Assembly: GCF_004337505.1 (NCBI RefSeq)
Contig: NZ_SJZI01000042.1
Location: 1-64,000 of the forward strand
Reading direction: 5' to 3'
Length of the DNA stretch: 64,000 nucleotides
From: Flaviaestuariibacter flavus
GTDB lineage: Bacteria > Bacteroidota > Bacteroidia > Chitinophagales > Chitinophagaceae
In this document: positions 1 through 64,000 of the stretch, piece by piece
Numbering within the stretch: the stretch's first letter is position 1
How the letters are laid out: every line of letters begins with the position of its first letter
The notes under the pieces: generated by a model
Seen by the model: the letters and a program-made list of their open reading frames with translations, nothing else
Databases searched by the model: none
Told to the model about the DNA's origin: nothing
Position numbers and translations under genes: made by a program

Positions 1-350
1 ACCAGGCCTATGCGCCCTCCGAGGGCGACGTGAGCCGCCACAACGGCAAGGTGGTGGTATACCACAATGGCAAGTGGACGAGCTCGACCTCCGAGGTACG
101 TCTCGACAATGGCGCCACGGTGAACTCCCAGGGCCGCGTAACCTATAACGGTGAAAACCGCGACCTCGAAGAAGGCGAACACGTAACGAAGGCCGGACGC
201 TTCTTCGACAAGGCGGGCAACGCCATCGAGCACGGCTGGGATGCCACCAAGACCGGCGTGAAGAAAGGCGCCCAGGCGGTGGGCCATGCCGCCGAAAAAG
301 TGGGCAGCAAGGTGAAGGACGCCGTTACTCCCGATAAGAAGGATCAATAA
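1..350 (+). CDS. DUF6799-like protein, 5' end missing
   Basis: The reading frame is open from the first base of the window, so the gene starts upstream and the GTG at 30 is probably internal. The visible part has a repeating pattern of short strands and turns (DGK/NGK, LDNG, NSQG, LEEGE) that resembles the DUF6799 domain of Bacteroidota proteins; this match is from memory of the family. The last 45 residues are Lys/Ala-rich and probably helical (VKKGAQAVGHAAEKVGSKVK), then a charged tail. No catalytic motif is visible and the function is unknown. A strong terminator follows 22 bases after the stop. Confidence 0.6.
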   Translation, partial: QAYAPSEGDVSRHNGKVVVYHNGKWTSSTSEVRLDNGATVNSQGRVTYNGENRDLEEGEHVTKAGRFFDKAGNAIEHGWDATKTGVKKGAQAVGHAAEKVGSKVKDAVTPDKKDQ

Positions 351-371
351 GCGTTCTTTTTAGCAATAAAG

Positions 372-406
372 ATCCCCGCGGGCTGTTTGCTCGCGGGGAT
401 TTTTTT
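372..406 (+). terminator. Rho-independent terminator after the DUF6799-like gene
   Basis: ATCCCCGCG (372-380) pairs perfectly with CGCGGGGAT (392-400) across an 11-base loop, followed by a T run. Confidence 0.9.
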
Positions 407-425
407 GGCTTGGTCCACGGGAATA

Positions 426-560
426 TTTCTCGCAGAGGGCGCGGAGCGTTTCGCAGCGGGCACGGAGATGCTCGAGCTACCAACAGAAAGGTTTGGAGAC
501 ATTCCTGCTGCTGGCAATCAACTTCCTGCTCAAGACAGCGGGAGGGGCCCTGCGGGCGGA
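426..560. repeat. Left inverted-repeat arm flanking the GxxExxY gene
   Basis: This arm mirrors 1084-1220. From the outside inward it holds a CGCAGAGGGCGCGGAG-type block of phased GCAGAG/CGGAG words, then GAGCTACCAAC, then AGGTTTGGAG, GACAGCG and finally GCGGGCGGA. The same landmarks occur in the same order and at nearly the same spacing (84 versus 86 bases from CTACCAAC to GCGGGCGGA) on the other side in inverse orientation. The outer 60 bases match closely and the inner part is weaker. Confidence 0.8.
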
Positions 561-610
561 GTTGGTTGGTGACGACTTTGCCGATACATTACCACCTTAC
601 TACGAAGGTG

Positions 611-997
611 TTACCAGTTGCGGACATAGCGGTGGAAACCGTGCTTCAGGAGGGATACGTTGAAGTTGATCAGGTAGCCCAGCTTCTTTTCGTGGAGGCG
701 GAGGTAGGTGAGCATCTGCGATTCCGCTACCGGCTCCAGCGCCTTCACTGCTTTTAGCTCAATGATGACTTCGTCGTTTACCACGAGGTCCATGTAATAG
801 ACGTCGCCCAGGTCTTCGCCTTCGAAAATAAAGGTGATCGGAACTTCGGTGCTGACCCGGAAGCCGCGCTTGCGCAATACAACAGCAAGGGCTTTCTGAT
901 AAGCCGATTCCAGCAACCCGGGACCTAAGGCCTTATGCACATAAATAGACGCATCCAGGATGGCGCCGCCGATTTGGTTGAGTTCTTCTTTTTCCAT
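611..997 (-). CDS. GxxExxY family protein (PD-(D/E)XK nuclease-like)
   Basis: The 128-residue product carries the signature G27-x-x-E30-x-x-Y33 in GPGLLESAY, and a nuclease-type core with D70, E80 and K82 (MDLVVND then IIELKAV), as in PD-(D/E)XK folds. GxxExxY proteins are a sporadic family without an established biochemical role. I chose the ATG at 997 because the family begins close to the conserved MEKEELNQIGG segment; longer in-frame starts at 1033 and 1069 would add residues derived from flanking repeat DNA. The gene is isolated, points left, and sits inside a pair of about 136-bp inverted repeats. That arrangement looks like a small non-autonomous mobile module (inference). Confidence 0.85.
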   Translation of the reverse strand: MEKEELNQIGGAILDASIYVHKALGPGLLESAYQKALAVVLRKRGFRVSTEVPITFIFEGEDLGDVYYMDLVVNDEVIIELKAVKALEPVAESQMLTYLRLHEKKLGYLINFNVSLLKHGFHRYVRNW

Positions 998-1034
998 ACC
1001 CCCAAACCTGCGGCAGCCAGCACAGGATTCCATG

Positions 1035-1066
1035 TGAAAAACAACAGAATTTCCTGGGTTTTTTCC
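1035..1066. repeat. Motif shared with the GIY-YIG upstream region
   Basis: TGAAAAACAACAGAATTTCC followed by TGGGTTTTTTCCC closely resembles 2920-2951, upstream of the GIY-YIG gene. The motif is partly palindromic and lies just upstream of the GxxExxY start. Confidence 0.55.
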
Positions 1067-1083
1067 CATGGAAATCTCCCCCC

Positions 1084-1220
1084 TCCGCCCGTAGGGCGTC
1101 TCTCGCTGTCTCCGTTACAGCGCAAGGGTAGCTACCGTTAAGCGTGCCTCCCAACCTAAATGTTGGTAGCTCGAAGGCCTCCGTGCCCTCTGCGAAACGC
1201 TCCGTGTTCTCTGCGAGAAA
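1084..1220. repeat. Right inverted-repeat arm flanking the GxxExxY gene
   Basis: This is the inverse partner of 426-560. It reads inward from CTCTGCGAGAAA (1209-1220) through the CTCCGTGCCCTCTGCG block, GTTGGTAG (1162-1169), CGCTGTC and TCCGCCC (1084-1090). It abuts the 41-bp tandem array that begins at 1230. Confidence 0.8.
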
Positions 1221-1229
1221 AAAACCACT

Positions 1230-1432
1230 TGCGCGGGAAGAAACCTCCTTCCAGCCGGCGCGGGCTTTCTGCGCGTGGAAGAACCCTTGCTCCAATCCGG
1301 AGCGCCCTTTTGCGCGCGGAAGAAAGGCTCCTCCAAAATGGCGGGCGCTTTTGCGCGGGCGCAGTAGCCCGCTGCCATGGGCGCGGCCCTTTCTTCCGGG
1401 CGCAGCAGCCCCGCGCCGCCGGCGCCTGCAAC
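1230..1432. repeat. Degenerate 41-bp tandem array, five units
   Basis: Units begin at 1230, 1270, 1311, 1352 and 1393 and are 40 or 41 bases long. Most start with TGCGCG(G/T/C)GGAAGAA or TGCGCGGGCGCAG and end with GCGC(C/T)(C/T)TT. The period is not a multiple of three, so this is unlikely to be coding. Units 4 and 5 can fold into short GC hairpins (GCGGGC with GCCCGC). It lies between the right arm of the GxxExxY module and the DUF6261 gene. Confidence 0.75.
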
Positions 1433-1514
1433 AAGGGTGCAAAAAGAAACGGGCCGCCGCTTGCAAAGGCCCAATCCCTGCCGTAACTTAATAGGAACAA
1501 AAAACCCTTGTCAT

Positions 1515-2270
1515 ATGAGATCAAAAGCTTTACACTTAACCCCGCTCACGAACGAGGAATTCATCCAGTTTTTCACCCAGCTTCTCAAGGCCATCGACAC
1601 CGACCCGCTGCCGATGCCGGCCGTCATGCTGGGCGCCAAGGCCAGCGTTGCCGCGCACCTCGAAGACATCAGCCTGCTCTTCAAGCGCGACCACGCCTCG
1701 CGTCTCACCCAGAAGCTCGTGCAGCTGGACGGGCGCCGCGACGACTTCGTAGTCGGGCTGCAGGACCTCTGCGAGGGCCACTGCTATAACCCCGACGAAG
1801 CCCTCCGCGAGCAGGCCGCCCTCCTCGACCGCCGTCTCGAGGTGTACGGGCCCCGCATCTACAAGCAGAACTACCAGCAGGAGACAGCCATCATCAACGC
1901 CCTCGTGCGCGACTTCCGCGAGGACCCCGACTGCGCCGCCGCCGTCGCTGCCCTCGGCCTCCGCACCTGGATCGACGCCCTCGACCGCACCAACAAAGAG
2001 TTCGACGCCCTCTTCCTCGAGCGCGCCGCCCTCGAAGTCGACAAAGACATCCCCTACACCATGATCCAGAAGCGCGACGAGATGCGCGTGGCCTACGAGA
2101 ACCTGCTCAACAAGCTCGATGGCTTCTACCACACCGCCGAAGGCGCCGAACCCTGGGGCCGCATGGTGAAGCTGGTGGAGATACTGACGCAGGAGTATCG
2201 GGAGATTGTGAGTGCCAGGAAAGGAAGGAAGGAGGCGAGGAAGGAGAAGGAGGGAACGGCGGAGGCGTGA
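1515..2270 (+). CDS. DUF6261-like protein
   Basis: The 251-residue product is almost entirely helical and acidic, with an N-terminal SKALHLTPLTNEEFIQFF segment that resembles the start of DUF6261 proteins of Bacteroidota (assignment from recall, moderate confidence). No catalytic motif, signal peptide or membrane segment is visible. The frame extends upstream to 1377 through the 41-bp repeat array, but the ATG at 1515 is the better start because the upstream residues are repeat-derived and Pro/Ala/Arg-rich. The C-terminus ends in a Lys/Arg/Glu-rich tail. A terminator follows 23 bases downstream, so the gene is transcribed alone. Confidence 0.7.
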   Translation: MRSKALHLTPLTNEEFIQFFTQLLKAIDTDPLPMPAVMLGAKASVAAHLEDISLLFKRDHASRLTQKLVQLDGRRDDFVVGLQDLCEGHCYNPDEALREQAALLDRRLEVYGPRIYKQNYQQETAIINALVRDFREDPDCAAAVAALGLRTWIDALDRTNKEFDALFLERAALEVDKDIPYTMIQKRDEMRVAYENLLNKLDGFYHTAEGAEPWGRMVKLVEILTQEYREIVSARKGRKEARKEKEGTAEA

Positions 2271-2293
2271 ATTCTTTAATGGATTGTAATAAT

Positions 2294-2319
2294 AAAGCCG
2301 CTGCGGGTGCAGTGGCTTT
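2294..2319 (+). terminator. Terminator after the DUF6261-like gene
   Basis: AAAGCCGCTGC (2294-2304) pairs with GCAGTGGCTTT (2309-2319) with one G-T pair, followed by a T-rich tract. Confidence 0.8.
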
Positions 2320-2410
2320 TGCTTTTTAATAATGCTGCGGCCGGCCCGCCACCAATCAATCGGTGCGGGAATGCCGGTCGGGCCGGTTTCTTTTTCTAAA
2401 AAGAGGGTTT

Positions 2411-2658
2411 GTCATCCTGATGCGCAGCATCAGGATCTCTCTAGGTACTAGTAGGAGGCGGCCTGCTGATGCCCGGCAAGATCCTGATCGCAAGCGGCAT
2501 CCTGATGCGAAGCATTAGCGGGTCTCTGTACCTACTGGAAAGGGTCGGGGCCTTGGTTACGGGTGGCATCTTGTGCTTCCCGTCAGGAGCTCTGTAAGTA
2601 CTGCCAGGAAGAGACGTTCTGCGCCGTTAAGATCCTGATCGCAGGCGATCAGGATGAC
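2411..2658. repeat. Palindromic intergenic repeats, CATCCTGATGC family
   Basis: GTCATCCTGATGCGCAGC with its inverse ATCAGGATC recurs at 2411-2435, 2500-2530 and 2629-2657, and again outside this interval near 2783-2812. The first and last copies (GTCATCCTGAT...ATCAGGATGAC) face each other and could form one long stem. No ORF with recognisable content lies here. Confidence 0.7.
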
Positions 2659-2679
2659 AAAGCGTTTATTGTTCAAAAG

Positions 2680-2730
2680 GTGCGCCCCGCGAGACACTCA
2701 GGTGGCCGGTAGATGCGTGTGCGGGGCGCA
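2680..2730. repeat. GC-rich hairpin element, copy 1
   Basis: TGCGCCCCGC (2681-2690) pairs with GCGGGGCGCA (2721-2730). The segment CCGGTAGATGCGTGTGCGGG is identical in copy 2 at 2831-2883, while the other half of the loop differs. Confidence 0.75.
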
Positions 2731-2830
2731 GGGAAGTGCCAGGACAAGAAGACTCTTTAATAGCGAGGCCTGTTCCGCGGCAAGTTCCTGATGCTGCGCA
2801 TCAGGATGACAATAGCTCAATAAGAGATAA

Positions 2831-2883
2831 GTGCGCCCCGCAAAGGATTTAGTGTAGCCGGTAGATGCGTGTGCGGGGCGCAC
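2831..2883. repeat. GC-rich hairpin element, copy 2
   Basis: It has the same outer stem (GTGCGCCCCGC with GCGGGGCGCAC) and the same 3' loop half as copy 1 about 150 bp upstream. It lies about 100 bases before the GIY-YIG gene. Confidence 0.75.
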
Positions 2884-2919
2884 GGTAAGTGTTGCGTATA
2901 CCTCAACAGGAGGTGCTGT

Positions 2920-2951
2920 TGAAAACAACAGAAATTCAATGGGATTTTCAC
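2920..2951. repeat. Motif shared with the GxxExxY upstream region
   Basis: TGAAAACAACAGAAATTC then AATGGGATTTTCACC matches most positions of 1035-1066. It lies 36 bases before the GIY-YIG start. Confidence 0.55.
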
Positions 2952-2986
2952 CGGGTTATTCCAGCAGGCAGCTGGAGTTTTGATTC

Positions 2987-3304
2987 ATGAAAGAACACCG
3001 CTACTTCGTCTACATCCTTACCAATGCAGGGCGCACGGTGCTCTATACCGGCGTCACCAACGACCTGGCGCGGCGCCTGCAGGAGCATGCGGGTGGCACT
3101 CATGACGGCTTCACCAAAAAATACCGGGTGCGCCACCTGTTGTACTACGAAGAATTTGGATGGATACAGGAAGCTATCGCCCGCGAGAAGCAAATCAAAA
3201 GCTGGCCGCGGAGGAGGAAGGAGGCGTTGGTGGGGTCGGTGAATCCGGGGTGGGTGTTTCTTGAAGGGAGTTTTCGCAATGTTATTCCAGGTGACAAGCC
3301 CTGA
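2987..3304 (+). CDS. GIY-YIG domain nuclease-like protein
   Basis: The 105-residue protein is a stand-alone GIY-YIG domain. The VYI and YTG halves of the signature are in YFVYILTN and VLYTGVTNDLARRLQEH, with the conserved Arg and His of the helix after them, and the FTKKYRVRHLLYYEEF and AIAREKQIKSW segments are typical of the YhbQ/UPF0213 group. Such single-domain proteins are presumed DNA endonucleases of uncertain physiological role. The length fits the family (90-110 residues). It is monocistronic and preceded by 700 bases of repeat DNA, including a motif shared with the GxxExxY locus. Confidence 0.9.
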   Translation: MKEHRYFVYILTNAGRTVLYTGVTNDLARRLQEHAGGTHDGFTKKYRVRHLLYYEEFGWIQEAIAREKQIKSWPRRRKEALVGSVNPGWVFLEGSFRNVIPGDKP

Positions 3305-3321
3305 TGCTGTCGGGAAGCCAT

Positions 3322-3410
3322 GGCGCCTGATAGGTTGCTATGGGCTTGGGCAGGGTTATTGATGATGAACACGGGCGCCCGGCTTCGCCGGATGTAACCT
3401 ATATGGCGCC
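3322..3410. repeat. Imperfect dyad in the gap before the helicase gene
   Basis: GGCGCCTGATAGGTT (3322-3336) is nearly the inverse complement of AACCTATATGGCGCC (3396-3410), 13 of 15 matching. The rest of the 3305-3632 gap shows nothing else I can support except TACCTTTA at 3577, a near match to the -7 promoter motif. Confidence 0.45.
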
Positions 3411-3632
3411 CCTTCAGGCCGCGATAGCTGGTCTTCGCCGCGCTGCTTTCTTACCGTTATACCCTACAGGCTGTTGCAGCATTACCTGAATATCAATTTC
3501 CCGGTTTCTGTTTCGTCCGAATAAAGCATCCCAAGCCGCTTCATTGGATCCTGCTAAAAATCCTAGCAACTCTTCCTACCTTTACCCTCTCCCAAACCAA
3601 CCCCAGAACCTCAAAACCCCAGAACCTTCCCT

Positions 3633-6600
3633 ATGGCCTACCGCACCGAACTGCTCGAGAAATTCCAGACTGAATACGCACGCCTCAACGAACAGCAAAA
3701 GAAGGCGGTGGACCAGATCGAGGGGCCGGTGATGGTGATCGCGGGGCCGGGCACGGGCAAGACGCAGATCCTGTCGGCGCGCATCGGCCGCATCCTGCTC
3801 TCCGACGCGCAGATCGAGCCCGATAATATCCTTTGCCTCACCTACACCGACGCGGGCGTGGTGGCCATGCGCCGCCGCCTCGCCGGATTTATCGGCCCGG
3901 ATGCCTACCGCGTGGCCATCCACACCTTTCACGCCTTCTGCAACGACGTTATACAAGACAACCTGGGCCTCTTTGAAAAGACCGCCCTCGACCCCATTTC
4001 CGACCTGGAGCGCATCGAGCTGCTCAAAGAGCTGATCGACGGCTTCGGCAAAGACCATCCCCTCAAGCGCTACCGCGGCGACGTGTACTTCGAGATGCAT
4101 TCGCTGCAAAACCTCTTTTCGCTCATGAAGCGCGAAGGCTGGAGCCCCGACTTCATCTGCCAGAAGGTAGACGAGTACCTCAAGAGCCTGCCGGAGCGCG
4201 ACGAATACATCTGCAAGCGCGCCACCAAGGAATTCAAGAAGGGCGACGTGCGCACCGACAAGATCGCCGAGCAGGAAGAGCGCATGCAGAAGCTGCTGGC
4301 CGCCTGCAAGGAGTTCACGAAGTTCCAGACGATGATGCGCCAGCGCAACCGCTACGACTTCGACGATATGATCAACTGGGTCATCGCGGCCTTCCAGGAA
4401 AACGAAGACCTGCTGCGCCAGTACCAGGAGAAATACCAGTACATCCTCGTTGACGAATACCAGGATACCTCGGGCTCGCAGAACCGAATCGTGGAGCTGC
4501 TCATTAATTACTGGGACAAGCCCAACGTGTTCGTGGTGGGCGACGACGATCAATCCATCTACCGCTTCCAGGGCGCCAACGTGGAAAACATGATGGCCTT
4601 CGGCTCCTCCTTCGGGCAGGACCTCATGACCGTAGTGCTCACCAACAACTACCGCTCCACGCAACCCATTCTCGATATCTCCAAAACCCTCATCGACCGC
4701 AACGAGGAGCGCCTCGTGAAGCAGATGGGCGGCCTTTCGAAAGACCTGAGAGCTTCCAACGAAGCCCTCGCCGCGCTGGAGCACGGTCCGGAGGTGCACG
4801 CCTACCGCACGCAGGGACAGGAGCTCATTGGCATCACCACGCGCATCGAAAAGCTCATCGCCGACGGCGTGGCGCCCAACGAGATCGGCGTCATCTACCG
4901 CGAAAACAAGTACGGCGAGGAGCTGGCGCAATACCTGCGCCTCAAGGGCATTCCCTTTTACACGCGCCGCAACCTTAATATCCTCGAGCAGCCCCTCATC
5001 CAGCAGCTGCTGCGCGTGCTCGACTACCTCTGCGCGGAGCACGACACGCCCTACGGCGGCGACGGCCTCCTCTTCGAGATCCTCCACTACGAGTGGTTCG
5101 GCATCCCGCCGCTGGCCATCGCCAAGGCCGCCATCGAGGTGAGCGACTTCAACTACAACGCCCGCGGCAAAGACAAGACCTCGCTGCGCCGCTATGTGTG
5201 CGAGCAGGCGCAACCCAAAGACCTTTTCGACTCGGGCCTGCACCCGCGTATTTGCGAAACGGTGCACATCCTCGAGCGCCTCATCGGCGCCGTGAAAAAC
5301 GAAACGCTCCAGAACCTGCTGGAGCGCGTGCTCCGCGAGGCGGGCTTCCTCGGCCACATCATGGATTCGCCCGAGCGCGGCTGGCTGCTGCAGCTCGTCA
5401 CCGGCTTCTACAATCACCTCCGCGACGAAACGCGCCGCCACCCCTATGCAACACTGGATGACTTCATGGGCCGCATCGAGCTGATGCGCCGCGAAGGCCT
5501 CGTGCTGCCGCTGGTGCAGGTGGCGGGCCACGAGCGCGGCGTAAACCTGCTTACCGCGCACGGCTCCAAGGGCCTCGAGTTCGACCACGTGTTTCTCGCC
5601 GGCTCTACGGCCTCCTCCTGGGAGAAGAAGCGCAAGCCTTTCTCCGGCTTCGCCTTCCCCGACACCCTCTTCGCCTCCAGCGCCAAGGGCAACGACACCG
5701 AGGAGCTGCGCCGCCTCTTTTACGTGGCGCTCACCCGCGCCAAGCAACACCTGTACATCTCTTTCTCCAACAGCACCGACGAAGGCAAGCTGCTGGAAGC
5801 CTCTATGTTCATCGCCGAGATCTTCGAGGAGCACCAGCTGCCCGTGCAGGCACAGGAGCTGCCGGAAGAAACGATCGCTGAGTTCCAGGTGCTGCAGCTC
5901 ACGGGCGTGTTCGCGCCCGAGGTGGCACCGCTGGAAGAGGAACTGCTGAACCGCGTGCTGGGCAACTTCCAGATGAACGTGTCGGCGCTCAACAACTACC
6001 TGCGCTGCCCGCTGGAGTTCTACTTCAAGAACGTGGTGCGCATTCCCTCGCCGCGCAACGAAGCGGCTGAATTCGGATCGGCCGTGCACCATGCGCTGGA
6101 GCAGCTTTTTGTCAAGATGAAGAAAGACGAGCAGCAGAACTTCCCGCAGCTCGACGACTTCCTCAACGACTTCACCTGGTATATGAACCGCAACCGCGAG
6201 TGCTTTACCCGTGAGCAGTTTGCGCGCCGCATGGAATACGGCCTCGAAATCCTGAAGCAGTACTACAACCGACACGTGGCGCACCTCAATAAGTTCGTGC
6301 TCATCGAGCACAACGTGAAGAGCGTGAACGTGGATGGCCTCCTGCTCAAGGGAAAGCTGGACAAGCTCGAGTTCAGCGGCAACAACGTCACCATCGTCGA
6401 CTACAAGACCGGCGACCCCGAGAAGAACAACGAGAAGTTTGCCCGCCCCAACCCGAAGATCCCCGCCGGTGGCGACTATTGGCGCCAGGCGGTGTTTTAC
6501 AAGATCATGATCGGCAACTACAAGCCCGAATGGAACGTGGAGCGCGTGGTGTTCGACTTCGTGGAGCCCAATAAGAAGAAGGAATACGTGCGCGAGGAGG

Positions 6601-6812
6601 TGCTGATCAACGAGATGGACCTGCAGGATGTGAAGGCGCAGATCCGCGATACCTATGCGGCCATACAGGAGAAGAAGTTTTATACCGGCTGTGGCTCGGA
6701 AGATTGCCACTGGTGCCGTTTTGTGAAGACCAACAAGATGGCTGTGGCGCTCCATGAACTGAAGCTGGATGAGGAGGAGAATAAGCGGAGCCTCCTGCGG
6801 GTGGTGGATTAG
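3633..6812 (+). CDS. UvrD/PcrA-type helicase fused to an Fe-S PD-(D/E)XK nuclease
   Basis: The 1059-residue protein opens with a superfamily 1 helicase: Walker A GPGTGKTQ at 38-45, Walker B DEYQD at 274-278, GDDDQSIYRFQGA, and motif VI-type FYVALTRAK. The last 300 residues are an AddB/Cas4-like nuclease with GKLDKLEF and IVDYKTG (D923, K925). C792 (CPLEFYF) together with C1020, C1025 and C1028 (CGSEDCHWC) probably bind a 4Fe-4S cluster, as in AddB. This joins helicase and nuclease in one chain, suggesting a role in double-strand break or branched DNA processing (inference). It is transcribed alone and followed by a GCAA-loop hairpin at 6833. Confidence 0.92.
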   Translation: MAYRTELLEKFQTEYARLNEQQKKAVDQIEGPVMVIAGPGTGKTQILSARIGRILLSDAQIEPDNILCLTYTDAGVVAMRRRLAGFIGPDAYRVAIHTFHAFCNDVIQDNLGLFEKTALDPISDLERIELLKELIDGFGKDHPLKRYRGDVYFEMHSLQNLFSLMKREGWSPDFICQKVDEYLKSLPERDEYICKRATKEFKKGDVRTDKIAEQEERMQKLLAACKEFTKFQTMMRQRNRYDFDDMINWVIAAFQENEDLLRQYQEKYQYILVDEYQDTSGSQNRIVELLINYWDKPNVFVVGDDDQSIYRFQGANVENMMAFGSSFGQDLMTVVLTNNYRSTQPILDISKTLIDRNEERLVKQMGGLSKDLRASNEALAALEHGPEVHAYRTQGQELIGITTRIEKLIADGVAPNEIGVIYRENKYGEELAQYLRLKGIPFYTRRNLNILEQPLIQQLLRVLDYLCAEHDTPYGGDGLLFEILHYEWFGIPPLAIAKAAIEVSDFNYNARGKDKTSLRRYVCEQAQPKDLFDSGLHPRICETVHILERLIGAVKNETLQNLLERVLREAGFLGHIMDSPERGWLLQLVTGFYNHLRDETRRHPYATLDDFMGRIELMRREGLVLPLVQVAGHERGVNLLTAHGSKGLEFDHVFLAGSTASSWEKKRKPFSGFAFPDTLFASSAKGNDTEELRRLFYVALTRAKQHLYISFSNSTDEGKLLEASMFIAEIFEEHQLPVQAQELPEETIAEFQVLQLTGVFAPEVAPLEEELLNRVLGNFQMNVSALNNYLRCPLEFYFKNVVRIPSPRNEAAEFGSAVHHALEQLFVKMKKDEQQNFPQLDDFLNDFTWYMNRNRECFTREQFARRMEYGLEILKQYYNRHVAHLNKFVLIEHNVKSVNVDGLLLKGKLDKLEFSGNNVTIVDYKTGDPEKNNEKFARPNPKIPAGGDYWRQAVFYKIMIGNYKPEWNVERVVFDFVEPNKKKEYVREEVLINEMDLQDVKAQIRDTYAAIQEKKFYTGCGSEDCHWCRFVKTNKMAVALHELKLDEEENKRSLLRVVD

Positions 6813-6832
6813 GAAAGAATTGAATTCTGGAG

Positions 6833-6862
6833 CCAAAGGCGTCGCGCAAGCGACGCCTTTGG
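6833..6862 (+). terminator. Hairpin after the helicase-nuclease gene
   Basis: CCAAAGGCGTCGC (6833-6845) and GCGACGCCTTTGG (6850-6862) form a perfect 13-bp stem closed by a GCAA tetraloop. There is no T run; the family-1 repeat begins two bases later. Confidence 0.65.
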
Positions 6863-7011
6863 CGTCATTGCGAGCGGAGCGAAGCAAACTCCCTGAATAA
6901 AAGACTGACCGTAGCCAGTAAAAGCTTCAGCTGGCAAATTCTTGTGGCTTCGAACGCCCTGCGTAAATCCGGAGTTTGCTTCGCTCCGCTCGCAATGACA
7001 GCTTCGCTGTC
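6852..7011. repeat. Family-1 palindromic element, copy A
   Basis: The arms GTCATTGCGAGCGGAGCGAA... (6864-6892) and its perfect 29-bp inverse (6971-6999) enclose a 78-bp core that contains ACTGACCGTAGCCAG. Edge hairpins are GACGCC-TTT-GGCGTC (6852-6866) and GACAGC-TTC-GCTGTC (6997-7011). Related copies lie near 13612, 15511, 31437 and 55664. Confidence 0.9.
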
Positions 7012-7126
7012 GCTTCGCCCGTTACCTGCAACCTCAGAACCCTAGAACCATAAAACCTTCTTTTAGCCCTTCCTTAACCCGTCGCTATCCGCCATTGCCC
7101 TGAAAGACGTTAAGTTTGCCTTCTCC

Positions 7127-8545
7127 ATGAAGAAGGCATTTTTCCTCTTTATTACCGCGCTGGGCGGCGTACTGGCCCTTACGGGCGGCACGGGCTGCGC
7201 CACCATCATTCCGCCGCAGGGCGGCCCGCGCGACTCGCTGCCACCGAAGCTGGTGAAGGCCACACCCGCCGAAGGCGCGGTGAACGTCAACACCCGCACC
7301 ATCGAGCTCACCTTCGACGAGTTTGTGGATATCAGCCGCGAGGGCGGCGGCGAGCTGGTGATGTCGCCGCTTTATACGAAGCGCCCGGATGTCCGCACGC
7401 GCCTGCGTACGGTTACCATCGAGCTCAAGGACAGCCTCGAACCCAACACCACCTACAGCTTTAACTTCGACGGGGCCATCAAAGACATCAACGAGGGCAA
7501 CACGCTCCGCAACTTCACGTATACCTTTTCCACCGGCCCGGCGCTCGACTCGCTCACCTATAGCGGCTCGGTGCAGCTGGCCGAAACGGGTGGCATCGAC
7601 ACGACACTTACGGTGGCGCTCTACCGCAACCTGCGCGACAGCGCCGTGGTGCTGGAGTCGCCCCGCTACATCACCCGTGTTAACGGCAGCGGCAACTTTA
7701 CCTTCCGCAACCTGCCGGGCGGCACTTTTGCGGTTTATGCGTTCGACGATAAGTCGCGCACCCGCCGCTACCTGAGCAAGAGCCAGCTTTTCGCTTTTGC
7801 CGATTCGCCCATCGTGGTGCGTCCCGGCGCCCCTGAGCTGCGGCTCTTCGCCTACGTGGAGCAGCCTGTTGCGGCCGCCGGCGCCAATGGTGCCCGCACC
7901 GCGCCGCAGCCCGCCACCGACCGGCGCCTTAAGTATACCCCGGCCGTCACCACCGCCCAGGAGCTGCAGGGCGACTACCGCATCAACTTCGACAACCGGG
8001 TGCGCAGCCTCGACAGCGGTAAGGTGCGCCTCGTGCGCGATAGCGTATTTACGGAGGTGCCGCGTCGCCTCTCGCTCGACAGCACCGGCCGCGTGCTGGC
8101 GGTGCGGGCCGCCTGGGCCAGCGGCGAGCGCTATGCCCTCATCCTCGGGAAGGATTTTGCTACCGACACCACCGGCCGCAGCCAGCTGCGCAACGATACA
8201 CTGCGCTTTGCGGCAAAAAAGACCTCCGACTACGGCAACCTGCTGCTGCGCTTCCGCAATGTGAAGGCGGGCCTGAACCCGGTGCTGCAGATGATCCAGA
8301 ACAACAGCGTGGTGTTCTCGGCGCCGATCGGCTCGGGTGAGCTGTCGCGGGCGCTCTTCATCCCGGGCGACTACGAGTTGCGGGTGCTCTTCGACACCAA
8401 TGGCAACGGTAAATGGGATCCCGGTGCTTTCTTCAATGGTCGCCGCCAGCCCGAGATCGTGGTGCCGGTAGACAGGCGCCTGGTGGTGAAGCCGGATATC
8501 GAAAACGAGATCGAGATCGCGGTGCCGGATATGCCACGGAGATAA
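7127..8545 (+). CDS. Ig-like (Big_5) domain lipoprotein
   Basis: The 472-residue product starts with a signal peptide whose Cys lies in GGTGCA, so it is likely a lipoprotein, followed by PPQGGPRDSLPP, a signature common to Bacteroidota Ig-like domain proteins. The Big_5/SbsA-type domain follows (about residues 38-135: ATPAEGAVNVNTRTIELTFDEFV, then LEPNTTYSFNF and FTYTFSTG). The C-terminal half is beta-rich and ends with a segment describing DTNGNGKWDPG, a loop also seen in carboxypeptidase-regulatory-like folds. The protein is presumably exported to the outer membrane; its partner is unknown. It stands alone, with repeat DNA on both sides. Confidence 0.85.
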   Translation: MKKAFFLFITALGGVLALTGGTGCATIIPPQGGPRDSLPPKLVKATPAEGAVNVNTRTIELTFDEFVDISREGGGELVMSPLYTKRPDVRTRLRTVTIELKDSLEPNTTYSFNFDGAIKDINEGNTLRNFTYTFSTGPALDSLTYSGSVQLAETGGIDTTLTVALYRNLRDSAVVLESPRYITRVNGSGNFTFRNLPGGTFAVYAFDDKSRTRRYLSKSQLFAFADSPIVVRPGAPELRLFAYVEQPVAAAGANGARTAPQPATDRRLKYTPAVTTAQELQGDYRINFDNRVRSLDSGKVRLVRDSVFTEVPRRLSLDSTGRVLAVRAAWASGERYALILGKDFATDTTGRSQLRNDTLRFAAKKTSDYGNLLLRFRNVKAGLNPVLQMIQNNSVVFSAPIGSGELSRALFIPGDYELRVLFDTNGNGKWDPGAFFNGRRQPEIVVPVDRRLVVKPDIENEIEIAVPDMPRR

Positions 8546-8580
8546 TCTGAAGATCTCGGATCTCCGATCTCAGATCTTGG
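8546..8580. repeat. GATC-rich short repeat run
   Basis: The words GATCTCGGATCTCCGATCTC recur with a 7-9 base period immediately after the stop codon. The remainder of the gap to recR (8581-8904) holds nothing I can identify. Confidence 0.6.
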
Positions 8581-8904
8581 TTCCTGGTTTTGACCGCTTC
8601 TCTTGTACCTACCGATCCTATTCTTTCATTCGCAACTTCGATCAGAAGAAATGATTCCCCTTCCGTGAGGCAGCAGAGTCTCCGAACTATAGTCCGGCTC
8701 CCTAAAAATATCCTTCGCGTTAAATAAAAACGTCCCCGGAAAGGGCAATGCATCAATGGCACGGGGCGGCCTCTACTCGCATAGGCTAGCGTACACGGAT
8801 GCCTTGCCTGTAGCGGGTTTCAAGAGAATGTTAATCATCATTTTCTGTCGTCAAAGCGGCCCTTTTTTGATGCCTTTTTAACCACTTCCCGGGCCTATAT
8901 TTTG

Positions 8905-8912
8905 TATCTTTG
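8905..8912 (+). promoter_or_regulatory. -7 promoter motif for recR
   Basis: TATCTTTG fits the Bacteroidota -7 consensus TAnnTTTG and ends only 7 bases before the recR ATG, so the transcript would be leaderless or nearly so. Confidence 0.6.
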
Positions 8913-8919
8913 GAGCCTT

Positions 8920-9543
8920 ATGCAATTTTCCTCAGCCCTTCTTGAAAACGCGGTCAACGAGTTCGCCAAGCTGCCCGGTATCGGGCGCAAAACGGCCCTG
9001 CGCCTCGTGCTGCACCTGTTGAAGCAGGAGCCCGAGGAAGTGCAGCATTTTTCGGAGATCATGAGCCGGATGCGGGGCGAGATCAAGTTCTGCCAGCGCT
9101 GCCACAACGTGGCCGATGCTGATATCTGCTCCATCTGCTCCAACTCGATGCGCAAGCAGGATCTCATCTGCGTAGTGGAAAATATCCGCGACGTCATCGC
9201 CCTCGAAAGCACGCAGCAGTTCAGCGGTACTTACCATGTGCTCGGCGGCGTTATCTCCCCGCTCGACGGCGTGGGGCCATCGCAGCTCAATATCGACACG
9301 CTGGTGCACCGCATCGCCAAGGAAGAGACGGCCGAGGTGATCTTCGCGCTGAGTCCCACGATCCAGGGCGACACTACCATCTACTATATCCAGAAGAAGC
9401 TGCCCGCTACCTGCCGGGTAACCACCATCGCCCGCGGTATCGCCTTTGGCGGCGAGCTCGAATATGCCGACGAGATGACCCTGGCCCGCTCGCTGCAGAA
9501 CCGCCTGCCGATCGAGAGCTATGTGTCGCAGGCAGCGCGCTGA
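8920..9543 (+). CDS. recR: Recombination protein RecR
   Basis: RecR loads and stabilises RecFOR complexes on gapped DNA so that RecA can replace SSB. The 207-residue product has the expected order: helix-hairpin-helix LPGIGRKTALRL near the N-terminus, the four-Cys zinc finger FCQRCHN...CSICSN, and a Toprim domain beginning LICVVENIRDVIALE. The ATG at 8920 is preferred to the upstream frame start because the family begins with M-x-(F/Y)-S-x-x-(L/I)-E. Length agrees with the family (about 200). A TATCTTTG promoter motif lies just upstream. The gene is monocistronic, with an inverted repeat downstream. Confidence 0.97.
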   Translation: MQFSSALLENAVNEFAKLPGIGRKTALRLVLHLLKQEPEEVQHFSEIMSRMRGEIKFCQRCHNVADADICSICSNSMRKQDLICVVENIRDVIALESTQQFSGTYHVLGGVISPLDGVGPSQLNIDTLVHRIAKEETAEVIFALSPTIQGDTTIYYIQKKLPATCRVTTIARGIAFGGELEYADEMTLARSLQNRLPIESYVSQAAR

Positions 9544-9570
9544 GGCGCAATGTTTAATCAATAATCTTAA

Positions 9571-9614
9571 TGTCCAATGTTGTAGTGAGTTCATCGCTAC
9601 TTAAGCATTGGACA
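9571..9614. repeat. AT-rich inverted repeat after recR
   Basis: TGTCCAATG (9571-9579) is inverted at CATTGGACA (9606-9614), with GTAG/CTAC pairing further inside. It resembles the AT-rich palindrome after holB (39921-40010). Confidence 0.6.
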
Positions 9615-9641
9615 ATATCCATTATAAATTTTCTATTGCCT

Positions 9642-9649
9642 TATCTTTG
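9642..9649 (+). promoter_or_regulatory. -7 promoter motif for the metH pair
   Basis: TATCTTTG matches TAnnTTTG. It implies a leader of roughly 120 bases before the metH1 ATG at 9778. Confidence 0.6.
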
Positions 9650-9676
9650 CACCCACAGCGGATTTGTTTATTGTTC

Positions 9677-9735
9677 GGCTCCACAGAACTAATAAACGCA
9701 GGCTCCCCTCCTTTAATGGTTCCCCTACGTTTATT
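9677..9735 (+). promoter_or_regulatory. Structured leader of the methionine synthase operon
   Basis: AATAAACG (9691-9698) pairs with CGTTTATT (9728-9735). GG(C/T)TCCMC is repeated three times, at 9677, 9701 and 9718. I could not fit it to the SAM-I, SAM-II, SAH or cobalamin riboswitch consensus, so its role is open. Confidence 0.4.
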
Positions 9736-9777
9736 GTCCCAACTGCCGGGCAGCCGCCGCTGCTAAATCATTTCTTT

Positions 9778-10799
9778 ATGGCAGATATACGCAAGGCCCT
9801 GCAGGAACGCATCCTTATCATCGACGGCGCGATGGGCACCATGATCCAGCGGCACGGGCTGCAGGAGGCCGATTACCGCGGCGCGCGCTTCGCCGACTGG
9901 CCCAGCGACCTCAAGGGCAATAACGACCTGCTGTGCCTCACACAGCCCGACATTATCCGCGGCATCCACCGCCAGTACCTGGAGGCCGGCGCCGACATCA
10001 TTGAAACAAACACCTTCAATGCGCAGCGCGTGTCGCTGGAAGACTACGGCATGCAGTCGCTGGCCTACGAGCTCAACGTGGCCGCGGCGCGCGTAGCCAG
10101 GGAAGCCGTAGCCGAATACGTGGCCGCCAACCCCGGCGCGGTAAATAACAGCCCCTGGGTGGCCGGCGCCATCGGTCCGCTCAATAAAACGCTCTCCCTT
10201 TCCCCCGACGTCAACAACCCCGGCTACCGGGCGCTCACCTTCGACGAGGCGGCCGACGCCTACTACGAGCAGGTAAAAGGCCTCGTGGACGGCGGCGCCG
10301 ACCTGCTGCTGGTGGAAACGATCTTCGATACGCTCAACGCCAAGGCGGCGATCTTCGCCATCCGCAAGTATTTCCGCGAAACAGGCAAGGAGCTGCCGAT
10401 CCTGATCTCCGGCACCATCACCGACGCTTCGGGCCGCACGCTCAGCGGGCAGACGCTGGAGGCTTTCTACACCTCGGTGCGTCATGCGCGCCCGCTCAGC
10501 ATCGGCCTCAACTGCGCCCTTGGCGCCAAAGAGATGCGCCCGCACATCGAAGAGCTCAGCACCATTGCCGAATGCTTTACCTCGGCCTATCCCAACGCCG
10601 GCCTGCCCAACGCCATGGGTGAATACGACGAGCATCCCGCCGACACCGCGCACTTCATCGAAGACTGGGCGAAAGAAGGTTTCGTGAATATCGTGGGGGG
10701 CTGCTGCGGCACCACGCCCGATCATATCCGCCACATCGCGGAGCAGGTGCGCACCATCAAGCCAAGACCATTACCGACACTCGAAAAAGAATTAGCATC

Positions 10800-10803
<4 letters not shown>
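9778..10803 (+). CDS. metH: Methionine synthase, homocysteine-binding module (MetH1)
   Basis: This is the N-terminal barrel of cobalamin-dependent methionine synthase as a separate 341-residue protein. It binds homocysteine through zinc; the ligand cysteines are visible in IGLNCALG and in [12 protein letters not shown]. The start [13 protein letters not shown] is typical. Split MetH genes are common in Bacteroidota. The ATG at 9778 ([20 protein letters not shown]) is preferred to an upstream frame start at 9664 that would run through the leader. Its stop overlaps the GTG start of the second half by four bases, so the two parts should be made in equal amounts. Confidence 0.93.
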
Positions 10804-13529
<2,726 letters not shown>

Positions 13530-13542
13530 TTTGGAAAGATTA

Positions 13543-13582
13543 AATGCAGAAGGCGACGCTTGGGCGTCGCCTTCTGCATTTG
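13543..13582 (+). terminator. Terminator after metH2
   Basis: An 18-bp perfect stem, AAATGCAGAAGGCGACGC (13543-13560) with its inverse (13565-13582), has a TTGG loop. Confidence 0.8.
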
Positions 13583-13597
13583 GTAGAGCGCGAAGCG

Positions 13598-13758
13598 ACG
13601 GCCTCCGGCCGTCATTGCGAGCGGAGCGAAGCAAACTCCCCGATCTGAAGACTGACCGTAGCCGGCAAAAGCTTTAGTTCGTAAACTCTTTCAGATTCGA
13701 CCACCCTGCGTAAATCCGGAGTTTGCTTCGCTTCGCTCGCAATGACAGCTACGCTGTC
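13598..13758. repeat. Family-1 palindromic element, copy B
   Basis: The 29-bp arms are at about 13612-13640 and 13718-13746. Edge hairpins are GACGGCC-TCC-GGCCGTC (13598-13614) and GACAGC-TAC-GCTGTC (13744-13758). The core is in the same orientation as copy A (ACTGACCGTAGCC). Confidence 0.9.
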
Positions 13759-13776
13759 GGCTTCGCGCGTAGCATG

Positions 13777-14385
13777 CTACAGCAAACCTGTTGCTTTCAG
13801 CTCTGCTTCCAGTTGCTCCGGCGCCGTAAAGCGGATGCACTGAATTCCCAGCTCCTCTGCCGCCTTTACATTACGCGCATTGTCGTCAATGAAAAGCGTG
13901 TTGGCTGCTTCGAGGCCGAAGCGCTCCAGTGTGAGCTGGTAAAATTCCGGGAAGGGCTTGCGCATCTTTTCTTCACCGCTTACCACGCGCCCGTCGAACC
14001 AGTGAAGAAACTCGTAGCGCTCCAGCGCGATGGGAAAGAGCTCGGCGCTCCAGTTGGTCAGTGCGTAAATCTTATAGCGGCCGCTTTCCTTTAGCTGCCG
14101 GAAGATCTCCACGGTGCCTTCGATGGGCCCGCCGAGCATTTCCTCCCAGCGGCCGTAGTAGGCTTCGATCTGCTCCTTCCATTCGGGATGGCGGTCTACC
14201 AACAGTTGCGTGGCTTCGCGCAGGGAGCGGCCGGCGTCCTGCTCCTCGTTCCAGTCGGAGGTGCAGATTTTTTCGAAGAAGTGCCTCTTGTCTTCAGGGC
14301 GGCCTTCAAAAACTTTATTAAATACATAGTCGGGGTTCCAGTCGATGAGAACGCCCCCGAGATCGAAAATGATATCCTGGATCAC
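13777..14385 (-). CDS. HAD-family hydrolase (phosphatase)
   Basis: The 202-residue product is a HAD subfamily IA hydrolase: motif I IFDLGGVLIDW with the nucleophile Asp and a Gly in place of the second Asp, motif II ALTNWS, motif III Lys in KMRKPFPEFY, and motif IV FIDDNARNV. The DxG form of motif I occurs in a subgroup of HAD phosphatases. Substrate unknown. I chose the GTG at 14385 (VIQDIIFDLGG): it is directly upstream of motif I and a TACCTTTG promoter motif lies 17 bases before it. The neighbouring gene is a paralogue with the same start variant. Confidence 0.88.
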   Translation of the reverse strand: MIQDIIFDLGGVLIDWNPDYVFNKVFEGRPEDKRHFFEKICTSDWNEEQDAGRSLREATQLLVDRHPEWKEQIEAYYGRWEEMLGGPIEGTVEIFRQLKESGRYKIYALTNWSAELFPIALERYEFLHWFDGRVVSGEEKMRKPFPEFYQLTLERFGLEAANTLFIDDNARNVKAAEELGIQCIRFTAPEQLEAELKATGLL

Positions 14386-14402
14386 GATGGTTGTTTGTGC
14401 GG

Positions 14403-14410
14403 CAAAGGTA
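14403..14410 (-). promoter_or_regulatory. -7 promoter motif for the HAD gene
   Basis: On the minus strand this reads TACCTTTG, 17 bases before the GTG start at 14385. Confidence 0.6.
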
Positions 14411-14431
14411 GAAAGCGGCCGGACGTGGAGC

Positions 14432-14543
14432 GAAAGAACGCTGATTACGCATGCGGAATGCGCAGGTTGTTTATGATTTGCATTCGCCCGCAACCTTATC
14501 TGCGTTAATCTTAATAAATCATAAGAAATCTGCGTTCTTTCTC
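14432..14543. repeat. Family-2 long palindrome, copy a
   Basis: GAAAGAACGCTGATTACGCA faces AAATCTGCGTTCTTTCTC across a partly paired middle with TTATGATTTG/AAATCATAA. Four other copies occur at 23344, 45708, 54075 and 56665. Confidence 0.8.
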
Positions 14544-14545
14544 AC

Positions 14546-15151
14546 TCAAAGCAGGCCACGCAATTTCAGGTCGCGGCGCAGGGTTTCGGGGTCACGGAAG
14601 ACGATGCCGTCCATGCCCAGGTTAACAGCGGTGGCTACATTGCTTTCCCGGTCGTCGATATATACCGCAGTAGCAGCATTGATGTTGAAACGCTCTAACA
14701 GTACGAGGTATAGCCCGGGATGCGGCTTGGTCATTCGCTCGGCGCCGCTGAGTACGATGCCGTCGAACCAGTCGAGGAAGGGAAAGTCGCAGCGCGATTG
14801 CTCAAAGAGCTCGGCGCTCCAGTTGCTGAGGGCGTATTGCGAAAATCCTTTCTCTTTCAGGGTGCGCAGAATTGCCACAGAGCCTTCGATTTCGCCCTGG
14901 AACATTTCTTTCCAGCGTGCGTAAAAGGCACGGATCGGTTGCTCCCACGCAGGGTGCTGCCGCACGAGTTGTTCGGTGGCCTCTTTCACCGGCCGGCCGC
15001 CATCAACGGTGTTGTGCCACTCCATGGTGCAGATATGCTCCAGGAAGTGGTCGCGCTCTTTGCTGTCTTTGAAGATTTTATCATAGAGGTAACGCGGGCT
15101 CCAGTCTACCAGCACGTTACCCAGGTCCCAGATGATGCTGCGGGTACTCAT
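14546..15151 (-). CDS. HAD-family hydrolase (phosphatase), paralogue
   Basis: A 201-residue HAD-IA protein, similar throughout to the product of the gene at 13777-14385: motif I IIWDLGNVLVDW, motif II ALSNWS, Lys in RMTKPHPGLY, and motif IV YIDDRESNV. The two probably arose by duplication and may differ in substrate. The start ATG at 15151 overlaps the stop of the upstream SemiSWEET gene (ATGA), so translation is coupled. A family-2 palindrome separates it from the first HAD gene. Confidence 0.9.
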   Translation of the reverse strand: MSTRSIIWDLGNVLVDWSPRYLYDKIFKDSKERDHFLEHICTMEWHNTVDGGRPVKEATEQLVRQHPAWEQPIRAFYARWKEMFQGEIEGSVAILRTLKEKGFSQYALSNWSAELFEQSRCDFPFLDWFDGIVLSGAERMTKPHPGLYLVLLERFNINAATAVYIDDRESNVATAVNLGMDGIVFRDPETLRRDLKLRGLL

Positions 15152-15468
15152 GAAGTCACCTGCTCTTTGGGTAGCACTACTTTCACCGTGCCTCCGGTTG
15201 CCGTTGTGTGGCTTTTGCCGTAGCGAAACTTGAAATACAGCATGATGACCGAGAAGACGAGCACGAGGCTGTTGGTATAAATAATGGGAACGCTCTTTTT
15301 GACGATGCCGTACACCAGCCACAGGATGACCGAGATGGTGGCGAAGGTGAACATGAGCAGCGAGATGTCGGCCGCCGACTTCGTGCGCCAGGTCTTGATC
15401 ACCTGCGGCAGGAAGGTGATGGCGGATATGGAGCCGGCGACCATGCCGAGGATTTCGATGAGTTCCAT
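15148..15468 (-). CDS. SemiSWEET-type sugar transporter
   Basis: The 106-residue product has three predicted membrane helices and the MtN3/PQ-loop features of SemiSWEETs: ELIEILGMVAGSISAITFLPQVIKTWRTKSAADIS (split here only by description) with the PQ pair in helix 1 and the KS-x-x-DIS segment, and YGIVKKSVPIIYTN in the last helix. SemiSWEETs work as dimers and move sugars along the gradient. The ATG at 15468 gives the usual length of about 90-105; the longer frame reads into repeat DNA. It is cotranscribed with the HAD gene by a four-base overlap. Confidence 0.88.
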   Translation of the reverse strand: MELIEILGMVAGSISAITFLPQVIKTWRTKSAADISLLMFTFATISVILWLVYGIVKKSVPIIYTNSLVLVFSVIMLYFKFRYGKSHTTATGGTVKVVLPKEQVTS

Positions 15469-15497
15469 GTCGTTGTGTTTAAGTGAAGGTACAGCGC

Positions 15498-15646
15498 GAC
15501 GGCGATAGCCGTCATTGCGAGCGAAGCGAAGCAAGCTCCTGATTCACGCAGGGTGGTCGAAACGCAAACGGTTTCCGCATAGGTGCTCTCTTTGGTTTCA
15601 ATCAGCCTTTAGGTCGGGGAGTTTGCTTCGCTACGCTCGCAATGAC
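15498..15646. repeat. Family-1 palindromic element, copy C (core reversed)
   Basis: The arms are 15511-15539 and 15618-15646. The core is in the opposite orientation to copies A and B (ACGCAGGGTGGTCG at its left). The left edge hairpin is GACGGC-GATA-GCCGTC (15498-15513); the right end is joined to a terminator instead. Confidence 0.88.
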
Positions 15647-15675
15647 GAGAAAGGCCCGCGGAGCGGGCCTTTCTC
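15647..15675 (-). terminator. Terminator after the GH97 gene
   Basis: GAGAAAGGCCCGC (15647-15659) pairs perfectly with GCGGGCCTTTCTC (15663-15675) five bases beyond the minus-strand stop. Confidence 0.85.
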
Positions 15676-15679
15676 TTAA

Positions 15680-17791
15680 TTACTTCTTGCTTTTCGGCAC
15701 AATGCTGATCGCGCATCCGCCGCCCGCGGCGAGCTTCAGCGGAAGCTTTGTGGCGGACGTAACCGTCATCGTTTCGATCTTGTAGGCCTTCGGGTTGTTT
15801 TGCCAATGGGCATCGTCGGCATCGCGGTAGATCGTTGCGATGTAGGCACCGGGCCCGAGGAAAGACAGGTCGGCTTCGACGCTGCGCGGTTTTTCGTTGC
15901 TGATGGCGCCGAGGAACCAGGCATTGCGGCCTTTCGCCTTTCGCGCCACGAGGAGGTATTCGCCGGGCTCAGCGGCGAGGTAACGCGTGTCGTCCCAGTC
16001 GGTAGGAACGTCTTTAATGAACTGGAATGCATCCAGGTGCTTCTCGTAGTTCTCCGGCAGGTCGGCAGCCATCTGCAGCGGGCTGTACATCGTTACGTAA
16101 AGCGCCAGCTGCTTGGCGAGCGTTGTATGCACCTGCTCCTTCTTCTTCGGGTCATAAGCGCTCATCTTGATCTCGAAGATGCCCGGCGTATAATCCATGG
16201 GACCACCCATGAGGCGTGTAAAGGGCAATATGGTTTCATGCGCCGGCGGGTTGCCCACGCTCCAGGCGTTGAACTCGTTGCCCCGTGCGGCTTCCGAAGC
16301 CAGCCAGTTGGGATAGGTGCGGTGCAGGCCGGTGGGTCGGGTGGGTTCGTGCATATCCACCATGATGCCGTAGCGGCCGGTCTTTTCTGCCACGCGCACA
16401 TAATGATTCACCATCCACTGCCCGTCGTGGTGCTCGCCGCGCGGAATGATGCGGCCCACATATCCCGTCTTCACGGCGTCGTAGCCATGCTGCTTCATAA
16501 AGCGGTAAGCGGTATCCATCCAGCGCTCGTAGTTGGTGACCGAGCCCGAGGTTTCGTGGTGCATGATCAGCTTCACGCCTTTCTTCTTTGCATAGGCCTG
16601 CAGCTCCTTTACGTTGAAGTCGGGGTAAGGCGTCACAAAGTCGAACACATTCTCCTTCCATTTGCCGTACCAGTCTTCCCAGCCCACGTTCCAGCCTTCC
16701 ACCAGCACCCCGGGGATGCCGTGCTTTGCGGCAAAGTCGATATAGCGCTTCACGTTGGGGGTGTTGGCCCCGTGGTGGCCGTGCGCCACCAGCGTGGAGG
16801 CGGATTGCGTGGCGGCGTAGTCCCAGCTGCTTTTGCCCACGTGCATCTCCCACCATACGCCCACAAACTTCTGCGGGCGGATAAAGGCCGTCGACTTCAG
16901 CTTCGTGGGCTCGTTGAGGTTGAGGATCATTTTGGTGGAAGCCAGCACTTCGGTTGCCTTGTCGCTGACGATGATGGTGCGCCAGGGCGTATGCGCCGGC
17001 GCCTGCAGGTAGGCTGCGTTGCCCACCGCATCGGGCACCAGCACCGATTGCAGCGTATTGTTGCTTTTGTTGACGGCGAGGTCCATCGCGGGGTAGTTCA
17101 CCAGCGCGGCCTCGTGTATGTTGATATAAAGACCGTCGTCGCTCTTCAGCATGAGCGGTGTCTGCACATAGTCTTTGCCGATGATGCTTTTTACGCCGAT
17201 CTCGCTATGCGTGCTGTCGGCCCAGGCATCTACGGCGCTGAGGCGCGTGCGGTGGTAAGGATATTCGTTGGAGTCGAAGTCACCGGGGATCCAGAAGGCG
17301 TTGTGATCGCCGGCGAGGTGAAACTGCGTGTTCTCGCTGGCCACCACGAAATGCTGCAGGGCTGCCTGCGCCGGGAATTCGTAGCGGAAGCCGAGGCCTT
17401 CGTTGAAGAGCCGGAATACCACATCCACGCGTAGGTGCTGGTCGCCGAGGTCTTCGAGCCCGAGGCGCAGCTCGTAGTGGCGGTCGCGGATGCTGGCCCA
17501 CTCGCCCCACACGGGCTGCCAGCTGGCGTCGTGGGTGCTGGTGGTGTTGGCCGTTATGCGGAACAGCGAGAGGTTTACGTTGGGCTCCTTCAGGGTGATG
17601 CCCAGCGTTCCGGGAAGCAGCACCGGTTTGTTTTTGTAGGTGAGGCTATAGCGGAGCTGTCCGGTGGCCTCGTTGGCAACATCAAGGCGCAGGGCGCCGT
17701 CGGGCGACTGCAGGCTGAATGTTTTCTGACCAAAGGCAAACAGCCCGGAGGCCAGTGCCACAAGAAGGGAGAGGTAGCGTTTCATAATCAT
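15680..17791 (-). CDS. Glycoside hydrolase family 97 (alpha-glycosidase)
   Basis: The 703-residue protein has a signal peptide (MKRYLSLLVALASGLFAFGQ) and the three GH97 parts: an N-terminal beta-sandwich (to about 280), a catalytic barrel (PGVLVEGWNVGWEDWYG, LIMHHETSGSVTNYE, VDMHEPTRPTGLHRTYPNW) and a small C-terminal domain. The Glu in HHET resembles the calcium-dependent inverting alpha-glucosidase branch (SusB), although alpha-galactosidase activity cannot be excluded from sequence alone. It is probably periplasmic. The first ATG overlaps the stop of the LOG gene (ATGA), so the two form an operon. No SusC/SusD pair is nearby. Confidence 0.93.
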   Translation of the reverse strand: MIMKRYLSLLVALASGLFAFGQKTFSLQSPDGALRLDVANEATGQLRYSLTYKNKPVLLPGTLGITLKEPNVNLSLFRITANTTSTHDASWQPVWGEWASIRDRHYELRLGLEDLGDQHLRVDVVFRLFNEGLGFRYEFPAQAALQHFVVASENTQFHLAGDHNAFWIPGDFDSNEYPYHRTRLSAVDAWADSTHSEIGVKSIIGKDYVQTPLMLKSDDGLYINIHEAALVNYPAMDLAVNKSNNTLQSVLVPDAVGNAAYLQAPAHTPWRTIIVSDKATEVLASTKMILNLNEPTKLKSTAFIRPQKFVGVWWEMHVGKSSWDYAATQSASTLVAHGHHGANTPNVKRYIDFAAKHGIPGVLVEGWNVGWEDWYGKWKENVFDFVTPYPDFNVKELQAYAKKKGVKLIMHHETSGSVTNYERWMDTAYRFMKQHGYDAVKTGYVGRIIPRGEHHDGQWMVNHYVRVAEKTGRYGIMVDMHEPTRPTGLHRTYPNWLASEAARGNEFNAWSVGNPPAHETILPFTRLMGGPMDYTPGIFEIKMSAYDPKKKEQVHTTLAKQLALYVTMYSPLQMAADLPENYEKHLDAFQFIKDVPTDWDDTRYLAAEPGEYLLVARKAKGRNAWFLGAISNEKPRSVEADLSFLGPGAYIATIYRDADDAHWQNNPKAYKIETMTVTSATKLPLKLAAGGGCAISIVPKSKK

Positions 17792-18528
17792 TTGTTTTCA
17801 AAGAGCCACCACCGCCGGCGGCGGGGCTTGATCTTGTAATTGGACTGAATGAACTTCCGGATATGCTCCATGCCTTCGTCGACATTGTCGGTAAGGAGTA
17901 CGAGCTCGAGGTCGGCGGTGGAGATGGTGCCGCGTTTTGCCATATCCTTGATGGCTTCCATCAGCTCCTTGTAATACTCGGTGCCCCACATCACCACGGG
18001 GAAGCCCGAAATGGTCTTGGTTTGAATGAGGGTGAGTGTTTCAAAGAATTCATCCATCGTGCCGAAGCCACCCGGCATGATGATGAAGGCGTAGGAATAC
18101 TTGATCAGCATTGTTTTGCGGGTGAAGAAGTATTCGAAGGTTTTGCTTTTGTGCAGCCACTTGTTTTCCACCTGCTCGAAGGGCAGCTTGATGTTGCAGC
18201 CTACCGACATGCCGCCGGCGTCGAAGGCGCCGCGGTTGGCGGCTTCCATAATGCCGGGGCCGCCGCCGGTCATGGTGGTGAACCCGATCTCGGCGATGCG
18301 CTTTCCGAATTCCACGGCGGCCTTGTAATAGGGATGTTCCTCCTTGAAGCGCGCCGACCCGAAGACGGTGATGCAGGGGCCGACAAAGTGCAGGACGCGG
18401 ATGGCGGTAACCAGCTCGCGGAAAACCTTCCAGGCGAACCGGAATTCATAAGGACGGCTTTTGGGCCCTTCGAGGTACACGTGCCGCTTGCGCGGAATGA
18501 TCGGGTTGTGCTTTACTTTTTCGGGCAT
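17788..18528 (-). CDS. TIGR00730/LOG family Rossmann-fold protein
   Basis: The 246-residue protein contains both halves of the lysine decarboxylase-like/LOG signature: GGGPGIMEAANRGAFDAGG and PGGFGTMDEFFETLTLIQT. Members of this family are cytokinin riboside 5'-monophosphate phosphoribohydrolases or related nucleotide hydrolases that cleave a base from AMP; bacterial members are often called PpnN or LOG. The ATG at 18528 (MPEKVKHNPIIPRK) is preferred to the frame start at 18627. A near-consensus TACTTTTA lies upstream. It leads an operon with the GH97 gene through a four-base overlap. Confidence 0.9.
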   Translation of the reverse strand: MPEKVKHNPIIPRKRHVYLEGPKSRPYEFRFAWKVFRELVTAIRVLHFVGPCITVFGSARFKEEHPYYKAAVEFGKRIAEIGFTTMTGGGPGIMEAANRGAFDAGGMSVGCNIKLPFEQVENKWLHKSKTFEYFFTRKTMLIKYSYAFIIMPGGFGTMDEFFETLTLIQTKTISGFPVVMWGTEYYKELMEAIKDMAKRGTISTADLELVLLTDNVDEGMEHIRKFIQSNYKIKPRRRRWWLFENK

Positions 18529-18654
18529 GGAAAGGGTTGATGTTCTAAAAGTAGGACCCGCCGGACGAGAAAGCGCGGATGGAATATCATTTCCGGGATG
18601 CGCGCCGGTGGCCCCGCCGGTGTTCAAATAAAACGCTGGTCGCGGCGATCCGTG

Positions 18655-18930
18655 TTAGCGGGGCTTCCGGGTGCCGCCTTCGGGGTTTCGGAGCACGGTA
18701 TCCCAGCCCGGGCTTGGGCTGCCCAGGGGGGAGTCGAGGGTGATGTCTTCGGATGACGGCTTGTTGAAATCGTCGGTATCGGTAAGCGGCCCGGTATCGG
18801 GTGTATAGCGGATGATGGTGCTGTCGGCGGTGGACAGGTCGGTCTCCTGCTCCTTGGCGGAGCGGTCGCCGCAGGCGGCCAGCAGCAGGAGGAGGAAGCA
18901 GGCCATTTTCATTTGAATGCTTTTCATCAT
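18655..18930 (-). CDS. Small lipoprotein of unknown function
   Basis: The 91-residue product has a short basic start, a hydrophobic stretch and a lipobox ending LLAAC, then a polar acidic mature part rich in Ser, Thr, Asp and Pro. The +2 residues after the Cys are Gly-Asp. No known domain was recognised. It lies 24 bases downstream of lpxD on the same strand and is probably cotranscribed with it, but nothing links their functions. Confidence 0.7.
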   Translation of the reverse strand: MMKSIQMKMACFLLLLLAACGDRSAKEQETDLSTADSTIIRYTPDTGPLTDTDDFNKPSSEDITLDSPLGSPSPGWDTVLRNPEGGTRKPR

Positions 18931-18954
18931 TGCAGCAATTCTGTTGCCATAGAA

Positions 18955-19902
18955 TTATTCCTTGCCTACCACGCGCGCCCACAGCTCCGGGATGCGCTTG
19001 ATCCAAACGAGTTCTTTCATCTTCACCGAAGCTTCCTGCACCGGCGAGCCGAAATATTTTTTGCCGCCGGCAATGGAGGCGGGTACGCCGCTCTGCGCAT
19101 ATACCTCGGCGCCCGCGCCCACGGTGAGTGTTTTGCTGACGCCTACCTGGCCCCAGAGAATCACGTTGTCTTCGATGGTGGTGGCACCGGCGATACCTAC
19201 CTGCGCGGCGAAGAGACAGTTCCTGCCAACGACGGTATCGTGACCGATGTGCACGAGGTTGTCCATCTTGGTGCCGGCGCCGATGATGGTGTCGGCACTC
19301 ACGCCGCGGTCTATGGTACAGTTAGCCCCGACTTCCACGCCGTCTTCGAGGATAACGCGGCCGCAGCTCAGCATTTTTTTATAGTGGATCGCGCGGTTGG
19401 TTTTCTTGTTGTAATAAAACGCATCGGAGCCGATCACCGAACCAGATTGCACGATCACATCATCGCCGAGGATGCAGTGGTCGCCGATGACCACGTTGGG
19501 TGCGATGATGCAGTTACGCCCGATGCGCACCGCGTTGCCGATGACCGCGCCCGGCTGCACCACGGTGCCTTCGCCGATGATGGCGGTGTCGGCGATATTT
19601 TTCGACAGCGGCGTAAACGGACGGAAGTGACGCACGATGGCGAGGTAGGCTTCAAAGGGTTCGGCCACCAGCAGCAAAGCCTTGCCCGGCGGGACTTCCG
19701 TGGGTTGGTTGATGATGATGAAGGTAGCCGCCGACTCGATGCACTTGCGGTAATACTTCGGGTGATCGACAAACACGAGGTCGCCGCTTTCCACTTTGTG
19801 AATCTCGTTGATGCCGGTTGCGGCACCTTCTTTATTGCCGATGATTTCAGCGCCGATGAGCGCGGCGATCTCGGTTATCGGAACAGGTTGTTCGAATCGC
19901 AT
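18955..19902 (-). CDS. lpxD: UDP-3-O-acylglucosamine N-acyltransferase (LpxD)
   Basis: LpxD adds the second hydroxyacyl chain in lipid A synthesis in the cytoplasm. The 315-residue protein has the small N-terminal domain ([30 protein letters not shown]) and a left-handed beta-helix of hexapeptide repeats ([20 protein letters not shown] and so on), including the [13 protein letters not shown] region where the catalytic His lies in the family. It is slightly shorter than E. coli LpxD (341). The ATG at 19902 is supported by TAACTTTG 17 bases upstream. Bacteroidota may carry more than one LpxD-like gene, so this could be a paralogue. The divergent gap to yicC holds DnaA-box-like sites. Confidence 0.92.
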
Positions 19903-19919
19903 ACGTTGATTTGAAGAAG

Positions 19920-19927
19920 CAAAGTTA
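19920..19927 (-). promoter_or_regulatory. -7 promoter motif for lpxD
   Basis: On the minus strand this reads TAACTTTG, ending 17 bases before the ATG at 19902. Confidence 0.6.
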
Positions 19928-20010
19928 GGGTTGTGCGTTGGCGGTGTATCGAAATGCGTGCGCGATGACCGCCTTGCCTGTTGCATCATGATGCGCGACA
20001 TGCAACAAGC

Positions 20011-20110
20011 TTATCAACGAGAAGAAAAAATGTGAATAAATTTGTGCATAAAATTTTTCCAATAGCGAAAAAACTTTTTAATATTGTGGTAGGAAATTTA
20101 TTTCCTGACT
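20011..20110. other. Cluster of DnaA-box-like sites beside an AT-rich stretch
   Basis: TGTGAATAA (20031-20039) and TGTGCATAA (20043-20051) are both exact inverse matches to TTATNCACA, and TTATCAACG (20011-20019) is a 7/9 match in the other orientation. An AT-rich tract of about 60 bases follows (20040-20105), unusual in this GC-rich window. Genes diverge from this gap. It could be a replication origin, a DnaA-regulated site, or chance. Confidence 0.4.
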
Positions 20111-20159
20111 TACTAACCCAACCCAATATTAGTCCCGGTGTTCTCGCCGGGACTTTTTG
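20090..20159 (+). ncRNA. Candidate small transcript ending in a terminator
   Basis: A near-promoter TAATATTG (about 20089) is followed by a small hairpin (GGAAATTTATTTCC) and then a perfect terminator with no ORF that it would serve. The gene before it on this strand is far away (metH2), so the terminator needs a local transcript. Low certainty. Confidence 0.3.
20131..20159 (+). terminator. Terminator in the lpxD-yicC gap
   Basis: AGTCCCGG (20131-20138) pairs with CCGGGACT (20147-20154) and is followed by TTTTTG. Confidence 0.8.
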
Positions 20160-20243
20160 TTTCGGTACGTTTGTGTACCGGCACTTTGTAAAAGACGCGC
20201 GTAGCGTATTTCCGATACCTTTACTCACACTAAAAAAACGGGC

Positions 20244-21119
20244 ATGCTCAAATCAATGACCGGCTTCGGCAGGGCAGAACAGGCAGTTGGCGACAAGACC
20301 TTTCTCATCGATATCAAATCACTCAACGGAAAGCAGTTCGAGCTGCAACTCAAGATGCCGGCTTTCCTGAAGCCCTTCGAGTTCAACATCCGCAAGGTGC
20401 TGAGTGAAGGACTCGGGCGCGGTACGGTCGACTGCATCATCTCGCTGAAGGAGACCGGCTCTTCAAAGCCGATCACCATCAACACCGACCTGGTGAAGGC
20501 CTACTATCATTCGCTGAGCAACCTCGCCTCCGAGCTGGGGCTGGAGACGGGCGACATGCTGAGCACCATCATCAAGCTTCCGGAGGTGATCACGCCGTCG
20601 AGCGAAACACTCACCGACGCCGAGTGGCAGCAGTTTGAGCGCGTGCTCGGCGCCGCCATCGAAGACCTCAACCGGCACCGCGCCGACGAAGGCCGCTCGC
20701 TGAAGCAGGACCTCGAGCTGCGCATCTCCAACATCGCCGCCCAGCAGGCCCAGGTAGCCGAACTGGCACCGACGCGCCAGCAGAAGATCCGCGAGGGCAT
20801 CGTGAAGCTGCTCGAAGAGCACGTGGGCAAGGAGAATTACGACGAGAACAAGCTGGAGCAGGAGCTCGTTTATTACATCGAGAAGATCGACATCTCCGAA
20901 GAGCAGGTACGCCTCAACAACCACCTCGAATATTTCACCACCGTGCTCAACGAGGAAGATTCCAACAAGGGCAAGAAGCTTTCCTTTATCCTCCAGGAGA
21001 TCGGCCGCGAGATCAACACCACCGGCTCCAAGGCCTACGACCACAACATCCAGAAGTGCGTGGTGCAGATGAAAGACGAGCTGGAGAAGGCGAAGGAGCA
21101 GGTGCTCAACGTACTTTAA
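20244..21119 (+). CDS. yicC: YicC family endoribonuclease
   Basis: The 291-residue product starts MLKSMTGFGRAE, the hallmark of YicC/YloC proteins, and ends with the conserved EIGREINTTGSKAYD and VQMKDELEKAKEQVLNVL. E. coli YicC is a hexameric endoribonuclease. Length matches the family (about 290). TACGTTTG at 20166 may be its promoter. A run of GATC-rich repeats separates it from gldH 57 bases downstream. In many Bacteroidota yicC is followed by gmk; here it is not. Confidence 0.95.
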   Translation: MLKSMTGFGRAEQAVGDKTFLIDIKSLNGKQFELQLKMPAFLKPFEFNIRKVLSEGLGRGTVDCIISLKETGSSKPITINTDLVKAYYHSLSNLASELGLETGDMLSTIIKLPEVITPSSETLTDAEWQQFERVLGAAIEDLNRHRADEGRSLKQDLELRISNIAAQQAQVAELAPTRQQKIREGIVKLLEEHVGKENYDENKLEQELVYYIEKIDISEEQVRLNNHLEYFTTVLNEEDSNKGKKLSFILQEIGREINTTGSKAYDHNIQKCVVQMKDELEKAKEQVLNVL

Positions 21120-21120
21120 T

Positions 21121-21165
21121 ATCTCAGATCCCGGATCTGCGATCTGAGATCTGACATCTGAGATT
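21121..21165. repeat. GATC-rich short repeat run between yicC and gldH
   Basis: GATCCCGGATCTGCGATCTG and further GATCTGA/CATCTGA words repeat every 7-9 bases, filling the whole gap. Confidence 0.65.
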
Positions 21166-21172
21166 AGTTTTG
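21165..21172 (+). promoter_or_regulatory. -7 promoter motif at gldH
   Basis: TAGTTTTG matches TAnnTTTG but ends only 4 bases before the ATG at 21177, so a transcript from it would be leaderless or start inside the gene. Confidence 0.4.
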
Positions 21173-21176
21173 TGAT

Positions 21177-21656
21177 ATGACCCGACTACTGACGATCTGC
21201 CTCTTTTCGGTTTTTGCCCTTTCGGGCTGCGATACGATTGACCTGTACGACCGGGCTGTCAGCATCAGCGGTCATGCCTGGAAGAGCAGCGAAAAGCCCG
21301 TCTTCCGCTTCAACATCAAGGATACGACGGTGCCCTACCAGCTGTATGTGCTGCTGCGGCATTCGGCCCGCTATAATTATAACAACCTCTGGATCAACCT
21401 GCATACGGTGTCGCCCGACGGCAGCACCAATACGGCGCAGTACGAGCTGCCCCTGGCCGCGGGCGGGCGCGGCTGGCTCGGCAGCGGCATGGACGATATC
21501 TACGAGCACCGCATTGCGCTGACGCCGGTGAACCAGGATTTCCGCTTTCACCAGGCCGGCACCTACGTTTTCACAATCGAGCACATCATGCGTGAGAACC
21601 CGCTGCAGGAAGTTTACAACGTGGGGCTGCGCGTGGAAAAGAAAACGGCGCGCTGA
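21177..21656 (+). CDS. gldH: Gliding motility lipoprotein GldH
   Basis: The 159-residue product has a lipoprotein signal (FALSGCD) and matches the GldH pattern: the DLYDRAVSISGHAWKSS region, then PYQLYVLLRHSARYNYNNLW and GWLGSGMDDIYEHRI. GldH is needed for gliding in Flavobacterium and is associated with the type 9 secretion/gliding machinery at the outer membrane; many non-gliding Bacteroidota keep it. Its stop overlaps the start of the sensor kinase gene by one base (TGATG), so it is translated together with the two-component system. Confidence 0.92.
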   Translation: MTRLLTICLFSVFALSGCDTIDLYDRAVSISGHAWKSSEKPVFRFNIKDTTVPYQLYVLLRHSARYNYNNLWINLHTVSPDGSTNTAQYELPLAAGGRGWLGSGMDDIYEHRIALTPVNQDFRFHQAGTYVFTIEHIMRENPLQEVYNVGLRVEKKTAR

Positions 21657-22627
21657 TGTCGCGCACCGATTCGCGCCGCCAGCTGCGCCGCGCCACCATC
21701 ATCTTCTGGGTACTGCTTTCTTATATCGTCATCGCACTGGCCTGGTGGTTTCTTTCCCTCGAGCGCCAGAACCAGGACCTGCGCGACCTGAAGCGGGAGC
21801 AGCTGGCCGCCGTGGCACCGGGCGATACCGCGATGCGTGCCGCCATTGAAGAGCGGTATGGGCGCAATTCGTTGAAGTATGTATATGAAGGCCTCACCTT
21901 CCTGCTGCTGCTCATTTTCGGTGCTGCCTATATCTACCGGCTGGTGCGCCGGCAGTTTCGCCTTCAGCAGCAACAGCAGAATTTCGTGATGGCGATCACC
22001 CACGAGCTCAAGACACCCCTGTCGGTGGCGCGCCTCAACCTGGAAACGCTCCAGAAGCGGCAGCTGCCCGAAGACAGGCAGCAGCGCCTGCTGGCGGCTA
22101 CGCTTACCGAAACGGTACGGCTCGACACCCTTATTAATAATGTGCTGCTTTCTTCACAGCTCGACGCAGCAGCCTACCAGCCTACCCGCGAAGAGCTCGA
22201 CCTGTCGGAGCTCGTGGCCGGGGTGTTGCAGAAGTTCTCGGCCCGCTATCCATCCCGCCGTCTTGCTGCCGACATCACACCCGGCATCGCCTTCGACGGC
22301 GACCCGCTGCTGCTGCAGCTGCTGGTGAGCAACCTGGTGGAGAATGCCAACAAGTATTCGCCGCGCGACAAGGCCATTGCCTGCGTGCTTGCCCCCGGCG
22401 CCAACGGGCCCGTGCTGACGGTGCGCGATGAAGGTCCCGGCATCCCGGATAAAGAAAAGAAGAACGTGTTTCGCAAATTTTACCGGGTGGGCAACGAGCA
22501 AACGCGCAGCACCCAGGGCACCGGGCTTGGCCTCTATATCAGCGAGCTGATCGTGCGCGCCCACGGCGGCGAGATCGACCTGTCGGACAATGTCCCCACG
22601 GGTGCTACCTTTACCGTACGCTTTTAG
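21656..22627 (+). CDS. Sensor histidine kinase
   Basis: The 323-residue protein has two membrane helices (about 15-34 and 80-97) enclosing a short periplasmic segment, then a HisKA domain with the phospho-acceptor in ITHELKTPLS, and a HATPase with N box LVENANKYS, G1 VRDEGPGIPD and G2 GTGLGLYI. The small sensor domain suggests it detects membrane or near-membrane signals, or uses another protein. It sits between gldH (1-base overlap) and its response regulator (9 bases), so these are one operon and the pair is cognate. Confidence 0.95.
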   Translation: MSRTDSRRQLRRATIIFWVLLSYIVIALAWWFLSLERQNQDLRDLKREQLAAVAPGDTAMRAAIEERYGRNSLKYVYEGLTFLLLLIFGAAYIYRLVRRQFRLQQQQQNFVMAITHELKTPLSVARLNLETLQKRQLPEDRQQRLLAATLTETVRLDTLINNVLLSSQLDAAAYQPTREELDLSELVAGVLQKFSARYPSRRLAADITPGIAFDGDPLLLQLLVSNLVENANKYSPRDKAIACVLAPGANGPVLTVRDEGPGIPDKEKKNVFRKFYRVGNEQTRSTQGTGLGLYISELIVRAHGGEIDLSDNVPTGATFTVRF

Positions 22628-22636
22628 ATCACCGCC

Positions 22637-23344
22637 ATGACAACCAACCAGAAGCTTTCCATCCTGCTGGTGGAAGACGAAGAGAACCTCCACGAAACGC
22701 TGCGCCTCAACCTTGAACTGGAAGGCTATGAAGTGACATCGGCCTATGATGGCATCGCCGCCCTCAAATCCTTCCAGGAAGAATACTTCGACCTCATCAT
22801 CATGGACATCATGATCCCTGAGGTCGACGGCTTCAGCGTGACGCAGAACATCCGCCTCACCAACGACGAGGTGCCGATCCTCATACTCAGCGCGCGCAAT
22901 GCCAGCGAGGACCGCATCAAGGGACTCAAAAAGGGCGCGGACGATTACCTCACCAAGCCCTTTAACCTGGAGGAGCTTATGATCCGCGTGCAGAAGCTGA
23001 TCTCGAAAAACAAGAAGATCCGCGAGAAGACCACGGTGGGCGATACCTACAGCTTCGGCGGGCATACGATCAACTTCAAGGCGCAGGAGGCCCAGACCAA
23101 AGACGGCGGGCGCATCGAGCTCAGCAAGAAGGAAACGATGCTGCTGAAGCTGCTCATCGAAAACAAGAACGACGTGGTGCCGCGCGAGAAGATCCTGCAG
23201 TCGGTGTGGGGCTACAACGTGTATCCCACCACGCGTACGATCGACAATTTCATCCTCAACTTCCGGAAGTATTTCGAGGAGGACTCCAGAAACCCGAAGT
23301 ATTTTCATTCGGTGCGGGGCGTAGGCTATAAATACGCAGAGTAG
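22637..23344 (+). CDS. OmpR-family response regulator
   Basis: A receiver domain (residues 8-120) has the acidic pair in LLVEDEE, phospho-acceptor D57 (LIIMDIMIPE), LSARNA and the Lys in YLTKPF. A winged-helix DNA-binding domain follows (IELSKKETMLLKLLIENKNDVVPREKIL...WGYNVYPTTRTIDNFI...VRGVGYKYAE). At 235 residues it is the normal size. It is the cognate partner of the kinase nine bases upstream. Targets cannot be read from the sequence, but cotranscription with gldH suggests envelope-related regulation (inference). Confidence 0.95.
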   Translation: MTTNQKLSILLVEDEENLHETLRLNLELEGYEVTSAYDGIAALKSFQEEYFDLIIMDIMIPEVDGFSVTQNIRLTNDEVPILILSARNASEDRIKGLKKGADDYLTKPFNLEELMIRVQKLISKNKKIREKTTVGDTYSFGGHTINFKAQEAQTKDGGRIELSKKETMLLKLLIENKNDVVPREKILQSVWGYNVYPTTRTIDNFILNFRKYFEEDSRNPKYFHSVRGVGYKYAE

Positions 23345-23470
23345 AGAAAGAACGCAGATTCTTTATGATCTGTTATGATTTACGCAGATTGGAAAACCGG
23401 CGTCAGCCAATCATAATAAATCATAACTGATCGACGCATTCCGCTTGCGGAATCAGCGCTCCTTCTCTCT
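23344..23470. repeat. Family-2 long palindrome, copy b
   Basis: It begins GAGAAAGAACGCAGATT and ends with an inner hairpin ATTCCGC-TT-GCGGAAT (23438-23453), then CAGCGCTCCTTCTCTC. TTATGATTTACG/AATCATAATAAATC pair in the middle. Confidence 0.8.
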
Positions 23471-23481
23471 GCCGCCATCAA

Positions 23482-24183
23482 CTAGAGGTCGCCCAGCTGC
23501 GGCCTTATCACGATCTCTTCCACCGTGGCCGCATAGGAAAGCTGGCTCGCCGTATAGATCAGCGAGGCGATATCTCCGGGCTTCATGATGCGGTCTTCCG
23601 AAACGCCGGAGCCGTTCCAGGAGTCGGTATATACCGCGCCGGGCATCACGGAAGTGACCTTGATGCCCTGCGGCTTGAGTTCTTCGCGCAGGTTCTTGGT
23701 GAAGCCGAGGAGGGCGAATTTGGAAATGCTATAGGCGCCGCCGTTGGGGTAAGCCTGCAGCGAGGCGATCGAACAGATGGTAAAGATGTGGCCGCCCTTC
23801 GCCGCCATCATTTTCGGCAGCAGCGCGCGGGTAACGTGGTAGGCGCTGTACAGGTTGGTGGCCAGCATGTGCTCGAGCGCGCCTTCCGGCTCCGAGGAGA
23901 TCGAGCCCGGCGTAAAGGTGCCGGTGTTGTTGACCAGCACGTCGATCGCATCCGCGTGGCGGGTGACCCAGTCGCCGAAGAGGCGGGCGCCTTCGGGCAG
24001 CGCAATGTCGGCCGCCAGCGTTTCGATGCGTACGTTGGGAAAGCGGGTACGGAGCGATTCGGCGGTTGCAAGCAGCGTTGCCTCGGTGCGCGCGTTGAGG
24101 AACAAGTTGTGGCCGTGGAGTGCGAAAGTTTCAGCGATGGCCTTGCCGATGCCGCGCGAGGCGCCGGTGATCACGACGTTCAT
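23482..24183 (-). CDS. Short-chain dehydrogenase/reductase
   Basis: The 233-residue SDR has the classical cofactor motif TGASRGIGKA at the N-terminus, NNTG (an NNAG variant) in the middle, the catalytic Ser in TICSIAS and Y-x-x-x-K in YSISKFA. The Arg after TGAS-R hints at NADPH preference, which is an inference. Substrate unknown. The ATG at 24183 (MNVVITGASRGIG) is preferred because it places the Rossmann motif at residue 5; the longer frame to 24732 overlaps the divergent HAD gene. TAGCTTTG lies 22 bases upstream. Confidence 0.93.
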   Translation of the reverse strand: MNVVITGASRGIGKAIAETFALHGHNLFLNARTEATLLATAESLRTRFPNVRIETLAADIALPEGARLFGDWVTRHADAIDVLVNNTGTFTPGSISSEPEGALEHMLATNLYSAYHVTRALLPKMMAAKGGHIFTICSIASLQAYPNGGAYSISKFALLGFTKNLREELKPQGIKVTSVMPGAVYTDSWNGSGVSEDRIMKPGDIASLIYTASQLSYAATVEEIVIRPQLGDL

Positions 24184-24186
24184 CTG

Positions 24187-24194
24187 TATTTTTG
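24187..24194 (+). promoter_or_regulatory. -7 promoter motif for the YjjG-like gene
   Basis: TATTTTTG matches TAnnTTTG and ends 22 bases before the ATG at 24217. It overlaps the leader region of the divergent SDR gene. Confidence 0.5.
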
Positions 24195-24204
24195 TTGGTT
24201 CACG

Positions 24205-24212
24205 CAAAGCTA
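24205..24212 (-). promoter_or_regulatory. -7 promoter motif for the SDR gene
   Basis: On the minus strand this reads TAGCTTTG, ending 21 bases before the ATG at 24183. The two divergent promoters face each other within 26 bases. Confidence 0.6.
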
Positions 24213-24216
24213 CTCG

Positions 24217-24921
24217 ATGCCCGCAAGCAAATACCTGCATCTGTTCTTCGACCTCGATCATACCCTTTGGGACTTCGACGCCAATGCCCGCGCCACCCTG
24301 GAGCAGCTGCACCTCGACCTGAAGCTGCCGGAGCGGGGCATCCACGACTTCGACGCTTTTTACCAATCCTATATCGGGCATAATGAAAAGCTCTGGGACC
24401 GTTACCGCAAAGGATATATCAAGCAGGACGAGCTCCGCATCAAGCGTATGTGGCTTACCCTGCTCGACTTCAAAGTGGCCGACGAAGCGCTGAGCCGGCA
24501 GCTGAGCGAGCTGTTCCTGCAGCTGATGCCCACGCGCACACGCGTTTTTCCCGATACACGCGAGGTGCTCACCTACCTGCAGGAGCGTGGCTACGGACTG
24601 CACATGATCACCAATGGCTTCGAGCAGATCCAGCACATGAAGCTGCGCGTGTCGGGCCTGGATACCTTCTTCCGTCATGTGATCACCTCCGAAGGCAGCA
24701 ACAGCCTGAAGCCGCAACCCGCGATCTTTCACTATGCCATGGAAAAGGCCGGCACCATCGCATCAAAAAGCCTCATGATCGGTGATGCGCTCGATATCGA
24801 TGTGGCAGGCGCGCGGGGCGTGGGGATGGACGCGGTGCACGTAAATTACAACGGGGTGCCGCAGAGCTTTCAGCCAACCTATACCATCACGGCGCTGAAA
24901 CAGTTGATGGATTTCCTGTGA
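24217..24921 (+). CDS. YjjG-type noncanonical pyrimidine nucleotidase (HAD)
   Basis: The 234-residue HAD-IA protein has motif I FFDLDHTLWDFD, motif II MITNG, Lys in SLKPQPAIF, and motif IV IGDALDIDVAGA. The DHTLWDFD form and overall layout resemble YjjG, which removes phosphate from noncanonical pyrimidine nucleotides; substrate here is inferred only. The ATG at 24217 is preferred to the frame start at 23788, which lies antisense inside the SDR gene. It is divergent from the SDR with only 33 bases between the start codons. Confidence 0.88.
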   Translation: MPASKYLHLFFDLDHTLWDFDANARATLEQLHLDLKLPERGIHDFDAFYQSYIGHNEKLWDRYRKGYIKQDELRIKRMWLTLLDFKVADEALSRQLSELFLQLMPTRTRVFPDTREVLTYLQERGYGLHMITNGFEQIQHMKLRVSGLDTFFRHVITSEGSNSLKPQPAIFHYAMEKAGTIASKSLMIGDALDIDVAGARGVGMDAVHVNYNGVPQSFQPTYTITALKQLMDFL

Positions 24922-24995
24922 CGGCGGGCCCCTTTCCTGCAGTATTTGTTTTTTTGAAAAGCAAAACAGCGGCCCGCGGGCGGCGCGAAAATGCC

Positions 24996-25016
24996 TGTAG
25001 TGGTCCGGCTACATTT
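24996..25016. promoter_or_regulatory. Candidate operator, site 1
   Basis: TGTAGTGGTCCGGCTACATT is followed by one more T. It shares the frame TGTAG-N7-GCTACATTT with 26755-26775, and both lie upstream of response-regulator genes (this one 74 bases before the ATG at 25090). Confidence 0.5.
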
Positions 25017-25089
25017 TGAAACAAAGCTCATCAAATAGGGGCTGCGCCTGCCATTGGCGGTACTTTTAGCGCTTCATACCTTGAAAACG

Positions 25090-25512
25090 ATGCAGTCCAC
25101 CTTTCATATTTTTCACGCCGACGACGATCCCGAAGACCGCTGGTTGTTCGAGGATGTGCTGAAGCAATGCGACCCCGGCGTACGCCTTACCCAGTTCGAA
25201 GACGGGGATTACCTGCTGCGACACCTGCAGTCCGGCGCACCCGAATTCGGTACCACACCCATTGTCGTCTGCGATATGCAGATGCCCCTGGCCGGCGGCG
25301 CCATGGTGTTACGCAGTATCCGGAACATTAAGGGCTGGGAAAAAACACCGGTGATCATTTTCACCACCTCTTCCTTTTACGAGGATGTACGCTTCTGCCT
25401 GCAGGAGGGCGCCCTCGCCTTTTTCACAAAGCCAAACACGGTGATGGAGTGCGTGAACGTAGCGCGCAAGATGCTCGACTGCTGCGCTGCCTGCAGGCCT
25501 ATCGGGGCCTGA
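25090..25512 (+). CDS. Single-domain response regulator
   Basis: The 140-residue protein is a lone receiver domain: acidic pocket HADDDPED, phospho-acceptor D62 in VVCDMQMP, TTSS as the switch Ser/Thr, and Lys in AFFTKP. It has no output domain, like Rcp1- or CheY-type regulators, so it must act through a partner or feed a phosphorelay. The ATG at 25090 removes the extra hydrophobic leader of the longer frame. Its 3' end overlaps the convergent kinase gene by 14 bases, suggesting that the two belong together. Confidence 0.9.
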   Translation: MQSTFHIFHADDDPEDRWLFEDVLKQCDPGVRLTQFEDGDYLLRHLQSGAPEFGTTPIVVCDMQMPLAGGAMVLRSIRNIKGWEKTPVIIFTTSSFYEDVRFCLQEGALAFFTKPNTVMECVNVARKMLDCCAACRPIGA

Positions 25513-26557
25513 TCGGCAAAGCCAGGCGTACCTGGCAACCGTCGCCGGGATACGACGTGATGTCGACGCGGCCATCCATCACCGCAGCTCTTGTCTTCAT
25601 GCTCTGAAAGCCCATCCCGGCATTTACCCGGGTCATATCAAAGCCTTTCCCGTCGTCGCGTATGGAAAGCTCCAGCTCGTTATTGCTAAAGTGAATAGTG
25701 ACGATCACGTTATGGGCATCGGCGTGTTTGATCACATTGGCCAGCTGCTCCTGCAAAATGCGGATGACGGTAGTTTTTATCTTGGATTCGATCAGCGGCT
25801 CGTCGGGGAGCTCGAAATTCCTGGTGAGGTTGAAAAGCTTAAGGTCCACCACGTAGCCCAGCACGTCTTCGAGGGACTCGGTAAGCTGTTTTTCTTCAGG
25901 TGAATAATCAAGCAGGGCGTTGGAGAGTTTTTTCACCTCGTCGATCGCTTTCAGCACAAGCTCATGCCCGCGTACGAGAAAGGCGTCGTCCACGCGTTCG
26001 GCCGATTTGGCCTTTTCCAGGAAAAGCCGCGCGGTAAACAGGATCTGGTTGATATTGTCGTGTAGTTCCTGGCTGATTTCCATGCGCTCCATTTCCTGGG
26101 TGGTGAGCACTGCATCGCGGATCTGCCGCTGGCTCTGGTCTTTCAGGCCCCGGCGCAACAGCACCATGTCGGTCACTTCTTCAACGGTGTGAAGAATGCA
26201 GGCGATGCTGCCATCGTCGCTGAATACCGGTATGTTTGTCGGCTTCCAGAACCGGATCCTGAACCTGTCGGTGCCTGGTTGCAGCGTGTCGTAGCGCTGT
26301 ATCGCCATCTGGTGCGGGGCGCGCCCGTTGAGCACCTGGTGCAGCGATGCCGTCAGGTTTTTTACACCACTTGCATCCGGCTGCCCGGGGTTGTCGGGAA
26401 AAACTTCGAAGAGCGGGCGGCCGATGATGGCGCGGGTGGTTTGGGTAATACCGAGGTAGGCGGCGTTGACATCCAGTATGGTGAAGTCTGGCGGCTTGGG
26501 TGCCAGCAGGAGACAGGCTCCGGGAAAAGAATCAAAAAGCTTCCGGTAATCAAGCAT
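25499..26557 (-). CDS. PAS-domain sensor histidine kinase (NarX/DesK-like)
   Basis: The 352-residue soluble kinase has a PAS domain (about 10-135, ILDVNAAYLGITQTTRAIIGRPLFEVFPDNP), a HisKA_3-like dimerisation segment with the phospho-acceptor in MEISQELHDNINQIL, and a HATPase with LANVIKHADAHNV and IRDDGKGFD. This architecture normally pairs with LuxR/NarL-type regulators, and one lies divergently at 26832. It has no membrane helix, so the signal is probably cytoplasmic. TACCTTTG lies 48 bases upstream of the ATG. It converges with and overlaps the receiver gene at 25090. Confidence 0.93.
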   Translation of the reverse strand: MLDYRKLFDSFPGACLLLAPKPPDFTILDVNAAYLGITQTTRAIIGRPLFEVFPDNPGQPDASGVKNLTASLHQVLNGRAPHQMAIQRYDTLQPGTDRFRIRFWKPTNIPVFSDDGSIACILHTVEEVTDMVLLRRGLKDQSQRQIRDAVLTTQEMERMEISQELHDNINQILFTARLFLEKAKSAERVDDAFLVRGHELVLKAIDEVKKLSNALLDYSPEEKQLTESLEDVLGYVVDLKLFNLTRNFELPDEPLIESKIKTTVIRILQEQLANVIKHADAHNVIVTIHFSNNELELSIRDDGKGFDMTRVNAGMGFQSMKTRAAVMDGRVDITSYPGDGCQVRLALPIRPR

Positions 26558-26604
26558 GATGCAGATTTAAAATATCCGGCTGCGCTGTACACGGTTTGTC
26601 ATTA

Positions 26605-26612
26605 CAAAGGTA
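26605..26612 (-). promoter_or_regulatory. -7 promoter motif for the PAS kinase gene
   Basis: On the minus strand this reads TACCTTTG, about 48 bases before the start at 26557. Confidence 0.6.
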
Positions 26613-26754
26613 CCCCGCTGCCATAGCCCTTGCCAATAATAAGGGCTTTTGTTAATGTTTACCGGAACAGCTGACGCGTTGCGCTTTGCCTGTGGCGGCC
26701 AGGCTTCCGGTCGCCGGATTTTGGCCAAAGGTTTAGAAACCGGGGAAAGATATT

Positions 26755-26775
26755 TGTAGCCGGGCCGCTACATTT
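26755..26775. promoter_or_regulatory. Candidate operator, site 2
   Basis: TGTAGC-CGGGCC-GCTACA is a perfect 6-bp inverted repeat followed by TTT, 57 bases before the LuxR-type regulator start. The same motif occurs before the receiver gene at 24996-25016. Confidence 0.55.
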
Positions 26776-26831
26776 CAGCCGCCGATGGGGTAATGTATAT
26801 TCTGTAACGATTTAAAAGTGTATTTCGCGCC

Positions 26832-27479
26832 GTGGAGAAAAAGGTTCTTATTGTAGATGACCATGCAGTGATGCGCGCGGGCCTGAAGCTCCTGCTTCAG
26901 GATGCTTTTGCCAACCTGCAGCTGTTCGAGGCCGGCGACGGCGACGAGGCGATGGAGGTGTTGCGCCAGCAGCACATCGACATTCTCGTGATGGACATAC
27001 ATATCCGGAACACCGACAGCATCAGCCTGGTGGAATTGATATCGATCCGGTATCCCAAAACGTATATCCTGGTTTTTTCGATGCTCCCGGAAAAGGTGTA
27101 TGGCCGCCGCATGCTGGCCGCGGGCGCGCGCAGCTACCTGCCCAAGGAGTCCACACTGGATGAGATCAAAAAGGCCTTTGAGCTTGTGTTCCGGCGTAAA
27201 ACCTATATGAGTCAAAACTTTGCCGAGATCATGGCCGGCGCCGGCGCCACGCAGGCATTGAACCCCTTCGACCAGTTATCGCGACGCGAGTTCGAGATCG
27301 TCAACCTGCTGCTGTCCGGCGCCAGCATCAACGCTATTGCGCAAAGCATCAACGTGAAGCCTTCAACCGTGGGCACTTATAAAGCCCGTGTGTTTGAAAA
27401 ACTACGGATTGCCACGGTATTCGAGCTGAAAGACCTGGCCGTACTTTATAAAATGCATCATCACTCGATGGGCTTCTGA
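26832..27479 (+). CDS. LuxR/NarL-family response regulator
   Basis: The 215-residue protein has a receiver domain with D9/D10, D55 (ILVMDIH), and Lys in YLPKES, then a LuxR-type helix-turn-helix (LSRREFEIVNLLLSGASINAIAQSINVKPSTVGTYKARVFEKL, described as residues about 150-195). The start is GTG at 26832 (GTGGAGAAAAAG); no ATG fits. The divergent PAS kinase is its likely partner. A perfect palindrome 57 bases upstream could be its own binding site, since the same sequence precedes the neighbouring receiver gene. A terminator follows. Confidence 0.94.
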   Translation: MEKKVLIVDDHAVMRAGLKLLLQDAFANLQLFEAGDGDEAMEVLRQQHIDILVMDIHIRNTDSISLVELISIRYPKTYILVFSMLPEKVYGRRMLAAGARSYLPKESTLDEIKKAFELVFRRKTYMSQNFAEIMAGAGATQALNPFDQLSRREFEIVNLLLSGASINAIAQSINVKPSTVGTYKARVFEKLRIATVFELKDLAVLYKMHHHSMGF

Positions 27480-27497
27480 CCCGTAGCCAGTGAACAC

Positions 27498-27530
27498 AAA
27501 AAAGCCCGGGCGCACTGCCCGGGCTTTTTT
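27498..27530 (+). terminator. Terminator after the LuxR-type regulator gene
   Basis: AAAAAAGCCCGGGC (27498-27511) pairs with GCCCGGGCTTTTTT (27517-27530). It can work in both directions and also serves the small minus-strand gene. Confidence 0.92.
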
Positions 27531-27558
27531 TTCTGGTAAGTAGAAGGTCGAGGTGCGC

Positions 27559-27726
27559 TTACATTTTCGCGCAGCTCTTCATGTCTTTTTTGCAGGCCGA
27601 CTTTTCCATCTTCTGGCAGCAGCCCTGCTTTTTCTTTTTGCCTTTGTCTTTCTCACCATTCACGGTGGCGAAAACAGTACCCGCGGCGAAGAGGCCGGCG
27701 AGGGCGATCAGCATGTATTTTTTCAT
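27559..27726 (-). CDS. Small secreted Lys/Cys-rich peptide
   Basis: The 55-residue product starts with a signal peptide (MKKYMLIALAGLFAAGTVFA) and leaves a mature peptide of about 35 residues rich in Lys with four Cys in GCCQKMEKSACKKDMKSC. The Cys pattern suggests metal binding or disulfides, but no family was recognised. The gene has the same codon style as its neighbours, a proper start and stop, and sits 36 bases downstream of psd on the same strand, with a bidirectional terminator after it. It may be cotranscribed with psd. Confidence 0.65.
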   Translation of the reverse strand: MKKYMLIALAGLFAAGTVFATVNGEKDKGKKKKQGCCQKMEKSACKKDMKSCAKM

Positions 27727-27762
27727 ATCGGAGCGATTAGTATTTTAAAGATAGCCCAATTC

Positions 27763-28419
27763 CTACCATTTGCCGAGCACGGTAACACCGCCCTTCACTT
27801 TCTGGTTGATCTTGACGTCGAGCCTGGTACCGATGGGCAGCAGCAGGTCTACACGCGAGCCGAACTTGATAAAGCCCATCTCTTCGCCTTGCTTCACCTT
27901 CATGCCGGGCTTCAGGTAGTTGACGATCCGCTTGGCCAGGGCGCCCGCGATCTGCTTCACCAGCATCTGCTTGCCATGCAGCTCGTACACCACGCTGTGC
28001 CGCTCGTTCTCGGTGCTCGACTTCGGGTGCCAGGCCACCAGGAACTTGCCGGGATGATACTGGCTGTACAGCACCTCGCCGTCGCAGGGGTTGCGGTTTA
28101 CGTGTACATTCAGCGGGCTCATGAAGATCGACAGCTGGAGGCGCTTGTCCTTGAAGAATTCGTCGGCCTCCACTTCTTCCATCACCACTACGGTGCCGTC
28201 GCAGGGCGCCACGATCAGGTCTTCACCCGTGGCATGGTTGCGCTTCGGGATCCGGAAAAAGGACAGAATGAAAATAAGCAGGCCCACCATTCCGATCATG
28301 ATAATCCAGCCCAGCACGGGATAACTGGGCATCACCAGGAAAAGCGTCAGCAGGTTAACGGCCGAAACCACGATAGTAGCAATGAGGATCGTGGCCAATC
28401 CTTCTTTATGTATGCGCAT
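27763..28419 (-). CDS. psd: Phosphatidylserine decarboxylase
   Basis: Psd removes CO2 from phosphatidylserine to give phosphatidylethanolamine. The 218-residue proenzyme has two N-terminal membrane helices, the VAPCDGTVVVMEEV and FMSPLNVHVNRNPCDGEV motifs, and the self-cleavage site FGSRVD, where S188 becomes the pyruvoyl group. It belongs to the short archaeal-type/PSD-B class. The ATG at 28419 follows a TACTTTTG promoter motif by 18 bases, so psd can be transcribed separately from cdsA, which ends 210 bases upstream at its own terminator. PssA is not in the window. Confidence 0.95.
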   Translation of the reverse strand: MRIHKEGLATILIATIVVSAVNLLTLFLVMPSYPVLGWIIMIGMVGLLIFILSFFRIPKRNHATGEDLIVAPCDGTVVVMEEVEADEFFKDKRLQLSIFMSPLNVHVNRNPCDGEVLYSQYHPGKFLVAWHPKSSTENERHSVVYELHGKQMLVKQIAGALAKRIVNYLKPGMKVKQGEEMGFIKFGSRVDLLLPIGTRLDVKINQKVKGGVTVLGKW

Positions 28420-28437
28420 GCGAAGCTTTTATGCGGG

Positions 28438-28445
28438 CAAAAGTA
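28438..28445 (-). promoter_or_regulatory. -7 promoter motif for psd
   Basis: On the minus strand this reads TACTTTTG, 18 bases before the psd ATG. Confidence 0.6.
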
Positions 28446-28479
28446 ACGCATTCGGCCACGTGCCGGATACCGGGGCTTC

Positions 28480-28510
28480 AAAAGAAAAGTCCCGGCGCGG
28501 GCGTCGGGAC
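28480..28510 (-). terminator. Terminator after cdsA
   Basis: On the minus strand GTCCCG (28510-28505) and CGGGAC (28494-28489) form a GC-rich hairpin followed by TTTTCTTTT. Confidence 0.7.
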
Positions 28511-28628
28511 AATCGTGTTTGGCGAAGCTTGTAGTTGGTTTGTTGACGACAGCGGGAAGCAATGCATCAAAACTATTTGCCCCGGCGGCTGCGGGCAATA
28601 CCTACCGGAAGGTATTTTGGAAATACGG

Positions 28629-29339
28629 CTAAAAGGCAAGGAGCACATAAAGCCACACGCAGGGCGCCGCGAAGAGTAGCGAATCGAAGCGATCGAGGAA
28701 GCCGCCGTGGCCGGGCATGAAGTTGCCGCTGTCTTTAACGCCCGCGGTACGCTTGAGCTTGCTCTCGAACAGGTCGCCGATGGTGCCGGTGACCGCCGCA
28801 ATGGCGCTGATAGCGGCGGCATGGTACCACTCGGGAAAGCCGACCCACACTGCCAGCAGCGTCATTACCACCACGGCCAGCAGGGCGCCGCCGACGGTGC
28901 CTTCCCATGTTTTCTTCGGCGAGATGGGCGAAAGCGGCGTTTTGCCGATGAGCGATCCCACGATATAGGCCATGGTGTCGTTGATCCAGATGCTGAAGAT
29001 GAGGCCGCATACGAGCGTAAGGCGCGCCCCGTCGTAATCCGAAAATGCCATTTCCTCGCGGGTCGTGCCGAGGAAGTTGGTGCGCAGGTCGCACAGCAAC
29101 AGGATGGGAAGCGTGATGTACAGCAGGCCGCCGATGATGTCGCCGGCGGTGATACCCGTAGAACTACGGCCCGGAAAGCTGCGGCGCAGTCTGAGGAATT
29201 CGGCCCAGGCACCGAAGTGCACGATGGTGAAGAGGCCCACAAAAGTGGCTGCGTTGATAAAGAGACCGGCGGCCATTACGGCTACAAATACGATGGCGGT
29301 GAGGGCGCGGGTGCGGAAGGTTTGCCAGTGGAAAGCCAT
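28629..29339 (-). CDS. cdsA: Phosphatidate cytidylyltransferase
   Basis: CdsA makes CDP-diacylglycerol from phosphatidic acid and CTP in the inner membrane. The 236-residue product has six or seven hydrophobic helices and the family signature spread over SPKKTWEGTVGG, GDLFESKLKRTAGVKDSG and MPGHGGFLDRFDS, with the Asp and Lys residues that bind metal and CTP. It is a little shorter than E. coli CdsA (285), mainly at the N-terminus. Its ATG lies two bases after the stop of the CPBP gene, so these two are one operon. Confidence 0.95.
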   Translation of the reverse strand: MAFHWQTFRTRALTAIVFVAVMAAGLFINAATFVGLFTIVHFGAWAEFLRLRRSFPGRSSTGITAGDIIGGLLYITLPILLLCDLRTNFLGTTREEMAFSDYDGARLTLVCGLIFSIWINDTMAYIVGSLIGKTPLSPISPKKTWEGTVGGALLAVVVMTLLAVWVGFPEWYHAAAISAIAAVTGTIGDLFESKLKRTAGVKDSGNFMPGHGGFLDRFDSLLFAAPCVWLYVLLAF

Positions 29340-29341
29340 GA

Positions 29342-30301
29342 TCAGCGGAGTTCGTTCGTTTCGGAATAGGGATCGGCTTCTGCGCCGTAGACCTCCTGGT
29401 AGGAAGTGTCGCTGCTGCGCTTCATCCGGAGCACGACCCAGGCGGTGAGGCCGGCGCTGATGACGGCTGCCGGGAGCAGCTTGAGCGCCGACATATCGGT
29501 GATGGTTTCACCGCCGGCAAGCTCGGGGTGAAACCAGGCGGCTACCAGCTGGATGGAATTGAAAAGGGCGTGTGCCACAACGGCCACCCAGATGGAGCCG
29601 CTGTACCAGTAGGCCGCACCGAGCAGGATGCCGAGGATGAGGCGGGGCACAAAGCCATAAAATTCAAAATGGAAAAACGAGAAGAGCGCCGCCGTAACCA
29701 CGATGCCGGGCCAGGGGCTGCGAAAGGCGCGGACGAGGATACGCTGCACCACGCCCCGGAAGAACAGCTCCTCGCTGAGGCCGGCGAGCACGCCGATGAG
29801 CAGGATATTGATCAGGAGGTTGCCGATAGAGCGGTCGGCGAGCATGAGGAGCTGCATCCTTTTGGCGCTTTCTTCCATTTCGCGGATGCTTCTGGCAACC
29901 GAATCGGGAAAGGAGGCGCGCTGGTTAAGCAGTCCCGTGAATTCCACCAGGGGCACCGCCACCAGCAGCACCGCGATGCCCAGGATCCACATGGAAGCGT
30001 GCTTCGGCAGGCGCATACCCAGGTAACGGGCGGGATGGGCGTCGGCGAACTTTGCATAAACCAGGCTCGGGATGAGGAAGAGGCCGAAATCCTGCAGTAC
30101 CACGAGGCCCCGCAGGTTCCAGATCATAGCGGGCGTGCCTTTGGCGCCGTTATAAATACCCATATCCCGGAGCGGAATGCCCGTGATGGCCGAAAGGAGG
30201 ATGCCGCCAAGGCCGCTGATAATAAGCAGGGAACTACAGGCGATGCCCAGGAAGAGCAGGAGCTGCACCAGGGCGGGCCGTGATTTAAGATATGTTTGCA
30301 T
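29342..30301 (-). CDS. CPBP family intramembrane metalloprotease
   Basis: The 319-residue membrane protein has about eight helices and the three CPBP (Abi/CAAX-protease) motifs: EELFFRGVVQR, HFEFYGFVPR and HALFN. In this family the Glu and His residues coordinate zinc; members process prenylated or other membrane proteins, or confer bacteriocin self-immunity. Substrate unknown. The ATG at 30301 (MQTYLKSRPALVQLLLFLG) is preferred to the frame start at 30343, which would lie in the dusB promoter. The C-terminal 30 residues are polar. Operon with cdsA. Confidence 0.9.
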   Translation of the reverse strand: MQTYLKSRPALVQLLLFLGIACSSLLIISGLGGILLSAITGIPLRDMGIYNGAKGTPAMIWNLRGLVVLQDFGLFLIPSLVYAKFADAHPARYLGMRLPKHASMWILGIAVLLVAVPLVEFTGLLNQRASFPDSVARSIREMEESAKRMQLLMLADRSIGNLLINILLIGVLAGLSEELFFRGVVQRILVRAFRSPWPGIVVTAALFSFFHFEFYGFVPRLILGILLGAAYWYSGSIWVAVVAHALFNSIQLVAAWFHPELAGGETITDMSALKLLPAAVISAGLTAWVVLRMKRSSDTSYQEVYGAEADPYSETNELR

Positions 30302-30321
30302 AAAGCGCCGGCGCAGAATGG

Positions 30322-30329
30322 TACCTTTG
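30322..30329 (+). promoter_or_regulatory. -7 promoter motif for dusB
   Basis: TACCTTTG, 37 bases before the GTG start of dusB. Confidence 0.6.
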
Positions 30330-30332
30330 CGC

Positions 30333-30359
30333 GCCGGCTGCAAGATAAGCCGGCCTTTT
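30333..30359 (+). promoter_or_regulatory. Terminator-like hairpin in the dusB leader
   Basis: GCCGGCT (30333-30339) pairs with AGCCGGC (30348-30354) and is followed by CTTTT, between the promoter motif and the start codon. It could attenuate transcription or simply mask the ribosome site. Confidence 0.4.
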
Positions 30360-30366
30360 CAATACC

Positions 30367-31398
30367 GTGGTCACCATCGATCAAATACAGTTACCCGACT
30401 TCCCGCTGCTGCTGGCACCAATGGAAGATGTGAGCGATCCGCCCTTCCGCGCCGTGTGCAAGGTGAATGGCGCCGACCTCATGTATACCGAGTTCATCTC
30501 CTCCGAAGGACTCATCCGCGACGCTATCAAGAGCCGCCGCAAGCTCGACATCTTCGAGGCGGAGCGCCCCGTAGGCATCCAGATCTTTGGCGGCGATGAA
30601 GAGGCAATGGCCCTGTCGGCAAAGATCGTGGACACCGTCAACCCCGACCTGCTGGACATCAACTTCGGCTGCCCCGTGAAAAAGGTGGTCAGCAAGGGCG
30701 CCGGCGCCGGCGTATTAAAAGACGTTGACCTGATGGTGCGCCTCACCAAGGCCGTGGTTAACTCCACTAAGCTGCCGGTGACTGTGAAGACGCGCCTCGG
30801 CTGGGACGACAATACCATCAACATCGACGAAGTGGCTGAGCGCCTCCAGGATGTGGGCATCAAAGCCCTCGCCATCCATGGCCGCACACGCTGCCAGATG
30901 TATAAAGGCGTGGCCAACTGGGAGCCCATCGCCCGCGTCAAGAATAACCCCCGCATTCATATTCCCATCTTCGGCAACGGCGATATCGATTCGCCGCAAA
31001 AGGCCGTTGAATACAAGAACCGCTACGGTGTGGACGGCGTCATGATCGGCCGCGCCGCCATCGGCTATCCCTGGATCTTCCGGGAGATCAAGCACTACAT
31101 CGCCACCGGCCAAATGCTCGCCCCGCCCACTGTGCAGGAGCGCGTCGACGTAATCCGCCGGCACCTCTATACATCAGTTGAATGGAAGGGGCCGGTAGTA
31201 GGTATCAACGAGATGCGCCGGCACTACGCCAACTACCTGAAGGGGCTTCCCAATATCAAGGAGTTCCGGGCAAAGCTGGTAACGCTTCCCGACATCGCCT
31301 CCATAGATCCCGTGCTCGACGAGATCGTTACCTATTATGGTGGGCTTGAGCTGCCGCGACCGGAAGAGTATTTCTATGCCGGTACCTGCCGGGGATAA
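30367..31398 (+). CDS. dusB: tRNA-dihydrouridine synthase B
   Basis: The 343-residue flavoprotein reduces uridines in the tRNA D-loop. It has the TIM barrel start LLLAPMEDVSDPPFR, the FMN/substrate motif DINFGCPVKKV with the catalytic Cys two residues after Gly, KTRLGWDD, IHGRTRCQMYKG, GNGDIDSP and GVMIGRAAIGYPWIF, followed by a helical C-terminal domain. All are typical of DusB. Translation starts at GTG 30367; no in-frame ATG precedes the conserved barrel strand. A family-1 palindrome begins 29 bases after the stop. Confidence 0.95.
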   Translation: MVTIDQIQLPDFPLLLAPMEDVSDPPFRAVCKVNGADLMYTEFISSEGLIRDAIKSRRKLDIFEAERPVGIQIFGGDEEAMALSAKIVDTVNPDLLDINFGCPVKKVVSKGAGAGVLKDVDLMVRLTKAVVNSTKLPVTVKTRLGWDDNTINIDEVAERLQDVGIKALAIHGRTRCQMYKGVANWEPIARVKNNPRIHIPIFGNGDIDSPQKAVEYKNRYGVDGVMIGRAAIGYPWIFREIKHYIATGQMLAPPTVQERVDVIRRHLYTSVEWKGPVVGINEMRRHYANYLKGLPNIKEFRAKLVTLPDIASIDPVLDEIVTYYGGLELPRPEEYFYAGTCRG

Positions 31399-31426
31399 GA
31401 AGTGGAACAAGTTGGCGTGCGAAGCC

Positions 31427-31586
31427 GACGCGAAGCGTCATTGCGAGCGTAGCGAAGCAACCTCCCCGACTTTAAAACTGACCGTAGCCAGTAACAGCTT
31501 CAGTTCGAATTTTTTTTCAGGCGCTACCATCCTGCGTAAATCAGCAGTTTGCTTCGCTACGCTCGCAATGACGGGCTACGCCCGTC
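31427..31586. repeat. Family-1 palindromic element, copy D
   Basis: The arms are 31437-31465 and 31544-31572, with a G-C rich loop variation (GCGTAGCG, GCTACGC). Edge hairpins are GACGC-GAA-GCGTC (31427-31439) and GACGGGC-TAC-GCCCGTC (31570-31586). The core is oriented as in copies A and B. Confidence 0.9.
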
Positions 31587-31599
31587 GCTTCGCCTACTG

Positions 31600-32601
31600 T
31601 CAGACAGTCTTCAAAAATCCTTTGAAATATTCCCGCATCTTCGCCAGCTTCGGCGAGATCACGCTCTGGCAATACGCCTTCGACGGATCGTTCTTGTAAT
31701 AATCCTGGTGATGGAGCTCGGCGGGGTAGAACTTTTCCAGTGGCACGATCTCGGTCACGATCGGCTTTTCATAATAGGCCTGGAGCTCTTCCACCACGGC
31801 CTTCGCCGTTTGCGCCTGTTCGGCGGAGTGTGTGAGGATGATGGAGCGGTATTGCGTGCCCACGTCGGCACCCTGGCGGTTTTTGGTGGTGGGGTTGTGC
31901 ATGATCAGGAACACCTTCAGCAGGTCGCTGTAAGCGATCACCTTCGGGTCGAATTCCACCTGCACCACTTCGGCATGGCCGGTATCGCCTTCGCATACGG
32001 CATAATAGGTCGGGTTTTCTGTGTGTCCGCCGGCATACCCCGAGGTGACGCTGTGCACCCCGCGCAGCTGGTCGAGGTAGGCTTCGATGCACCAGAAGCA
32101 GCCGCCACCAACCGTGGCTGTTTCGAGCGCGGCCGTAGAACTACGGTCGGTGGCATCACCGGTGCCTTCTGTTTTCTTCAGCGAAGCCGAATTGATGCAG
32201 AAGCGCAGTCCCGAAGGCGGCGGCCCGTCGGGGAAGACGTGCCCAAGGTGCGCATCGCATACATTGCACAGCACTTCCACGCGTTGCATGCCGTAGGTGT
32301 TGTCCATCTTATAGCGGATCACGTTGTCTTTGACCGGCTCGGTAAACGAAGGCCAGCCCGTGCCGCTCTCAAACTTGGTGGTGGAGTTGAAAAGCTCCGT
32401 GCCGCAGCATACGCAGGCATAAATGCCGGGCGCATGCGCCTCGCAGTATTCACCGGTGAAGGCACGCTCGGTGCCGTGCTGGCGGGTGACGCGGTATTGC
32501 TCCGGCGTCAGCTGCGCCTTCCATTCTTCATCGGTCATTTCCACGCGGCGGTCAGGCGCCGCGGTGTTTTTTGTATGGTTGATTACGTCGTTCCAGTTCA
32601 T
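31600..32601 (-). CDS. MsrB-MsrA fusion, methionine sulfoxide reductase
   Basis: The 333-residue protein repairs both diastereomers of methionine sulfoxide. Residues 1-140 are MsrB, with two zinc CxxC pairs (CVCCG, CNVC), SGTGWPSF and the catalytic Cys in LRFCINS. After a short polar linker, residues 160-333 are MsrA with GGGCFWCIEA. The order B then A is the reverse of the better known A-B fusions but occurs in some bacteria. There is no signal peptide, so it is probably cytoplasmic. It stands alone between family-1 copy D and a divergent outer-membrane gene. Confidence 0.95.
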   Translation of the reverse strand: MNWNDVINHTKNTAAPDRRVEMTDEEWKAQLTPEQYRVTRQHGTERAFTGEYCEAHAPGIYACVCCGTELFNSTTKFESGTGWPSFTEPVKDNVIRYKMDNTYGMQRVEVLCNVCDAHLGHVFPDGPPPSGLRFCINSASLKKTEGTGDATDRSSTAALETATVGGGCFWCIEAYLDQLRGVHSVTSGYAGGHTENPTYYAVCEGDTGHAEVVQVEFDPKVIAYSDLLKVFLIMHNPTTKNRQGADVGTQYRSIILTHSAEQAQTAKAVVEELQAYYEKPIVTEIVPLEKFYPAELHHQDYYKNDPSKAYCQSVISPKLAKMREYFKGFLKTV

Positions 32602-32767
32602 CGTACTCCTGTTATCTATAAACGAATGTAGACCCGTGCCGGTTCACCCAAACGGCAGAGCGGAGGACCTTGCACGGGGCTTTAACATGATTTTACGGCA
32701 ACCCGATTAACCCCCGCGACTCTTTTTCCATCTATTGTATAAAGGGAAAAAACCTTCAACCTAACTT

Positions 32768-33436
32768 ATGAAAAAACAGGTACTCCTCTTCGCCGCCCTC
32801 GCCGCCGCCACTGCCTCTTTTGCCCAGCAAAAAGTAACCGTAAATGTTAAAGCCGGTGTCAACTCGGCCTCCATCGTGGGCAACGCCAGCAAGAGCCTCA
32901 ACTCCCTCGTCGGCTATACCAACGATATTTTCCAGACCCACAGCAAGCTGGGTGTGTTTGCCGGCGCTTCGGTAGGCATCCCGGTGAGTGAGCAGTTTTC
33001 GATCGAGCCCGGTATCAACTACGACCAGAAAGGCTACGAGCTCCGCGGCTCTTACCAGTTCGACGGCATTGCCTCCGTGCTGAGCCCGACCGCAAAGGCG
33101 CAGCTCAATCTCGATTATATTTCGATGCCCGTACTGCTGAAGGGCAACTTCGGCGGATTCAACGTCTTTGCCGGCCCGCAGGTTTCCTACCTCGCCAACT
33201 CCAAGGTGCGGGTGACGGCCGGTGCGCTGGGCTTCAACGCGCTCGACAAAAGCTTCGACGCGGGCAACCAGTTCAACAAGTGGGATATGGGTATCCAGGC
33301 CGGCCTTGGCTACCAGCTTAAGAATGGTCTCAATATCTCCGCTGCCTGGGATCGCGGCCTCACCAAGGTCGATGCCAACCGCAATATGGACGCATACAAC
33401 CAGGCCTTCAAAGTCGGTGTCGGTTTCCGTTTTTAA
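32768..33436 (+). CDS. Outer-membrane beta-barrel protein (porin family)
   Basis: The 222-residue product has a clear signal peptide (MKKQVLLFAALAAATASFAQ) and a series of amphipathic strands ending in a C-terminal Phe (VGVGFRF), as expected for an outer-membrane barrel of the OMP_b-brl_2 type (PF13568). SKLGVFAGASVGIPVSEQFS and YISMPVLLKGNFGGFNVFAGP are typical of Bacteroidota members. No ligand can be inferred. It is monocistronic with a bidirectional terminator after it. Confidence 0.9.
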   Translation: MKKQVLLFAALAAATASFAQQKVTVNVKAGVNSASIVGNASKSLNSLVGYTNDIFQTHSKLGVFAGASVGIPVSEQFSIEPGINYDQKGYELRGSYQFDGIASVLSPTAKAQLNLDYISMPVLLKGNFGGFNVFAGPQVSYLANSKVRVTAGALGFNALDKSFDAGNQFNKWDMGIQAGLGYQLKNGLNISAAWDRGLTKVDANRNMDAYNQAFKVGVGFRF

Positions 33437-33463
33437 TTCGTCCCTTTTACAAGCCCCAAAATA

Positions 33464-33491
33464 GAAATGGCTTCCATGCGGAAGCCATTTC
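33464..33491. terminator. Bidirectional terminator between the barrel gene and the DUF1801 gene
   Basis: GAAATGGCTTCC (33464-33475) pairs with GGAAGCCATTTC (33480-33491) through a four-base loop. Confidence 0.85.
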
Positions 33492-33510
33492 GTTTTATAC
33501 AGGTATTGCA

Positions 33511-33966
33511 CTATCGCTTTAATGCCTCTTCATAGGCGTTGATCCACTGGTCGGGTGTCATTTTGGTTGCGAGCTGGCCGATCAGTTCAAACGGAATGGC
33601 TTCCGGCTTCTTGAAGCGGACGCAGCTCTTGCCCATATCCAGCTTCGTCTTCGAATGCTTCGGGTATTCCGACACAAACCACTCGAGCAGCTTCGGGTTG
33701 CTGTAAAGACCCATGTGGTACACTGCAATGAAATTCTTCTGGCTGGCGATGGCCAGGAAGGGGAGGGGCTGTTTCGGGTTGCAATGGTAGCCCGCCGGAT
33801 AGCGGCTGTGCGGCACCACCCAGTAGAGCATCCCCGACGCCATGCAGTCGGAGAAGCCTGCGGGCAGGTTCCCGGCGATCGTTTCATAGAGCCGGCTCAT
33901 CGCATCTTTACGATCATCGGGAAGCGAGGCGATATAGTCCTGGGGGGTGGTAGCGGTGGAGGTCAT
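33511..33966 (-). CDS. DUF1801 domain protein
   Basis: The 151-residue protein fits the DUF1801 (YdhG/YjbR-like) fold: YIASLPDDRKDAMSRL at the start, a central GMLYWVVPHSRYPAGYHC segment, then PLPFLAIASQKNFIAVYHMGLYS and DMGKSCVRFKK. The biochemical role of this family is unknown. Length and layout are complete. It is the last gene of a leftward run that includes an exonuclease, an acetyltransferase and a DinB-like gene, with a 39-base gap to the exonuclease. Confidence 0.88.
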   Translation of the reverse strand: MTSTATTPQDYIASLPDDRKDAMSRLYETIAGNLPAGFSDCMASGMLYWVVPHSRYPAGYHCNPKQPLPFLAIASQKNFIAVYHMGLYSNPKLLEWFVSEYPKHSKTKLDMGKSCVRFKKPEAIPFELIGQLATKMTPDQWINAYEEALKR

Positions 33967-34005
33967 AGTAGTATCTGTTCGGTGATTTATCGGAAAGGAC
34001 GCGTG

Positions 34006-35037
34006 TCAGGCTTCCTGTACCTGGGCTTCGAGCGCCTGCAGCATCAGGTCCTGCGCGTCTTTGTCGGGAAACGTGTAAAACGACGGCGGCTCCATCGAGT
34101 AAATGATGCTGAGCGTTCCGTTTTCAATGCGGCGCTGGAACGGGAAGATGTCTTCGCCGTTCTTCAGCACGGCGTACAGCGTGGCCGCCAGCGACTCGTT
34201 GCCATCGATCTTCTGCTCCTGCAGCCAGCCGTGCACGTCGCGCTTCCACTCGATGTTTTTGAGGATGCGCTTGATGGCCATCTTGGTGTCGACGGTAAAG
34301 TCGCCTTTCATCATCCACTGCAGGTAATCGGGGTCGCTGTCGGCGGGACGGCCGTAGTGCTTGCCGAAGTTGAAGACGATGATGCCTTCATCGTTGCGGA
34401 TGAATTTGCCGCTCGGGTCAACGAGTTTGCCGCCGCCGAGGTAGTCGTGCAGGAAGGAAGTGTTGGGCTGCAGGTCGTCGTAGCGCAGCAGCTGCTTCTT
34501 CAGCACGTCGATGGTGGCGAGGATGTCGGCCTTTGCGCCGTGGGCGCCTTCGTGCTCGCGCTCGCAGTAAAAGCGAACGGCGCCGGCGAGGTCGCGCTTC
34601 TCCTTGCTGTGGAAGATGCCCATTACGTCTACCAGCTTCACGTCTTTTACCACGATCGGGTACTTCTTGCAGCGGTGAAATTCCTCCATCAGCATCGGCA
34701 CGTCGAAGCGGCGGATGTTGTAGCCGCCGAGGTCGCAGTTGCAGAAGAAGTTGGCGAATTCAGCGGCTTTCTCCGCAAACGTCGGCTTGCCCTTCACCAT
34801 TTCGTCGGTGATCTTGTGCACGGCGGTGGCGCCGGCCGGTATCGGGATGGTGGGGTTGAGCAGCTCGTGGAGTTCCTCCTGGGTGCCGTCGGGGTTGAGC
34901 TTGATGGCACACAGCTCAATGATGCGGTCGGACGAAACGCTGGTGCCGGTGGTCTCGAGGTCAAAAAAGACCAGCGGACGCTCCAGTTCCAGGAATTTCC
35001 CGGCAGGTGGTGGTATAAAATAAGGCTGCTGCTCCAT
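34006..35037 (-). CDS. DnaQ-like 3'-5' exonuclease with ExoX-type C-terminus
   Basis: The 343-residue protein has an N-terminal DEDDh exonuclease: FFDLETTGTS (Exo I), NIRRFDVPML (Exo II), and HGAKADILAT (Exo III, with the His and Asp of the DEDDh class). A separate segment (about residues 225-270, FNFGKHYGRPADSDPDYLQWMM) resembles the C-terminal domain of exonuclease X. Such stand-alone exonucleases act in DNA repair or end processing. The ATG at 35037 (MEQQPYFIPPPAGKFLELERPL) is preferred to 35061. TACCTTGC upstream is a near promoter match. Confidence 0.9.
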   Translation of the reverse strand: MEQQPYFIPPPAGKFLELERPLVFFDLETTGTSVSSDRIIELCAIKLNPDGTQEELHELLNPTIPIPAGATAVHKITDEMVKGKPTFAEKAAEFANFFCNCDLGGYNIRRFDVPMLMEEFHRCKKYPIVVKDVKLVDVMGIFHSKEKRDLAGAVRFYCEREHEGAHGAKADILATIDVLKKQLLRYDDLQPNTSFLHDYLGGGKLVDPSGKFIRNDEGIIVFNFGKHYGRPADSDPDYLQWMMKGDFTVDTKMAIKRILKNIEWKRDVHGWLQEQKIDGNESLAATLYAVLKNGEDIFPFQRRIENGTLSIIYSMEPPSFYTFPDKDAQDLMLQALEAQVQEA

Positions 35038-35068
35038 AGCGGACGGACCGGCAAGGTACAAAGGAAAT

Positions 35069-35668
35069 CTAAGGATGTCCGATCTTCGATGTCCGATTTG
35101 GTGCCGCGGTTGTCCCTGAGCGGGACTTTTCTTCCCATTCGGACTTCAGCAGGCCGAACACGAGGGAGTCGTGCAGCACGCCGGCTACGTTCCAGTGGCG
35201 GCGGAGCCGGCCTTCGGGTACAAAGCCGGCGCCACGGGCAAGTGCCAGCGAAGGTTCGTTGTCGGCTCCGATCAGTGCCTCCACGCGTTCGAGCCCAAGG
35301 TCTTCGAAGCCATGTTGCAGCACCCGCGTAAGGGCTTCGCGCATCAGCCCTTTGCCTTTCGCTTCTTCCTGCGTCAGCGCATAGCCGATCTCGGCGCGGC
35401 GGTGCTCGGGGTACCAGTTGTGAAAGCCGCAGGAGCCGATGACGTGCCCGCTCGCTTTTTCAATAAGGTGAAAATAGCGGAAGGTGCTGCGGTAGGTTTC
35501 CATGCCGCCTTCGTGGCGCCGCCGCTCGAGGGCGAGCGCGTCGGCGTCGCCGGTGCCGAAGAAGGCTTCGAGTTCCGCACCGGAAAGCTGCTCGAAGGCA
35601 TAGCGATAGGTGTGCTTGTCGTGTACGCGCAGCCGGAGGCGCGGCGTGTCGAGGTATTCGAAATTCAT
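35069..35668 (-). CDS. GNAT family acetyltransferase (RimJ-like)
   Basis: The 199-residue protein follows the RimJ/RimL pattern: LDTPRLRLR at the start, HLIEKASGHVIGSCGFHNW, the acetyl-CoA loop QEEAKGKGLMREAL, and ALIGADNEPSLALARGAGF. It probably acetylates an amino group on a protein or small molecule. The last 18 residues (from about 181) are encoded by DNA that resembles the GATC-rich intergenic runs (GATGTCCGATCTTCGATG on the plus strand), so the C-terminus seems to have been extended by repeat DNA. The ATG overlaps the stop of the DinB-like gene (ATGA). Confidence 0.9.
   Translation of the reverse strand: MNFEYLDTPRLRLRVHDKHTYRYAFEQLSGAELEAFFGTGDADALALERRRHEGGMETYRSTFRYFHLIEKASGHVIGSCGFHNWYPEHRRAEIGYALTQEEAKGKGLMREALTRVLQHGFEDLGLERVEALIGADNEPSLALARGAGFVPEGRLRRHWNVAGVLHDSLVFGLLKSEWEEKSRSGTTAAPNRTSKIGHP
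35072..35100. repeat. GATC-rich repeat forming the 3' end of the GNAT gene
   Basis: GATGTCCGATCTTCGATGTC CGATTT is a direct repeat of the same style as the intergenic GATC runs, here lying in the last codons of a gene. Confidence 0.45.
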
Positions 35669-36177
35669 GCGGTGGCGATTGACGCAATTTCTTTGAGTTG
35701 CTCCACGTGGCGCTCGGTATGGTTAACCAGGAAGTAGAGCCAATCGCTTACCGTCATATTGCCCAGGGCCGGGTGCGGGAAGAGGCGCCGGTCGATGGGG
35801 AGCGCGCCGCCGCTGATGGCCGCTTTCAGGGTTTCGCGCTGGCGGGTAAACCGCTCTTCGAAACCGGCAAGGCTTAGCAGCTCGCCGCCGGGCTGGAGGC
35901 GATCCGGCGCCGTGCGCTTGATATCGCGTTTGCCAACGATGAGGTGACGCAGTTTGGATGCGCCATATACTTCAGGATTATCGTGCTGCTCTTCTGAAGG
36001 GCGCTGCAGCAGGCTGGTGATCAATGCCTCGGTGAGGCAGATATGCTCGAGCACCTGGAGCGGCGTCCAGCAACCTTCGGGCGCGGTGTTCAGCGCTTCG
36101 GTGGAAAAGCTGCGGGCCTGGGCCAGCGTTTCGGCGCTTGTGCGGTCGAGCAGGGAAAAGAATTCGTCTTGTTGCAT
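35665..36177 (-). CDS. DinB family protein
   Basis: The 170-residue protein is a four-helix DinB/YfiT-like protein. The putative metal ligands are the His in VLEHICLTEALI near residue 45 and the pair in VNHTERHVEQL near the C-terminus. DinB_2 proteins include thiol transferases and metal-dependent hydrolases, but most are uncharacterised. It starts at 36177 with TATCTTTA, a near promoter match, upstream. Its stop overlaps the GNAT start by four bases, so they are translationally coupled. Confidence 0.88.
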   Translation of the reverse strand: MQQDEFFSLLDRTSAETLAQARSFSTEALNTAPEGCWTPLQVLEHICLTEALITSLLQRPSEEQHDNPEVYGASKLRHLIVGKRDIKRTAPDRLQPGGELLSLAGFEERFTRQRETLKAAISGGALPIDRRLFPHPALGNMTVSDWLYFLVNHTERHVEQLKEIASIATA

Positions 36178-36248
36178 ACCATCGTTTGAGGATTAAAGAT
36201 AAGCCGACGTTCCGGCACCGCCTTTGCACGGTTTTTCAAAACGAGGCC

Positions 36249-36458
36249 ATGGAAGAAAACAAGAACCTTGAAGGCGGTTCCGCGCCGCAGCGGGAATATG
36301 GTAACGCGCAGCAACCGGCGCCGCAGCCCGTCACCCACAACCGGCCGCAGCCGTCGCTGGAAGAACCGGTGGACGAGCATCCCGATGAGCGCGCCCGCCG
36401 CGGGCACTCGGGTGAGGGCGATCGCACCGATGCCGATGATATGACCCTGCATGAGTAA
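36249..36458 (+). CDS. Small acidic protein of unknown function
   Basis: The 69-residue product is highly polar with no predicted fold: MEENKNLEGGSAPQREYGNA, then a Gln/Pro-rich part and an acidic Glu/Asp/His-rich end. It looks intrinsically disordered. The ATG at 36249 is chosen because the upstream extension overlaps the divergent DinB-like promoter region. Short disordered proteins of this kind are common as hypothetical genes in Chitinophagaceae. No homologue with known role was recognised. Confidence 0.6.
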   Translation: MEENKNLEGGSAPQREYGNAQQPAPQPVTHNRPQPSLEEPVDEHPDERARRGHSGEGDRTDADDMTLHE

Positions 36459-36526
36459 TGGGAGAATGGGGTAATGGGGGGATCCAGGCAAACACGCCTG
36501 CATAATCAACTGACTTCCAAAAACTC

Positions 36527-36785
36527 ATAGGCCGAATTGAGGAATGTTTTGCCGGCATTTCCGGTGCCGATCCTAAATGAGTTAGACCCGTATCCGGTAT
36601 TTCCGGAAGTGATCCTAACTGAGGTGCGGTCACCTCCGGGATCTGCGGAAACGATCCTAACTCCGTTAGACCCTGTTGCGGCATCTGCGGAGCCGATGCT
36701 AGCCGGATTATACCTCCTGTCGGCATTTGCGAAAGTGATCCTAACCCAGTTGGAGCCGGTTCGGCCATTTGCGGAGGCGGTTCCG
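36527..36785. repeat. 42-bp (14-codon) tandem array, open in two frames
   Basis: Units start with GATCCTAA(C/A) at 36569, 36611, 36653, 36695 and 36737, exactly 42 bases apart, with a weaker unit at 36527. Each ends in ATTTGCGGA or ATCTGCGGA-like words. On the minus strand the array encodes a 14-residue repeat, LGSxPQ(M/I)PxxGLTx, within an ORF at 36331-36849 (172 residues). On the plus strand it encodes FPExILTxLDPxxx within an ORF at 36537-36905 (122 residues). Which frame, if either, is expressed is unclear: the minus ORF collides with the gene at 36249, and the plus ORF has no clear ribosome site. Confidence 0.75.
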
Positions 36786-36825
36786 GGGCTTTCGGGATCA
36801 CTACCGCTGTACCCTCACCCCCGGA

Positions 36826-36857
36826 ATACCCATCCCCGTCCCTTCCCAAAGGGAAGG
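36826..36857. repeat. GC-rich palindrome
   Basis: CATCCCCGTCCCTTCCCAAA then GGGAAGGGTG. The core CCCTTCCC-AAA-GGGAAGGG is related to other CCCTCCC/GGGAGGG elements in this window (50380, 51395, 53713). Confidence 0.5.
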
Positions 36858-36913
36858 GTGCCTCTGCTGGTCATTCATTTCTGTCTGCTACCTTTTGTTG
36901 GTTGAATATCCTG

Positions 36914-36944
36914 CAAGAGCGGATGCCATCGGCATCCGCTCTTG
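36914..36944. terminator. Strong hairpin in the 36.9 kb gap
   Basis: CAAGAGCGGATGCC (36914-36927) pairs perfectly with GGCATCCGCTCTTG (36931-36944), loop ATC, followed by TGTTATT. Confidence 0.75.
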
Positions 36945-36997
36945 TGTTATTAGCTCCAAATAGAAGACTCTTCCAAACGATAGGAATATACCCGAGA

Positions 36998-37068
36998 GAC
37001 ACCCCTTCCCCTTGGACAACCAAGCGAAGGCGCAGGTTGCGCGCGAAGCGCTGGCAGGGGGATGGGTC
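36998..37068. repeat. GC-rich element ending GGGGGATGGGTC
   Basis: GACACCCCTTCCCCTT at the left and CAGGGGGATGGGTC at the right form imperfect arms. The right arm is nearly identical to the right arm of the element inside paaB (CTGGGGGATGGGTC). Confidence 0.5.
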
Positions 37069-37116
37069 TGGGCCGGCGCGTGGCGATGAGATGCTTTAAC
37101 AAGGGTTCCGGATGAG

Positions 37117-37146
37117 TTGCATCCAACCTTTTGGACCTTACCTTTG
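37117..37146 (+). promoter_or_regulatory. Promoter of the glutathione peroxidase gene
   Basis: TTG (37117-37119), a 19-base spacer and TACCTTTG (37139-37146) fit the full Bacteroidota -33/-7 consensus. Confidence 0.65.
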
Positions 37147-37171
37147 TTATTCACCACCAAAGCAGCATCCC

Positions 37172-37690
37172 ATGAAATTATTGTTCCTCGCAACCCTCTT
37201 AACCATGATCACAGCAACCGGACTTTACGATTTTAAAGTGGACGGCCTCAGCGGCGGCACCATCGATCTCGCGCAGTACAAAGGCAAGAAGATCCTGATC
37301 GTCAACACGGCTTCGGAGTGCGGCTACACGCCCCAATACGAAGGCCTGGAGCAGCTGTATAAGAAGTACAGCGACAAGCTGGTGGTGATCGGCTTTCCCG
37401 CCAACAACTTCGGCGGCCAGGAGCCGGGCTCCAACGAACAGATCGGCGCTTTCTGCAAGAAGAACTATGGCGTCACCTTTCCCATGGCCGCCAAGGTATC
37501 GGTAGTGGGCGACGACGCGCACCCGCTGTTCAGGTACCTCGCTGAAGAAGCCAGAAAGCAGGGTGTTGAAGGCCCCGTCATCAAGTGGAATTTCACCAAG
37601 TTCCTCATCGACGAAAACGGCAAGCTCGTACACGTGTTCCCGAGCAAAGTGGCCCCGATGAGCGAGGAGCTGACTTCGTACCTGAAATAG
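37172..37690 (+). CDS. Glutathione peroxidase family (thiol peroxidase)
   Basis: The 172-residue protein reduces hydroperoxides. It has the peroxidatic Cys in NTASECGYTPQYEGL, the active-site Gln in NNFGGQEPG and Trp in KWNFTKFL, and a probable resolving Cys in GAFCKKNYGVTFPM. The last feature means that it is likely recycled by thioredoxin rather than glutathione. The N-terminal MKLLFLATLLTMITATG is hydrophobic and may export it to the periplasm. The ATG at 37172 is 25 bases after a good promoter; the longer frame from 37112 would start upstream of it. A terminator follows. Confidence 0.93.
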   Translation: MKLLFLATLLTMITATGLYDFKVDGLSGGTIDLAQYKGKKILIVNTASECGYTPQYEGLEQLYKKYSDKLVVIGFPANNFGGQEPGSNEQIGAFCKKNYGVTFPMAAKVSVVGDDAHPLFRYLAEEARKQGVEGPVIKWNFTKFLIDENGKLVHVFPSKVAPMSEELTSYLK

Positions 37691-37730
37691 AAGATGCAGG
37701 CTTTGCGAAGATGCAAACCGAATATAAACT

Positions 37731-37756
37731 ATGCCCCTGCCGGAATGCAGGGGCAT
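37731..37756. terminator. Terminator after the peroxidase gene
   Basis: ATGCCCCTGC (37731-37740) pairs with GCAGGGGCAT (37747-37756). It lies between two convergent genes and is followed by TCTTTTT. Confidence 0.85.
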
Positions 37757-37795
37757 AGGTCTTTTTATGGCGAGCCGCCGGCCGCGGACTTTCAG

Positions 37796-38527
37796 TCAGG
37801 GCTTACGAATGACCGTGATCTTCTTTCCCAGCCCTTCTATCACCGGGAGCTCCGTGCAGCCCACTTCTTCCCGCCAGAAATGCGCATCGCGGAATACATC
37901 GATTACAAGCGGGAAGTCGCCGTCCTGCGAATAAATGCGCCCGCCGGGCGACAGTAGCGGGTATAAGTGTTTAAGGCAGGTGCGCGTGCTGGAGGCAAGG
38001 TCAACGTCCAGGTAGGCAAGCGCCACCGGCTCATGGAAGGAAGGCATGGTTTCTTCGAACCATCCCTTTACGAAGCGGCAGCTTTCGGGGATGCCGTAAT
38101 TGCGGATATTCTCCTGCACCTCGCCGAGTGTGCCGCAGAATTTTCCTTCCTGGAACCAATCCCGGATGGAGTGTCCCTCCAGGCTCCTGTCATGTTGCTC
38201 GTTGTTGGCAGGAAGACCCTCGAATGAATCGAAAATATAGAAGTCGCGCCCGCGCCGGCGGGCGAAATGAGAGATCTTGCAGGCACTTGCCCCTTTGTAG
38301 GTGCCTGCTTCCACGATACAGCCGGGCATCTCTTCGGGAAGCTCCAGGATGGCAAGCAGGAACTTAAGAATATGACTGGCATTGTGGGAGGAGCGTACGT
38401 TCTTGTCGATGCGGTGCAGCTTATCCAGCCAGGCTTTCTGCTCGGAAAATGTCGGAAAGTAGGCCGCCATTTCTTTTTGCAGCCGCGCAAGCTCCGCGTA
38501 TTCCCGGAAAACCTTCAGTAGCTTCAT
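37796..38527 (-). CDS. TylF/MycF-type O-methyltransferase
   Basis: The 243-residue protein resembles the macrocin O-methyltransferase (TylF) family of AdoMet-dependent enzymes: IVEAGTYKGASACKISHF (motif I), FYIFDSFEGLP, and AYLDVDLASSTRTCLKHLYPLL with the metal-binding Asp residues. Such enzymes methylate sugar hydroxyls in natural products or surface polysaccharides. No biosynthetic cluster surrounds it, so the acceptor is unknown. The ATG at 38527 (MKLLKVFREY) is preferred to a TTG three codons earlier. Confidence 0.88.
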   Translation of the reverse strand: MKLLKVFREYAELARLQKEMAAYFPTFSEQKAWLDKLHRIDKNVRSSHNASHILKFLLAILELPEEMPGCIVEAGTYKGASACKISHFARRRGRDFYIFDSFEGLPANNEQHDRSLEGHSIRDWFQEGKFCGTLGEVQENIRNYGIPESCRFVKGWFEETMPSFHEPVALAYLDVDLASSTRTCLKHLYPLLSPGGRIYSQDGDFPLVIDVFRDAHFWREEVGCTELPVIEGLGKKITVIRKP

Positions 38528-38692
38528 GAGTGCCAAATTACGGCATCGTCCCAGCTTTTCTACAGGCTGCCTTCTTCATCCCGCCCGGCCTGTTTTATCG
38601 GATAATAACTAAAGGTTTCAAGTGAAACTTTAGACATTGCCTTTATTACCGCATTCCCACATTACCGCATTACCGCATTAACTTGCGGGCCT

Positions 38693-39913
38693 ATGTTCCG
38701 CGACGTTATCGGCCAGCAAGAAGTGAAACAGCACCTCGTAGAGATGGTGGCGCAAAACCGCCTCAGCCATGCCCTGCTTTTCCTGGGCAAGGAGGGAAGC
38801 GGTGCCCTGCCGCTGGCCCTGGCATTTGCCGAATACGTGGCGCTGCTGCCGAATAAAAAGGCGGATCCGTCAGCTGGCGGCATGTTCGGCGAAGCCGTGG
38901 AGGTAAAGCTCCCCGGAACACCCGAAGCCGCCGACGCCTGGATGGAAGGGCAGGACGCCTTTGCCAAGGCTGCCGGCCTGGTGCATCCCGATATTCACTT
39001 TTCCTACCCCGTTATCCCGAAAAAGTCGGGCGACAAACCGGTGAGCACCGACTATATCACCGAGTGGCGCGACTTTGTGAAGCAGTCGCCCTACGGAAAC
39101 GTGTACGACTGGCTGCAGTTTATCGGCGCCGAGAACAAGCAGGGGAATATCACGGCCTACGAGTGCAACGAGATCATCCGGAAGCTCAACCTGAAAAGCT
39201 TTGAAAGCGGCTACAAGGTGCTGCTGATGTGGATGCCCGAGTACCTCGGCAAGGAGGGCAACAAGCTGCTGAAGCTGATCGAGGAGCCGCCCGCCGATAC
39301 GCTTTTCCTGCTGGTGGCCGAAAATGAGGGCGCCATCCTGAATACGATCCTGTCCCGCACGCAGCTGATCAAGGTGCCCGCGCTCGAGCCGGCCGACATC
39401 GAGGCGGCGCTGGTAGCCCGCGCCCGGGTGGACGCCAATACCGCCCGCACCCTGGCCAATGCCAGCGGCGGCTCTTACCGCGAGGCCCTGCACCTGCTGC
39501 AGCATGCCGACGAAGACTTCGGCACCCTGCTGAAGGAATGGCTCGGCGCCACCATCCGCTATAACCCTTCGGCCCAGCTGAAGGTGATCGAGGAGCTTGC
39601 GCGCCTGGGCCGTGAGAAGCAGAAGCAGTTTCTCCGCTATTTCAGCCACCTCATTGAGCAGGCGCTTCGCCTGGAGGTGCTCGGGGGCACGCCCGCCGAG
39701 GCCGGGCTCACCGCTACCTTTTCACCTACGGAGCTCGACTTCGCCCAGCGCCTCAACAAGGTGCTGCACGCCGGCCAGAAGGAGGCCGTAGCCACCGAGC
39801 TCGACGCCGCGGCCTACCACGTGGAGCGCAACGCCAACGCCAAGATCCTCTTTCACGCGGTGACGATTAAGCTGTTTCATATTATCAAAAACGGGGTGGT
39901 CGTGTCCGTTTGA
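38693..39913 (+). CDS. holB: DNA polymerase III subunit delta'
   Basis: HolB is a clamp-loader subunit. The 406-residue protein begins FRDVIGQQEVKQHLVEMV and LSHALLFLGKEGSG, with the P-loop degenerated (no GKT), as expected for delta' which does not hydrolyse ATP. YKVLLMWMPEYLGKEGNKLLKLIEEPP and ILSRTQ follow the AAA+ pattern (SRC replaced by SRT). It is somewhat longer than E. coli HolB (334), with a longer linker around residues 55-120, a pattern found in Bacteroidota. TAACTTGC upstream is a weak promoter match. Confidence 0.92.
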   Translation: MFRDVIGQQEVKQHLVEMVAQNRLSHALLFLGKEGSGALPLALAFAEYVALLPNKKADPSAGGMFGEAVEVKLPGTPEAADAWMEGQDAFAKAAGLVHPDIHFSYPVIPKKSGDKPVSTDYITEWRDFVKQSPYGNVYDWLQFIGAENKQGNITAYECNEIIRKLNLKSFESGYKVLLMWMPEYLGKEGNKLLKLIEEPPADTLFLLVAENEGAILNTILSRTQLIKVPALEPADIEAALVARARVDANTARTLANASGGSYREALHLLQHADEDFGTLLKEWLGATIRYNPSAQLKVIEELARLGREKQKQFLRYFSHLIEQALRLEVLGGTPAEAGLTATFSPTELDFAQRLNKVLHAGQKEAVATELDAAAYHVERNANAKILFHAVTIKLFHIIKNGVVVSV

Positions 39914-39920
39914 CAAAGAC

Positions 39921-40010
39921 CAATTTTCAATAATCAATGCTCAATGCTCAATTTTCAAGTGGGCCCATCCTTGTACATTGAAAATTGAACATTGGGTATT
40001 GAACATTTCC
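39921..40010. repeat. AT-rich palindrome after holB
   Basis: CAATTTTCAATAATCAATGC and TCAATGCTCAATTTTCAA on the left are inverted in TTGAAAATTGAACATT and GGGTATTGAACATT on the right. The left arm contains short CAATGCT direct repeats. It is similar in style to 9571-9614. Confidence 0.65.
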
Positions 40011-40037
40011 TTCGGTCGGAAAACAGCTTCAAAGGAG

Positions 40038-40045
40038 TATATTTG
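40038..40045 (+). promoter_or_regulatory. -7 promoter motif for ricT
   Basis: TATATTTG. The implied leader before the ricT ATG is about 250 bases, long for this genome. It contains a Pro-rich 57-codon ORF starting at 40104 (MNLLSKTHYKRW) that I cannot confirm as coding. Confidence 0.5.
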
Positions 40046-40299
40046 CGTAAGCCCGCGAGGGCCCCGACATATATCCCCGAGGTTCCGGACCTGTGCCGAC
40101 CGAATGAATTTGCTATCGAAAACTCACTATAAAAGGTGGTTCCCCCCGGGGTTCCGTCCCTTGCCCCGCCTGCCAGAGCCCGCTCCTGCGCCTTCCCCTA
40201 CACCGGAAACCCCGCATCGCCTGGCAACCGAGCTTCGTAGCCTTTCGGCGTCCGTCCGCTTCCCCGGTCATTATTAACCTTAAGAACAGACCTAAACAT

Positions 40300-41931
40300 A
40301 TGGGATGTGGAAATTGTGGCTCCAAGGGTACGCCCAACGGTTGCAAGAGCAACGGCAGTTGCGGCACCAACAGCTGCAACCGCCTGAATGCCTACGACTG
40401 GCTGGTGAACCTGCCGATCGTAGACAATGACAGCTATTGCCGGGTGGTTGAGATCACCTTTGGCAGCGGGAGCCGGAAAGAATTTTACCGAAACAGCACC
40501 CTCCAGTTTTTTGCCACCGGCGAGCTGGTGGCCGTGGAAGGCGTGTCGGGTTTCGATGTGGGCGAGGTATCGCTGACCGGCGAGACCGTTCGCCTGCAAC
40601 TCAAGAAAAAAGGAATCAAGGAAGGCGCCTCCGATATGAAGCGCATCCTGCGCAAGGCTTCGGACCGCGATGTGGAGCTCTGGAACCAGAATAAGGCCCG
40701 CGAGCGCGACGCCCTGGTCCGCACCCGCGCCATCGTGCGCCAGCTGAAGCTCAACATGAAGATGAGCGAGGTGGAGATCCAGGCCGACGGCAAGAAGGCG
40801 ACCTTCTTTTACATCGCCGACGACCGCGTGGACTTCCGCGAGCTCATCAAGATCCTCGCCGGCGAATTCAAGGTAAAGGTGGAGATGCGCCAGATCGGTG
40901 CCCGCCAGGAAGCGGGTAAGGTGGGCGGTATCGGCTCCTGCGGCCGTGAGCTCTGCTGCGCCACCTGGCTCACCGAGTTTAAATCGGTGAACACCGCCGC
41001 TGCGCGCTACCAGAACCTGTCGATCAACCAGACCAAGCTCTCGGGCCAGTGTGGCCGCCTCAAGTGCTGCCTCAACTACGAGCTGGATACCTACCTCGAC
41101 GCCCTCCAGGGCTTCCCCGAGCATGCCGACCTGCTGCGCATTCAGCGCGGTACGGCAACGCTCATCAAGAAAGATATCTTCAAGAACCTGATGTGGTACG
41201 TGCTGCCCGACTCTTCGAAGCAGTACCCGCTTACCATCGAGCGCGTGAAGGAGATCAAGGCCCTGAACACGCAGGGTGTCATCCCCGACGAGCTCGGCGT
41301 GGTGGAGATCGTTTCCACGAAAGACAAAGAAATTGAGCCGGAGTTCGTGGACGTAGTGGGTCATATCTCGCTGCGCTCGCTGGAGAAAGCCGATCGCAAG
41401 CGCCGCGACCAGCGTCGCCAGCAGGGCGGCGGTGGCGGCCGCGCCCCGCAGAAGGGTGGCGATACCAAGAGCAATCTCCCCGTGCCTGCCCGTCGTGGCG
41501 GCGGTGGTGCTGGCCAGCAAGGCCAGAAGCCGCAGCAGCAAGGTGGAGGCGGCGGTCGTCGTGGTGGCGGACCGAATCCGCCGGTTGGCGGACAGCAGCC
41601 GAAGGCGGAAGGCCAGCAGCAGCAACCGAAGCCCCAGCAGGGTGGCGGCGGTCAGCAGCAAGGCCAGCGGCCGCAGCGCGAGCAGCGCCCGCCGCGGGAG
41701 CCCCGCAACCCGCAGGCCGGCGGCGAAGGACAACAGCCGAAAGCCCAGGGTCAGCGCCGCGAGCCCCGCCAGGGTGGTGGCCAGCAGAACCAGAATCCGC
41801 CAGCAGGCGGAGGTCAGCAGCAGCAACCCAAGCAAGGCGGCGACAACCTGCCGCGCTCGCAGGGCAGCCGGCGCCGGAGAGACGGTGGCGGCAACGCACA
41901 AAACGACAACCCGCCAAAAGCAGAAGGATAA
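40300..41931 (+). CDS. ricT: RicT/PSP1 family protein with Gly/Gln-rich tail
   Basis: The first 370 residues are a PSP1/RicT protein: a Cys-rich start (MGCGNCGSKG...CKSNGSCG) and the conserved SCGRELCCATW and QCGRLKCCLNYE clusters. In Bacillus RicT belongs to the iron-sulfur Y-complex that stimulates RNase Y; in Bacteroidota the same protein is also linked to gliding and cell-surface traits. Residues about 375-543 are a low-complexity Gly/Gln/Arg/Pro tail, probably disordered and RNA-binding or phase-separating (inference). The start is ATG 40300. A terminator lies directly after the stop. Confidence 0.92.
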   Translation: MGCGNCGSKGTPNGCKSNGSCGTNSCNRLNAYDWLVNLPIVDNDSYCRVVEITFGSGSRKEFYRNSTLQFFATGELVAVEGVSGFDVGEVSLTGETVRLQLKKKGIKEGASDMKRILRKASDRDVELWNQNKARERDALVRTRAIVRQLKLNMKMSEVEIQADGKKATFFYIADDRVDFRELIKILAGEFKVKVEMRQIGARQEAGKVGGIGSCGRELCCATWLTEFKSVNTAAARYQNLSINQTKLSGQCGRLKCCLNYELDTYLDALQGFPEHADLLRIQRGTATLIKKDIFKNLMWYVLPDSSKQYPLTIERVKEIKALNTQGVIPDELGVVEIVSTKDKEIEPEFVDVVGHISLRSLEKADRKRRDQRRQQGGGGGRAPQKGGDTKSNLPVPARRGGGGAGQQGQKPQQQGGGGGRRGGGPNPPVGGQQPKAEGQQQQPKPQQGGGGQQQGQRPQREQRPPREPRNPQAGGEGQQPKAQGQRREPRQGGGQQNQNPPAGGGQQQQPKQGGDNLPRSQGSRRRRDGGGNAQNDNPPKAEG

Positions 41932-41935
41932 AAAG

Positions 41936-41959
41936 AAAACCCCTCACCTGAGGGGTTTT
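41936..41959 (+). terminator. Terminator after ricT
   Basis: AAAACCCCTCA (41936-41946) pairs with TGAGGGGTTTT (41949-41959), followed by TTATTTT. Confidence 0.92.
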
Positions 41960-41972
41960 TTATTTTAGCAGC

Positions 41973-42089
41973 ATGCTGCTGATTGAAATAGACTGGATCA
42001 TTAATGTGGCGCGCATCGTTCAGGCGGCCGCGCTCATACTGGTCGTCCTCCTCATTGTACGCCGCCTGCGTGGCAACCAGCGCTTCTGA
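41973..42089 (+). CDS. Possible 38-residue membrane peptide
   Basis: An ATG at 41973 opens a short frame, MLLIEIDWIINVARIVQAAA, then LILVVLLIVRRLRGNQRF. This is one membrane helix followed by a basic tail, the usual form of small inner-membrane proteins. It has a proper stop and lies between the ricT terminator and a convergent gene. No ribosome site or promoter is clear, so it could be spurious. Confidence 0.4.
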   Translation: MLLIEIDWIINVARIVQAAALILVVLLIVRRLRGNQRF

Positions 42090-42100
42090 CCGCTCAGCGC

Positions 42101-44986
42101 TTATGGCTGCTGCTCCGTGCCGATGGCGCGGTAGATGGCATCCAGCACCTTGCCGCGGATATTCAATTCCCCCAAAGTATTGGTGCGGCCGCTGTTTACA
42201 CGGTTCGACAGGAAAACATATACGAGTCCCGACTTCGGGTCGGCCCAGACGGCGGTGCCCGTAAAGCCGGTGTGGCCGAAGGTTTCGGGCGACACCAGCG
42301 AGCCCGGGTACGGCTCCTTGCGCGTGTCGTTGTCGCGCTCCGGCTTGTCGAAGCCAAGGCCGCGGCGGCTCGTGGTGCTGCCGTATGCGGTAAAGAGCCG
42401 GATCGTTTCGGGCTTCAGGTAACGCTTGCCGGCGAAGGTGCCGCCGTTGAGCAGCATCTGGTAAAGGATCGACAGGTCGTAAGCATTGGAGAAAAGCCCC
42501 GCATGCCCCGACACGCCACCAAAAAGCGCTGCCGTTTCATCATGCACATAAGAGCGCAGCAGCTGGCGGCGGAAATAATTGTCGGGCTCCGTGGGCACGG
42601 TTCGTTCCACCCCAAAGCGGATGAAAGGACGGAAGCCGGTCGTCGTCATACCCAGCGGGCCGTAAAATGTTTTCTGCGCATACTGATCGAGCGGCTGCTT
42701 CGCGATGGCCTCCACGATCTTGCCCAGCAGGATGAAGTCGAGATCGCTGTACACGTATTTACCGGGTGTGCCCAGCTTGCTGTTGTAAATCTTCGCCATC
42801 ATTGAATCTGTCCAGTCGTTGCGCAGCCACAGGTTGCGGGCTACCGGGATGCCGAAGGTGTCGTTGGGCTCGCTGCGGTAGTAACGCTGCGAAGGCATCT
42901 TCGTTGCCGGGTCCATCGTTTCGCCATAAAGCCCGATTCCGGGCACGAGGCCTGCCTGGTGCAGCAGGATGTCGCGCACCTTGATCCCGGCCTTGTCGGT
43001 GCCGCGTGCCGCAGGCAGGTAGTCGCCGAGCGTTTTGTCAAGGTCCAGCCTGCCTTCGTCATACAGCTTCATCAGCGAAACCGTCGTGGCCGAGACCTTC
43101 GTTACCGAGGCGAGGTCATAGATACTTTCGAGGTGCACGGGCTGCGCCAGGGAGTCGTATTCATATTTGCCAAAAGCCTTATGGTAGCGCACCTGCCCGT
43201 CTTTTACGGCCAGCACCACCACACCCGGGTAGGCGCGGCGCGCGATGCCGTCGCGGAGGATGCTGTCAACCGCCAGCCAGGGCGCTGAAAAGCCTACCGG
43301 TACAAACCGGCCTACGGGCGCGTTGTTACCATAAGGGAAGGTGCAAACCGTTACCGGCAGCTTGCCCAGCGCCTTCACGCGGTCGAGCAGGAAGGCGGCA
43401 CCGGTCTCCTGCGTGATGGAATCGTCCTGGTAAAAGGCCACCAGCGTGGGTGCGTCGCAGAAGTTCTTTGCTGCGTACACATTGCCGAAGAGCAGGGTAG
43501 CGGTGGTGGGGCGATTGAGCTTGCTCCACAGCAGCTGGCTGCTGGTAGTCATGCCGAAATTGCCCGCGGGCCGCAGGCTGTAGTCATGCATGCCTATCAC
43601 CACCGCATCGTAGCGGCCGGCAAGTATTTGCGCGGCGAGGCTTTCGGCGGCGGCGCTGTCCTGGCGATAGCTGAAAGTGAACACGTCGGCACGTTCTTCT
43701 TCGCGCAGGCGGCGCGCAGTCACCGTTTCCTTACCGCTGCCGATCGCAACATAAGCGATCCGCTTCGGCCCCATCGGGAGCATTCCGGTGGCATTGCGGA
43801 GTACCGTCACGGTATTGCGGGCAACGGCTTCGCGGATGCTGTCCGTTTCGGAGTTGAGGTCGGCCAGCAGGTTGGTGGTATCCACTACCTGCGGCTTATT
43901 CAGCCCGAGGCTGTATTTGGCATAGAGCACTTTTTTCACATGCTCCTCGATGTCTTTTTTCTTGAGGCGCTTGCCGTCGATGGCCTGCTGGATGGCAGCG
44001 ATGGCCGCGGGAACGTCTTCGGGCAGGCAAAGCATATCGTTGCCGGCCTCGAGCGCGCGCACGGCGGCTTCGCCGGCCGGGAAATACTTGGCCACGCCCT
44101 TCATCTCCAGGGCGTCGGTAAAGGTGAGTCCCTTGTATTTGAGCTGGTCGCGCAGCAGGCCTTCAATATTGTTGCGCGACAGCGAGGTGGGCAGGTGCTG
44201 CGTGGTGTCGATGGCGGGAATGGCAAGGTGGGCGATCATCACGCTGCCCACGCCGGCCTTGAAGATGGCTTTGAAAGGATACAGCTCCAGCGAGTCGAGC
44301 TGCTCCGCGCTTTTGCTGATGAGGGGCAGGTCGTAGTGCGAGTCCACCTCCACATCACCGTGGCCGGGGAAGTGCTTGGCCGTGGCCATCACGCCGTTGT
44401 CCTGCATGCCTTTCATATAGGCTACACCCATGCGCGCCACTTTGTATTTGTCTTCGCCAAAGGATCGGTAGCCGATCACCGGGTTGTTGGGATTGTTGTT
44501 GACGTCCACCACGGGCGCATAGTTCACGTGCACGCCGATTCGTTTCATCTGCCGGCCGATGGCGGCCCCCATTTTATAAACGAGGTCTTCGTTGGGCAGG
44601 GCGCCGAGCGTGGACTGGTATGGATATTTCGTCACCGAATCGAGGCGCATGCCGAGGCCCCACTCGCCGTCGATGGTCACCATCAGCGGCGTGCGGGCAA
44701 TGCTTTGGTAATGATTGGTGAGCAGGGCCTGCCGCACCGGGCCGCCCTGGAAGAAGCAGAGCGCACCGACGTTGTATTGCCGGATCAGGCTGTCTACGTG
44801 GGCCACGTGCTCGGGGCCGAAGTTGCTGTGGGCACGCACCACCATCAGCTGCGCGATGCGTTCTTCGGGCGATAAGGTTTTGAAGGTGCTGTCAACCCAG
44901 TGACGGGCAGCCCTGGTGGGCTTTTGGGCGGATACAGTAAGGGTACAGGTGCCCAACAGGAGGGCGGAAAAGAGATAGCGCATCAT
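42101..44986 (-). CDS. GH3 beta-N-acetylhexosaminidase fused to a serine hydrolase
   Basis: The 961-residue secreted protein starts with a signal peptide (MMRYLFSALLLGTCTLTVSA). Residues 30-380 are a glycoside hydrolase family 3 domain of the NagZ type, with YAPVVDVNNNP, RSFGEDK and the catalytic KHFPGHGD loop. A Rossmann-like linker domain follows. Residues about 570-961 are a class C beta-lactamase/esterase domain with the nucleophile S627-V-T-K630 in YDLASVTK and YSDLDF (Y-x-N-like). This fusion is known in Bacteroidota and is presumed to trim peptidoglycan fragments. It is convergent with ricT. Confidence 0.95.
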   Translation of the reverse strand: MMRYLFSALLLGTCTLTVSAQKPTRAARHWVDSTFKTLSPEERIAQLMVVRAHSNFGPEHVAHVDSLIRQYNVGALCFFQGGPVRQALLTNHYQSIARTPLMVTIDGEWGLGMRLDSVTKYPYQSTLGALPNEDLVYKMGAAIGRQMKRIGVHVNYAPVVDVNNNPNNPVIGYRSFGEDKYKVARMGVAYMKGMQDNGVMATAKHFPGHGDVEVDSHYDLPLISKSAEQLDSLELYPFKAIFKAGVGSVMIAHLAIPAIDTTQHLPTSLSRNNIEGLLRDQLKYKGLTFTDALEMKGVAKYFPAGEAAVRALEAGNDMLCLPEDVPAAIAAIQQAIDGKRLKKKDIEEHVKKVLYAKYSLGLNKPQVVDTTNLLADLNSETDSIREAVARNTVTVLRNATGMLPMGPKRIAYVAIGSGKETVTARRLREEERADVFTFSYRQDSAAAESLAAQILAGRYDAVVIGMHDYSLRPAGNFGMTTSSQLLWSKLNRPTTATLLFGNVYAAKNFCDAPTLVAFYQDDSITQETGAAFLLDRVKALGKLPVTVCTFPYGNNAPVGRFVPVGFSAPWLAVDSILRDGIARRAYPGVVVLAVKDGQVRYHKAFGKYEYDSLAQPVHLESIYDLASVTKVSATTVSLMKLYDEGRLDLDKTLGDYLPAARGTDKAGIKVRDILLHQAGLVPGIGLYGETMDPATKMPSQRYYRSEPNDTFGIPVARNLWLRNDWTDSMMAKIYNSKLGTPGKYVYSDLDFILLGKIVEAIAKQPLDQYAQKTFYGPLGMTTTGFRPFIRFGVERTVPTEPDNYFRRQLLRSYVHDETAALFGGVSGHAGLFSNAYDLSILYQMLLNGGTFAGKRYLKPETIRLFTAYGSTTSRRGLGFDKPERDNDTRKEPYPGSLVSPETFGHTGFTGTAVWADPKSGLVYVFLSNRVNSGRTNTLGELNIRGKVLDAIYRAIGTEQQP

Positions 44987-45057
44987 ACAACCGTTCTAGG
45001 GCCACAATTTAGGCCAAATCGGGCCGCCCGGCCGGATCAAAAGGCGTGAACGGCGGA

Positions 45058-45678
45058 TTATAACGCGTCTTTTTGTGAAACTTTGCGACTATTTGTGTTC
45101 GTGGTGAAAAGGTCGTCGTGCGTCAGCGGCCCCGGGTGGTAGCAAAAGAGGCGGTACATCAGCCAACCGGTAAGCAGGCCTACGGCGGTGCCGCCCAGGA
45201 TGTCGCCCGGGTAATGGACGCCAACATATATTTGCGCATACCCGATGGAGGCTGCCCAGAAGATGAAGGCCCAGGCCCATCTGCCGATGAAAGGACGAAG
45301 CAGCAGGAACAGGAGCATGGCAATGCCGAAGTGGTTGGCCGCGTGCGAAGAGGTAAACGACGACGACATGGGGCAGTAGGACACGATGAAGCGTACGCTT
45401 CCGAGGCTGGGGTCGCTGCAGGGGCGTTGCCGGAAGACGAGATTTTTGATGATGGTGCTGCTGATCGTGTCGGTGAGTGTGGCGGTGGAGATGGCATAGC
45501 CGATAATCCACCAGCGCTTGCGGAAGTTGACCAGCACGAATACGAACAGGAACAGGTAAAGCGGCAGCCAGGTAAGCGAGTTACGCAGGAAAGGCAGCAC
45601 CGCGTCGAAAAGCGCGTTGTGCCAGCGCCCGTTGAGCAGGCGAAAAAGCGAGCGGTCCAGTTCCAGCAAAGCGTTCAT
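45058..45678 (-). CDS. PAP2 superfamily phosphatase
   Basis: The 206-residue membrane protein has about six helices and the three phosphatidic-acid phosphatase motifs: KNLVFRQRP, SSFTSSHA and YVGVHYPGDILGG, with the catalytic His residues. Members dephosphorylate phosphatidic acid, phosphatidylglycerol phosphate or undecaprenyl diphosphate. The ATG at 45678 (MNALLELDRSLFRLLN) is preferred to the frame start at 45858, which lies in a family-2 palindrome. It is divergent from an LTA-synthase-like gene, which uses lipid headgroups and releases diacylglycerol, so a role in lipid recycling is possible (inference). Confidence 0.92.
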   Translation of the reverse strand: MNALLELDRSLFRLLNGRWHNALFDAVLPFLRNSLTWLPLYLFLFVFVLVNFRKRWWIIGYAISTATLTDTISSTIIKNLVFRQRPCSDPSLGSVRFIVSYCPMSSSFTSSHAANHFGIAMLLFLLLRPFIGRWAWAFIFWAASIGYAQIYVGVHYPGDILGGTAVGLLTGWLMYRLFCYHPGPLTHDDLFTTNTNSRKVSQKDAL

Positions 45679-45707
45679 CGGGGCGAAGATAAGGCCGCTT
45701 CGCGGGG

Positions 45708-45834
45708 GAGAGAAAGAACGCTGATTTCTTATGATTTTTATGATTTGCGCAGACAGGATCGCGTGCGTCTGCCAATCATAATAAATCATAATCGATCTGC
45801 GTATTCCGCTCGCGGAATCAGCGCTCTTTCTCTC
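45708..45834. repeat. Family-2 long palindrome, copy c
   Basis: It begins GAGAGAAAGAACGCTGATT and ends ATTCCGC-TC-GCGGAAT, then CAGCGCTCTTTCTCTC. It lies in the divergent gap between the PAP2 and sulfatase genes, so both promoters must work around it. Confidence 0.85.
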
Positions 45835-45863
45835 CCCGGCTTCACAAAAACAGAACACGAAAC

Positions 45864-47843
45864 ATGAACATTCCGCGCCCGATACAGTGGTCTTTTTATA
45901 TCAGCATCATCTTCCTGGTGTTGTTTACACTCTTCCGTTTTTTCTTTTATATCGCCTACCACCCTGCCGGTGAAAGCTTTCCCGCTGCCGCATTCTGGAT
46001 GGGGTTCAGGTTCGACGCGCGGATTGCCGCGGTGCTGGGCGGACTCTCGCTCCTGCTCACCTTCATCCCCGCCCTCCGGCCCTGGCGCAGCCCCCGCGCA
46101 CGCCGCTTCTGGGTGCCGCTGCTCGTGCTCCTGGCTTTCCTCGTGCTCTTTTTTTACGTGATCGATTATTATCACTACGACTACCTCCAGCAGCGCCTCA
46201 ACGGCGCTTCGCTGAGCCTGCTGAAGGAAACGGCCATCTCGGCGCAGATGGTATGGGAAACCTACCCGGTCATCCGCGTGCTGCTGGCGCTGCTGCTGCT
46301 CACGGTGCTGTTCTCGTTCCTTTTCCGCCGCCTCTTCCGCGCCATGGCGGCCACGCCGCAAAAGCCGGTGGCCTTCCGCTGGGCCCACTATACGGCATTT
46401 TCGCTGCTGTTGCTCGCCGGCATCTGGGGCTCGCTGAGCCAGTTTGCACTGCGCTGGAGCGATGTGTTCGCCTTCCCCCGTTCCTTCGACGGGCAGCTGG
46501 CACTCAATCCCTTTCAGAGCTTTTTCAGCACGCTTAAGTTTCGTACATCCTCCTACGACCGTAACAAAGTGGCCGCTTATTACGATACGATGGCGCCCTA
46601 CCTGGGCGTTACCGAGCTCAATCGCGACAGCCTGAACTTCGGGAGAAACGTTACCCCTTCACCGGCGGCGCTCCCCAAAGGCACCAACGTGGTGCTCGTG
46701 ATCTGCGAAAGCTTCTCCGCCTACAAAAGCAGCATGTGGGGCAACCCGCTCAACACAACGCCTTATTTCAAGAGCCTGTGCGATTCGGGTGTGTTCTTCC
46801 GCAACTGCTTTACCAACTCTTACAGTACGGCCCGCGGCGTATGGGCCACGCTCACCGGCCTGCCCGACGTGGAAATGAATGGCTCCTCGAGCCGCAACAT
46901 GGCCACGGTAGACCAGCACATCCTGATGAACGACTTCGCCGGCTACAGCAAGTACTACTTCATCGGCGGCAGCGCCTCCTGGGCCAATATCCGCGGGCTG
47001 CTGTACAACAACATCGCGGGCCTTAACCTCATTGAGCAGGACCGCCTCGAGGGCGACCAGGTAGACGTGTGGGGCATTTCCGACAAGAACCTGCTGCTGC
47101 AGGCCACCACCCGCCTTACCAAAGAGCCGAAGCCTTTCTTCGCCATCATCCAGACGGCGGACAACCACCGCCCCTATACCATTCCCGGTGAGGACAAGAA
47201 TGAATTCAAAGAGATCACCGTGCCCGACGCGGAGCTGCACCGCAACGGCTTTACGTCGAATGCCGAGCTCAATGCCTTTCGTTATACCGATTTCAGCTTC
47301 CGGAAATTCATGGAGTCGGCACGCCGGCAGCCCTGGTTCAACAACACACTCTTTGTATTCGTGGGCGACCACGGCATCAAGGGTGATGTGGGCAAGCTGA
47401 TGCCGCCGGCCTGGAGCGCTGTGAGCCTCGAGAGCTTTCACGTGCCCCTGCTTTTCTACGCACCCGGGCGACTCGCGCCCCAGCTGCGCCATACGCTCTC
47501 CTCGCAGATCGACATCATGCCGAGCATCGCCTCGCTCGCCGGCGTGTACCCGCGCTATTCCTCGCTCGGGAAAAACCTGTTCGACAGCACCGGCACGCAG
47601 CGGGAGCGCTGGAACAGCACCTTCATCTTCTCGCCCAACGACGGCTCTATCGGCTACTTCGAAGGCGACACGCTTTACTACCGCCCTATCGGCGGCGGGC
47701 GCAACCGCCTGCTGTCGCTGACCAACGGTGCCCTGCCCGCCAACCGCGCCGCCGCTGAAGCACACATGGACCGCATGGTGATGGGCTGGTGGGAAACAAA
47801 CCGCTGGTTGCTTTACCACAACAAAAAAGGCGCTCAGCGATAG
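45864..47843 (+). CDS. LTA synthase-like sulfatase (alkaline phosphatase superfamily)
   Basis: The 659-residue inner-membrane protein has five N-terminal helices (to about 210) and a large periplasmic sulfatase-fold domain. VVLVICESFSAY supplies the metal-binding Glu, STARGVWATLTG the nucleophilic Thr region, and FVFVGDHGIKGD the Asp-His pair. In Firmicutes such enzymes polymerise glycerolphosphate; in Gram-negative bacteria relatives transfer phosphoglycerol or phosphoethanolamine to glycans or lipid A. The donor and acceptor here are not known. It starts at ATG 45864, just after a family-2 palindrome. Confidence 0.92.
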   Translation: MNIPRPIQWSFYISIIFLVLFTLFRFFFYIAYHPAGESFPAAAFWMGFRFDARIAAVLGGLSLLLTFIPALRPWRSPRARRFWVPLLVLLAFLVLFFYVIDYYHYDYLQQRLNGASLSLLKETAISAQMVWETYPVIRVLLALLLLTVLFSFLFRRLFRAMAATPQKPVAFRWAHYTAFSLLLLAGIWGSLSQFALRWSDVFAFPRSFDGQLALNPFQSFFSTLKFRTSSYDRNKVAAYYDTMAPYLGVTELNRDSLNFGRNVTPSPAALPKGTNVVLVICESFSAYKSSMWGNPLNTTPYFKSLCDSGVFFRNCFTNSYSTARGVWATLTGLPDVEMNGSSSRNMATVDQHILMNDFAGYSKYYFIGGSASWANIRGLLYNNIAGLNLIEQDRLEGDQVDVWGISDKNLLLQATTRLTKEPKPFFAIIQTADNHRPYTIPGEDKNEFKEITVPDAELHRNGFTSNAELNAFRYTDFSFRKFMESARRQPWFNNTLFVFVGDHGIKGDVGKLMPPAWSAVSLESFHVPLLFYAPGRLAPQLRHTLSSQIDIMPSIASLAGVYPRYSSLGKNLFDSTGTQRERWNSTFIFSPNDGSIGYFEGDTLYYRPIGGGRNRLLSLTNGALPANRAAAEAHMDRMVMGWWETNRWLLYHNKKGAQR

Positions 47844-47903
47844 GGCCGCCTGCCGGTGGGATCGCGGTCTGCTGTTTCAGTGGAATTGCGGGCTGATGAC
47901 GTT

Positions 47904-48968
47904 TTATAGCAAGGATGCACGGGACGGGGAAAATAGCCGCGCTACCGAATGTGTTGCCGATTTTCGCTCCAGCGCACGCAGCTTCTCCAGCAACTCCTTC
48001 GCGGTAACGATGATGAATTCAGGCTGCTCCAGCCCGCGGCTTCCCACAATGCCCCATTTAACGGAAAGAAAAAGCTTTCCTCCGCTGCGCTTGGTGAGCA
48101 GCACCGTTACCGGCTCGCCGGCGGGCACTGAGTCGAAGTGTGCCACGTCGACGGAAAAGCTCCCTTCCACGATGCTGTTGCTGTTGTGAAAAAGGAGGAA
48201 AGCGGCACCTTCTTCGAGTGGCGCGGCGGTAACATCGAATGCTGTGCTTTCTTCGCCCTGTTCGGTAAAACGGCTGCAGGAGATGAGCCCGAGCACCGGG
48301 CAATGAAAAGAATAATAGCCGGTGCCCACGCGGTGCGCTACGGGTGCCGCGTTGTTGCGGGCAAAGCGGTTGCCCGACTTCAGGTCATAAATGGCGTTCC
48401 AGTTGAGGCGGCCGCCTTCGCGGCTGCCCGTGAAGAGCTGCATGCCGGGGAGCTTTTCTTCGAAGGGGAATTCCAGGTCCACAAGAACGCCGGGGCGCAG
48501 CTGGCAGTCGGCATCTGCGGCGCGGGCTTCCACCAGCACGGCACCGGCGGTTTCCAGCAGTCGTCCGAAAGAGACGGTAGAAATACGGGCGCCGATCATG
48601 TCGGCCGGGGTGTAAAATTCGCGCAAGGTAATGGTGACCGGCCCCGCCGGCTCGCTGCCGTCGGCCAGCACCAGGCTGTTGGGCGGCAGGGTGAGCACGG
48701 TGCCGCGCCAGCCGTTGACCACGTTGTGGGCCCGCGGGTCGATGGGGTGCACCAGCACACTACCGTCGGCCGATGCCAGCAATTCATCGAGCGATCGGGT
48801 TTTGGAAGATTTGCCTGCTTTGGCAGCGATGCGCGGCGCGGGGACTGGCAGCTCCCTGCGGGATAAGCTTTCCGCCGGGCGGGGCACCTGGGCCTCCGGC
48901 GCGGCGGCCGGGCTGCAGGAAAAAAGAGCAAGGCCCAGCAGGGCCGAAACAGTTGGTGTGCGCAGCAT
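47904..48968 (-). CDS. Lipoprotein of unknown function
   Basis: The 354-residue product has a lipoprotein signal (LGLALFSCSPAAAP). After a low-complexity linker comes a segment (about 75-170) of the type LTLPPNSLVLADGSEPAGPV, then TITLREFYTPADMIGARIST and LLETAGAVLVEARAAD, a beta-sandwich pattern that recurs in Bacteroidota surface proteins and somewhat resembles ZU5 domains. The C-terminal third ends in basic and Ser-rich residues. It is probably anchored in the outer membrane. No enzymatic motif is visible. Confidence 0.7.
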   Translation of the reverse strand: MLRTPTVSALLGLALFSCSPAAAPEAQVPRPAESLSRRELPVPAPRIAAKAGKSSKTRSLDELLASADGSVLVHPIDPRAHNVVNGWRGTVLTLPPNSLVLADGSEPAGPVTITLREFYTPADMIGARISTVSFGRLLETAGAVLVEARAADADCQLRPGVLVDLEFPFEEKLPGMQLFTGSREGGRLNWNAIYDLKSGNRFARNNAAPVAHRVGTGYYSFHCPVLGLISCSRFTEQGEESTAFDVTAAPLEEGAAFLLFHNSNSIVEGSFSVDVAHFDSVPAGEPVTVLLTKRSGGKLFLSVKWGIVGSRGLEQPEFIIVTAKELLEKLRALERKSATHSVARLFSPSRASLL

Positions 48969-49232
48969 ACGCGGACGTATTTAGGTTGAAGTTTTTCACC
49001 CTCACAACACGGCTGTTCCGGTCACACACGGAGCCTGCCCCTACCAAAAAACAAAAAACCGGTACAAGGGATAAAAAACGGGATACCCGTAACGTTATTG
49101 CAGGAACGAAGAATTTCTTTTCAAACGCGGAAGCGTCACGAGGTTCGGAAGGTTGGTAGAAAATAGTTCGGCAGGGAAGGGCTGGCAGAGAACACGTACC
49201 AATTAACCAATAGACCAATTAACCAATATACA
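48969..49232. other. Gap between the lipoprotein and PfkB genes
   Basis: This 264-base stretch has no supported ORF. It contains an A-rich part (49045-49080) and a short repeat, CCAATTAACCAATAGACCAA then TTAACCAATATAC (49198-49231), next to the terminator of the PfkB gene. Confidence 0.5.
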
Positions 49233-49257
49233 AAGCCCCCGGGGTATCCGGGGGCTT
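49233..49257 (-). terminator. Terminator after the PfkB kinase gene
   Basis: AAGCCCCCGG (49233-49242) pairs with CCGGGGGCTT (49248-49257), 24 bases beyond the minus-strand stop. Confidence 0.75.
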
Positions 49258-49280
49258 CGCCAGTTGTTTCTGTATTTCGG

Positions 49281-50204
49281 TTATACGAGTTCGATGTCGA
49301 AGTTCACCAGCTCCTGGAACTGGCGGATGCGGGCTTCGATATCGGCCTTGCTGAGTTCGCGGAGGCGCTCGGTGCCGAACTTCTCCACGCAGAAGGAAGC
49401 CATGGCCGAACCGACGATGATGGCGGTCTTCATGTTTTCGTAGGAGATGTCCCTGGTGCGGGCGATGTGGCCGATAAAGCCGCCGGCAAAGGTGTCGCCG
49501 GCACCGGTGGGATCGAATACGTCTTCGAGCGGCAGGGCCGGTGCAAAGAACACGTTGTCGCCGTGGAAAAGGAGCGCGCCGTGCTCGCCCTTTTTGATGA
49601 TCAGGTACTTGGGACCCATGGTGAGGATCTTGCGGGCAGCCTTCACCAGCGAGTATTCGTTGCTCAGCTCGCGGGCCTCGGAGTCGTTCACCAGCAGCAC
49701 GTCCACTTCCTTGATCACTTCGAGAAGGTCGGCGTGCGCCACTTCCATCCAGAAGTTCATCGTGTCCATCACGATGAGGCGGGGACGCTCTTTCATTTGC
49801 TTGATCACGCTGTGCTGAACGGCGGGAACGAGGTTGCCCAGCATCAGGAACTCGGCGCCCTGGTACGATTCCGGCACGATCGGCTCGAAGTTGGCCAGCA
49901 CGTTGAGCTGGGTGTCGAGCGTATCGCGGGTATTCATATCCATGTGGTAGCGGCCGCTCCAGAAGAAGGTCTTTTCATCCTTTTTGATTTGTACGCCTTC
50001 CATGACCACACCGCGGTCTTCCAGTACGGTCAGTTCTTCCTTGGGGAAGTCATAGCCCACCACGGAGAGCTGCCGGATCGGCTGGCAGAAGTTGCTGGCA
50101 CTCCAGGCGATATAAGTGGCGGCTCCGCCGATGATGCGGTCGCTTTTGCCAAAGGGGGTTTCAATAGCATCGAAGGCCATGGAGCCTACAACCATTAACG
50201 ACAT
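49281..50204 (-). CDS. PfkB family sugar/nucleoside kinase
   Basis: The 307-residue ribokinase-fold protein has the N-terminal GGAATYIAWSASNF motif (the GG pair that covers the sugar) and the C-terminal ATP/anion-hole motif DVFDPTGAGDTFAGGF with the catalytic Asp. YLIIKKGEHGALLF is also typical. Substrate cannot be read; related Bacteroidota genes are annotated as adenosine or sugar kinases. It starts at ATG 50204. The gene stands alone, with a hairpin terminator downstream. Confidence 0.92.
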   Translation of the reverse strand: MSLMVVGSMAFDAIETPFGKSDRIIGGAATYIAWSASNFCQPIRQLSVVGYDFPKEELTVLEDRGVVMEGVQIKKDEKTFFWSGRYHMDMNTRDTLDTQLNVLANFEPIVPESYQGAEFLMLGNLVPAVQHSVIKQMKERPRLIVMDTMNFWMEVAHADLLEVIKEVDVLLVNDSEARELSNEYSLVKAARKILTMGPKYLIIKKGEHGALLFHGDNVFFAPALPLEDVFDPTGAGDTFAGGFIGHIARTRDISYENMKTAIIVGSAMASFCVEKFGTERLRELSKADIEARIRQFQELVNFDIELV

Positions 50205-50330
50205 AAGAAATTCCAGTGTTTTTGAGCGATGAAGATGGCGGAAAAGGCCATCGCCCGACGAAAAGAAGGGCGTGCAAACCTAAGCCAATCGGGCAGGATG
50301 CCCAAAAAAAAGCGGCCCGGGGCCGCATGG

Positions 50331-50367
50331 AGATGTCAGATGTCAGATGTGATGAGGTCAGATTTGT
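50331..50367. repeat. GATC/CAGATGT repeat run
   Basis: AGATGTCAGATGTCAGATGT then GATGAGGTCAGATTT, the same style as the other short-period runs. Confidence 0.5.
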
Positions 50368-50379
50368 ACCTGCTTTTAA

Positions 50380-50413
50380 CTCCCTCCCTTTTGGCGAGGG
50401 CCGGGGAGGGGTC
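50380..50413. repeat. GC-rich palindrome at the end of the barrel gene
   Basis: CTCCCTCCCTTTTGGCGAGG then GCCGGGGAGGGGTC. It touches the stop codon of the gene at 50413-51180. Confidence 0.5.
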
Positions 50414-51180
50414 TAAAACCGGATGCCGATCGAGCCGCCGATGCGGAAGCCGGGCAGGAAGCCGCTGTAGTTGGTGCTCACGGTACGGGCGTTTTCATCA
50501 ACAACAATGTTTTTTGCGAGCTGATCGCCCACAAGCGGTATATCGTTTACCGCGTCGCGGATCTGCCGTTCTACATCCTGGCGGCGCCCCGGTACAAGGT
50601 TCCAGGGCAAATTATTATTGGGGTCATGGAAGACGGCGTCCACTTTACCCGTATTGGCCTCGGGTCCCAGCAGGAACAGGTCGAGCGTCACCACTTTTGC
50701 AATCACAAACTGGACACCCAGCTGGGCGCCAATGCCAAAGGTGGAGCTCTTTACCGTAAGGTCGTATTCGTCGCCTTTCACCAGCGTATTTTCATCGTAA
50801 ACCCCGTTGCCTTTGTAATTCACATATTTCAGGAAGGGCTCAAAATAGAATCCGCGCATCGGCTTTTTCCCGAAATACATGCGGTAGCCGCCCTGCAGGA
50901 AAAACGTCTTGTTCGTGATTTGGTAGTCGGAACCGTTGTCTTGGCGGTGGAAAGTAGATTGCACCGGGATGCCCACGCCGAAGGTGATCGACTTCTTGTT
51001 CTTGTAGTTGTATTCGCCGTGAAGGGCAACATTTCCGAAAGAGAGCCCGCCGGGGTTCCACTTCACCGCCCATTGGCGGGCGGCCGGGTTCTGTACCTTG
51101 ATTTTTTCTTTTTCGGTCTGGGCCCGGGCGCTGCCGCAGAAGAGCGCTGCCGCAAGCAGTAGTTTAGTTGATTTACGCAT
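50413..51180 (-). CDS. Predicted outer-membrane beta-barrel protein
   Basis: The 255-residue product has a signal peptide (MRKSTKLLLAAALFCGSARAQ) and alternating strands ending in a C-terminal Phe (GGSIGIRF). VKWNPGGLSFGNVALHGEYNY and GGYRMYFGKKPMRGFYFEPF resemble the DUF3575 group of Bacteroidota barrels. Function unknown. The stop codon lies at the edge of a GC-rich palindrome. It stands alone and is divergent from paaE. Confidence 0.8.
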   Translation of the reverse strand: MRKSTKLLLAAALFCGSARAQTEKEKIKVQNPAARQWAVKWNPGGLSFGNVALHGEYNYKNKKSITFGVGIPVQSTFHRQDNGSDYQITNKTFFLQGGYRMYFGKKPMRGFYFEPFLKYVNYKGNGVYDENTLVKGDEYDLTVKSSTFGIGAQLGVQFVIAKVVTLDLFLLGPEANTGKVDAVFHDPNNNLPWNLVPGRRQDVERQIRDAVNDIPLVGDQLAKNIVVDENARTVSTNYSGFLPGFRIGGSIGIRF

Positions 51181-51394
51181 AATTCAGGTTGGGTTGAGAG
51201 CTGTAAAAGTACAGGCCGGCGCGCAAATGACATAGCCGGCGGCCGGAATGCGCGCTTTGGCCCCCGTCGGGCAGCACCGGCGCCGCATCCCCCGGGTCGG
51301 GGACCCTGAACCCCTCCGGGGGCTTCCGATGAACCAGCCATCCCTTACTCTGGGAAACGCGCATGCCTCCGGCATGCCTTTCTTTCCCTTTTTT

Positions 51395-51440
51395 GAGGGA
51401 GCGCCACTCCCTCCCCTTTTGGAGCGGGTTGGGGTGGGGC
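51395..51440. repeat. GC-rich palindrome before paaE
   Basis: GAGGGAGCGCCACTCCCTCC followed by CCTTTTGGAGCGGGTTGGGG. GGGAGCGCC and the CCCTCCC blocks are shared with the element inside paaB. Confidence 0.6.
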
Positions 51441-51469
51441 CGTGTTCCGTATCTTCGCGCCGCTTTGCT

Positions 51470-52552
51470 ATGATCCACTTCCATCCTCTTACAGTGAAAA
51501 AGGTGCAGCGGGAAACCGACGACTGCGTGTCCATCACCTTCAACGTGCCCGCCGACCTGCGGGAAGCCTTCCGCTTCCGCGCGGGGCAGACCCTCACATT
51601 TCGCAAAACCCTCGACGGCGAAGAGCTGCGCCGCAACTACTCCATCTGCAGCTCACCCCTCGAGGGGGTGCTGCGCGTAGCCGTGAAGCAGGTGCCCGGC
51701 GGCAAGTTCTCCACCTGGGCCAACACGGAACTGAAGGCTGGCGACACCCTCGAGGTGATGCCGCCCACCGGCAAGTTCTGCATCGACCTCGACGCCACCC
51801 AGCGCCGCCAGTACGCCTTCTTCGCCGCCGGCTCGGGCATCACACCCGTGCTGTCGCTCATCAAGACGGTGCTCGCCACCGAGCCCGGCAGCCAGTGCAC
51901 TCTTGTATTCGGCAACCGCAGCAAGAGCTCCATCATCTTCAAGGAGGAGCTGGAGGCGCTCAAAGACAAATACATCGACCGCTTCCGCATCTACCACGTG
52001 CTGAGCCGCGAGCGTACCGACGCCGCCGTCAACTACGGCCGCATCGACCGCGACAAGTGCGCCCTGCTGGTAGACAAGCGCCTCCTCGATCTTAACAGCA
52101 CCGACCACTTCTTTATCTGCGGGCCCGAGGAAATGATCTTCTGTGTGCGCGACTTCCTGCAGGACGCGGGCGTCGACGGAAAGCGCATCCACTTCGAGCT
52201 TTTCACCGTGCCGGGCCAGAAAGGCTCCACGGTGCATACCGAAACGCAGCCCGTGGCCGACAGCGGCCCGCGGAGCGCCGTAACGGTGAAGCTTGACGGC
52301 ATCGCCTTCGACTTCGAGCTGGCGCAGAACGGTCACAGCATCCTCGACGCTGCCCTGAAGCAGGGCGCCGACCTGCCCTATGCCTGCAAGGGCGGCGTAT
52401 GCTGCACCTGCAAGGCCAAACTCCTCGAGGGTACCGTGAATATGGACCAGAACTGGGGCCTCGAGCCCGATGAGGTAGCCGCGGGCTTCATCCTCACCTG
52501 CCAGGCCCACCCGACGACGGGAAGGGTGGTGGTGGATTTTGACGCGAAATAG
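51470..52552 (+). CDS. paaE: Phenylacetyl-CoA epoxidase reductase subunit PaaE
   Basis: PaaE passes electrons from NADPH to the PaaA di-iron centre. The 360-residue protein has an FAD domain (RRNYSICSSP), an NAD(P) domain (GSGITPVLSLI, ICGPEEMI) and a C-terminal 2Fe-2S ferredoxin domain with CKGGVCCTCKAKL and a last Cys in LTCQAHP. The ATG at 51470 is preferred: the upstream frame reads through GC-rich repeat DNA. TATCTTCG, one base off consensus, lies 22 bases upstream. It comes first in this cluster, 80 bases before paaA, rather than last as in E. coli. Confidence 0.95.
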   Translation: MIHFHPLTVKKVQRETDDCVSITFNVPADLREAFRFRAGQTLTFRKTLDGEELRRNYSICSSPLEGVLRVAVKQVPGGKFSTWANTELKAGDTLEVMPPTGKFCIDLDATQRRQYAFFAAGSGITPVLSLIKTVLATEPGSQCTLVFGNRSKSSIIFKEELEALKDKYIDRFRIYHVLSRERTDAAVNYGRIDRDKCALLVDKRLLDLNSTDHFFICGPEEMIFCVRDFLQDAGVDGKRIHFELFTVPGQKGSTVHTETQPVADSGPRSAVTVKLDGIAFDFELAQNGHSILDAALKQGADLPYACKGGVCCTCKAKLLEGTVNMDQNWGLEPDEVAAGFILTCQAHPTTGRVVVDFDAK

Positions 52553-52605
52553 AACCGCTCCCCGGCGCCCTTTGTTAAAGCGAAAATCAACGGTGCCCGG
52601 AAACG

Positions 52606-52613
52606 TAAATTTG
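52606..52613 (+). promoter_or_regulatory. -7 promoter motif for paaA
   Basis: TAAATTTG, 19 bases before the paaA ATG. paaA can therefore be transcribed independently of paaE. Confidence 0.6.
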
Positions 52614-52632
52614 TAAGGATAAACTACCGAAT

Positions 52633-53580
52633 ATGAGCGTACAGGAACTCGAGAAAATCTTCCAGGACAAGGTCGATGCCGAAGTGCGGATCGAGCCCAA
52701 AGACTGGATGCCGGAGAAATACCGCCAGAACCTGATCCGCCAGATCTCGCAGCACGCGCACAGCGAGATCGTGGGGATGCTGCCCGAGGGCAACTGGATC
52801 TCGCGGGCCCCGTCGCTGAAGCGCAAGCTCATTCTTATTGCCAAGGTGCAGGACGAGGCAGGCCACGGCCTTTACCTCTACAGCGCCGCCGAAACCCTCG
52901 GCATTTCGCGCGACGAGATGACCGAGCAACTGCTCTCGGGCAAGGCCAAATATTCCTCCATCTTCAATTACCCCACGCTTACCTGGGCCGATATGGGTGC
53001 CATCGGCTGGCTCGTGGATGGCGCCGCCATCATGAACCAGGTGCCGCTCTGCCGCACCTCCTACGGACCCTATAGCCGTGCCATGATCCGCGTGTGCAAG
53101 GAAGAAAGCTTCCACCAGCGCCAGGGCTTTGAGTCGCTGCTGGTGCTGAGCCAGGGCACCGGAGAGCAGAAGGCCATGGTGCAGGACGCCATCGACCGCT
53201 GGTGGTGGCCAAGCCTGATGATGTTCGGGCCCACCGACGATGCCTCGCCGCACTCGCAGCAGTCGATGCGCTGGAAGATCAAGCGCTTCTCCAACGACGA
53301 GCTGCGCCAGCGCTTCGTGGATATGATCGCCGAGCAGGTGAAGCTCCTCGGCTGCACCCTGCCCGACCCCGAGCTTAAATGGAACGAAGCGCGCGGCCAC
53401 TACGATTTCGGCCCCATTAACTGGGAGGAGTTCTGGAACGTGGTAAGCGGCAACGGTCCTTGCAACAAGGAGCGCCTCGCCGCCCGCCAGAAGGCCTGGG
53501 ACGAAGGCGCCTGGGTGCGCGAAGCCGCCGTGGCCCATGCGGAGAAGCGGGCTGCCCGCCGCACCGCGCAGGTAGCATAA
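52633..53580 (+). CDS. paaA: Phenylacetyl-CoA epoxidase catalytic subunit PaaA
   Basis: PaaA holds the di-iron centre that epoxidises the aromatic ring of phenylacetyl-CoA. The 315-residue protein has both ExxH pairs, in [18 protein letters not shown] and [14 protein letters not shown], and closely follows the E. coli protein (309 residues), including [21 protein letters not shown]. It works with PaaC as a heterodimer, with PaaB as the bridge. It ends in an Arg/Ala-rich tail. A GATC-rich run separates it from paaB. Confidence 0.97.
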
Positions 53581-53614
53581 AATCTCAGATCTCTGATCTC
53601 TGATCTCGGATCTG
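53581..53614. repeat. GATC-rich repeat run between paaA and paaB
   Basis: AATCTCAGATCTCTGATCTC then TGATCTCGGATCTG, five GATCT words at an 8-9 base period. Confidence 0.65.
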
Positions 53615-53648
53615 TTCGAAGAATTCAAACTATAAAGCACATTGCGCT

Positions 53649-54065
53649 ATGCAACTGTTTCGCAGGTTTTTTTACGGAGATTATGACGCCATCCAGAAGG
53701 GTGGCGAACCCGGACCCACCCCCGGCCCCTCGCAAAGGGAGGGGAGCGCCGCCCCCCTTCCCCTCGGGAAGGAACTGGGGGATGGGTCTGAATGGCCTTT
53801 ATGGGAAGTCTTCATCCGCTCCAGGCAGGGCCTCGACCACAAGCACGTAGGCTCGCTGCATGCCGCCGATGCCGCCATGGCCATCGAAAACGCCCGCGAT
53901 GTATATACGCGCCGCCAGGAAGGCGTATCGATCTGGGTGGTGGAAAGCAAATTCATCCACGCCTCCAACCCCGACGAAGCCGAATCGTTTTACGAGCCGG
54001 CGAACGATAAAGTTTATCGTCATCCGACCTTTTACGACCTGCCGGATGAACTGACGCATATGTAA
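53649..54065 (+). CDS. paaB: Phenylacetyl-CoA epoxidase subunit PaaB with repeat-derived N-terminus
   Basis: From residue 48 the protein is a normal PaaB (WPLWEVFIRSRQGLDHKHVG, then SLHAADAAMAIENARDVYTR and YRHPTFYDLPDELTHM). PaaB normally has about 95 residues and begins a few residues before WPL(W/Y)EVF; here there are 138. Residues 22-47 (EPGPTPGPSQREGSAAPL and following) are encoded by a 76-bp GC-rich palindrome of the intergenic type. No ATG, GTG or TTG lies in frame between the repeat and WPLWEV, so translation must pass through the insert or the protein is not made. The start ATG at 53649 is therefore forced. Confidence 0.9.
   Translation: MQLFRRFFYGDYDAIQKGGEPGPTPGPSQREGSAAPLPLGKELGDGSEWPLWEVFIRSRQGLDHKHVGSLHAADAAMAIENARDVYTRRQEGVSIWVVESKFIHASNPDEAESFYEPANDKVYRHPTFYDLPDELTHM
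53713..53788. repeat. GC-rich palindrome inserted in paaB
   Basis: Outer arms GACCCACCCCC and GGGGGATGGGTC, inner CCCCTCGCAAAGGGAGGGG and TTCCCCTCGGGAA. It shares GGGAGCGCC with 51395 and GGGGGATGGGTC with 36998-37068. Confidence 0.75.
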
Positions 54066-54074
54066 AATACCGCA

Positions 54075-54190
54075 GAGAAAGAACGCTGATTCCGCAAGCG
54101 GAATGCGCAGATTGGTTATGATGTACGGGCATGGTACCGATACCTGCGTACATCATAACAGATCATAAAAAATCTGCGTTCCTTCTCTCT
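54075..54190. repeat. Family-2 long palindrome, copy d
   Basis: It begins GAGAAAGAACGCTG followed by the hairpin ATTCCGC-AA-GCGGAAT (here at the left end), and ends AAATCTGCGTTCCTTCTCTC. The middle pairs TTATGATGTACG with CGTACATCATAA. It is in reversed orientation to copies b, c and e. Confidence 0.85.
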
Positions 54191-54223
54191 TCTCCAGGCA
54201 TCACGAATCTAACTTCTACACAC

Positions 54224-55033
54224 GTGGCACAACAGCACTTCGAATACATCCTGCATCTCGCCGACAACGCCCTCATCCTCGGACAACGTAATGCCGAATG
54301 GTGCGGTCATGGGCCGGTGCTGGAGCAGGACATCGCCATTACTAATATCTCGCTCGACCTCATCGGCCAGGCGCGGATGCTGTTTCAGCATGCCGCTGAA
54401 ATCTATAACGCCATGGACGATGCCGGCAAAGCATCGGTAGAAAAGCTGCTGCCCCGCACCTGGAAGACCTATGGCCGCGAGTTGCAGGAAGACGATCTCG
54501 CCTTCCTCCGAGACGAGCGCCAGTACCGCAACCTGCTGCTTACCGAGCTGCCGAAAGGCGACTGGGCACAGACGATCCTGCGGCAGTTCTTCTTCTCCGC
54601 CTTTCAATACGCGCAATACGAGGCGCTGCAGCAAAGCGGCGACAGCACGCTTGCGGCCATCGCCGAGAAGTCGCTCAAGGAAGTGACCTACCACCGCCGC
54701 TGGAGCGCCGAATGGGTGGTGCGTCTTGGTGACGGTACCGAAGAAAGCCGCCGTCGCATCGAAGGGGCGCTGCAGGAGCTCTGGCCCTTTACGGGCGAGG
54801 CCTTCAAGGCCGCCGGTTTTGAAGACGGTGATTTCGCCCCCGATCCCGCTCGCTTCCGTGCGGCCTGGGACGAGCGCGTAGCCGCGGTTTTTGCCGAAGC
54901 CACGCTTGCCGTGCCCGCTACCGGCACCTGGAGCCAGGAGGGCGGAAAGCGCGGCATCCACACCGAATACATGGGTTACCTGCTGGCAGAGATGCAGACC
55001 CTGCAGCGCAGCTATCCGAATGTGACCTGGTAG
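54224..55033 (+). CDS. paaC: Phenylacetyl-CoA epoxidase structural subunit PaaC
   Basis: PaaC is a catalytically inactive paralogue of PaaA that pairs with it. The 269-residue product has the family start FEYILHLADNALILGQRNAEW, CGHGPVLEQDIAITNISLDLIGQAR and the HTEYMGYLLAEMQTLQR end. The start GTG at 54224 (GTGGCACAACAG) gives the usual N-terminus; the only earlier in-frame ATG, at 54131, lies in a family-2 palindrome. Between paaB and paaC there are 158 bases filled by that palindrome, an unusually large gap for this operon. Confidence 0.95.
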   Translation: MAQQHFEYILHLADNALILGQRNAEWCGHGPVLEQDIAITNISLDLIGQARMLFQHAAEIYNAMDDAGKASVEKLLPRTWKTYGRELQEDDLAFLRDERQYRNLLLTELPKGDWAQTILRQFFFSAFQYAQYEALQQSGDSTLAAIAEKSLKEVTYHRRWSAEWVVRLGDGTEESRRRIEGALQELWPFTGEAFKAAGFEDGDFAPDPARFRAAWDERVAAVFAEATLAVPATGTWSQEGGKRGIHTEYMGYLLAEMQTLQRSYPNVTW

Positions 55034-55040
55034 GATGGAA

Positions 55041-55124
55041 ATCTTTCGATCTCGGATCTCAGATCCCAGATCGGAAGCCTGGCAATAAAGTTAAGATCTG
55101 AGATCTGACATCAGCCATCTGACA
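55041..55124. repeat. GATC-rich repeat runs between paaC and paaD
   Basis: TCTTTCGATCTCGGATCTCA and GATCCCAGATCGGAAG (55041-55075), then AGATCTGAGATCTGACATCA (about 55094-55124). The two runs are roughly inverse to each other. Confidence 0.65.
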
Positions 55125-55132
55125 CTAACTCT

Positions 55133-55618
55133 GTGCTTTCTGAAGATGCAATATGGACCCTGCTCGCGGATGTCAAAGACCCCGAGATCCCGGTGCTTTC
55201 CGTGCTGGACATGGGCATCATCCGTGCAGTGTCGGTGACCGGCGACGCGGTTGAGATCGTCATCACGCCCACCTACTCGGGCTGTCCCGCGATGGATGTC
55301 ATCGCGATGGACATACGTCTCAAGCTGATCGAGCGGGGCATCCGCAAGGTGCAGATCCGCCACCAGCTTTCACCCGCCTGGACTACCGACTGGATGTCGG
55401 AAGCGGGCAGGGAAAAGCTCCGCGCCTTCGGAATCGCGCCGCCCAACCCGAAGCAGCAATTCTGCAGCACCGATATGTTCGTGGAAGAAGCCGTGCAGTG
55501 TCCCCGCTGCGGTTCCTGGAACACCGAGCTCATCTCGCAATTCGCCTCCACCGCCTGCAAGAGCATGTACCGCTGCAGGGATTGCAAGGAGGCCTTTGAT
55601 CATTTTAAATGTCATTGA
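55133..55618 (+). CDS. paaD: Phenylacetate degradation protein PaaD
   Basis: The 161-residue protein has an N-terminal MIP18/DUF59 domain (VKDPEIPVLSVLDMGIIRAV, PTYSGCPAMDVI) and a C-terminal zinc-ribbon-like part with CPRCGS and CRDCKEAFDHFKCH. PaaD is thought to help mature the metal centres of the epoxidase. Translation starts at GTG 55133 (GTGCTTTCTGAAGAT); there is no earlier start in frame. It follows two GATC-rich runs after paaC and is followed by family-1 copy E. Confidence 0.93.
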   Translation: MLSEDAIWTLLADVKDPEIPVLSVLDMGIIRAVSVTGDAVEIVITPTYSGCPAMDVIAMDIRLKLIERGIRKVQIRHQLSPAWTTDWMSEAGREKLRAFGIAPPNPKQQFCSTDMFVEEAVQCPRCGSWNTELISQFASTACKSMYRCRDCKEAFDHFKCH

Positions 55619-55649
55619 CGTCAACCGGGAGTTGCTTGCGTGCGAAGCC

Positions 55650-55810
55650 GACGGGCAGCGCCCGTCATTGCGAGCGGAGCGAAGCAAACTCCTCAATTAC
55701 GCAGGGTGGTCGTGGCCATAAGGAGCTTTCGCATCGAAGCTCTCTCCGGCAACAGCCAGTCTTTAGGTCGGGGAGTTTGCTTCGCTCCGCTCGCAATGAC
55801 GCTTCGCGTC
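55650..55810. repeat. Family-1 palindromic element, copy E (core reversed)
   Basis: The arms are 55664-55692 and 55772-55800. Edge hairpins are GACGGGC-AGC-GCCCGTC (55650-55666) and GACGC-TTC-GCGTC (55798-55810). The core runs as in copy C (ACGCAGGGTGGTCG). Confidence 0.9.
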
Positions 55811-55854
55811 GGCGGCGCCTACCAGCCATTCCGGATTCCCGATTCCGAATCCCC

Positions 55855-55862
55855 TAGTTTTG
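55855..55862 (+). promoter_or_regulatory. -7 promoter motif for paaG
   Basis: TAGTTTTG, 19 bases before the ATG at 55882. Confidence 0.6.
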
Positions 55863-55881
55863 ACCCCCTAAAGTCCTGCTG

Positions 55882-56655
55882 ATGTCATCAATCCTTTTCG
55901 AAGTGCGCGACAGCATCGCCCACATCACCCTCAACCGCCCGGAGAAATACAATGCCTTCAACCGGGAGATGGCCCTGTCCCTGCAGGCGCGCCTCGACGA
56001 ATGCGCCGACGCGGCCATCCGATGCGTGTACCTGACGGGTGCGGGCAAGGCTTTCAGTGCGGGCCAGGATCTCGACGAGGTGGTAGCACCCGATGGCCCG
56101 GATATCATCAAGATCCTCGGCGAGCATTACAATCCTATCGTGCGCCGCCTCCGCCGCCTCGAGAAGCCGGTGGTAGCCGCGGTGAATGGTGTGGCCGCCG
56201 GCGCCGGCGCCAACATCGCCCTTTGCTGCGACGTGGTGGTGGCCGCCCGCTCCGCTTCCTTTATCCAGGCCTTTTCGAAGATCGGGCTCATCCCCGACAG
56301 CGGCGGCACCTACTTCCTGCCACGGCTGGTCGGCCTCCAGAAAGCATCGGCGCTTTTCATGCTGGGGGATAAGGTGGGAGCGGAGGAAGCCGAGCGCATG
56401 GGCATGTGCTACAAGGTGCTCGACGATGCCGGCTTTGCCGAAGAATCGCTGAAGATTGCGCAGACGCTGGCGGCCATGCCCACGCGTGGGCTCGCGCTGA
56501 CGAAGCAGGCGCTCAACAACTCGCTGAGCAATCACTACGACGACCAGCTGCACGACGAAGAATTGCTGCAGGAAAAAGCTGGCGCCACCTACGATTACAA
56601 GGAAGGCGTGCAGGCATTCCTGGAAAAAAGAAAACCCGTTTTCAAAGGAGAATAG
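55882..56655 (+). CDS. paaG: Epoxyphenylacetyl-CoA isomerase PaaG (enoyl-CoA hydratase family)
   Basis: The 257-residue crotonase-fold protein has the oxyanion-hole pair in GKAFSAGQDL and VAAGAGANIALCCD and the PaaG-type active loop IPDSGGTYFLPRLVG with Asp in place of the hydratase Glu. PaaG turns the ring 1,2-epoxide into the seven-membered oxepin-CoA. The assignment to PaaG rather than the hydratase PaaF rests on that loop and on context. It has its own promoter motif and lies 263 bases after paaD, with a family-1 palindrome between. Confidence 0.9.
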   Translation: MSSILFEVRDSIAHITLNRPEKYNAFNREMALSLQARLDECADAAIRCVYLTGAGKAFSAGQDLDEVVAPDGPDIIKILGEHYNPIVRRLRRLEKPVVAAVNGVAAGAGANIALCCDVVVAARSASFIQAFSKIGLIPDSGGTYFLPRLVGLQKASALFMLGDKVGAEEAERMGMCYKVLDDAGFAEESLKIAQTLAAMPTRGLALTKQALNNSLSNHYDDQLHDEELLQEKAGATYDYKEGVQAFLEKRKPVFKGE

Positions 56656-56664
56656 GGGAAGAGT

Positions 56665-56782
56665 GAAAGAACGCAGATTTTTTATGATCTGTTATGATGA
56701 AGGCCGATATCGGTACCAACATCCGCATAAATCATAACCGATCTGCGTATTCCACTTCGGTGGAATCAGCGTTCCGTCTCTC
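56665..56782. repeat. Family-2 long palindrome, copy e
   Basis: It begins GAAAGAACGCAGATTTTTTA and ends with the hairpin ATTCCAC-TTCG-GTGGAAT, then CAGCGTTCCGTCTCTC. Compared with the other copies (ATTCCGC...GCGGAAT) both sides of the hairpin have changed while still pairing. Confidence 0.85.
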
Positions 56783-56802
56783 CCCGCATCTAAACGATTA
56801 TC

Positions 56803-57237
56803 ATGACAAATGAACTCGCCCGACAGGTAGTGGACCAGATGATGCGCAACGACCGCTTCAGCCAGTGGCTGGGCATCGAGGTGCTGGAGACGGGCCCGGG
56901 CTATAGCCGCATCCGCATGACCCTGCGCGAAGAGATGCTGAACGGCTTCGGGGTGGTGCATGGCGGCATCGCGTTCTCACTGTCCGACAGCGCCTTCGCA
57001 TTTGCCTGCAACAATCGCAACAACCTATCGATGGCGCTTGATACCAGCATCAACTTCCTCAAGCCGCTGCAACCCGGCGACGTGCTCACCGCCGAAGCAC
57101 GCGAGGTGCACAACGGCCGCAGCACCGGGCTTTACATTATCACCGTCACCAACCAGGAAGGCACACAGGTGGCGCTTTTCAAGGGCACCTGCTTCCGTAC
57201 CGGCAAGCCGCTGGTGACGCCGGAGAATTCAATTTAG
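56803..57237 (+). CDS. paaI: Hotdog-fold thioesterase PaaI
   Basis: PaaI hydrolyses stalled ring-hydroxylated or ring-opened CoA esters to free CoA. The 144-residue protein has the hotdog helix VVHGGIAFSLSDSAFAFACN with the catalytic Asp, and SMALDTSINFLKP and YIITVTNQEGTQVALFKGT after it, as in PaaI. The ATG at 56803 gives the normal length. It follows paaG after a family-2 palindrome, and a GCAA-loop terminator ends the rightward part of the paa cluster here. Confidence 0.93.
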   Translation: MTNELARQVVDQMMRNDRFSQWLGIEVLETGPGYSRIRMTLREEMLNGFGVVHGGIAFSLSDSAFAFACNNRNNLSMALDTSINFLKPLQPGDVLTAEAREVHNGRSTGLYIITVTNQEGTQVALFKGTCFRTGKPLVTPENSI

Positions 57238-57268
57238 ACACGCGGGAAACGCGGAATCATTGATAAAA

Positions 57269-57302
57269 CGCAGAAGGCATCGCGCAAGCGATGCCTTCTG
57301 CG
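57269..57302. terminator. Hairpin terminator between paaI and the leftward membrane genes
   Basis: CGCAGAAGGCATCGC (57269-57283) pairs perfectly with GCGATGCCTTCTGCG (57288-57302), with a GCAA loop. It is close in sequence and form to the hairpins at 6833 and 13543. Confidence 0.75.
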
Positions 57303-57325
57303 TCATTGTGAGCGAAGCAAACTCC
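57302..57325. repeat. Solitary half of a family-1 element
   Basis: GTCATTGTGAGCGAAGCAAA CTCC is a left arm without the core or right arm, joined directly to a GCAA-loop hairpin as in copy A. Confidence 0.65.
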
Positions 57326-57341
57326 TTAAGCAACGCACGCC

Positions 57342-57731
57342 TTAATAGGCCGCAGCAGGAGGAAGCGTCTTTCCATTTCTCCGTTCGCGGGCGACACGCT
57401 TGCCACGGAAGAAAAGATAGAGGTTCAAGAAGAGCATGACGCCCAGGTAGAAGGCGAAGCCGCCGATCTTGGTACTCAGCTCCTCGAGCAGCACGCGGCC
57501 GGTGGTGAGCTCGGGCCCGATCTCCATGATGTGCAGGGCGAAGCCGATATTGAGCAGGTAAAAACCCGTTTCGAAAAGCTTATTGGTCGCCAGCGCAATC
57601 TCGGCGCGGCCATTGAAAATATCCATCATAAACACCCGCGCATTTTTGAAAAGCGTGTAGGCCACATACCAGGTAAGCAGGATGACGATAGGCAGGTAGA
57701 TCAGGTAGGCAGTAAAATTATACGAGTTCAT
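57342..57731 (-). CDS. Four-helix membrane protein, paralogue 1
   Basis: The 129-residue protein has four predicted membrane helices and a polar tail (GKRVARERRNGKTLPPAAAY). It is clearly related to its neighbour at 57735-58091: both have a helix, then FKNxRxFxxxIF or FYKNGRFYLLALF, then A-x-A-x-N-(K/R)-L-(F/L)-x-TG-(F/Y)-YLLN-(I/L)-G-(F/Y)-A. The family was not recognised. The pair is on the opposite strand inside the phenylacetate cluster, between paaI and paaY. Confidence 0.75.
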   Translation of the reverse strand: MNSYNFTAYLIYLPIVILLTWYVAYTLFKNARVFMMDIFNGRAEIALATNKLFETGFYLLNIGFALHIMEIGPELTTGRVLLEELSTKIGGFAFYLGVMLFLNLYLFFRGKRVARERRNGKTLPPAAAY

Positions 57732-57734
57732 ATA

Positions 57735-58091
57735 TCAGGATTTTAGTTCCATCATTTCGGGGCGCTTGCGGAAGAGAAACAGCACGCCCATATTGCAGAA
57801 GTGGATGCAGCCGAGGGTGAGCAGGATGCGCGCCGTCATCAGGGTCACCGATACGAGCAACTCGGTCCGGTTGTGCACGGTTTCCCAGTTGCGCAGCATG
57901 AGGGCGGCATAACCCAGGTTGAGCAGGTAGTAGCCGGTAAGGAGCAGCCGGTTGACCGCTTCCGCCAGGGCTTCGTCGTTGCGGAAGAGCGCCAGGAGGT
58001 AGAAACGGCCGTTTTTGTAAAAGCGCCATCCCACGTGTACCGTTACCCAGTAGGTAATCGTGAGGTACATCAGGTAAGCGATCGGGTTCAT
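57735..58091 (-). CDS. Four-helix membrane protein, paralogue 2
   Basis: The 118-residue membrane protein shares the FYKNGRFYLLALFRN and LLLTGYYLLNLGYAAL landmarks with paralogue 1, which starts three bases after its stop. The two are an operon and may form a heteromeric complex (inference). No charged residues that suggest a transporter path are conserved in the helices beyond N and R in the shared segment. Function unknown. Upstream is an AT-rich stretch (58105-58172) shared with the divergent VTT gene. Confidence 0.75.
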   Translation of the reverse strand: MNPIAYLMYLTITYWVTVHVGWRFYKNGRFYLLALFRNDEALAEAVNRLLLTGYYLLNLGYAALMLRNWETVHNRTELLVSVTLMTARILLTLGCIHFCNMGVLFLFRKRPEMMELKS

Positions 58092-58172
58092 TTCCTGCGT
58101 TTGTAAAACAAAGCTATATCTGGAATTTTATATTTTCAAAAAATATTGAAAGTTTGATAAAATAATTTTCAT

Positions 58173-58778
58173 TTGTCGCTTCATGCACTGGCTAATTTGC
58201 CTCTTCAACCCCGTCATTTGCAGGAAACCCTTTTCGCACTTTTTCAGCAGCACCCCGGCTGGGCCGTTGCCATCTCCTTGCTGGTCAGCACCTTAGTGGC
58301 GGTGCTGGGTTTGGTACCGAGCGTATTCGTTACCGCCGCGAACCTCGCGTTTTTCGGGTTTGGCGGCGGCCTGGCGGTATCCTTTGCCGGTGAGGCAGTG
58401 GGCGCGGTGATTTCCTTCCTGCTTTACCGGCGGGGCTTCCGGCAGCGTACCGCTGCCGCGCTTACGCGCTTCCCGCGGCTGGAGCGTTTAACCGCCGCAC
58501 AGGGACGTGAAGCTTTTGGTCTCGTGTTGTCGCTGCGCCTGCTTCCTTTTGTGCCGTCGGGCCTGGTGACCTTCGCTGCGGCGGTGGGCCGTATTTCTAC
58601 GGGATCCTTCATCCTGGCCAGCACCATCGGCAAAGCGCCGGCGCTGGTGCTTGAAGCCTACTCGGTTTACGAGGTCGGACGCTTCTCTGGCACCGGCAAG
58701 GTCATCCTGGTACTTGCTGCACTCGCGCTTCTTTTCTTCGTCATCCGGAAAACTTTCGCCCAGCCTTCGAAACCTTAA
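58173..58778 (+). CDS. VTT/DedA-like (TVP38/TMEM64) membrane protein
   Basis: The 201-residue protein has about five helices and the VTT-domain pattern: LGLVPSVFVTAANLAFFGFGGGLAVS (described in two parts, the re-entrant loop and helix) and RLLPFVPSGLVTFAAAVGRI. DedA/VTT proteins move lipid carriers or phospholipids across the inner membrane. No ATG opens this frame; the likely start is TTG at 58173, but GTG/TTG codons further in cannot be excluded, so the N-terminus is uncertain. It lies 21 bases before paaY. Confidence 0.78.
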   Translation: MSLHALANLPLQPRHLQETLFALFQQHPGWAVAISLLVSTLVAVLGLVPSVFVTAANLAFFGFGGGLAVSFAGEAVGAVISFLLYRRGFRQRTAAALTRFPRLERLTAAQGREAFGLVLSLRLLPFVPSGLVTFAAAVGRISTGSFILASTIGKAPALVLEAYSVYEVGRFSGTGKVILVLAALALLFFVIRKTFAQPSKP

Positions 58779-58799
58779 GAACCTCAAATACCTTTTTCA

Positions 58800-59384
58800 A
58801 TGATCTACGAATTCAACGGCATCCGCCCCGTGATCCATGAGTCGGCTTTTATTCATCCACAGGCGACCGTCACCGGCGACGTACAGATCGGGCGCGACGT
58901 ATATATCGGTCCGGGCGCGGCCATCCGGGGCGACTGGGGCCGCATCGTGATCGAAGACGGCTGCAACGTGCAGGAAAACTGTACCGTGCATATGTTTCCC
59001 GGGGTAACCGTCCTGCTGAAAGAGGGCGCCCACATCGGGCACGGCGCCATCATCCACGGCGCTACGGTTGGCCGTAACTGTTTGGTGGGGATGAACGCTG
59101 TGCTGATGGATGAGGTAGAGCTTGGCGATGAATGCATCGTAGGCGCGCTCGCCTTTCTCAAGCAGGGCGAGAAGATCCCGCGGCGCTCGCTGGTGGCAGG
59201 CAACCCGGCACGCATCATCCGCGAAGTTTCCGATGAGCAGATCGCCTGGAAGTCGGAAGGGACGCGGCTTTACCAGCAGCTGCCCCGCTGGTGCCACGAC
59301 AGCCTGAAGCCCTGTGAGCCGCTCCGCCAATGGGTGGAGCAGGAACCGCTCGTCCGTAGCGAGTACAAACCCTTCAAAAAATAA
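58800..59384 (+). CDS. paaY: PaaY-type hexapeptide thioesterase / gamma-carbonic anhydrase-like protein
   Basis: The 194-residue protein is a left-handed beta-helix trimer of the gamma-carbonic anhydrase fold, with metal-binding His residues in CTVHMFPG and HIGHGAIIHG. It resembles PaaY (FNGIRPVIHESAFIHPQATV, GDVQIGRDVYIGPGAAIRGD, VAGNPARIIRE), a thioesterase that removes inhibitory hydroxylated CoA by-products of phenylacetate breakdown. The phenylacetate context supports PaaY over a generic carbonic anhydrase. It is probably cotranscribed with the VTT gene. Confidence 0.9.
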   Translation: MIYEFNGIRPVIHESAFIHPQATVTGDVQIGRDVYIGPGAAIRGDWGRIVIEDGCNVQENCTVHMFPGVTVLLKEGAHIGHGAIIHGATVGRNCLVGMNAVLMDEVELGDECIVGALAFLKQGEKIPRRSLVAGNPARIIREVSDEQIAWKSEGTRLYQQLPRWCHDSLKPCEPLRQWVEQEPLVRSEYKPFKK

Positions 59385-59469
59385 ATGGATGGACGGCGAG
59401 GAAACGCCGCTGAATTCTATCTAAATTAGAGTTCGTTAACACCAATTATTTAATTCAAAACCGCTGATA

Positions 59470-60705
59470 ATGAACAAAACTTTACGCACCGGCGTTATCG
59501 CCGCCGTGCTGGCTGGCACCGCTTTCACCGCCAAAGCCCAGAACGAGCGCTTCGCATACGCCATCACCGATGCAACAAAGGACGGCTTCAACTGGAGCGT
59601 GCTGCGCAAGATCGACCTGAACACCGGTGAGTATGGACCGGTTCTGTTCAACGGCCTTGAAGGCAACGTTACCGTCTACGACGCCGCTACCAAAAAGCCC
59701 CTGACCCTCACGCCCGATGCCCGCTACGGCAACGCGCTCAACATCCCCTTCAGCACCGGCGTTGCCGCCGCGGCCTACGACCCGCAGCACGACCGCATCT
59801 GGTTCACCCCGATGTTCATCGACCAGCTGCGTTATATTGATCTGAAGACGATGAAGGTGCACTACGTTGCCGACAAAGCCTTTACCGGGCTCGGCAGCAT
59901 GCACAATGCCGAAGGCAAGTGCATCACCCGTATGGTAATCACCCCCGACGGCACCGGCTACGCCATCTCCAACGACGGTAATACGTTTCTGCGCTTCACT
60001 ACCGGCAAGAAAACGGAGATCCAGAACCTCGGCGCGCTGGTGGATGATCCCGCCAACGGAACCGTGTCGGTACACAACCGCTGCTCTTCTTTCGGTGGCG
60101 ACATGATCGCCGACAACGAAGGCAACCTGTACGTTGTTTCCGCCCGCAACATGGTGTTCAAGGTGTCTACCGAAAACCGCGTGGCTACGCTGCTCGGTTC
60201 CATCCAGGGCCTGCCCGCCTCCTTCACCACTAACGGTGCCGTGGTAAACGCCGATGGCAACCTCGTAGTGACCAGCGCCGTTGACGGCAGCGGCTCTTAT
60301 GTAGTGAGTCCCAAAGACTGGAGCGCACAGATCCTCAAGAACGGTGCTTTCCACAGCTCCGACCTCGCCAACAGCAACTACCTCGCTACCCGCCGCAACC
60401 CCAGCGTCATCGAAACGATCACGGGTGTGAAGTCGAACCTCTCCGACAACATCCAGGTGTATCCCAACCCGGTTACCCGCAATCGCTTCTCGATGCAGTT
60501 TACCAAGGTGCCTTCCGGCGATTACACGCTGCAGATCACCGATGCCAACGGAAAGACCATCCAGACGCGCCGCGTAAGCGTAACGATGGACAGCCAGGTG
60601 CAGGACGTAGCCCTGTCGGCCGCCAGTGCCCGCGGTGTTTACCTGGTACGCCTCGTAGACAACAATGCGAAGAGCGTTTACGAGCAGAAAGTGCTCGTTC
60701 AGTAA
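59470..60705 (+). CDS. Secreted protein with type 9 sorting domain
   Basis: The 411-residue product has a signal peptide (MNKTLRTGVIAAVLAGTAFTAKA), a body with beta-propeller-like segments (ARYGNALNIPFSTGVAAAAYDP, RYIDLKTMKVHYVAD, GYAISNDGNTFLRF), and a C-terminal T9SS type A sorting domain (IQVYPNPVTRNRFSMQF...GVYLVRLVDNNAKSVYEQKVLVQ, the last 80 residues). It should be exported by Sec, sent across the outer membrane by the Por system and anchored or released there. Its function is unknown. A terminator follows. Confidence 0.9.
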   Translation: MNKTLRTGVIAAVLAGTAFTAKAQNERFAYAITDATKDGFNWSVLRKIDLNTGEYGPVLFNGLEGNVTVYDAATKKPLTLTPDARYGNALNIPFSTGVAAAAYDPQHDRIWFTPMFIDQLRYIDLKTMKVHYVADKAFTGLGSMHNAEGKCITRMVITPDGTGYAISNDGNTFLRFTTGKKTEIQNLGALVDDPANGTVSVHNRCSSFGGDMIADNEGNLYVVSARNMVFKVSTENRVATLLGSIQGLPASFTTNGAVVNADGNLVVTSAVDGSGSYVVSPKDWSAQILKNGAFHSSDLANSNYLATRRNPSVIETITGVKSNLSDNIQVYPNPVTRNRFSMQFTKVPSGDYTLQITDANGKTIQTRRVSVTMDSQVQDVALSAASARGVYLVRLVDNNAKSVYEQKVLVQ

Positions 60706-60731
60706 ATAGCGACAAGCCAATTGCTTATATC

Positions 60732-60759
60732 GAAAGGCCTCCTTCACCGGGGGCCTTTC
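60732..60759 (+). terminator. Terminator after the T9SS cargo gene
   Basis: GAAAGGCCTCC (60732-60742) pairs with GGGGGCCTTTC (60749-60759) through one G-T pair and is followed by TTTTT. Confidence 0.88.
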
Positions 60760-60781
60760 TTTTTGGTCTGCTTTTATAAGG

Positions 60782-60789
60782 TACTTTTG
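60782..60789 (+). promoter_or_regulatory. -7 promoter motif for obg
   Basis: TACTTTTG, 20 bases before the TTG start at 60810. Confidence 0.6.
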
Positions 60790-60809
60790 ACGATTCAAAC
60801 CCCTGATGA

Positions 60810-61808
60810 TTGGAGAAGAGCAACTTTGTAGACCAGATCCGCATTTTCGCGCGCAGCGGCCACGGTGGCGCCGGCTATAAGCATTTCCGCCGCGACAAGC
60901 TGACCGCGATGGGCGGCCCCGACGGCGGCGACGGCGGCCGTGGCGGGCACATCATCCTGCGCGGCAACCGCAATCTGTGGACCCTGCTGCACCTGCGCTA
61001 TTATAAGAACGTATTGGCCGAAAACGGCGAGCGCGGCGGCGACGCCAACCGTACCGGGCGCGATGGCGAGGACATCATCATCGAGGTGCCGCTGGGTACC
61101 ATCGCCCGCGACGAAGAAACCGGTGAGAAGGAAGTCGAGATCCTCGAAGACGGCCAGGAGGTCGTGTGGCTTCCCGGCGGAAAAGGCGGCCTCGGCAACT
61201 GGCAGTTCAAAAGCCCCACCAACCAGGCGCCGGAGCATGCGCAGCCCGGCCTGCCCGGTATCGAGGGCTGGAAGGTGCTCGAGCTGAAGGTGCTGGCCGA
61301 CGTGGGCCTCGTAGGCTTCCCGAATGCCGGCAAGTCGACCCTGCTCTCGGCGATCACGGCCGCCAAGCCCAAGATCGCCGACTATGCATTCACCACCATC
61401 ACCCCCAACCTGGGCATGGTGGAGTACCGCGACGGCAAGAGCTTCTGTATCGCCGACCTGCCGGGGATCATCGAAGGCGCCGCCGAAGGCCGTGGCCTCG
61501 GGCATCGCTTCCTGCGGCACATTGAGCGTAACTCGATCCTGCTGTTCCTCATCCCCGCCGACAGCAAGGACCACCGTGAGGAGTTCAACATCCTGGTGCG
61601 TGAGCTGGAAGAATACAACCCCGAGCTGCTGCACAAAAGCTTCATCATAGCCATCAGCAAGAGCGATATGCTCGACCAGGAGTTGAAAGATGCCATTGCA
61701 GCCGAGCTGCCCGGCGATGTGCCGCACCTGTTCATTTCCTCGGTGACCAACCAGGGCCTGCAGGAGCTGAAAGACCTGATGTGGACCACGCTCAACAAAC
61801 AAGCATAA
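60810..61808 (+). CDS. obg: Obg/CgtA GTPase
   Basis: Obg is an essential GTPase of late ribosome assembly and stress control. The 332-residue protein has the glycine-rich Obg fold ([28 protein letters not shown]) and a G domain with G1 [11 protein letters not shown]3 [16 protein letters not shown] and G4 ISKSD. There is no C-terminal OCT domain, as usual outside Firmicutes. The start is TTG at 60810 (TTGGAGAAGAGC, read MEKSNFVD), since the ATG at 60806 is out of frame and the family begins near this residue. TACTTTTG lies 20 bases upstream. Confidence 0.96.
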
Positions 61809-61810
61809 GA

Positions 61811-61830
61811 AAAGCGCCTCCGGGCGCTTT
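61811..61830. terminator. Terminator after obg
   Basis: AAAGCGCC (61811-61818) pairs with GGCGCTTT (61823-61830), followed by TTTTATTTCTT. Confidence 0.9.
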
Positions 61831-61867
61831 TTTATTTCTTAAGAAGATTTTTGCAAGGTGATCCCGG

Positions 61868-62077
61868 TCAGGGCGCGCTGCGGCCATCCGTAGCACTGCG
61901 CCGGTGGAAGCCGCGCTTTTCGTGCAGGCGGGTGAAAATATGATTGATGCTGCTGCGCAGCTCGTCGAGGTGCGCGGGCGCCGAGCGGGCGTGTACGGCA
62001 CGGCGGAACTCTTCGTTTTTCTGAAGGTAGAGTTCGTATAATGAAAAGAATTCGATTCGTTGCAGGCGGTCGTTCAT
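61868..62077 (-). CDS. Small protein of unknown function
   Basis: A 69-residue basic, helical product (MNDRLQRIEFFSLYELYLQK at the start, then NEEFRRAVHARSAPAHLDEL and a basic end). It has an ATG, lies in a convergent gap after obg, and its amino-acid pattern looks like a real short helical protein. No family was recognised, and the frame could still be chance in this GC-rich DNA. Confidence 0.4.
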   Translation of the reverse strand: MNDRLQRIEFFSLYELYLQKNEEFRRAVHARSAPAHLDELRSSINHIFTRLHEKRGFHRRSATDGRSAP

Positions 62078-62397
62078 GAGGGGGACTTTGATCTTAATTA
62101 TCCAAAGGCCATACCTGTTTTTGCCAAAGGCCCGGAGCTTAGACCGCCGCTTCCGTTTTATCGGCGGGAGCGGAAAAAGCGTCGCTGCATTCGAAAGCGG
62201 GTCTTCCCGGCCACGGCCAGCCCTGAAAAATGGGAATTTTCGACCCCAATGGGAGCCGGGATTTTGTCTAACGTCCGTGGATCAATCAATAAACAAAGTG
62301 AAACTATGGCAGAGCTTAAGGTATCCTTCCCAGCCCGTTCTAAGGGTTTCCTAATAATAAATATCGCCTGTTTGACTTTTCGGGGGTGCTGGTACGT

Positions 62398-62405
62398 TAA
62401 TTTTG
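62398..62405 (+). promoter_or_regulatory. -7 promoter motif for the small membrane protein gene
   Basis: TAATTTTG, 27 bases before the ATG at 62433. The region 62078-62397 before it shows no other supported feature. Confidence 0.55.
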
Positions 62406-62432
62406 TCCCTGCCAACTGAACCCCCTTAACGT

Positions 62433-62591
62433 ATGATTTCCAAGTTCAATCAGATTTTTGACAACCACATCGCCCTTCGGGATCGTACCACCGGTTTCCG
62501 CATTTTCGTTACGATCCTGATCCTCTTTCACATCCTGGTGCTGATGATCGGCATCCCGATGAGCGGCCTGCTGCACATTGCGGCGCGCTGA
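62433..62591 (+). CDS. Small membrane protein
   Basis: The 52-residue product has a polar N-terminal half (MISKFNQIFDNHIALRDRTT) and one long hydrophobic helix (FRIFVTILILFHILVLMIGI) followed by PMSGLLHIAAR. It is flanked by a good promoter motif (TAATTTTG) and a perfect terminator, which makes a dedicated short transcript likely. No family was recognised. Confidence 0.65.
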   Translation: MISKFNQIFDNHIALRDRTTGFRIFVTILILFHILVLMIGIPMSGLLHIAAR

Positions 62592-62615
62592 CATCCCGTG
62601 AAACAAATTCTTTCG

Positions 62616-62639
62616 AAAGGCAGGTGTATTCCTGCCTTT
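62616..62639 (+). terminator. Terminator after the small membrane protein gene
   Basis: AAAGGCAGG (62616-62624) pairs with CCTGCCTTT (62631-62639), followed by TTTCG. Confidence 0.88.
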
Positions 62640-62699
62640 TTTCGTGCCCTTCGTTAAAAACGTCTTTGCCGCTCCGCCCGGCAATAACCGAACATTAAG

Positions 62700-62707
62700 T
62701 AGGTTTG
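62700..62707 (+). promoter_or_regulatory. -7 promoter motif for the S46 peptidase gene
   Basis: TAGGTTTG, 21 bases before the ATG at 62729. Confidence 0.6.
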
Positions 62708-62728
62708 CCCACCTTAAATGTTTTGCAT

Positions 62729-64000
62729 ATGAAGAAAATCTTTATGGCCGTATTGCTCCTGGTCTCCGTCAGCTTCCGCGCGGCGGCCGACGAGGGCATG
62801 TGGCTCCCGATGCTGCTGGGCCAGCAGGTTTACAACGACATGGTGAAGAAAGGCCTCAAGCTCACCAAGGAACAACTGTACAACGTCAACAAGGCGTCGC
62901 TGAAAGACGCGATCCTGATCTTCGGCAACGGCTGCACCGGCGAGATCGTGAGCAACCAGGGCCTCGTGTTTACCAACCACCACTGCGGCTACAGCGTCAT
63001 TGCCGGCGCCTCCACCGTGGAGCACAACTTCCTGCGCGACGGCTTCTACGCCAAAAACTTCGGCGAAGAGATCCCGGGTGCCTCGCAGAACCTCACCGTG
63101 CAGACCCTGCTCCGCATCGACGACGTGACCGCGCGCGTGCTCGACTCGCTCAAAGGCCTCACCGGCCAGGAGCGCCTCACCCGCCAGGCCGCCGTCATCG
63201 CCACCATCAACCGCGAGATGAGCGACACTGCCAGCTTCATTGAAACGCGCATCTCGCCGTTGTTCAAGAACAACCAGTTCCTGGCCTTCCGCTACCAGCG
63301 CTACAACGACGTGCGCCTCGTAGGCGCGCCCCCCGAGAGCCTCGGTAAATTCGGCGGCGACACGGACAACTGGGAGTGGCCCCGCCATACCTGCGACTAT
63401 TCCATCTTCCGTATTTATACAGGCAAGGACGGCAAGCCCGCCCGCTACAGTGCCGACAACGTGCCGATGAAACCCAAGTGGTACCTGCCCGTGTCGCTCA
63501 AAGGTGTAAAGGAAGGCGACTTCGCCATGACCTGGGGCTACCCCGGTTCTACCAACCGCTACGAGAGCGCCCTTGGCGTGAAGCTCGCCACCGACATCAA
63601 CAACCCCACGCTGGTAAAGCTCCGCGACATGCGCCTCAAGTACATGTTCGAGGAGATGAAAAAAGACCCGGCCATCAAGCTGCAGCTGGCTTCCGACTAT
63701 GCTTCCATTGCCAACTACTGGAAGTTTTACGACGGTGAAACAAAGCAGTTGCTGAAATACGATGTTTACGGACAGAAAAGCAAGAGCGAAGCAGCCTTCA
63801 CGAAGTGGGCCGCTTCGAAGCCGGAGTACGCCAACATTTTCCGTGACCTTGAAACGGCATACAGCGAATGGCGCCCTTACGCCATGCACCGCCAGTACAT
63901 CAACGAAGGCATCCTCGGCTCGCCCCTGCTCGCATTCGCCGCTTCGCTGCAGGGCCTTGAAACCCAGCTGGTGAAGCCCGGAACTTCTTCGGCCGACATC
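62729..64000 (+). CDS. S46 family dipeptidyl-peptidase (DPP7/DPP11-like), 3' end beyond the window
   Basis: The first 424 residues are visible. After a signal peptide (MKKIFMAVLLLVSVSFRAAA) come the S46 landmarks DEGMWLP, the catalytic H85 in VFTNHHCGY and the catalytic Asp in FGGDTDNWEWPRHTCDYSIF, then WGYPGSTNRYES. The third triad residue, a Ser in the C-terminal GNSGSP region, lies beyond the end. These periplasmic enzymes remove dipeptides from the N-terminus of oligopeptides in asaccharolytic and other Bacteroidota. The S1 residue that separates DPP7 from DPP11 specificity is not in view. Confidence 0.93.
   Translation, partial: MKKIFMAVLLLVSVSFRAAADEGMWLPMLLGQQVYNDMVKKGLKLTKEQLYNVNKASLKDAILIFGNGCTGEIVSNQGLVFTNHHCGYSVIAGASTVEHNFLRDGFYAKNFGEEIPGASQNLTVQTLLRIDDVTARVLDSLKGLTGQERLTRQAAVIATINREMSDTASFIETRISPLFKNNQFLAFRYQRYNDVRLVGAPPESLGKFGGDTDNWEWPRHTCDYSIFRIYTGKDGKPARYSADNVPMKPKWYLPVSLKGVKEGDFAMTWGYPGSTNRYESALGVKLATDINNPTLVKLRDMRLKYMFEEMKKDPAIKLQLASDYASIANYWKFYDGETKQLLKYDVYGQKSKSEAAFTKWAASKPEYANIFRDLETAYSEWRPYAMHRQYINEGILGSPLLAFAASLQGLETQLVKPGTSSADI

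What the first reader, a model, noticed from the sequence alone, without database searches (positions are those of the whole stretch)
6852..55810. Family-1 elements end in hairpins that covary between copies
Five copies share 29-bp arms (GTCATTGCGAGCG...). At nine of ten ends, the terminal GTC/GAC is part of a small hairpin. The stems differ: GACGCC-GGCGTC, GACAGC-GCTGTC (twice), GACGGCC-GGCCGTC, GACGGC-GCCGTC, GACGC-GCGTC (twice) and GACGGGC-GCCCGTC (twice). Stem sequence changes on both sides while pairing is kept and loops stay at 3-4 bases. Such compensatory change argues for selection on structure, for example recognition by a REP-type transposase, or a role as processed RNA ends. I know of no description of this two-tier architecture.
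Basis: seen in the sequence. Interest (0 to 1): 0.75.

Follow-up and report, generated by a model that had tools for sequence, protein, structure and literature searches.

The report
REP pairs tied to GIY-YIG nuclease
The five repeats are short copies of a mobile-looking DNA element whose ends fold into two stacked hairpins; long copies in the same genome carry a small GIY-YIG nuclease gene, which suggests an enzyme for a class of bacterial repeats reported to have none.

Summary
In 52 complete family-1 copies read (104 ends), 63 ends have a perfect 5-7 bp hairpin closed by the terminal GAC/GTC, 7 have one mismatch, 31 abut a longer hairpin, 3 fall below the rule. Strict count: 90/104 against 1.27 in shuffles. 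Re-dealing arms leaves 12.5 of 70 pairings, against 63. A third family is clearer: 14 of 15 ends read, 13-bp stems, 27 two-sided changes, no one-sided.

The elements are head-to-head pairs of CGTC/TGTC-tagged REP-like hairpins. None of four Y1 transposase genes lies between tagged arms. One long copy each of families 1 and 3 encloses a GIY-YIG nuclease gene.

Homologues of that nuclease have outward-tagged REPs on 33/60 sides in this order (control windows 1/52) and 20/34 sides in plasmid-collection records (other genes 5/242). The 2013 survey of CGTC REPs found no dedicated transposase.

The second-tier hairpin is lineage-specific (0/62 ends elsewhere). Two-sided change may come from template switching, so it does not prove selection. 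Enzyme activity and movement are inferred.

The parts
6832..6863 (.). copy 1, left second-tier hairpin, long type: 14-bp stem GCCAAAGGCGTCGC, loop GCAA; its 3' half can instead form GACGCC-TTT-GGCGTC at 6852-6866
6864..6999 (.). copy 1 core: head-to-head pair of REP-like arms (GTCATTGCGAGCGGAGCGAAGCAA...)
6997..7011 (.). copy 1, right second-tier hairpin GACAGC-TTC-GCTGTC, includes the tag
13542..13581 (.). 18-bp hairpin after the upstream gene, directly before the outer module of copy 2
13597..13613 (.). copy 2, left second-tier hairpin GACGGCC-TCC-GGCCGTC
13611..13746 (.). copy 2 core
   Evidence: DNA fold of 13582-13775 shows both outer hairpins beside the long stem
13744..13758 (.). copy 2, right second-tier hairpin GACAGC-TAC-GCTGTC
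15498..15513 (.). copy 3, left second-tier hairpin GACGGC-GATA-GCCGTC
15511..15646 (.). copy 3 core
31427..31439 (.). copy 4, left second-tier hairpin GACGC-GAA-GCGTC
31437..31572 (.). copy 4 core
31570..31586 (.). copy 4, right second-tier hairpin GACGGGC-TAC-GCCCGTC
55650..55666 (.). copy 5, left second-tier hairpin GACGGGC-AGC-GCCCGTC
55664..55800 (.). copy 5 core
55798..55810 (.). copy 5, right second-tier hairpin GACGC-TTC-GCGTC
57268..57325 (+). decayed half copy of family 1 (GTCATTGTGAGCGAAGCAAACTCC) behind a 16-bp hairpin
2987..3304 (+). single-domain GIY-YIG nuclease gene (105 aa); not part of family 1 but of the same enzyme group
   Evidence: Pfam E 3.1e-16; ORF read
2411..2810 (.). 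cluster of GTCATCCTGA-type REP-like hairpins upstream of that gene: tags at 2411 (+), 2658 (-), 2810 (-)

Best explanation
Family-1 elements are miniature, gene-less copies of a mobile element built as REP - GIY-YIG nuclease gene - REP. Each end is a REP-like hairpin (ATTGC-GA-GCGNAGC-GAA-GCAA) with a CGTC or TGTC tag on its outer side; the two ends face head to head. In this lineage each tag is capped by a second hairpin that lies flush with the REP hairpin. SHOWN: the anatomy, the two-sided changes, the absence of identical hairpins on the two ends of one short copy, long copies with an intact-looking GIY-YIG gene in two repeat families of this genome, and the REP/GIY-YIG neighbourhood in other bacteria. 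INFERRED: the nuclease made by a long copy recognises the REP hairpins or tags, nicks or cuts DNA at its own ends or at a new site, and the element is copied in by repair; short copies use the enzyme in trans. The second hairpin belongs to the element (family 3 keeps GCAC outside it at all 15 ends read) and its stem turns over quickly, both arms at once, most likely by hairpin-templated synthesis, while loss of the hairpin is selected against. Unlike hairpins on the two sides keep the pair from becoming one long palindrome.
For: 52 complete family-1 copies read, strict flush hairpins at 90/104 ends against 1.27 in shuffles; arm re-dealing 63/70 against 12.5. Family 3: 12/12 ends of six copies, and 2 of 3 ends of two further loci, have perfect 13-bp stems; on 14 of those 15 ends all 156 cells pair, 7 of 13 pairs have two-sided change, covariation score 0.483 against 0.131 in shuffles. 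Unlike hairpins: 0 of 21 family-1 copies with two short hairpins have identical stems (4.0 expected, p 0.008), 0 of 6 in family 3. Long copies: family 1 at C44:76395-76907 with a 100-aa GIY-YIG ORF and two-tier ends; family 3 at C50:116106-116671 with a GIY-YIG gene, against five short copies of 129-131 bp. Homologues: outward GTCAT REP on 33/60 sides, 11/30 both sides, in this genome's order against 1/52 in windows 700-1000 nt away; 20/34 sides and 9/17 both sides in plasmid-collection records against 1/34 in such windows and 5/242 sides, 0/121 both, for other genes on three of those replicons. Residues Y8, Y19, G21, R29, E68 and N87 are in 49 of 49 homologues, H33 in 48. Filled and empty sites: GIY-YIG with REPs between sufB and sufC in Azospirillum lipoferum 4B, absent in the three relatives read; Sphingobium, Sinorhizobium and Shinella relatives lack the gene at the matching place (one Sphingobium keeps a single REP, one has none; the Sinorhizobium keeps REP-like pieces).
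Against: No cleavage, no transposition and no target duplication has been shown. GIY-YIG enzymes are nucleases, not known strand-transfer transposases. The second-tier hairpin is absent at 62 of 62 REP ends beside GIY-YIG homologues of other taxa (relaxed tag rule) and at family 2, so such elements do not need it in general. Family-1 hairpin type does not follow core similarity (Mantel r -0.05, p 0.91, 48 copies), which argues against simple co-transposition of hairpin and core. Interior similarity between the long and short family-1 copies is weak (17 and 18 against shuffle maxima of 15). Of the 16 GIY-YIG matches in this genome 9 form one kind of tandem array, and of five loci compared with the query only two show matching inverted REPs (L189, L190); others were not testable that way. 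Of 17 plasmid-collection loci two have no repeat at all. The terminator scan did not flag the long hairpins.
Confidence: 0.55

Rival explanations
1. The GIY-YIG gene is a passenger: a homing-type nuclease gene that settles inside REP pairs as a safe intergenic home, while the REPs themselves are moved by something else or are only relics.
For: GIY-YIG domains were first found in homing endonucleases (passages of PMC1564403). The gene sits in the spacer of a REP pair. In Sphingobium TomTYG64 a single REP lies at the site that holds REP-GIY-YIG-REP in relatives.
Against: The link recurs with different REP stems (ATTGC, ATTTC, ATTCC, ATCCT, ATCCC, ACCCC after the GTC) in several phyla, as expected for an enzyme that evolves with its own ends. 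PMC3733652 reports no other enzyme for CGTC REPs.
Confidence: 0.25
2. The second-tier hairpins are target sites: the element inserts flush beside pre-existing hairpins, for instance gene terminators.
For: 31 of 104 ends abut long hairpins of varied sequence, and 24 of those 31 sides face a gene 3' end, against 38 of 69 called sides with short hairpins (gene calls by my own codon-score script). REP dimers inside palindromes are described for three species (PMC3733652).
Against: In the DNA I fetched, the 39 distinct contexts of the GCGAAGC(N)GAC...GTC form all run into the core (the genome has 41 places of that pattern). At copy 1 two near relatives without the element, and at copy 3 one, also lack the hairpin. 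At long hairpins the tag's G and T take part in the stem at 16 and 12 of 31 ends, against about 8 and 2 by simple reckoning. Family 3 keeps GCAC outside the hairpin.
Confidence: 0.2
3. The covariation is purely mutational: replication arrest at the strong REP hairpin makes the nascent strand fold back and write a small palindrome next to it, without any function.
For: Template switching is reported to create and maintain perfect stems (PMC8794818, abstract). No one-sided intermediates in family 3. Some pairs of ends with 16-29 identical outer bases carry different hairpins, though other such pairs carry the same one.
Against: Family 2 and 62 REP ends of other taxa lack flush hairpins although they could stall replication as well. 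The 14 aligned family-3 ends keep 13 bp and an invariant ACAA/TTGT foot.
Confidence: 0.25
4. A RAYT (Y1 tyrosine transposase) mobilises the family and recognises the hairpins.
For: Four Y1_Tnp genes in the genome; one has an untagged ATTGCGAGCGAAGC beside a long hairpin upstream.
Against: None of the four lies between tagged arms within the fetched 1.5 kb; by a relaxed rule 1 of 8 sides has any outward GTC hairpin within 300 nt. The tag is CGTC/TGTC, not GTAG.
Confidence: 0.07
5. The hairpins are selected as transcription terminators or RNA 3' ends that insulate the element and its neighbours.
For: Of 51 copies with both neighbours called, 29 lie between co-directional genes, 17 between convergent and 5 between divergent genes. 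Many long hairpins have A-run/T-run feet; family 3 stems are ACAA...TTGT.
Against: The T-run is short and inside the stem; the scans of the window stretch with copies 1-3 and of L254 list none of them. No G-U intermediates in family 3. The folded RNA of copy 2 prefers the long arm stem over the outer hairpins, the DNA fold keeps them.
Confidence: 0.15

Closest known systems
CGTC-tagged REPs and their head-to-head dimers (Di Nocera et al. 2013, PMC3733652; sections read)
   Same: CGTC/TGTC tag, stem beginning with AT, head-to-head pairs with a spacer, unlike partners favoured in several families, found between co-directional or convergent genes, present in Bacteroidetes
   Different: Here the tag is paired inside a second hairpin; the arm hairpin is interrupted and has a three-base GNA loop; no CCA tail; and a GIY-YIG gene is found between long-copy ends, where that survey reports no association with transposase genes
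GTAG REPs, BIMEs/REPINs and RAYT 'REPtrons'
   Same: short palindromic pairs thought to be spread by an enzyme encoded beside the same repeats
   Different: other tag; enzyme is a Y1 HUH transposase there, a GIY-YIG nuclease here
P. putida / P. fluorescens TIRs made of degenerate GTAG-1 units adjoining unrelated stem-loops (PMC3733652, section 16)
   Same: a REP hairpin joined to a second stem-loop at the element end
   Different: GTAG family with a tyrosine transposase; covariation and tag pairing not described in the section read
Neisseria dRS3 (CGTC-1)
   Same: same tag type; a GIY-YIG homologue in one N. gonorrhoeae record lies between CGTCATTCCCGCG.../CGTCATTCCCACG... repeats; that dRS3 is CGTC-1 is from PMC3733652
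   Different: no second-tier hairpin found
GIY-YIG homing endonucleases
   Same: catalytic domain and selfish-gene context
   Different: single domain of about 100 aa, flanked by REPs rather than in introns or inteins

Membership tests
CGTC-tagged REP superfamily (as defined in PMC3733652) | CGTC (or TGTC) tag at one end | tested here: met
   base before GTC: C 72, T 24, G 4, A 1, tag not GTC 3 of 104 ends
CGTC-tagged REP superfamily (as defined in PMC3733652) | tag not involved in base pairing | tested here: not met
   tag closes a second hairpin at 63 of 104 ends, plus 7 with one mismatch
CGTC-tagged REP superfamily (as defined in PMC3733652) | stem of 8-9 bp starting with AT, loop of 4-5, short tail mostly CCA | tested here: not met
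   AT start met; stem ATTGC/GCAA(A) is short and interrupted, with a GNA loop (N: G 26, T 24, C 21, A 20, other 13 of 104 arms); tail mostly CTCC
CGTC-tagged REP superfamily (as defined in PMC3733652) | head-to-head dimers, mainly between co-directional or convergent genes | tested here: met
   52 complete pairs; 29 co-directional, 17 convergent, 5 divergent, 1 not called
CGTC-tagged REP superfamily (as defined in PMC3733652) | no associated transposase gene | tested here: inconclusive
   no Y1 gene between tagged arms, but GIY-YIG genes lie between such REPs here and elsewhere
RAYT/REPtron | Y1 transposase gene flanked by the REP | tested here: not met
   4 Y1 genes, none between tagged family-1 arms in the fetched flanks; one untagged arm upstream of one gene
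RAYT/REPtron | GTAG-type tag | tested here: not met
   tag is GTC, preceded by C or T at 96 of 104 ends
MITE | target site duplication and terminal repeats shared with an autonomous element | tested here: inconclusive
   shared ends with the long copies; no duplication identified
GIY-YIG nuclease superfamily | Pfam GIY-YIG domain with conserved Tyr, Tyr, Arg, Glu, Asn | tested here: met
   E 8.1e-13 and 3.1e-16; invariant residues in 49 homologues; their catalytic role is recalled
Intrinsic terminator | GC stem followed by an unpaired T-run | tested here: not met
   scans of window 6700-16000 and of L254 do not list the long hairpins
Mobile element | movement observed | not testable with these tools
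   only filled and empty sites between species or strains

The most novel reading that the evidence does not exclude
The CGTC-tagged REPs, described in 2013 without an enzyme, are ends of a widespread family of minimal mobile elements, REP - GIY-YIG nuclease - REP, in Bacteroidota and Alphaproteobacteria and, from one record each, in Betaproteobacteria, Gammaproteobacteria and Cyanobacteria. The small nuclease is the dedicated mobilising enzyme and acts on DNA hairpins, and in Flaviaestuariibacter-like bacteria the ends have gained a second, fast-evolving hairpin that closes on the tag.
Probability: 0.45. Interest if true: 0.9.

Novelty: new variant of a known kind. Interest (0 to 1): 0.78.

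Why it matters
REPs are common repeats of bacterial genomes. One large group, the CGTC type, was reported to lack a dedicated transposase. A gene-neighbourhood link to a small GIY-YIG nuclease, seen in this genome in two repeat families and in unrelated bacteria, turns that open question into a bench test with one small protein and short DNA hairpins. The two-tier ends also offer a clean natural case for asking whether compensatory stem changes come from selection or from template switching.

Tried and rejected
A RAYT link: not supported, no Y1 gene between tagged family-1 arms among the four found. Sequence look-up in papers: 0 papers hold GTCATTGCGAGCG; of 33 with TCATTGCGAG the 20 listed look unrelated by title. 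Rfam on the window: no match at gathering scores. Short hairpin as an element-free dispersed repeat: not supported, all 39 distinct contexts in fetched DNA run into the core; of the 41 genome places of that pattern two, at C4:50997 and C42:277001, were not fetched and their printed middles do not form a hairpin. Of the 15 genome places of the AAGGCGTCGC...GCGACGCCTT hairpin, 12 abut listed cores, one (L138) has a short hairpin between it and the core, one (L141) has only a core-like remnant, one (L142) has none. Hairpin type carried with the core: not supported. Interior orientation tied to hairpin type: no (P with L/R 16/17, Q 16/13, long 15/14). A tRNA in the 351-bp tandem array: ARAGORN found none in L184. 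Solved relatives of the nuclease: none at E 0.01; NCBIfam gives no match over its cut-offs.

Grouping of stems into P and Q was made after looking; the ungrouped test (p 0.008) is the one to trust. The hairpin tests undercounted stems longer than the minimum and were redone. The first end listing put at least two family-1-like ends (L001, L048) with family 2, and one search had an off-by-one at right ends, corrected. The relaxed GTC[AG][TC] tag rule gives 65 of 98 sides against 7 of 94 control windows but is noisy in GC-rich replicons (45 of 242 sides and 7 of 121 both sides of other genes), so I rely on the strict rule. The far-window controls include coding DNA, where REPs are rare; the other-gene control answers that for three replicons only.

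Rows left out: one family-3 end (second strand of L255) that has GCAC but only an imperfect hairpin was not put in the alignment. The number of family-1 copies is a lower bound: place lists were cut at 100 rows and I read only copies listed or met in later searches. The query matched 95 of 298 genomes; I tested the 29 other loci returned. For the plasmid test I fetched 17 of 32 matching records and left out 15, mostly near-duplicate strains by name; among the 17, Photobacterium and Rhizobium tumorigenes show no repeat, and two Sphingobium, Novosphingobium and Sinorhizobium K101 fail the strict rule although inverted repeats flank the gene (scores 18-31).


Full report
What was checked. The window is the first 64 kb of contig 42 of a 3.96 Mb draft genome. 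The tenth end abuts a longer hairpin.

Genome-wide anatomy. I read 52 complete family-1 copies (corrected). Of 104 ends, 63 have a perfect hairpin of 5-7 bp that contains the terminal GAC/GTC, 7 have one mismatch, 31 abut a long hairpin (12-16 bp, 25 of them perfect), and 3 are below the rule. A strict test finds 90 of 104 against 1.27 on average, 4 at most, in 200 dinucleotide shuffles. Family 2, with the same first eleven bases, has 0 of 22 (7 loci, partly redundant). Perfect short stems are GACAGC (17), GACGGCC (14), GACGGGC (14), GACGC (10), GACGGC (3), GACCGC (2) and three single ones; loops are GNA in 32 and TNC in 10 of 63. The arms hold GCGNAGC with all four bases at N in near-equal numbers; that d(GCGNAGC) is an unusually stable DNA mini-hairpin is recalled, with papers on it seen only in a search listing.

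Is the two-sided change real? Re-dealing the 3' arms among the 70 short-hairpin ends leaves 12.5 complementary on average (24 at most in 10,000), against 63. Some ends that share 16-29 identical bases outside the hairpin carry different hairpins, for example those at C46:17493 and C8:554450; other such pairs carry the same one. At the place of copy 3, the relative G011 keeps a decayed REP half with a long hairpin of another sequence, while G016 has 24 nt and neither; at copy 1 neither relative has element or hairpin. In G011 and G016 together 15 of 26 family-1-like ends have a hairpin against 0.88 in shuffles. A third family (GTCATCCTGAGCG...) is the clearest: 12 of 12 ends of six copies, and 2 of 3 ends at two further loci, have perfect 13-bp stems, with GCAC outside at all 15 ends. 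On 14 of those ends (12 distinct sequences) all 156 cells pair, 7 of 13 pairs have two-sided change, none one-sided, and the covariation score is 0.483 against 0.131 in shuffles and at most 0.204 when the partner is slid.

Hairpins on the two ends of a copy. Among 21 copies with short hairpins on both sides none has identical stems (4.0 expected, p 0.008), and every one combines a 7-bp stem with a 5-6 bp stem. Family 3: 0 of 6 identical. The family-1 copy in which I saw identical hairpins on both ends is the 513-bp long copy. This fits the palindrome-instability argument that Di Nocera and colleagues give for REP heterodimers (PMC3733652).

What it is. The layout - tag GTC preceded by C in 72 and T in 24 of 104 ends, AT-initial stem, two arms head to head - is that of CGTC-tagged REP dimers. 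I do not file it as a strict member: the tag is paired, the stem is interrupted and the loop and tail differ. It is a variant of that kind. The survey that defined these repeats lists Bacteroidetes among five phyla and reports no associated transposase (abstract, parts 1-3 of the text, section 16, part 1 of section 17 and a word search read).

The enzyme. Two family-1 ends lie 513 bp apart at C44:76395-76907 and enclose a 100-aa GIY-YIG protein (Pfam E 8.1e-13). Family 3 has, among the copies read, five of 129-131 bp and one of 566 bp with a GIY-YIG gene. So two families in one genome show the same relation of short to long copies. With that protein as query, 95 of 298 genomes of the order match. 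Of the query locus and 29 other loci returned, 33 of 60 sides have an outward-tagged GTCAT hairpin within 300 nt, 11 loci on both sides; windows 700-1000 nt away have 1 of 52. The query locus itself fails that strict rule because the first pair of its arm is mismatched. In the plasmid collection (several records are chromosome-sized) 32 records match; of 17 fetched, 20 of 34 sides and 9 of 17 loci on both sides have it, control windows 1 of 34. The organisms include Azospirillum lipoferum, Sinorhizobium meliloti, Novosphingobium aromaticivorans and Neisseria, all named as CGTC-REP hosts in the survey. Other genes in 49-kb stretches of three of those replicons have it on 5 of 242 sides and never on both (0 of 121). 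Relatives without the gene at the matching place exist for four loci. Paper searches that combine GIY-YIG with REP terms gave 0 papers, 3,638 by a loose rule with 12 listed, and 36 with 20 listed; none listed joins them by title. The 2006 survey of GIY-YIG proteins does not contain the words palindrome, repetitive, extragenic or inverted repeat (word search). Preprints and most subscription papers were not searchable.

The second tier. It is not general: 0 of 62 REP ends beside GIY-YIG homologues of other taxa have a flush hairpin. In family 3 it lies inside the conserved element. In family 1 the hairpin type does not follow core similarity, so it probably turns over after insertion. The DNA fold of copy 2 shows the outer hairpins as separate arms beside the long stem (z -8.8); the RNA fold prefers the extended long stem (z -9.2). 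A terminator role is not supported by the scans made.

Mechanism, with what is shown and what is not. Shown: two-tier ends, two-sided change, long copies with an intact-looking nuclease, REP/GIY-YIG neighbourhood in several phyla, filled and empty sites. Inferred: the nuclease acts on these ends and spreads them by cut and repair; short copies depend on it in trans; unlike hairpins avoid long palindromes. The chief rival is that the nuclease gene is only a lodger in REP pairs.

Noticed in passing
window 2987-3304 (+), REP-like tags at 2411, 2658, 2810: A GIY-YIG gene in the window itself, with three GTCATCCTGA-type hairpins upstream; no outward tagged hairpin within 300 nt by the relaxed rule.
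   Followed up: partly
G000:C2:497270-499150 and C43:112246-113163 (L180-L187, L194): A 351-bp tandem array, units with a GIY-YIG reading frame, near the ends of two contigs; no tRNA found in L184.
   Followed up: partly
window 57268-57325: Decayed half copy of family 1 behind a 16-bp hairpin.
   Followed up: no
window 14421, 23335, 45701, 54066, 56654: Another dispersed repeat family (AGAGAAAGAACGC ... ATAAATCATAA) seen by the repeat finder.
   Followed up: no
L138 (G000:C47:91164-91848): A long hairpin and a short tag hairpin in tandem on the same side of one copy, with GTTGGCAGGCGAAGCC between them.
   Followed up: partly
L017 left flank (G000:C8:554247-554447): Tandem duplication of the outer module and hairpin.
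   Followed up: no
L056 (G000:C19, minus strand, near locus position 2021): An untagged ATTGCGAGCGAAGC behind a long hairpin just upstream of a Y1 transposase gene.
   Followed up: partly
L064 (G000:C42:733280-733760): A copy whose core is largely missing, so that remnants of both outer modules seem to lie close together.
   Followed up: no
L227, L230, L233, L235 (plasmid-collection records): GIY-YIG genes flanked by further REPs or nested inverted repeats, not only by one REP on each side.
   Followed up: no
intergenic flanks of many copies: Degenerate short repeats of the form AATCGTGAATCGTCAATCG next to the elements.
   Followed up: no
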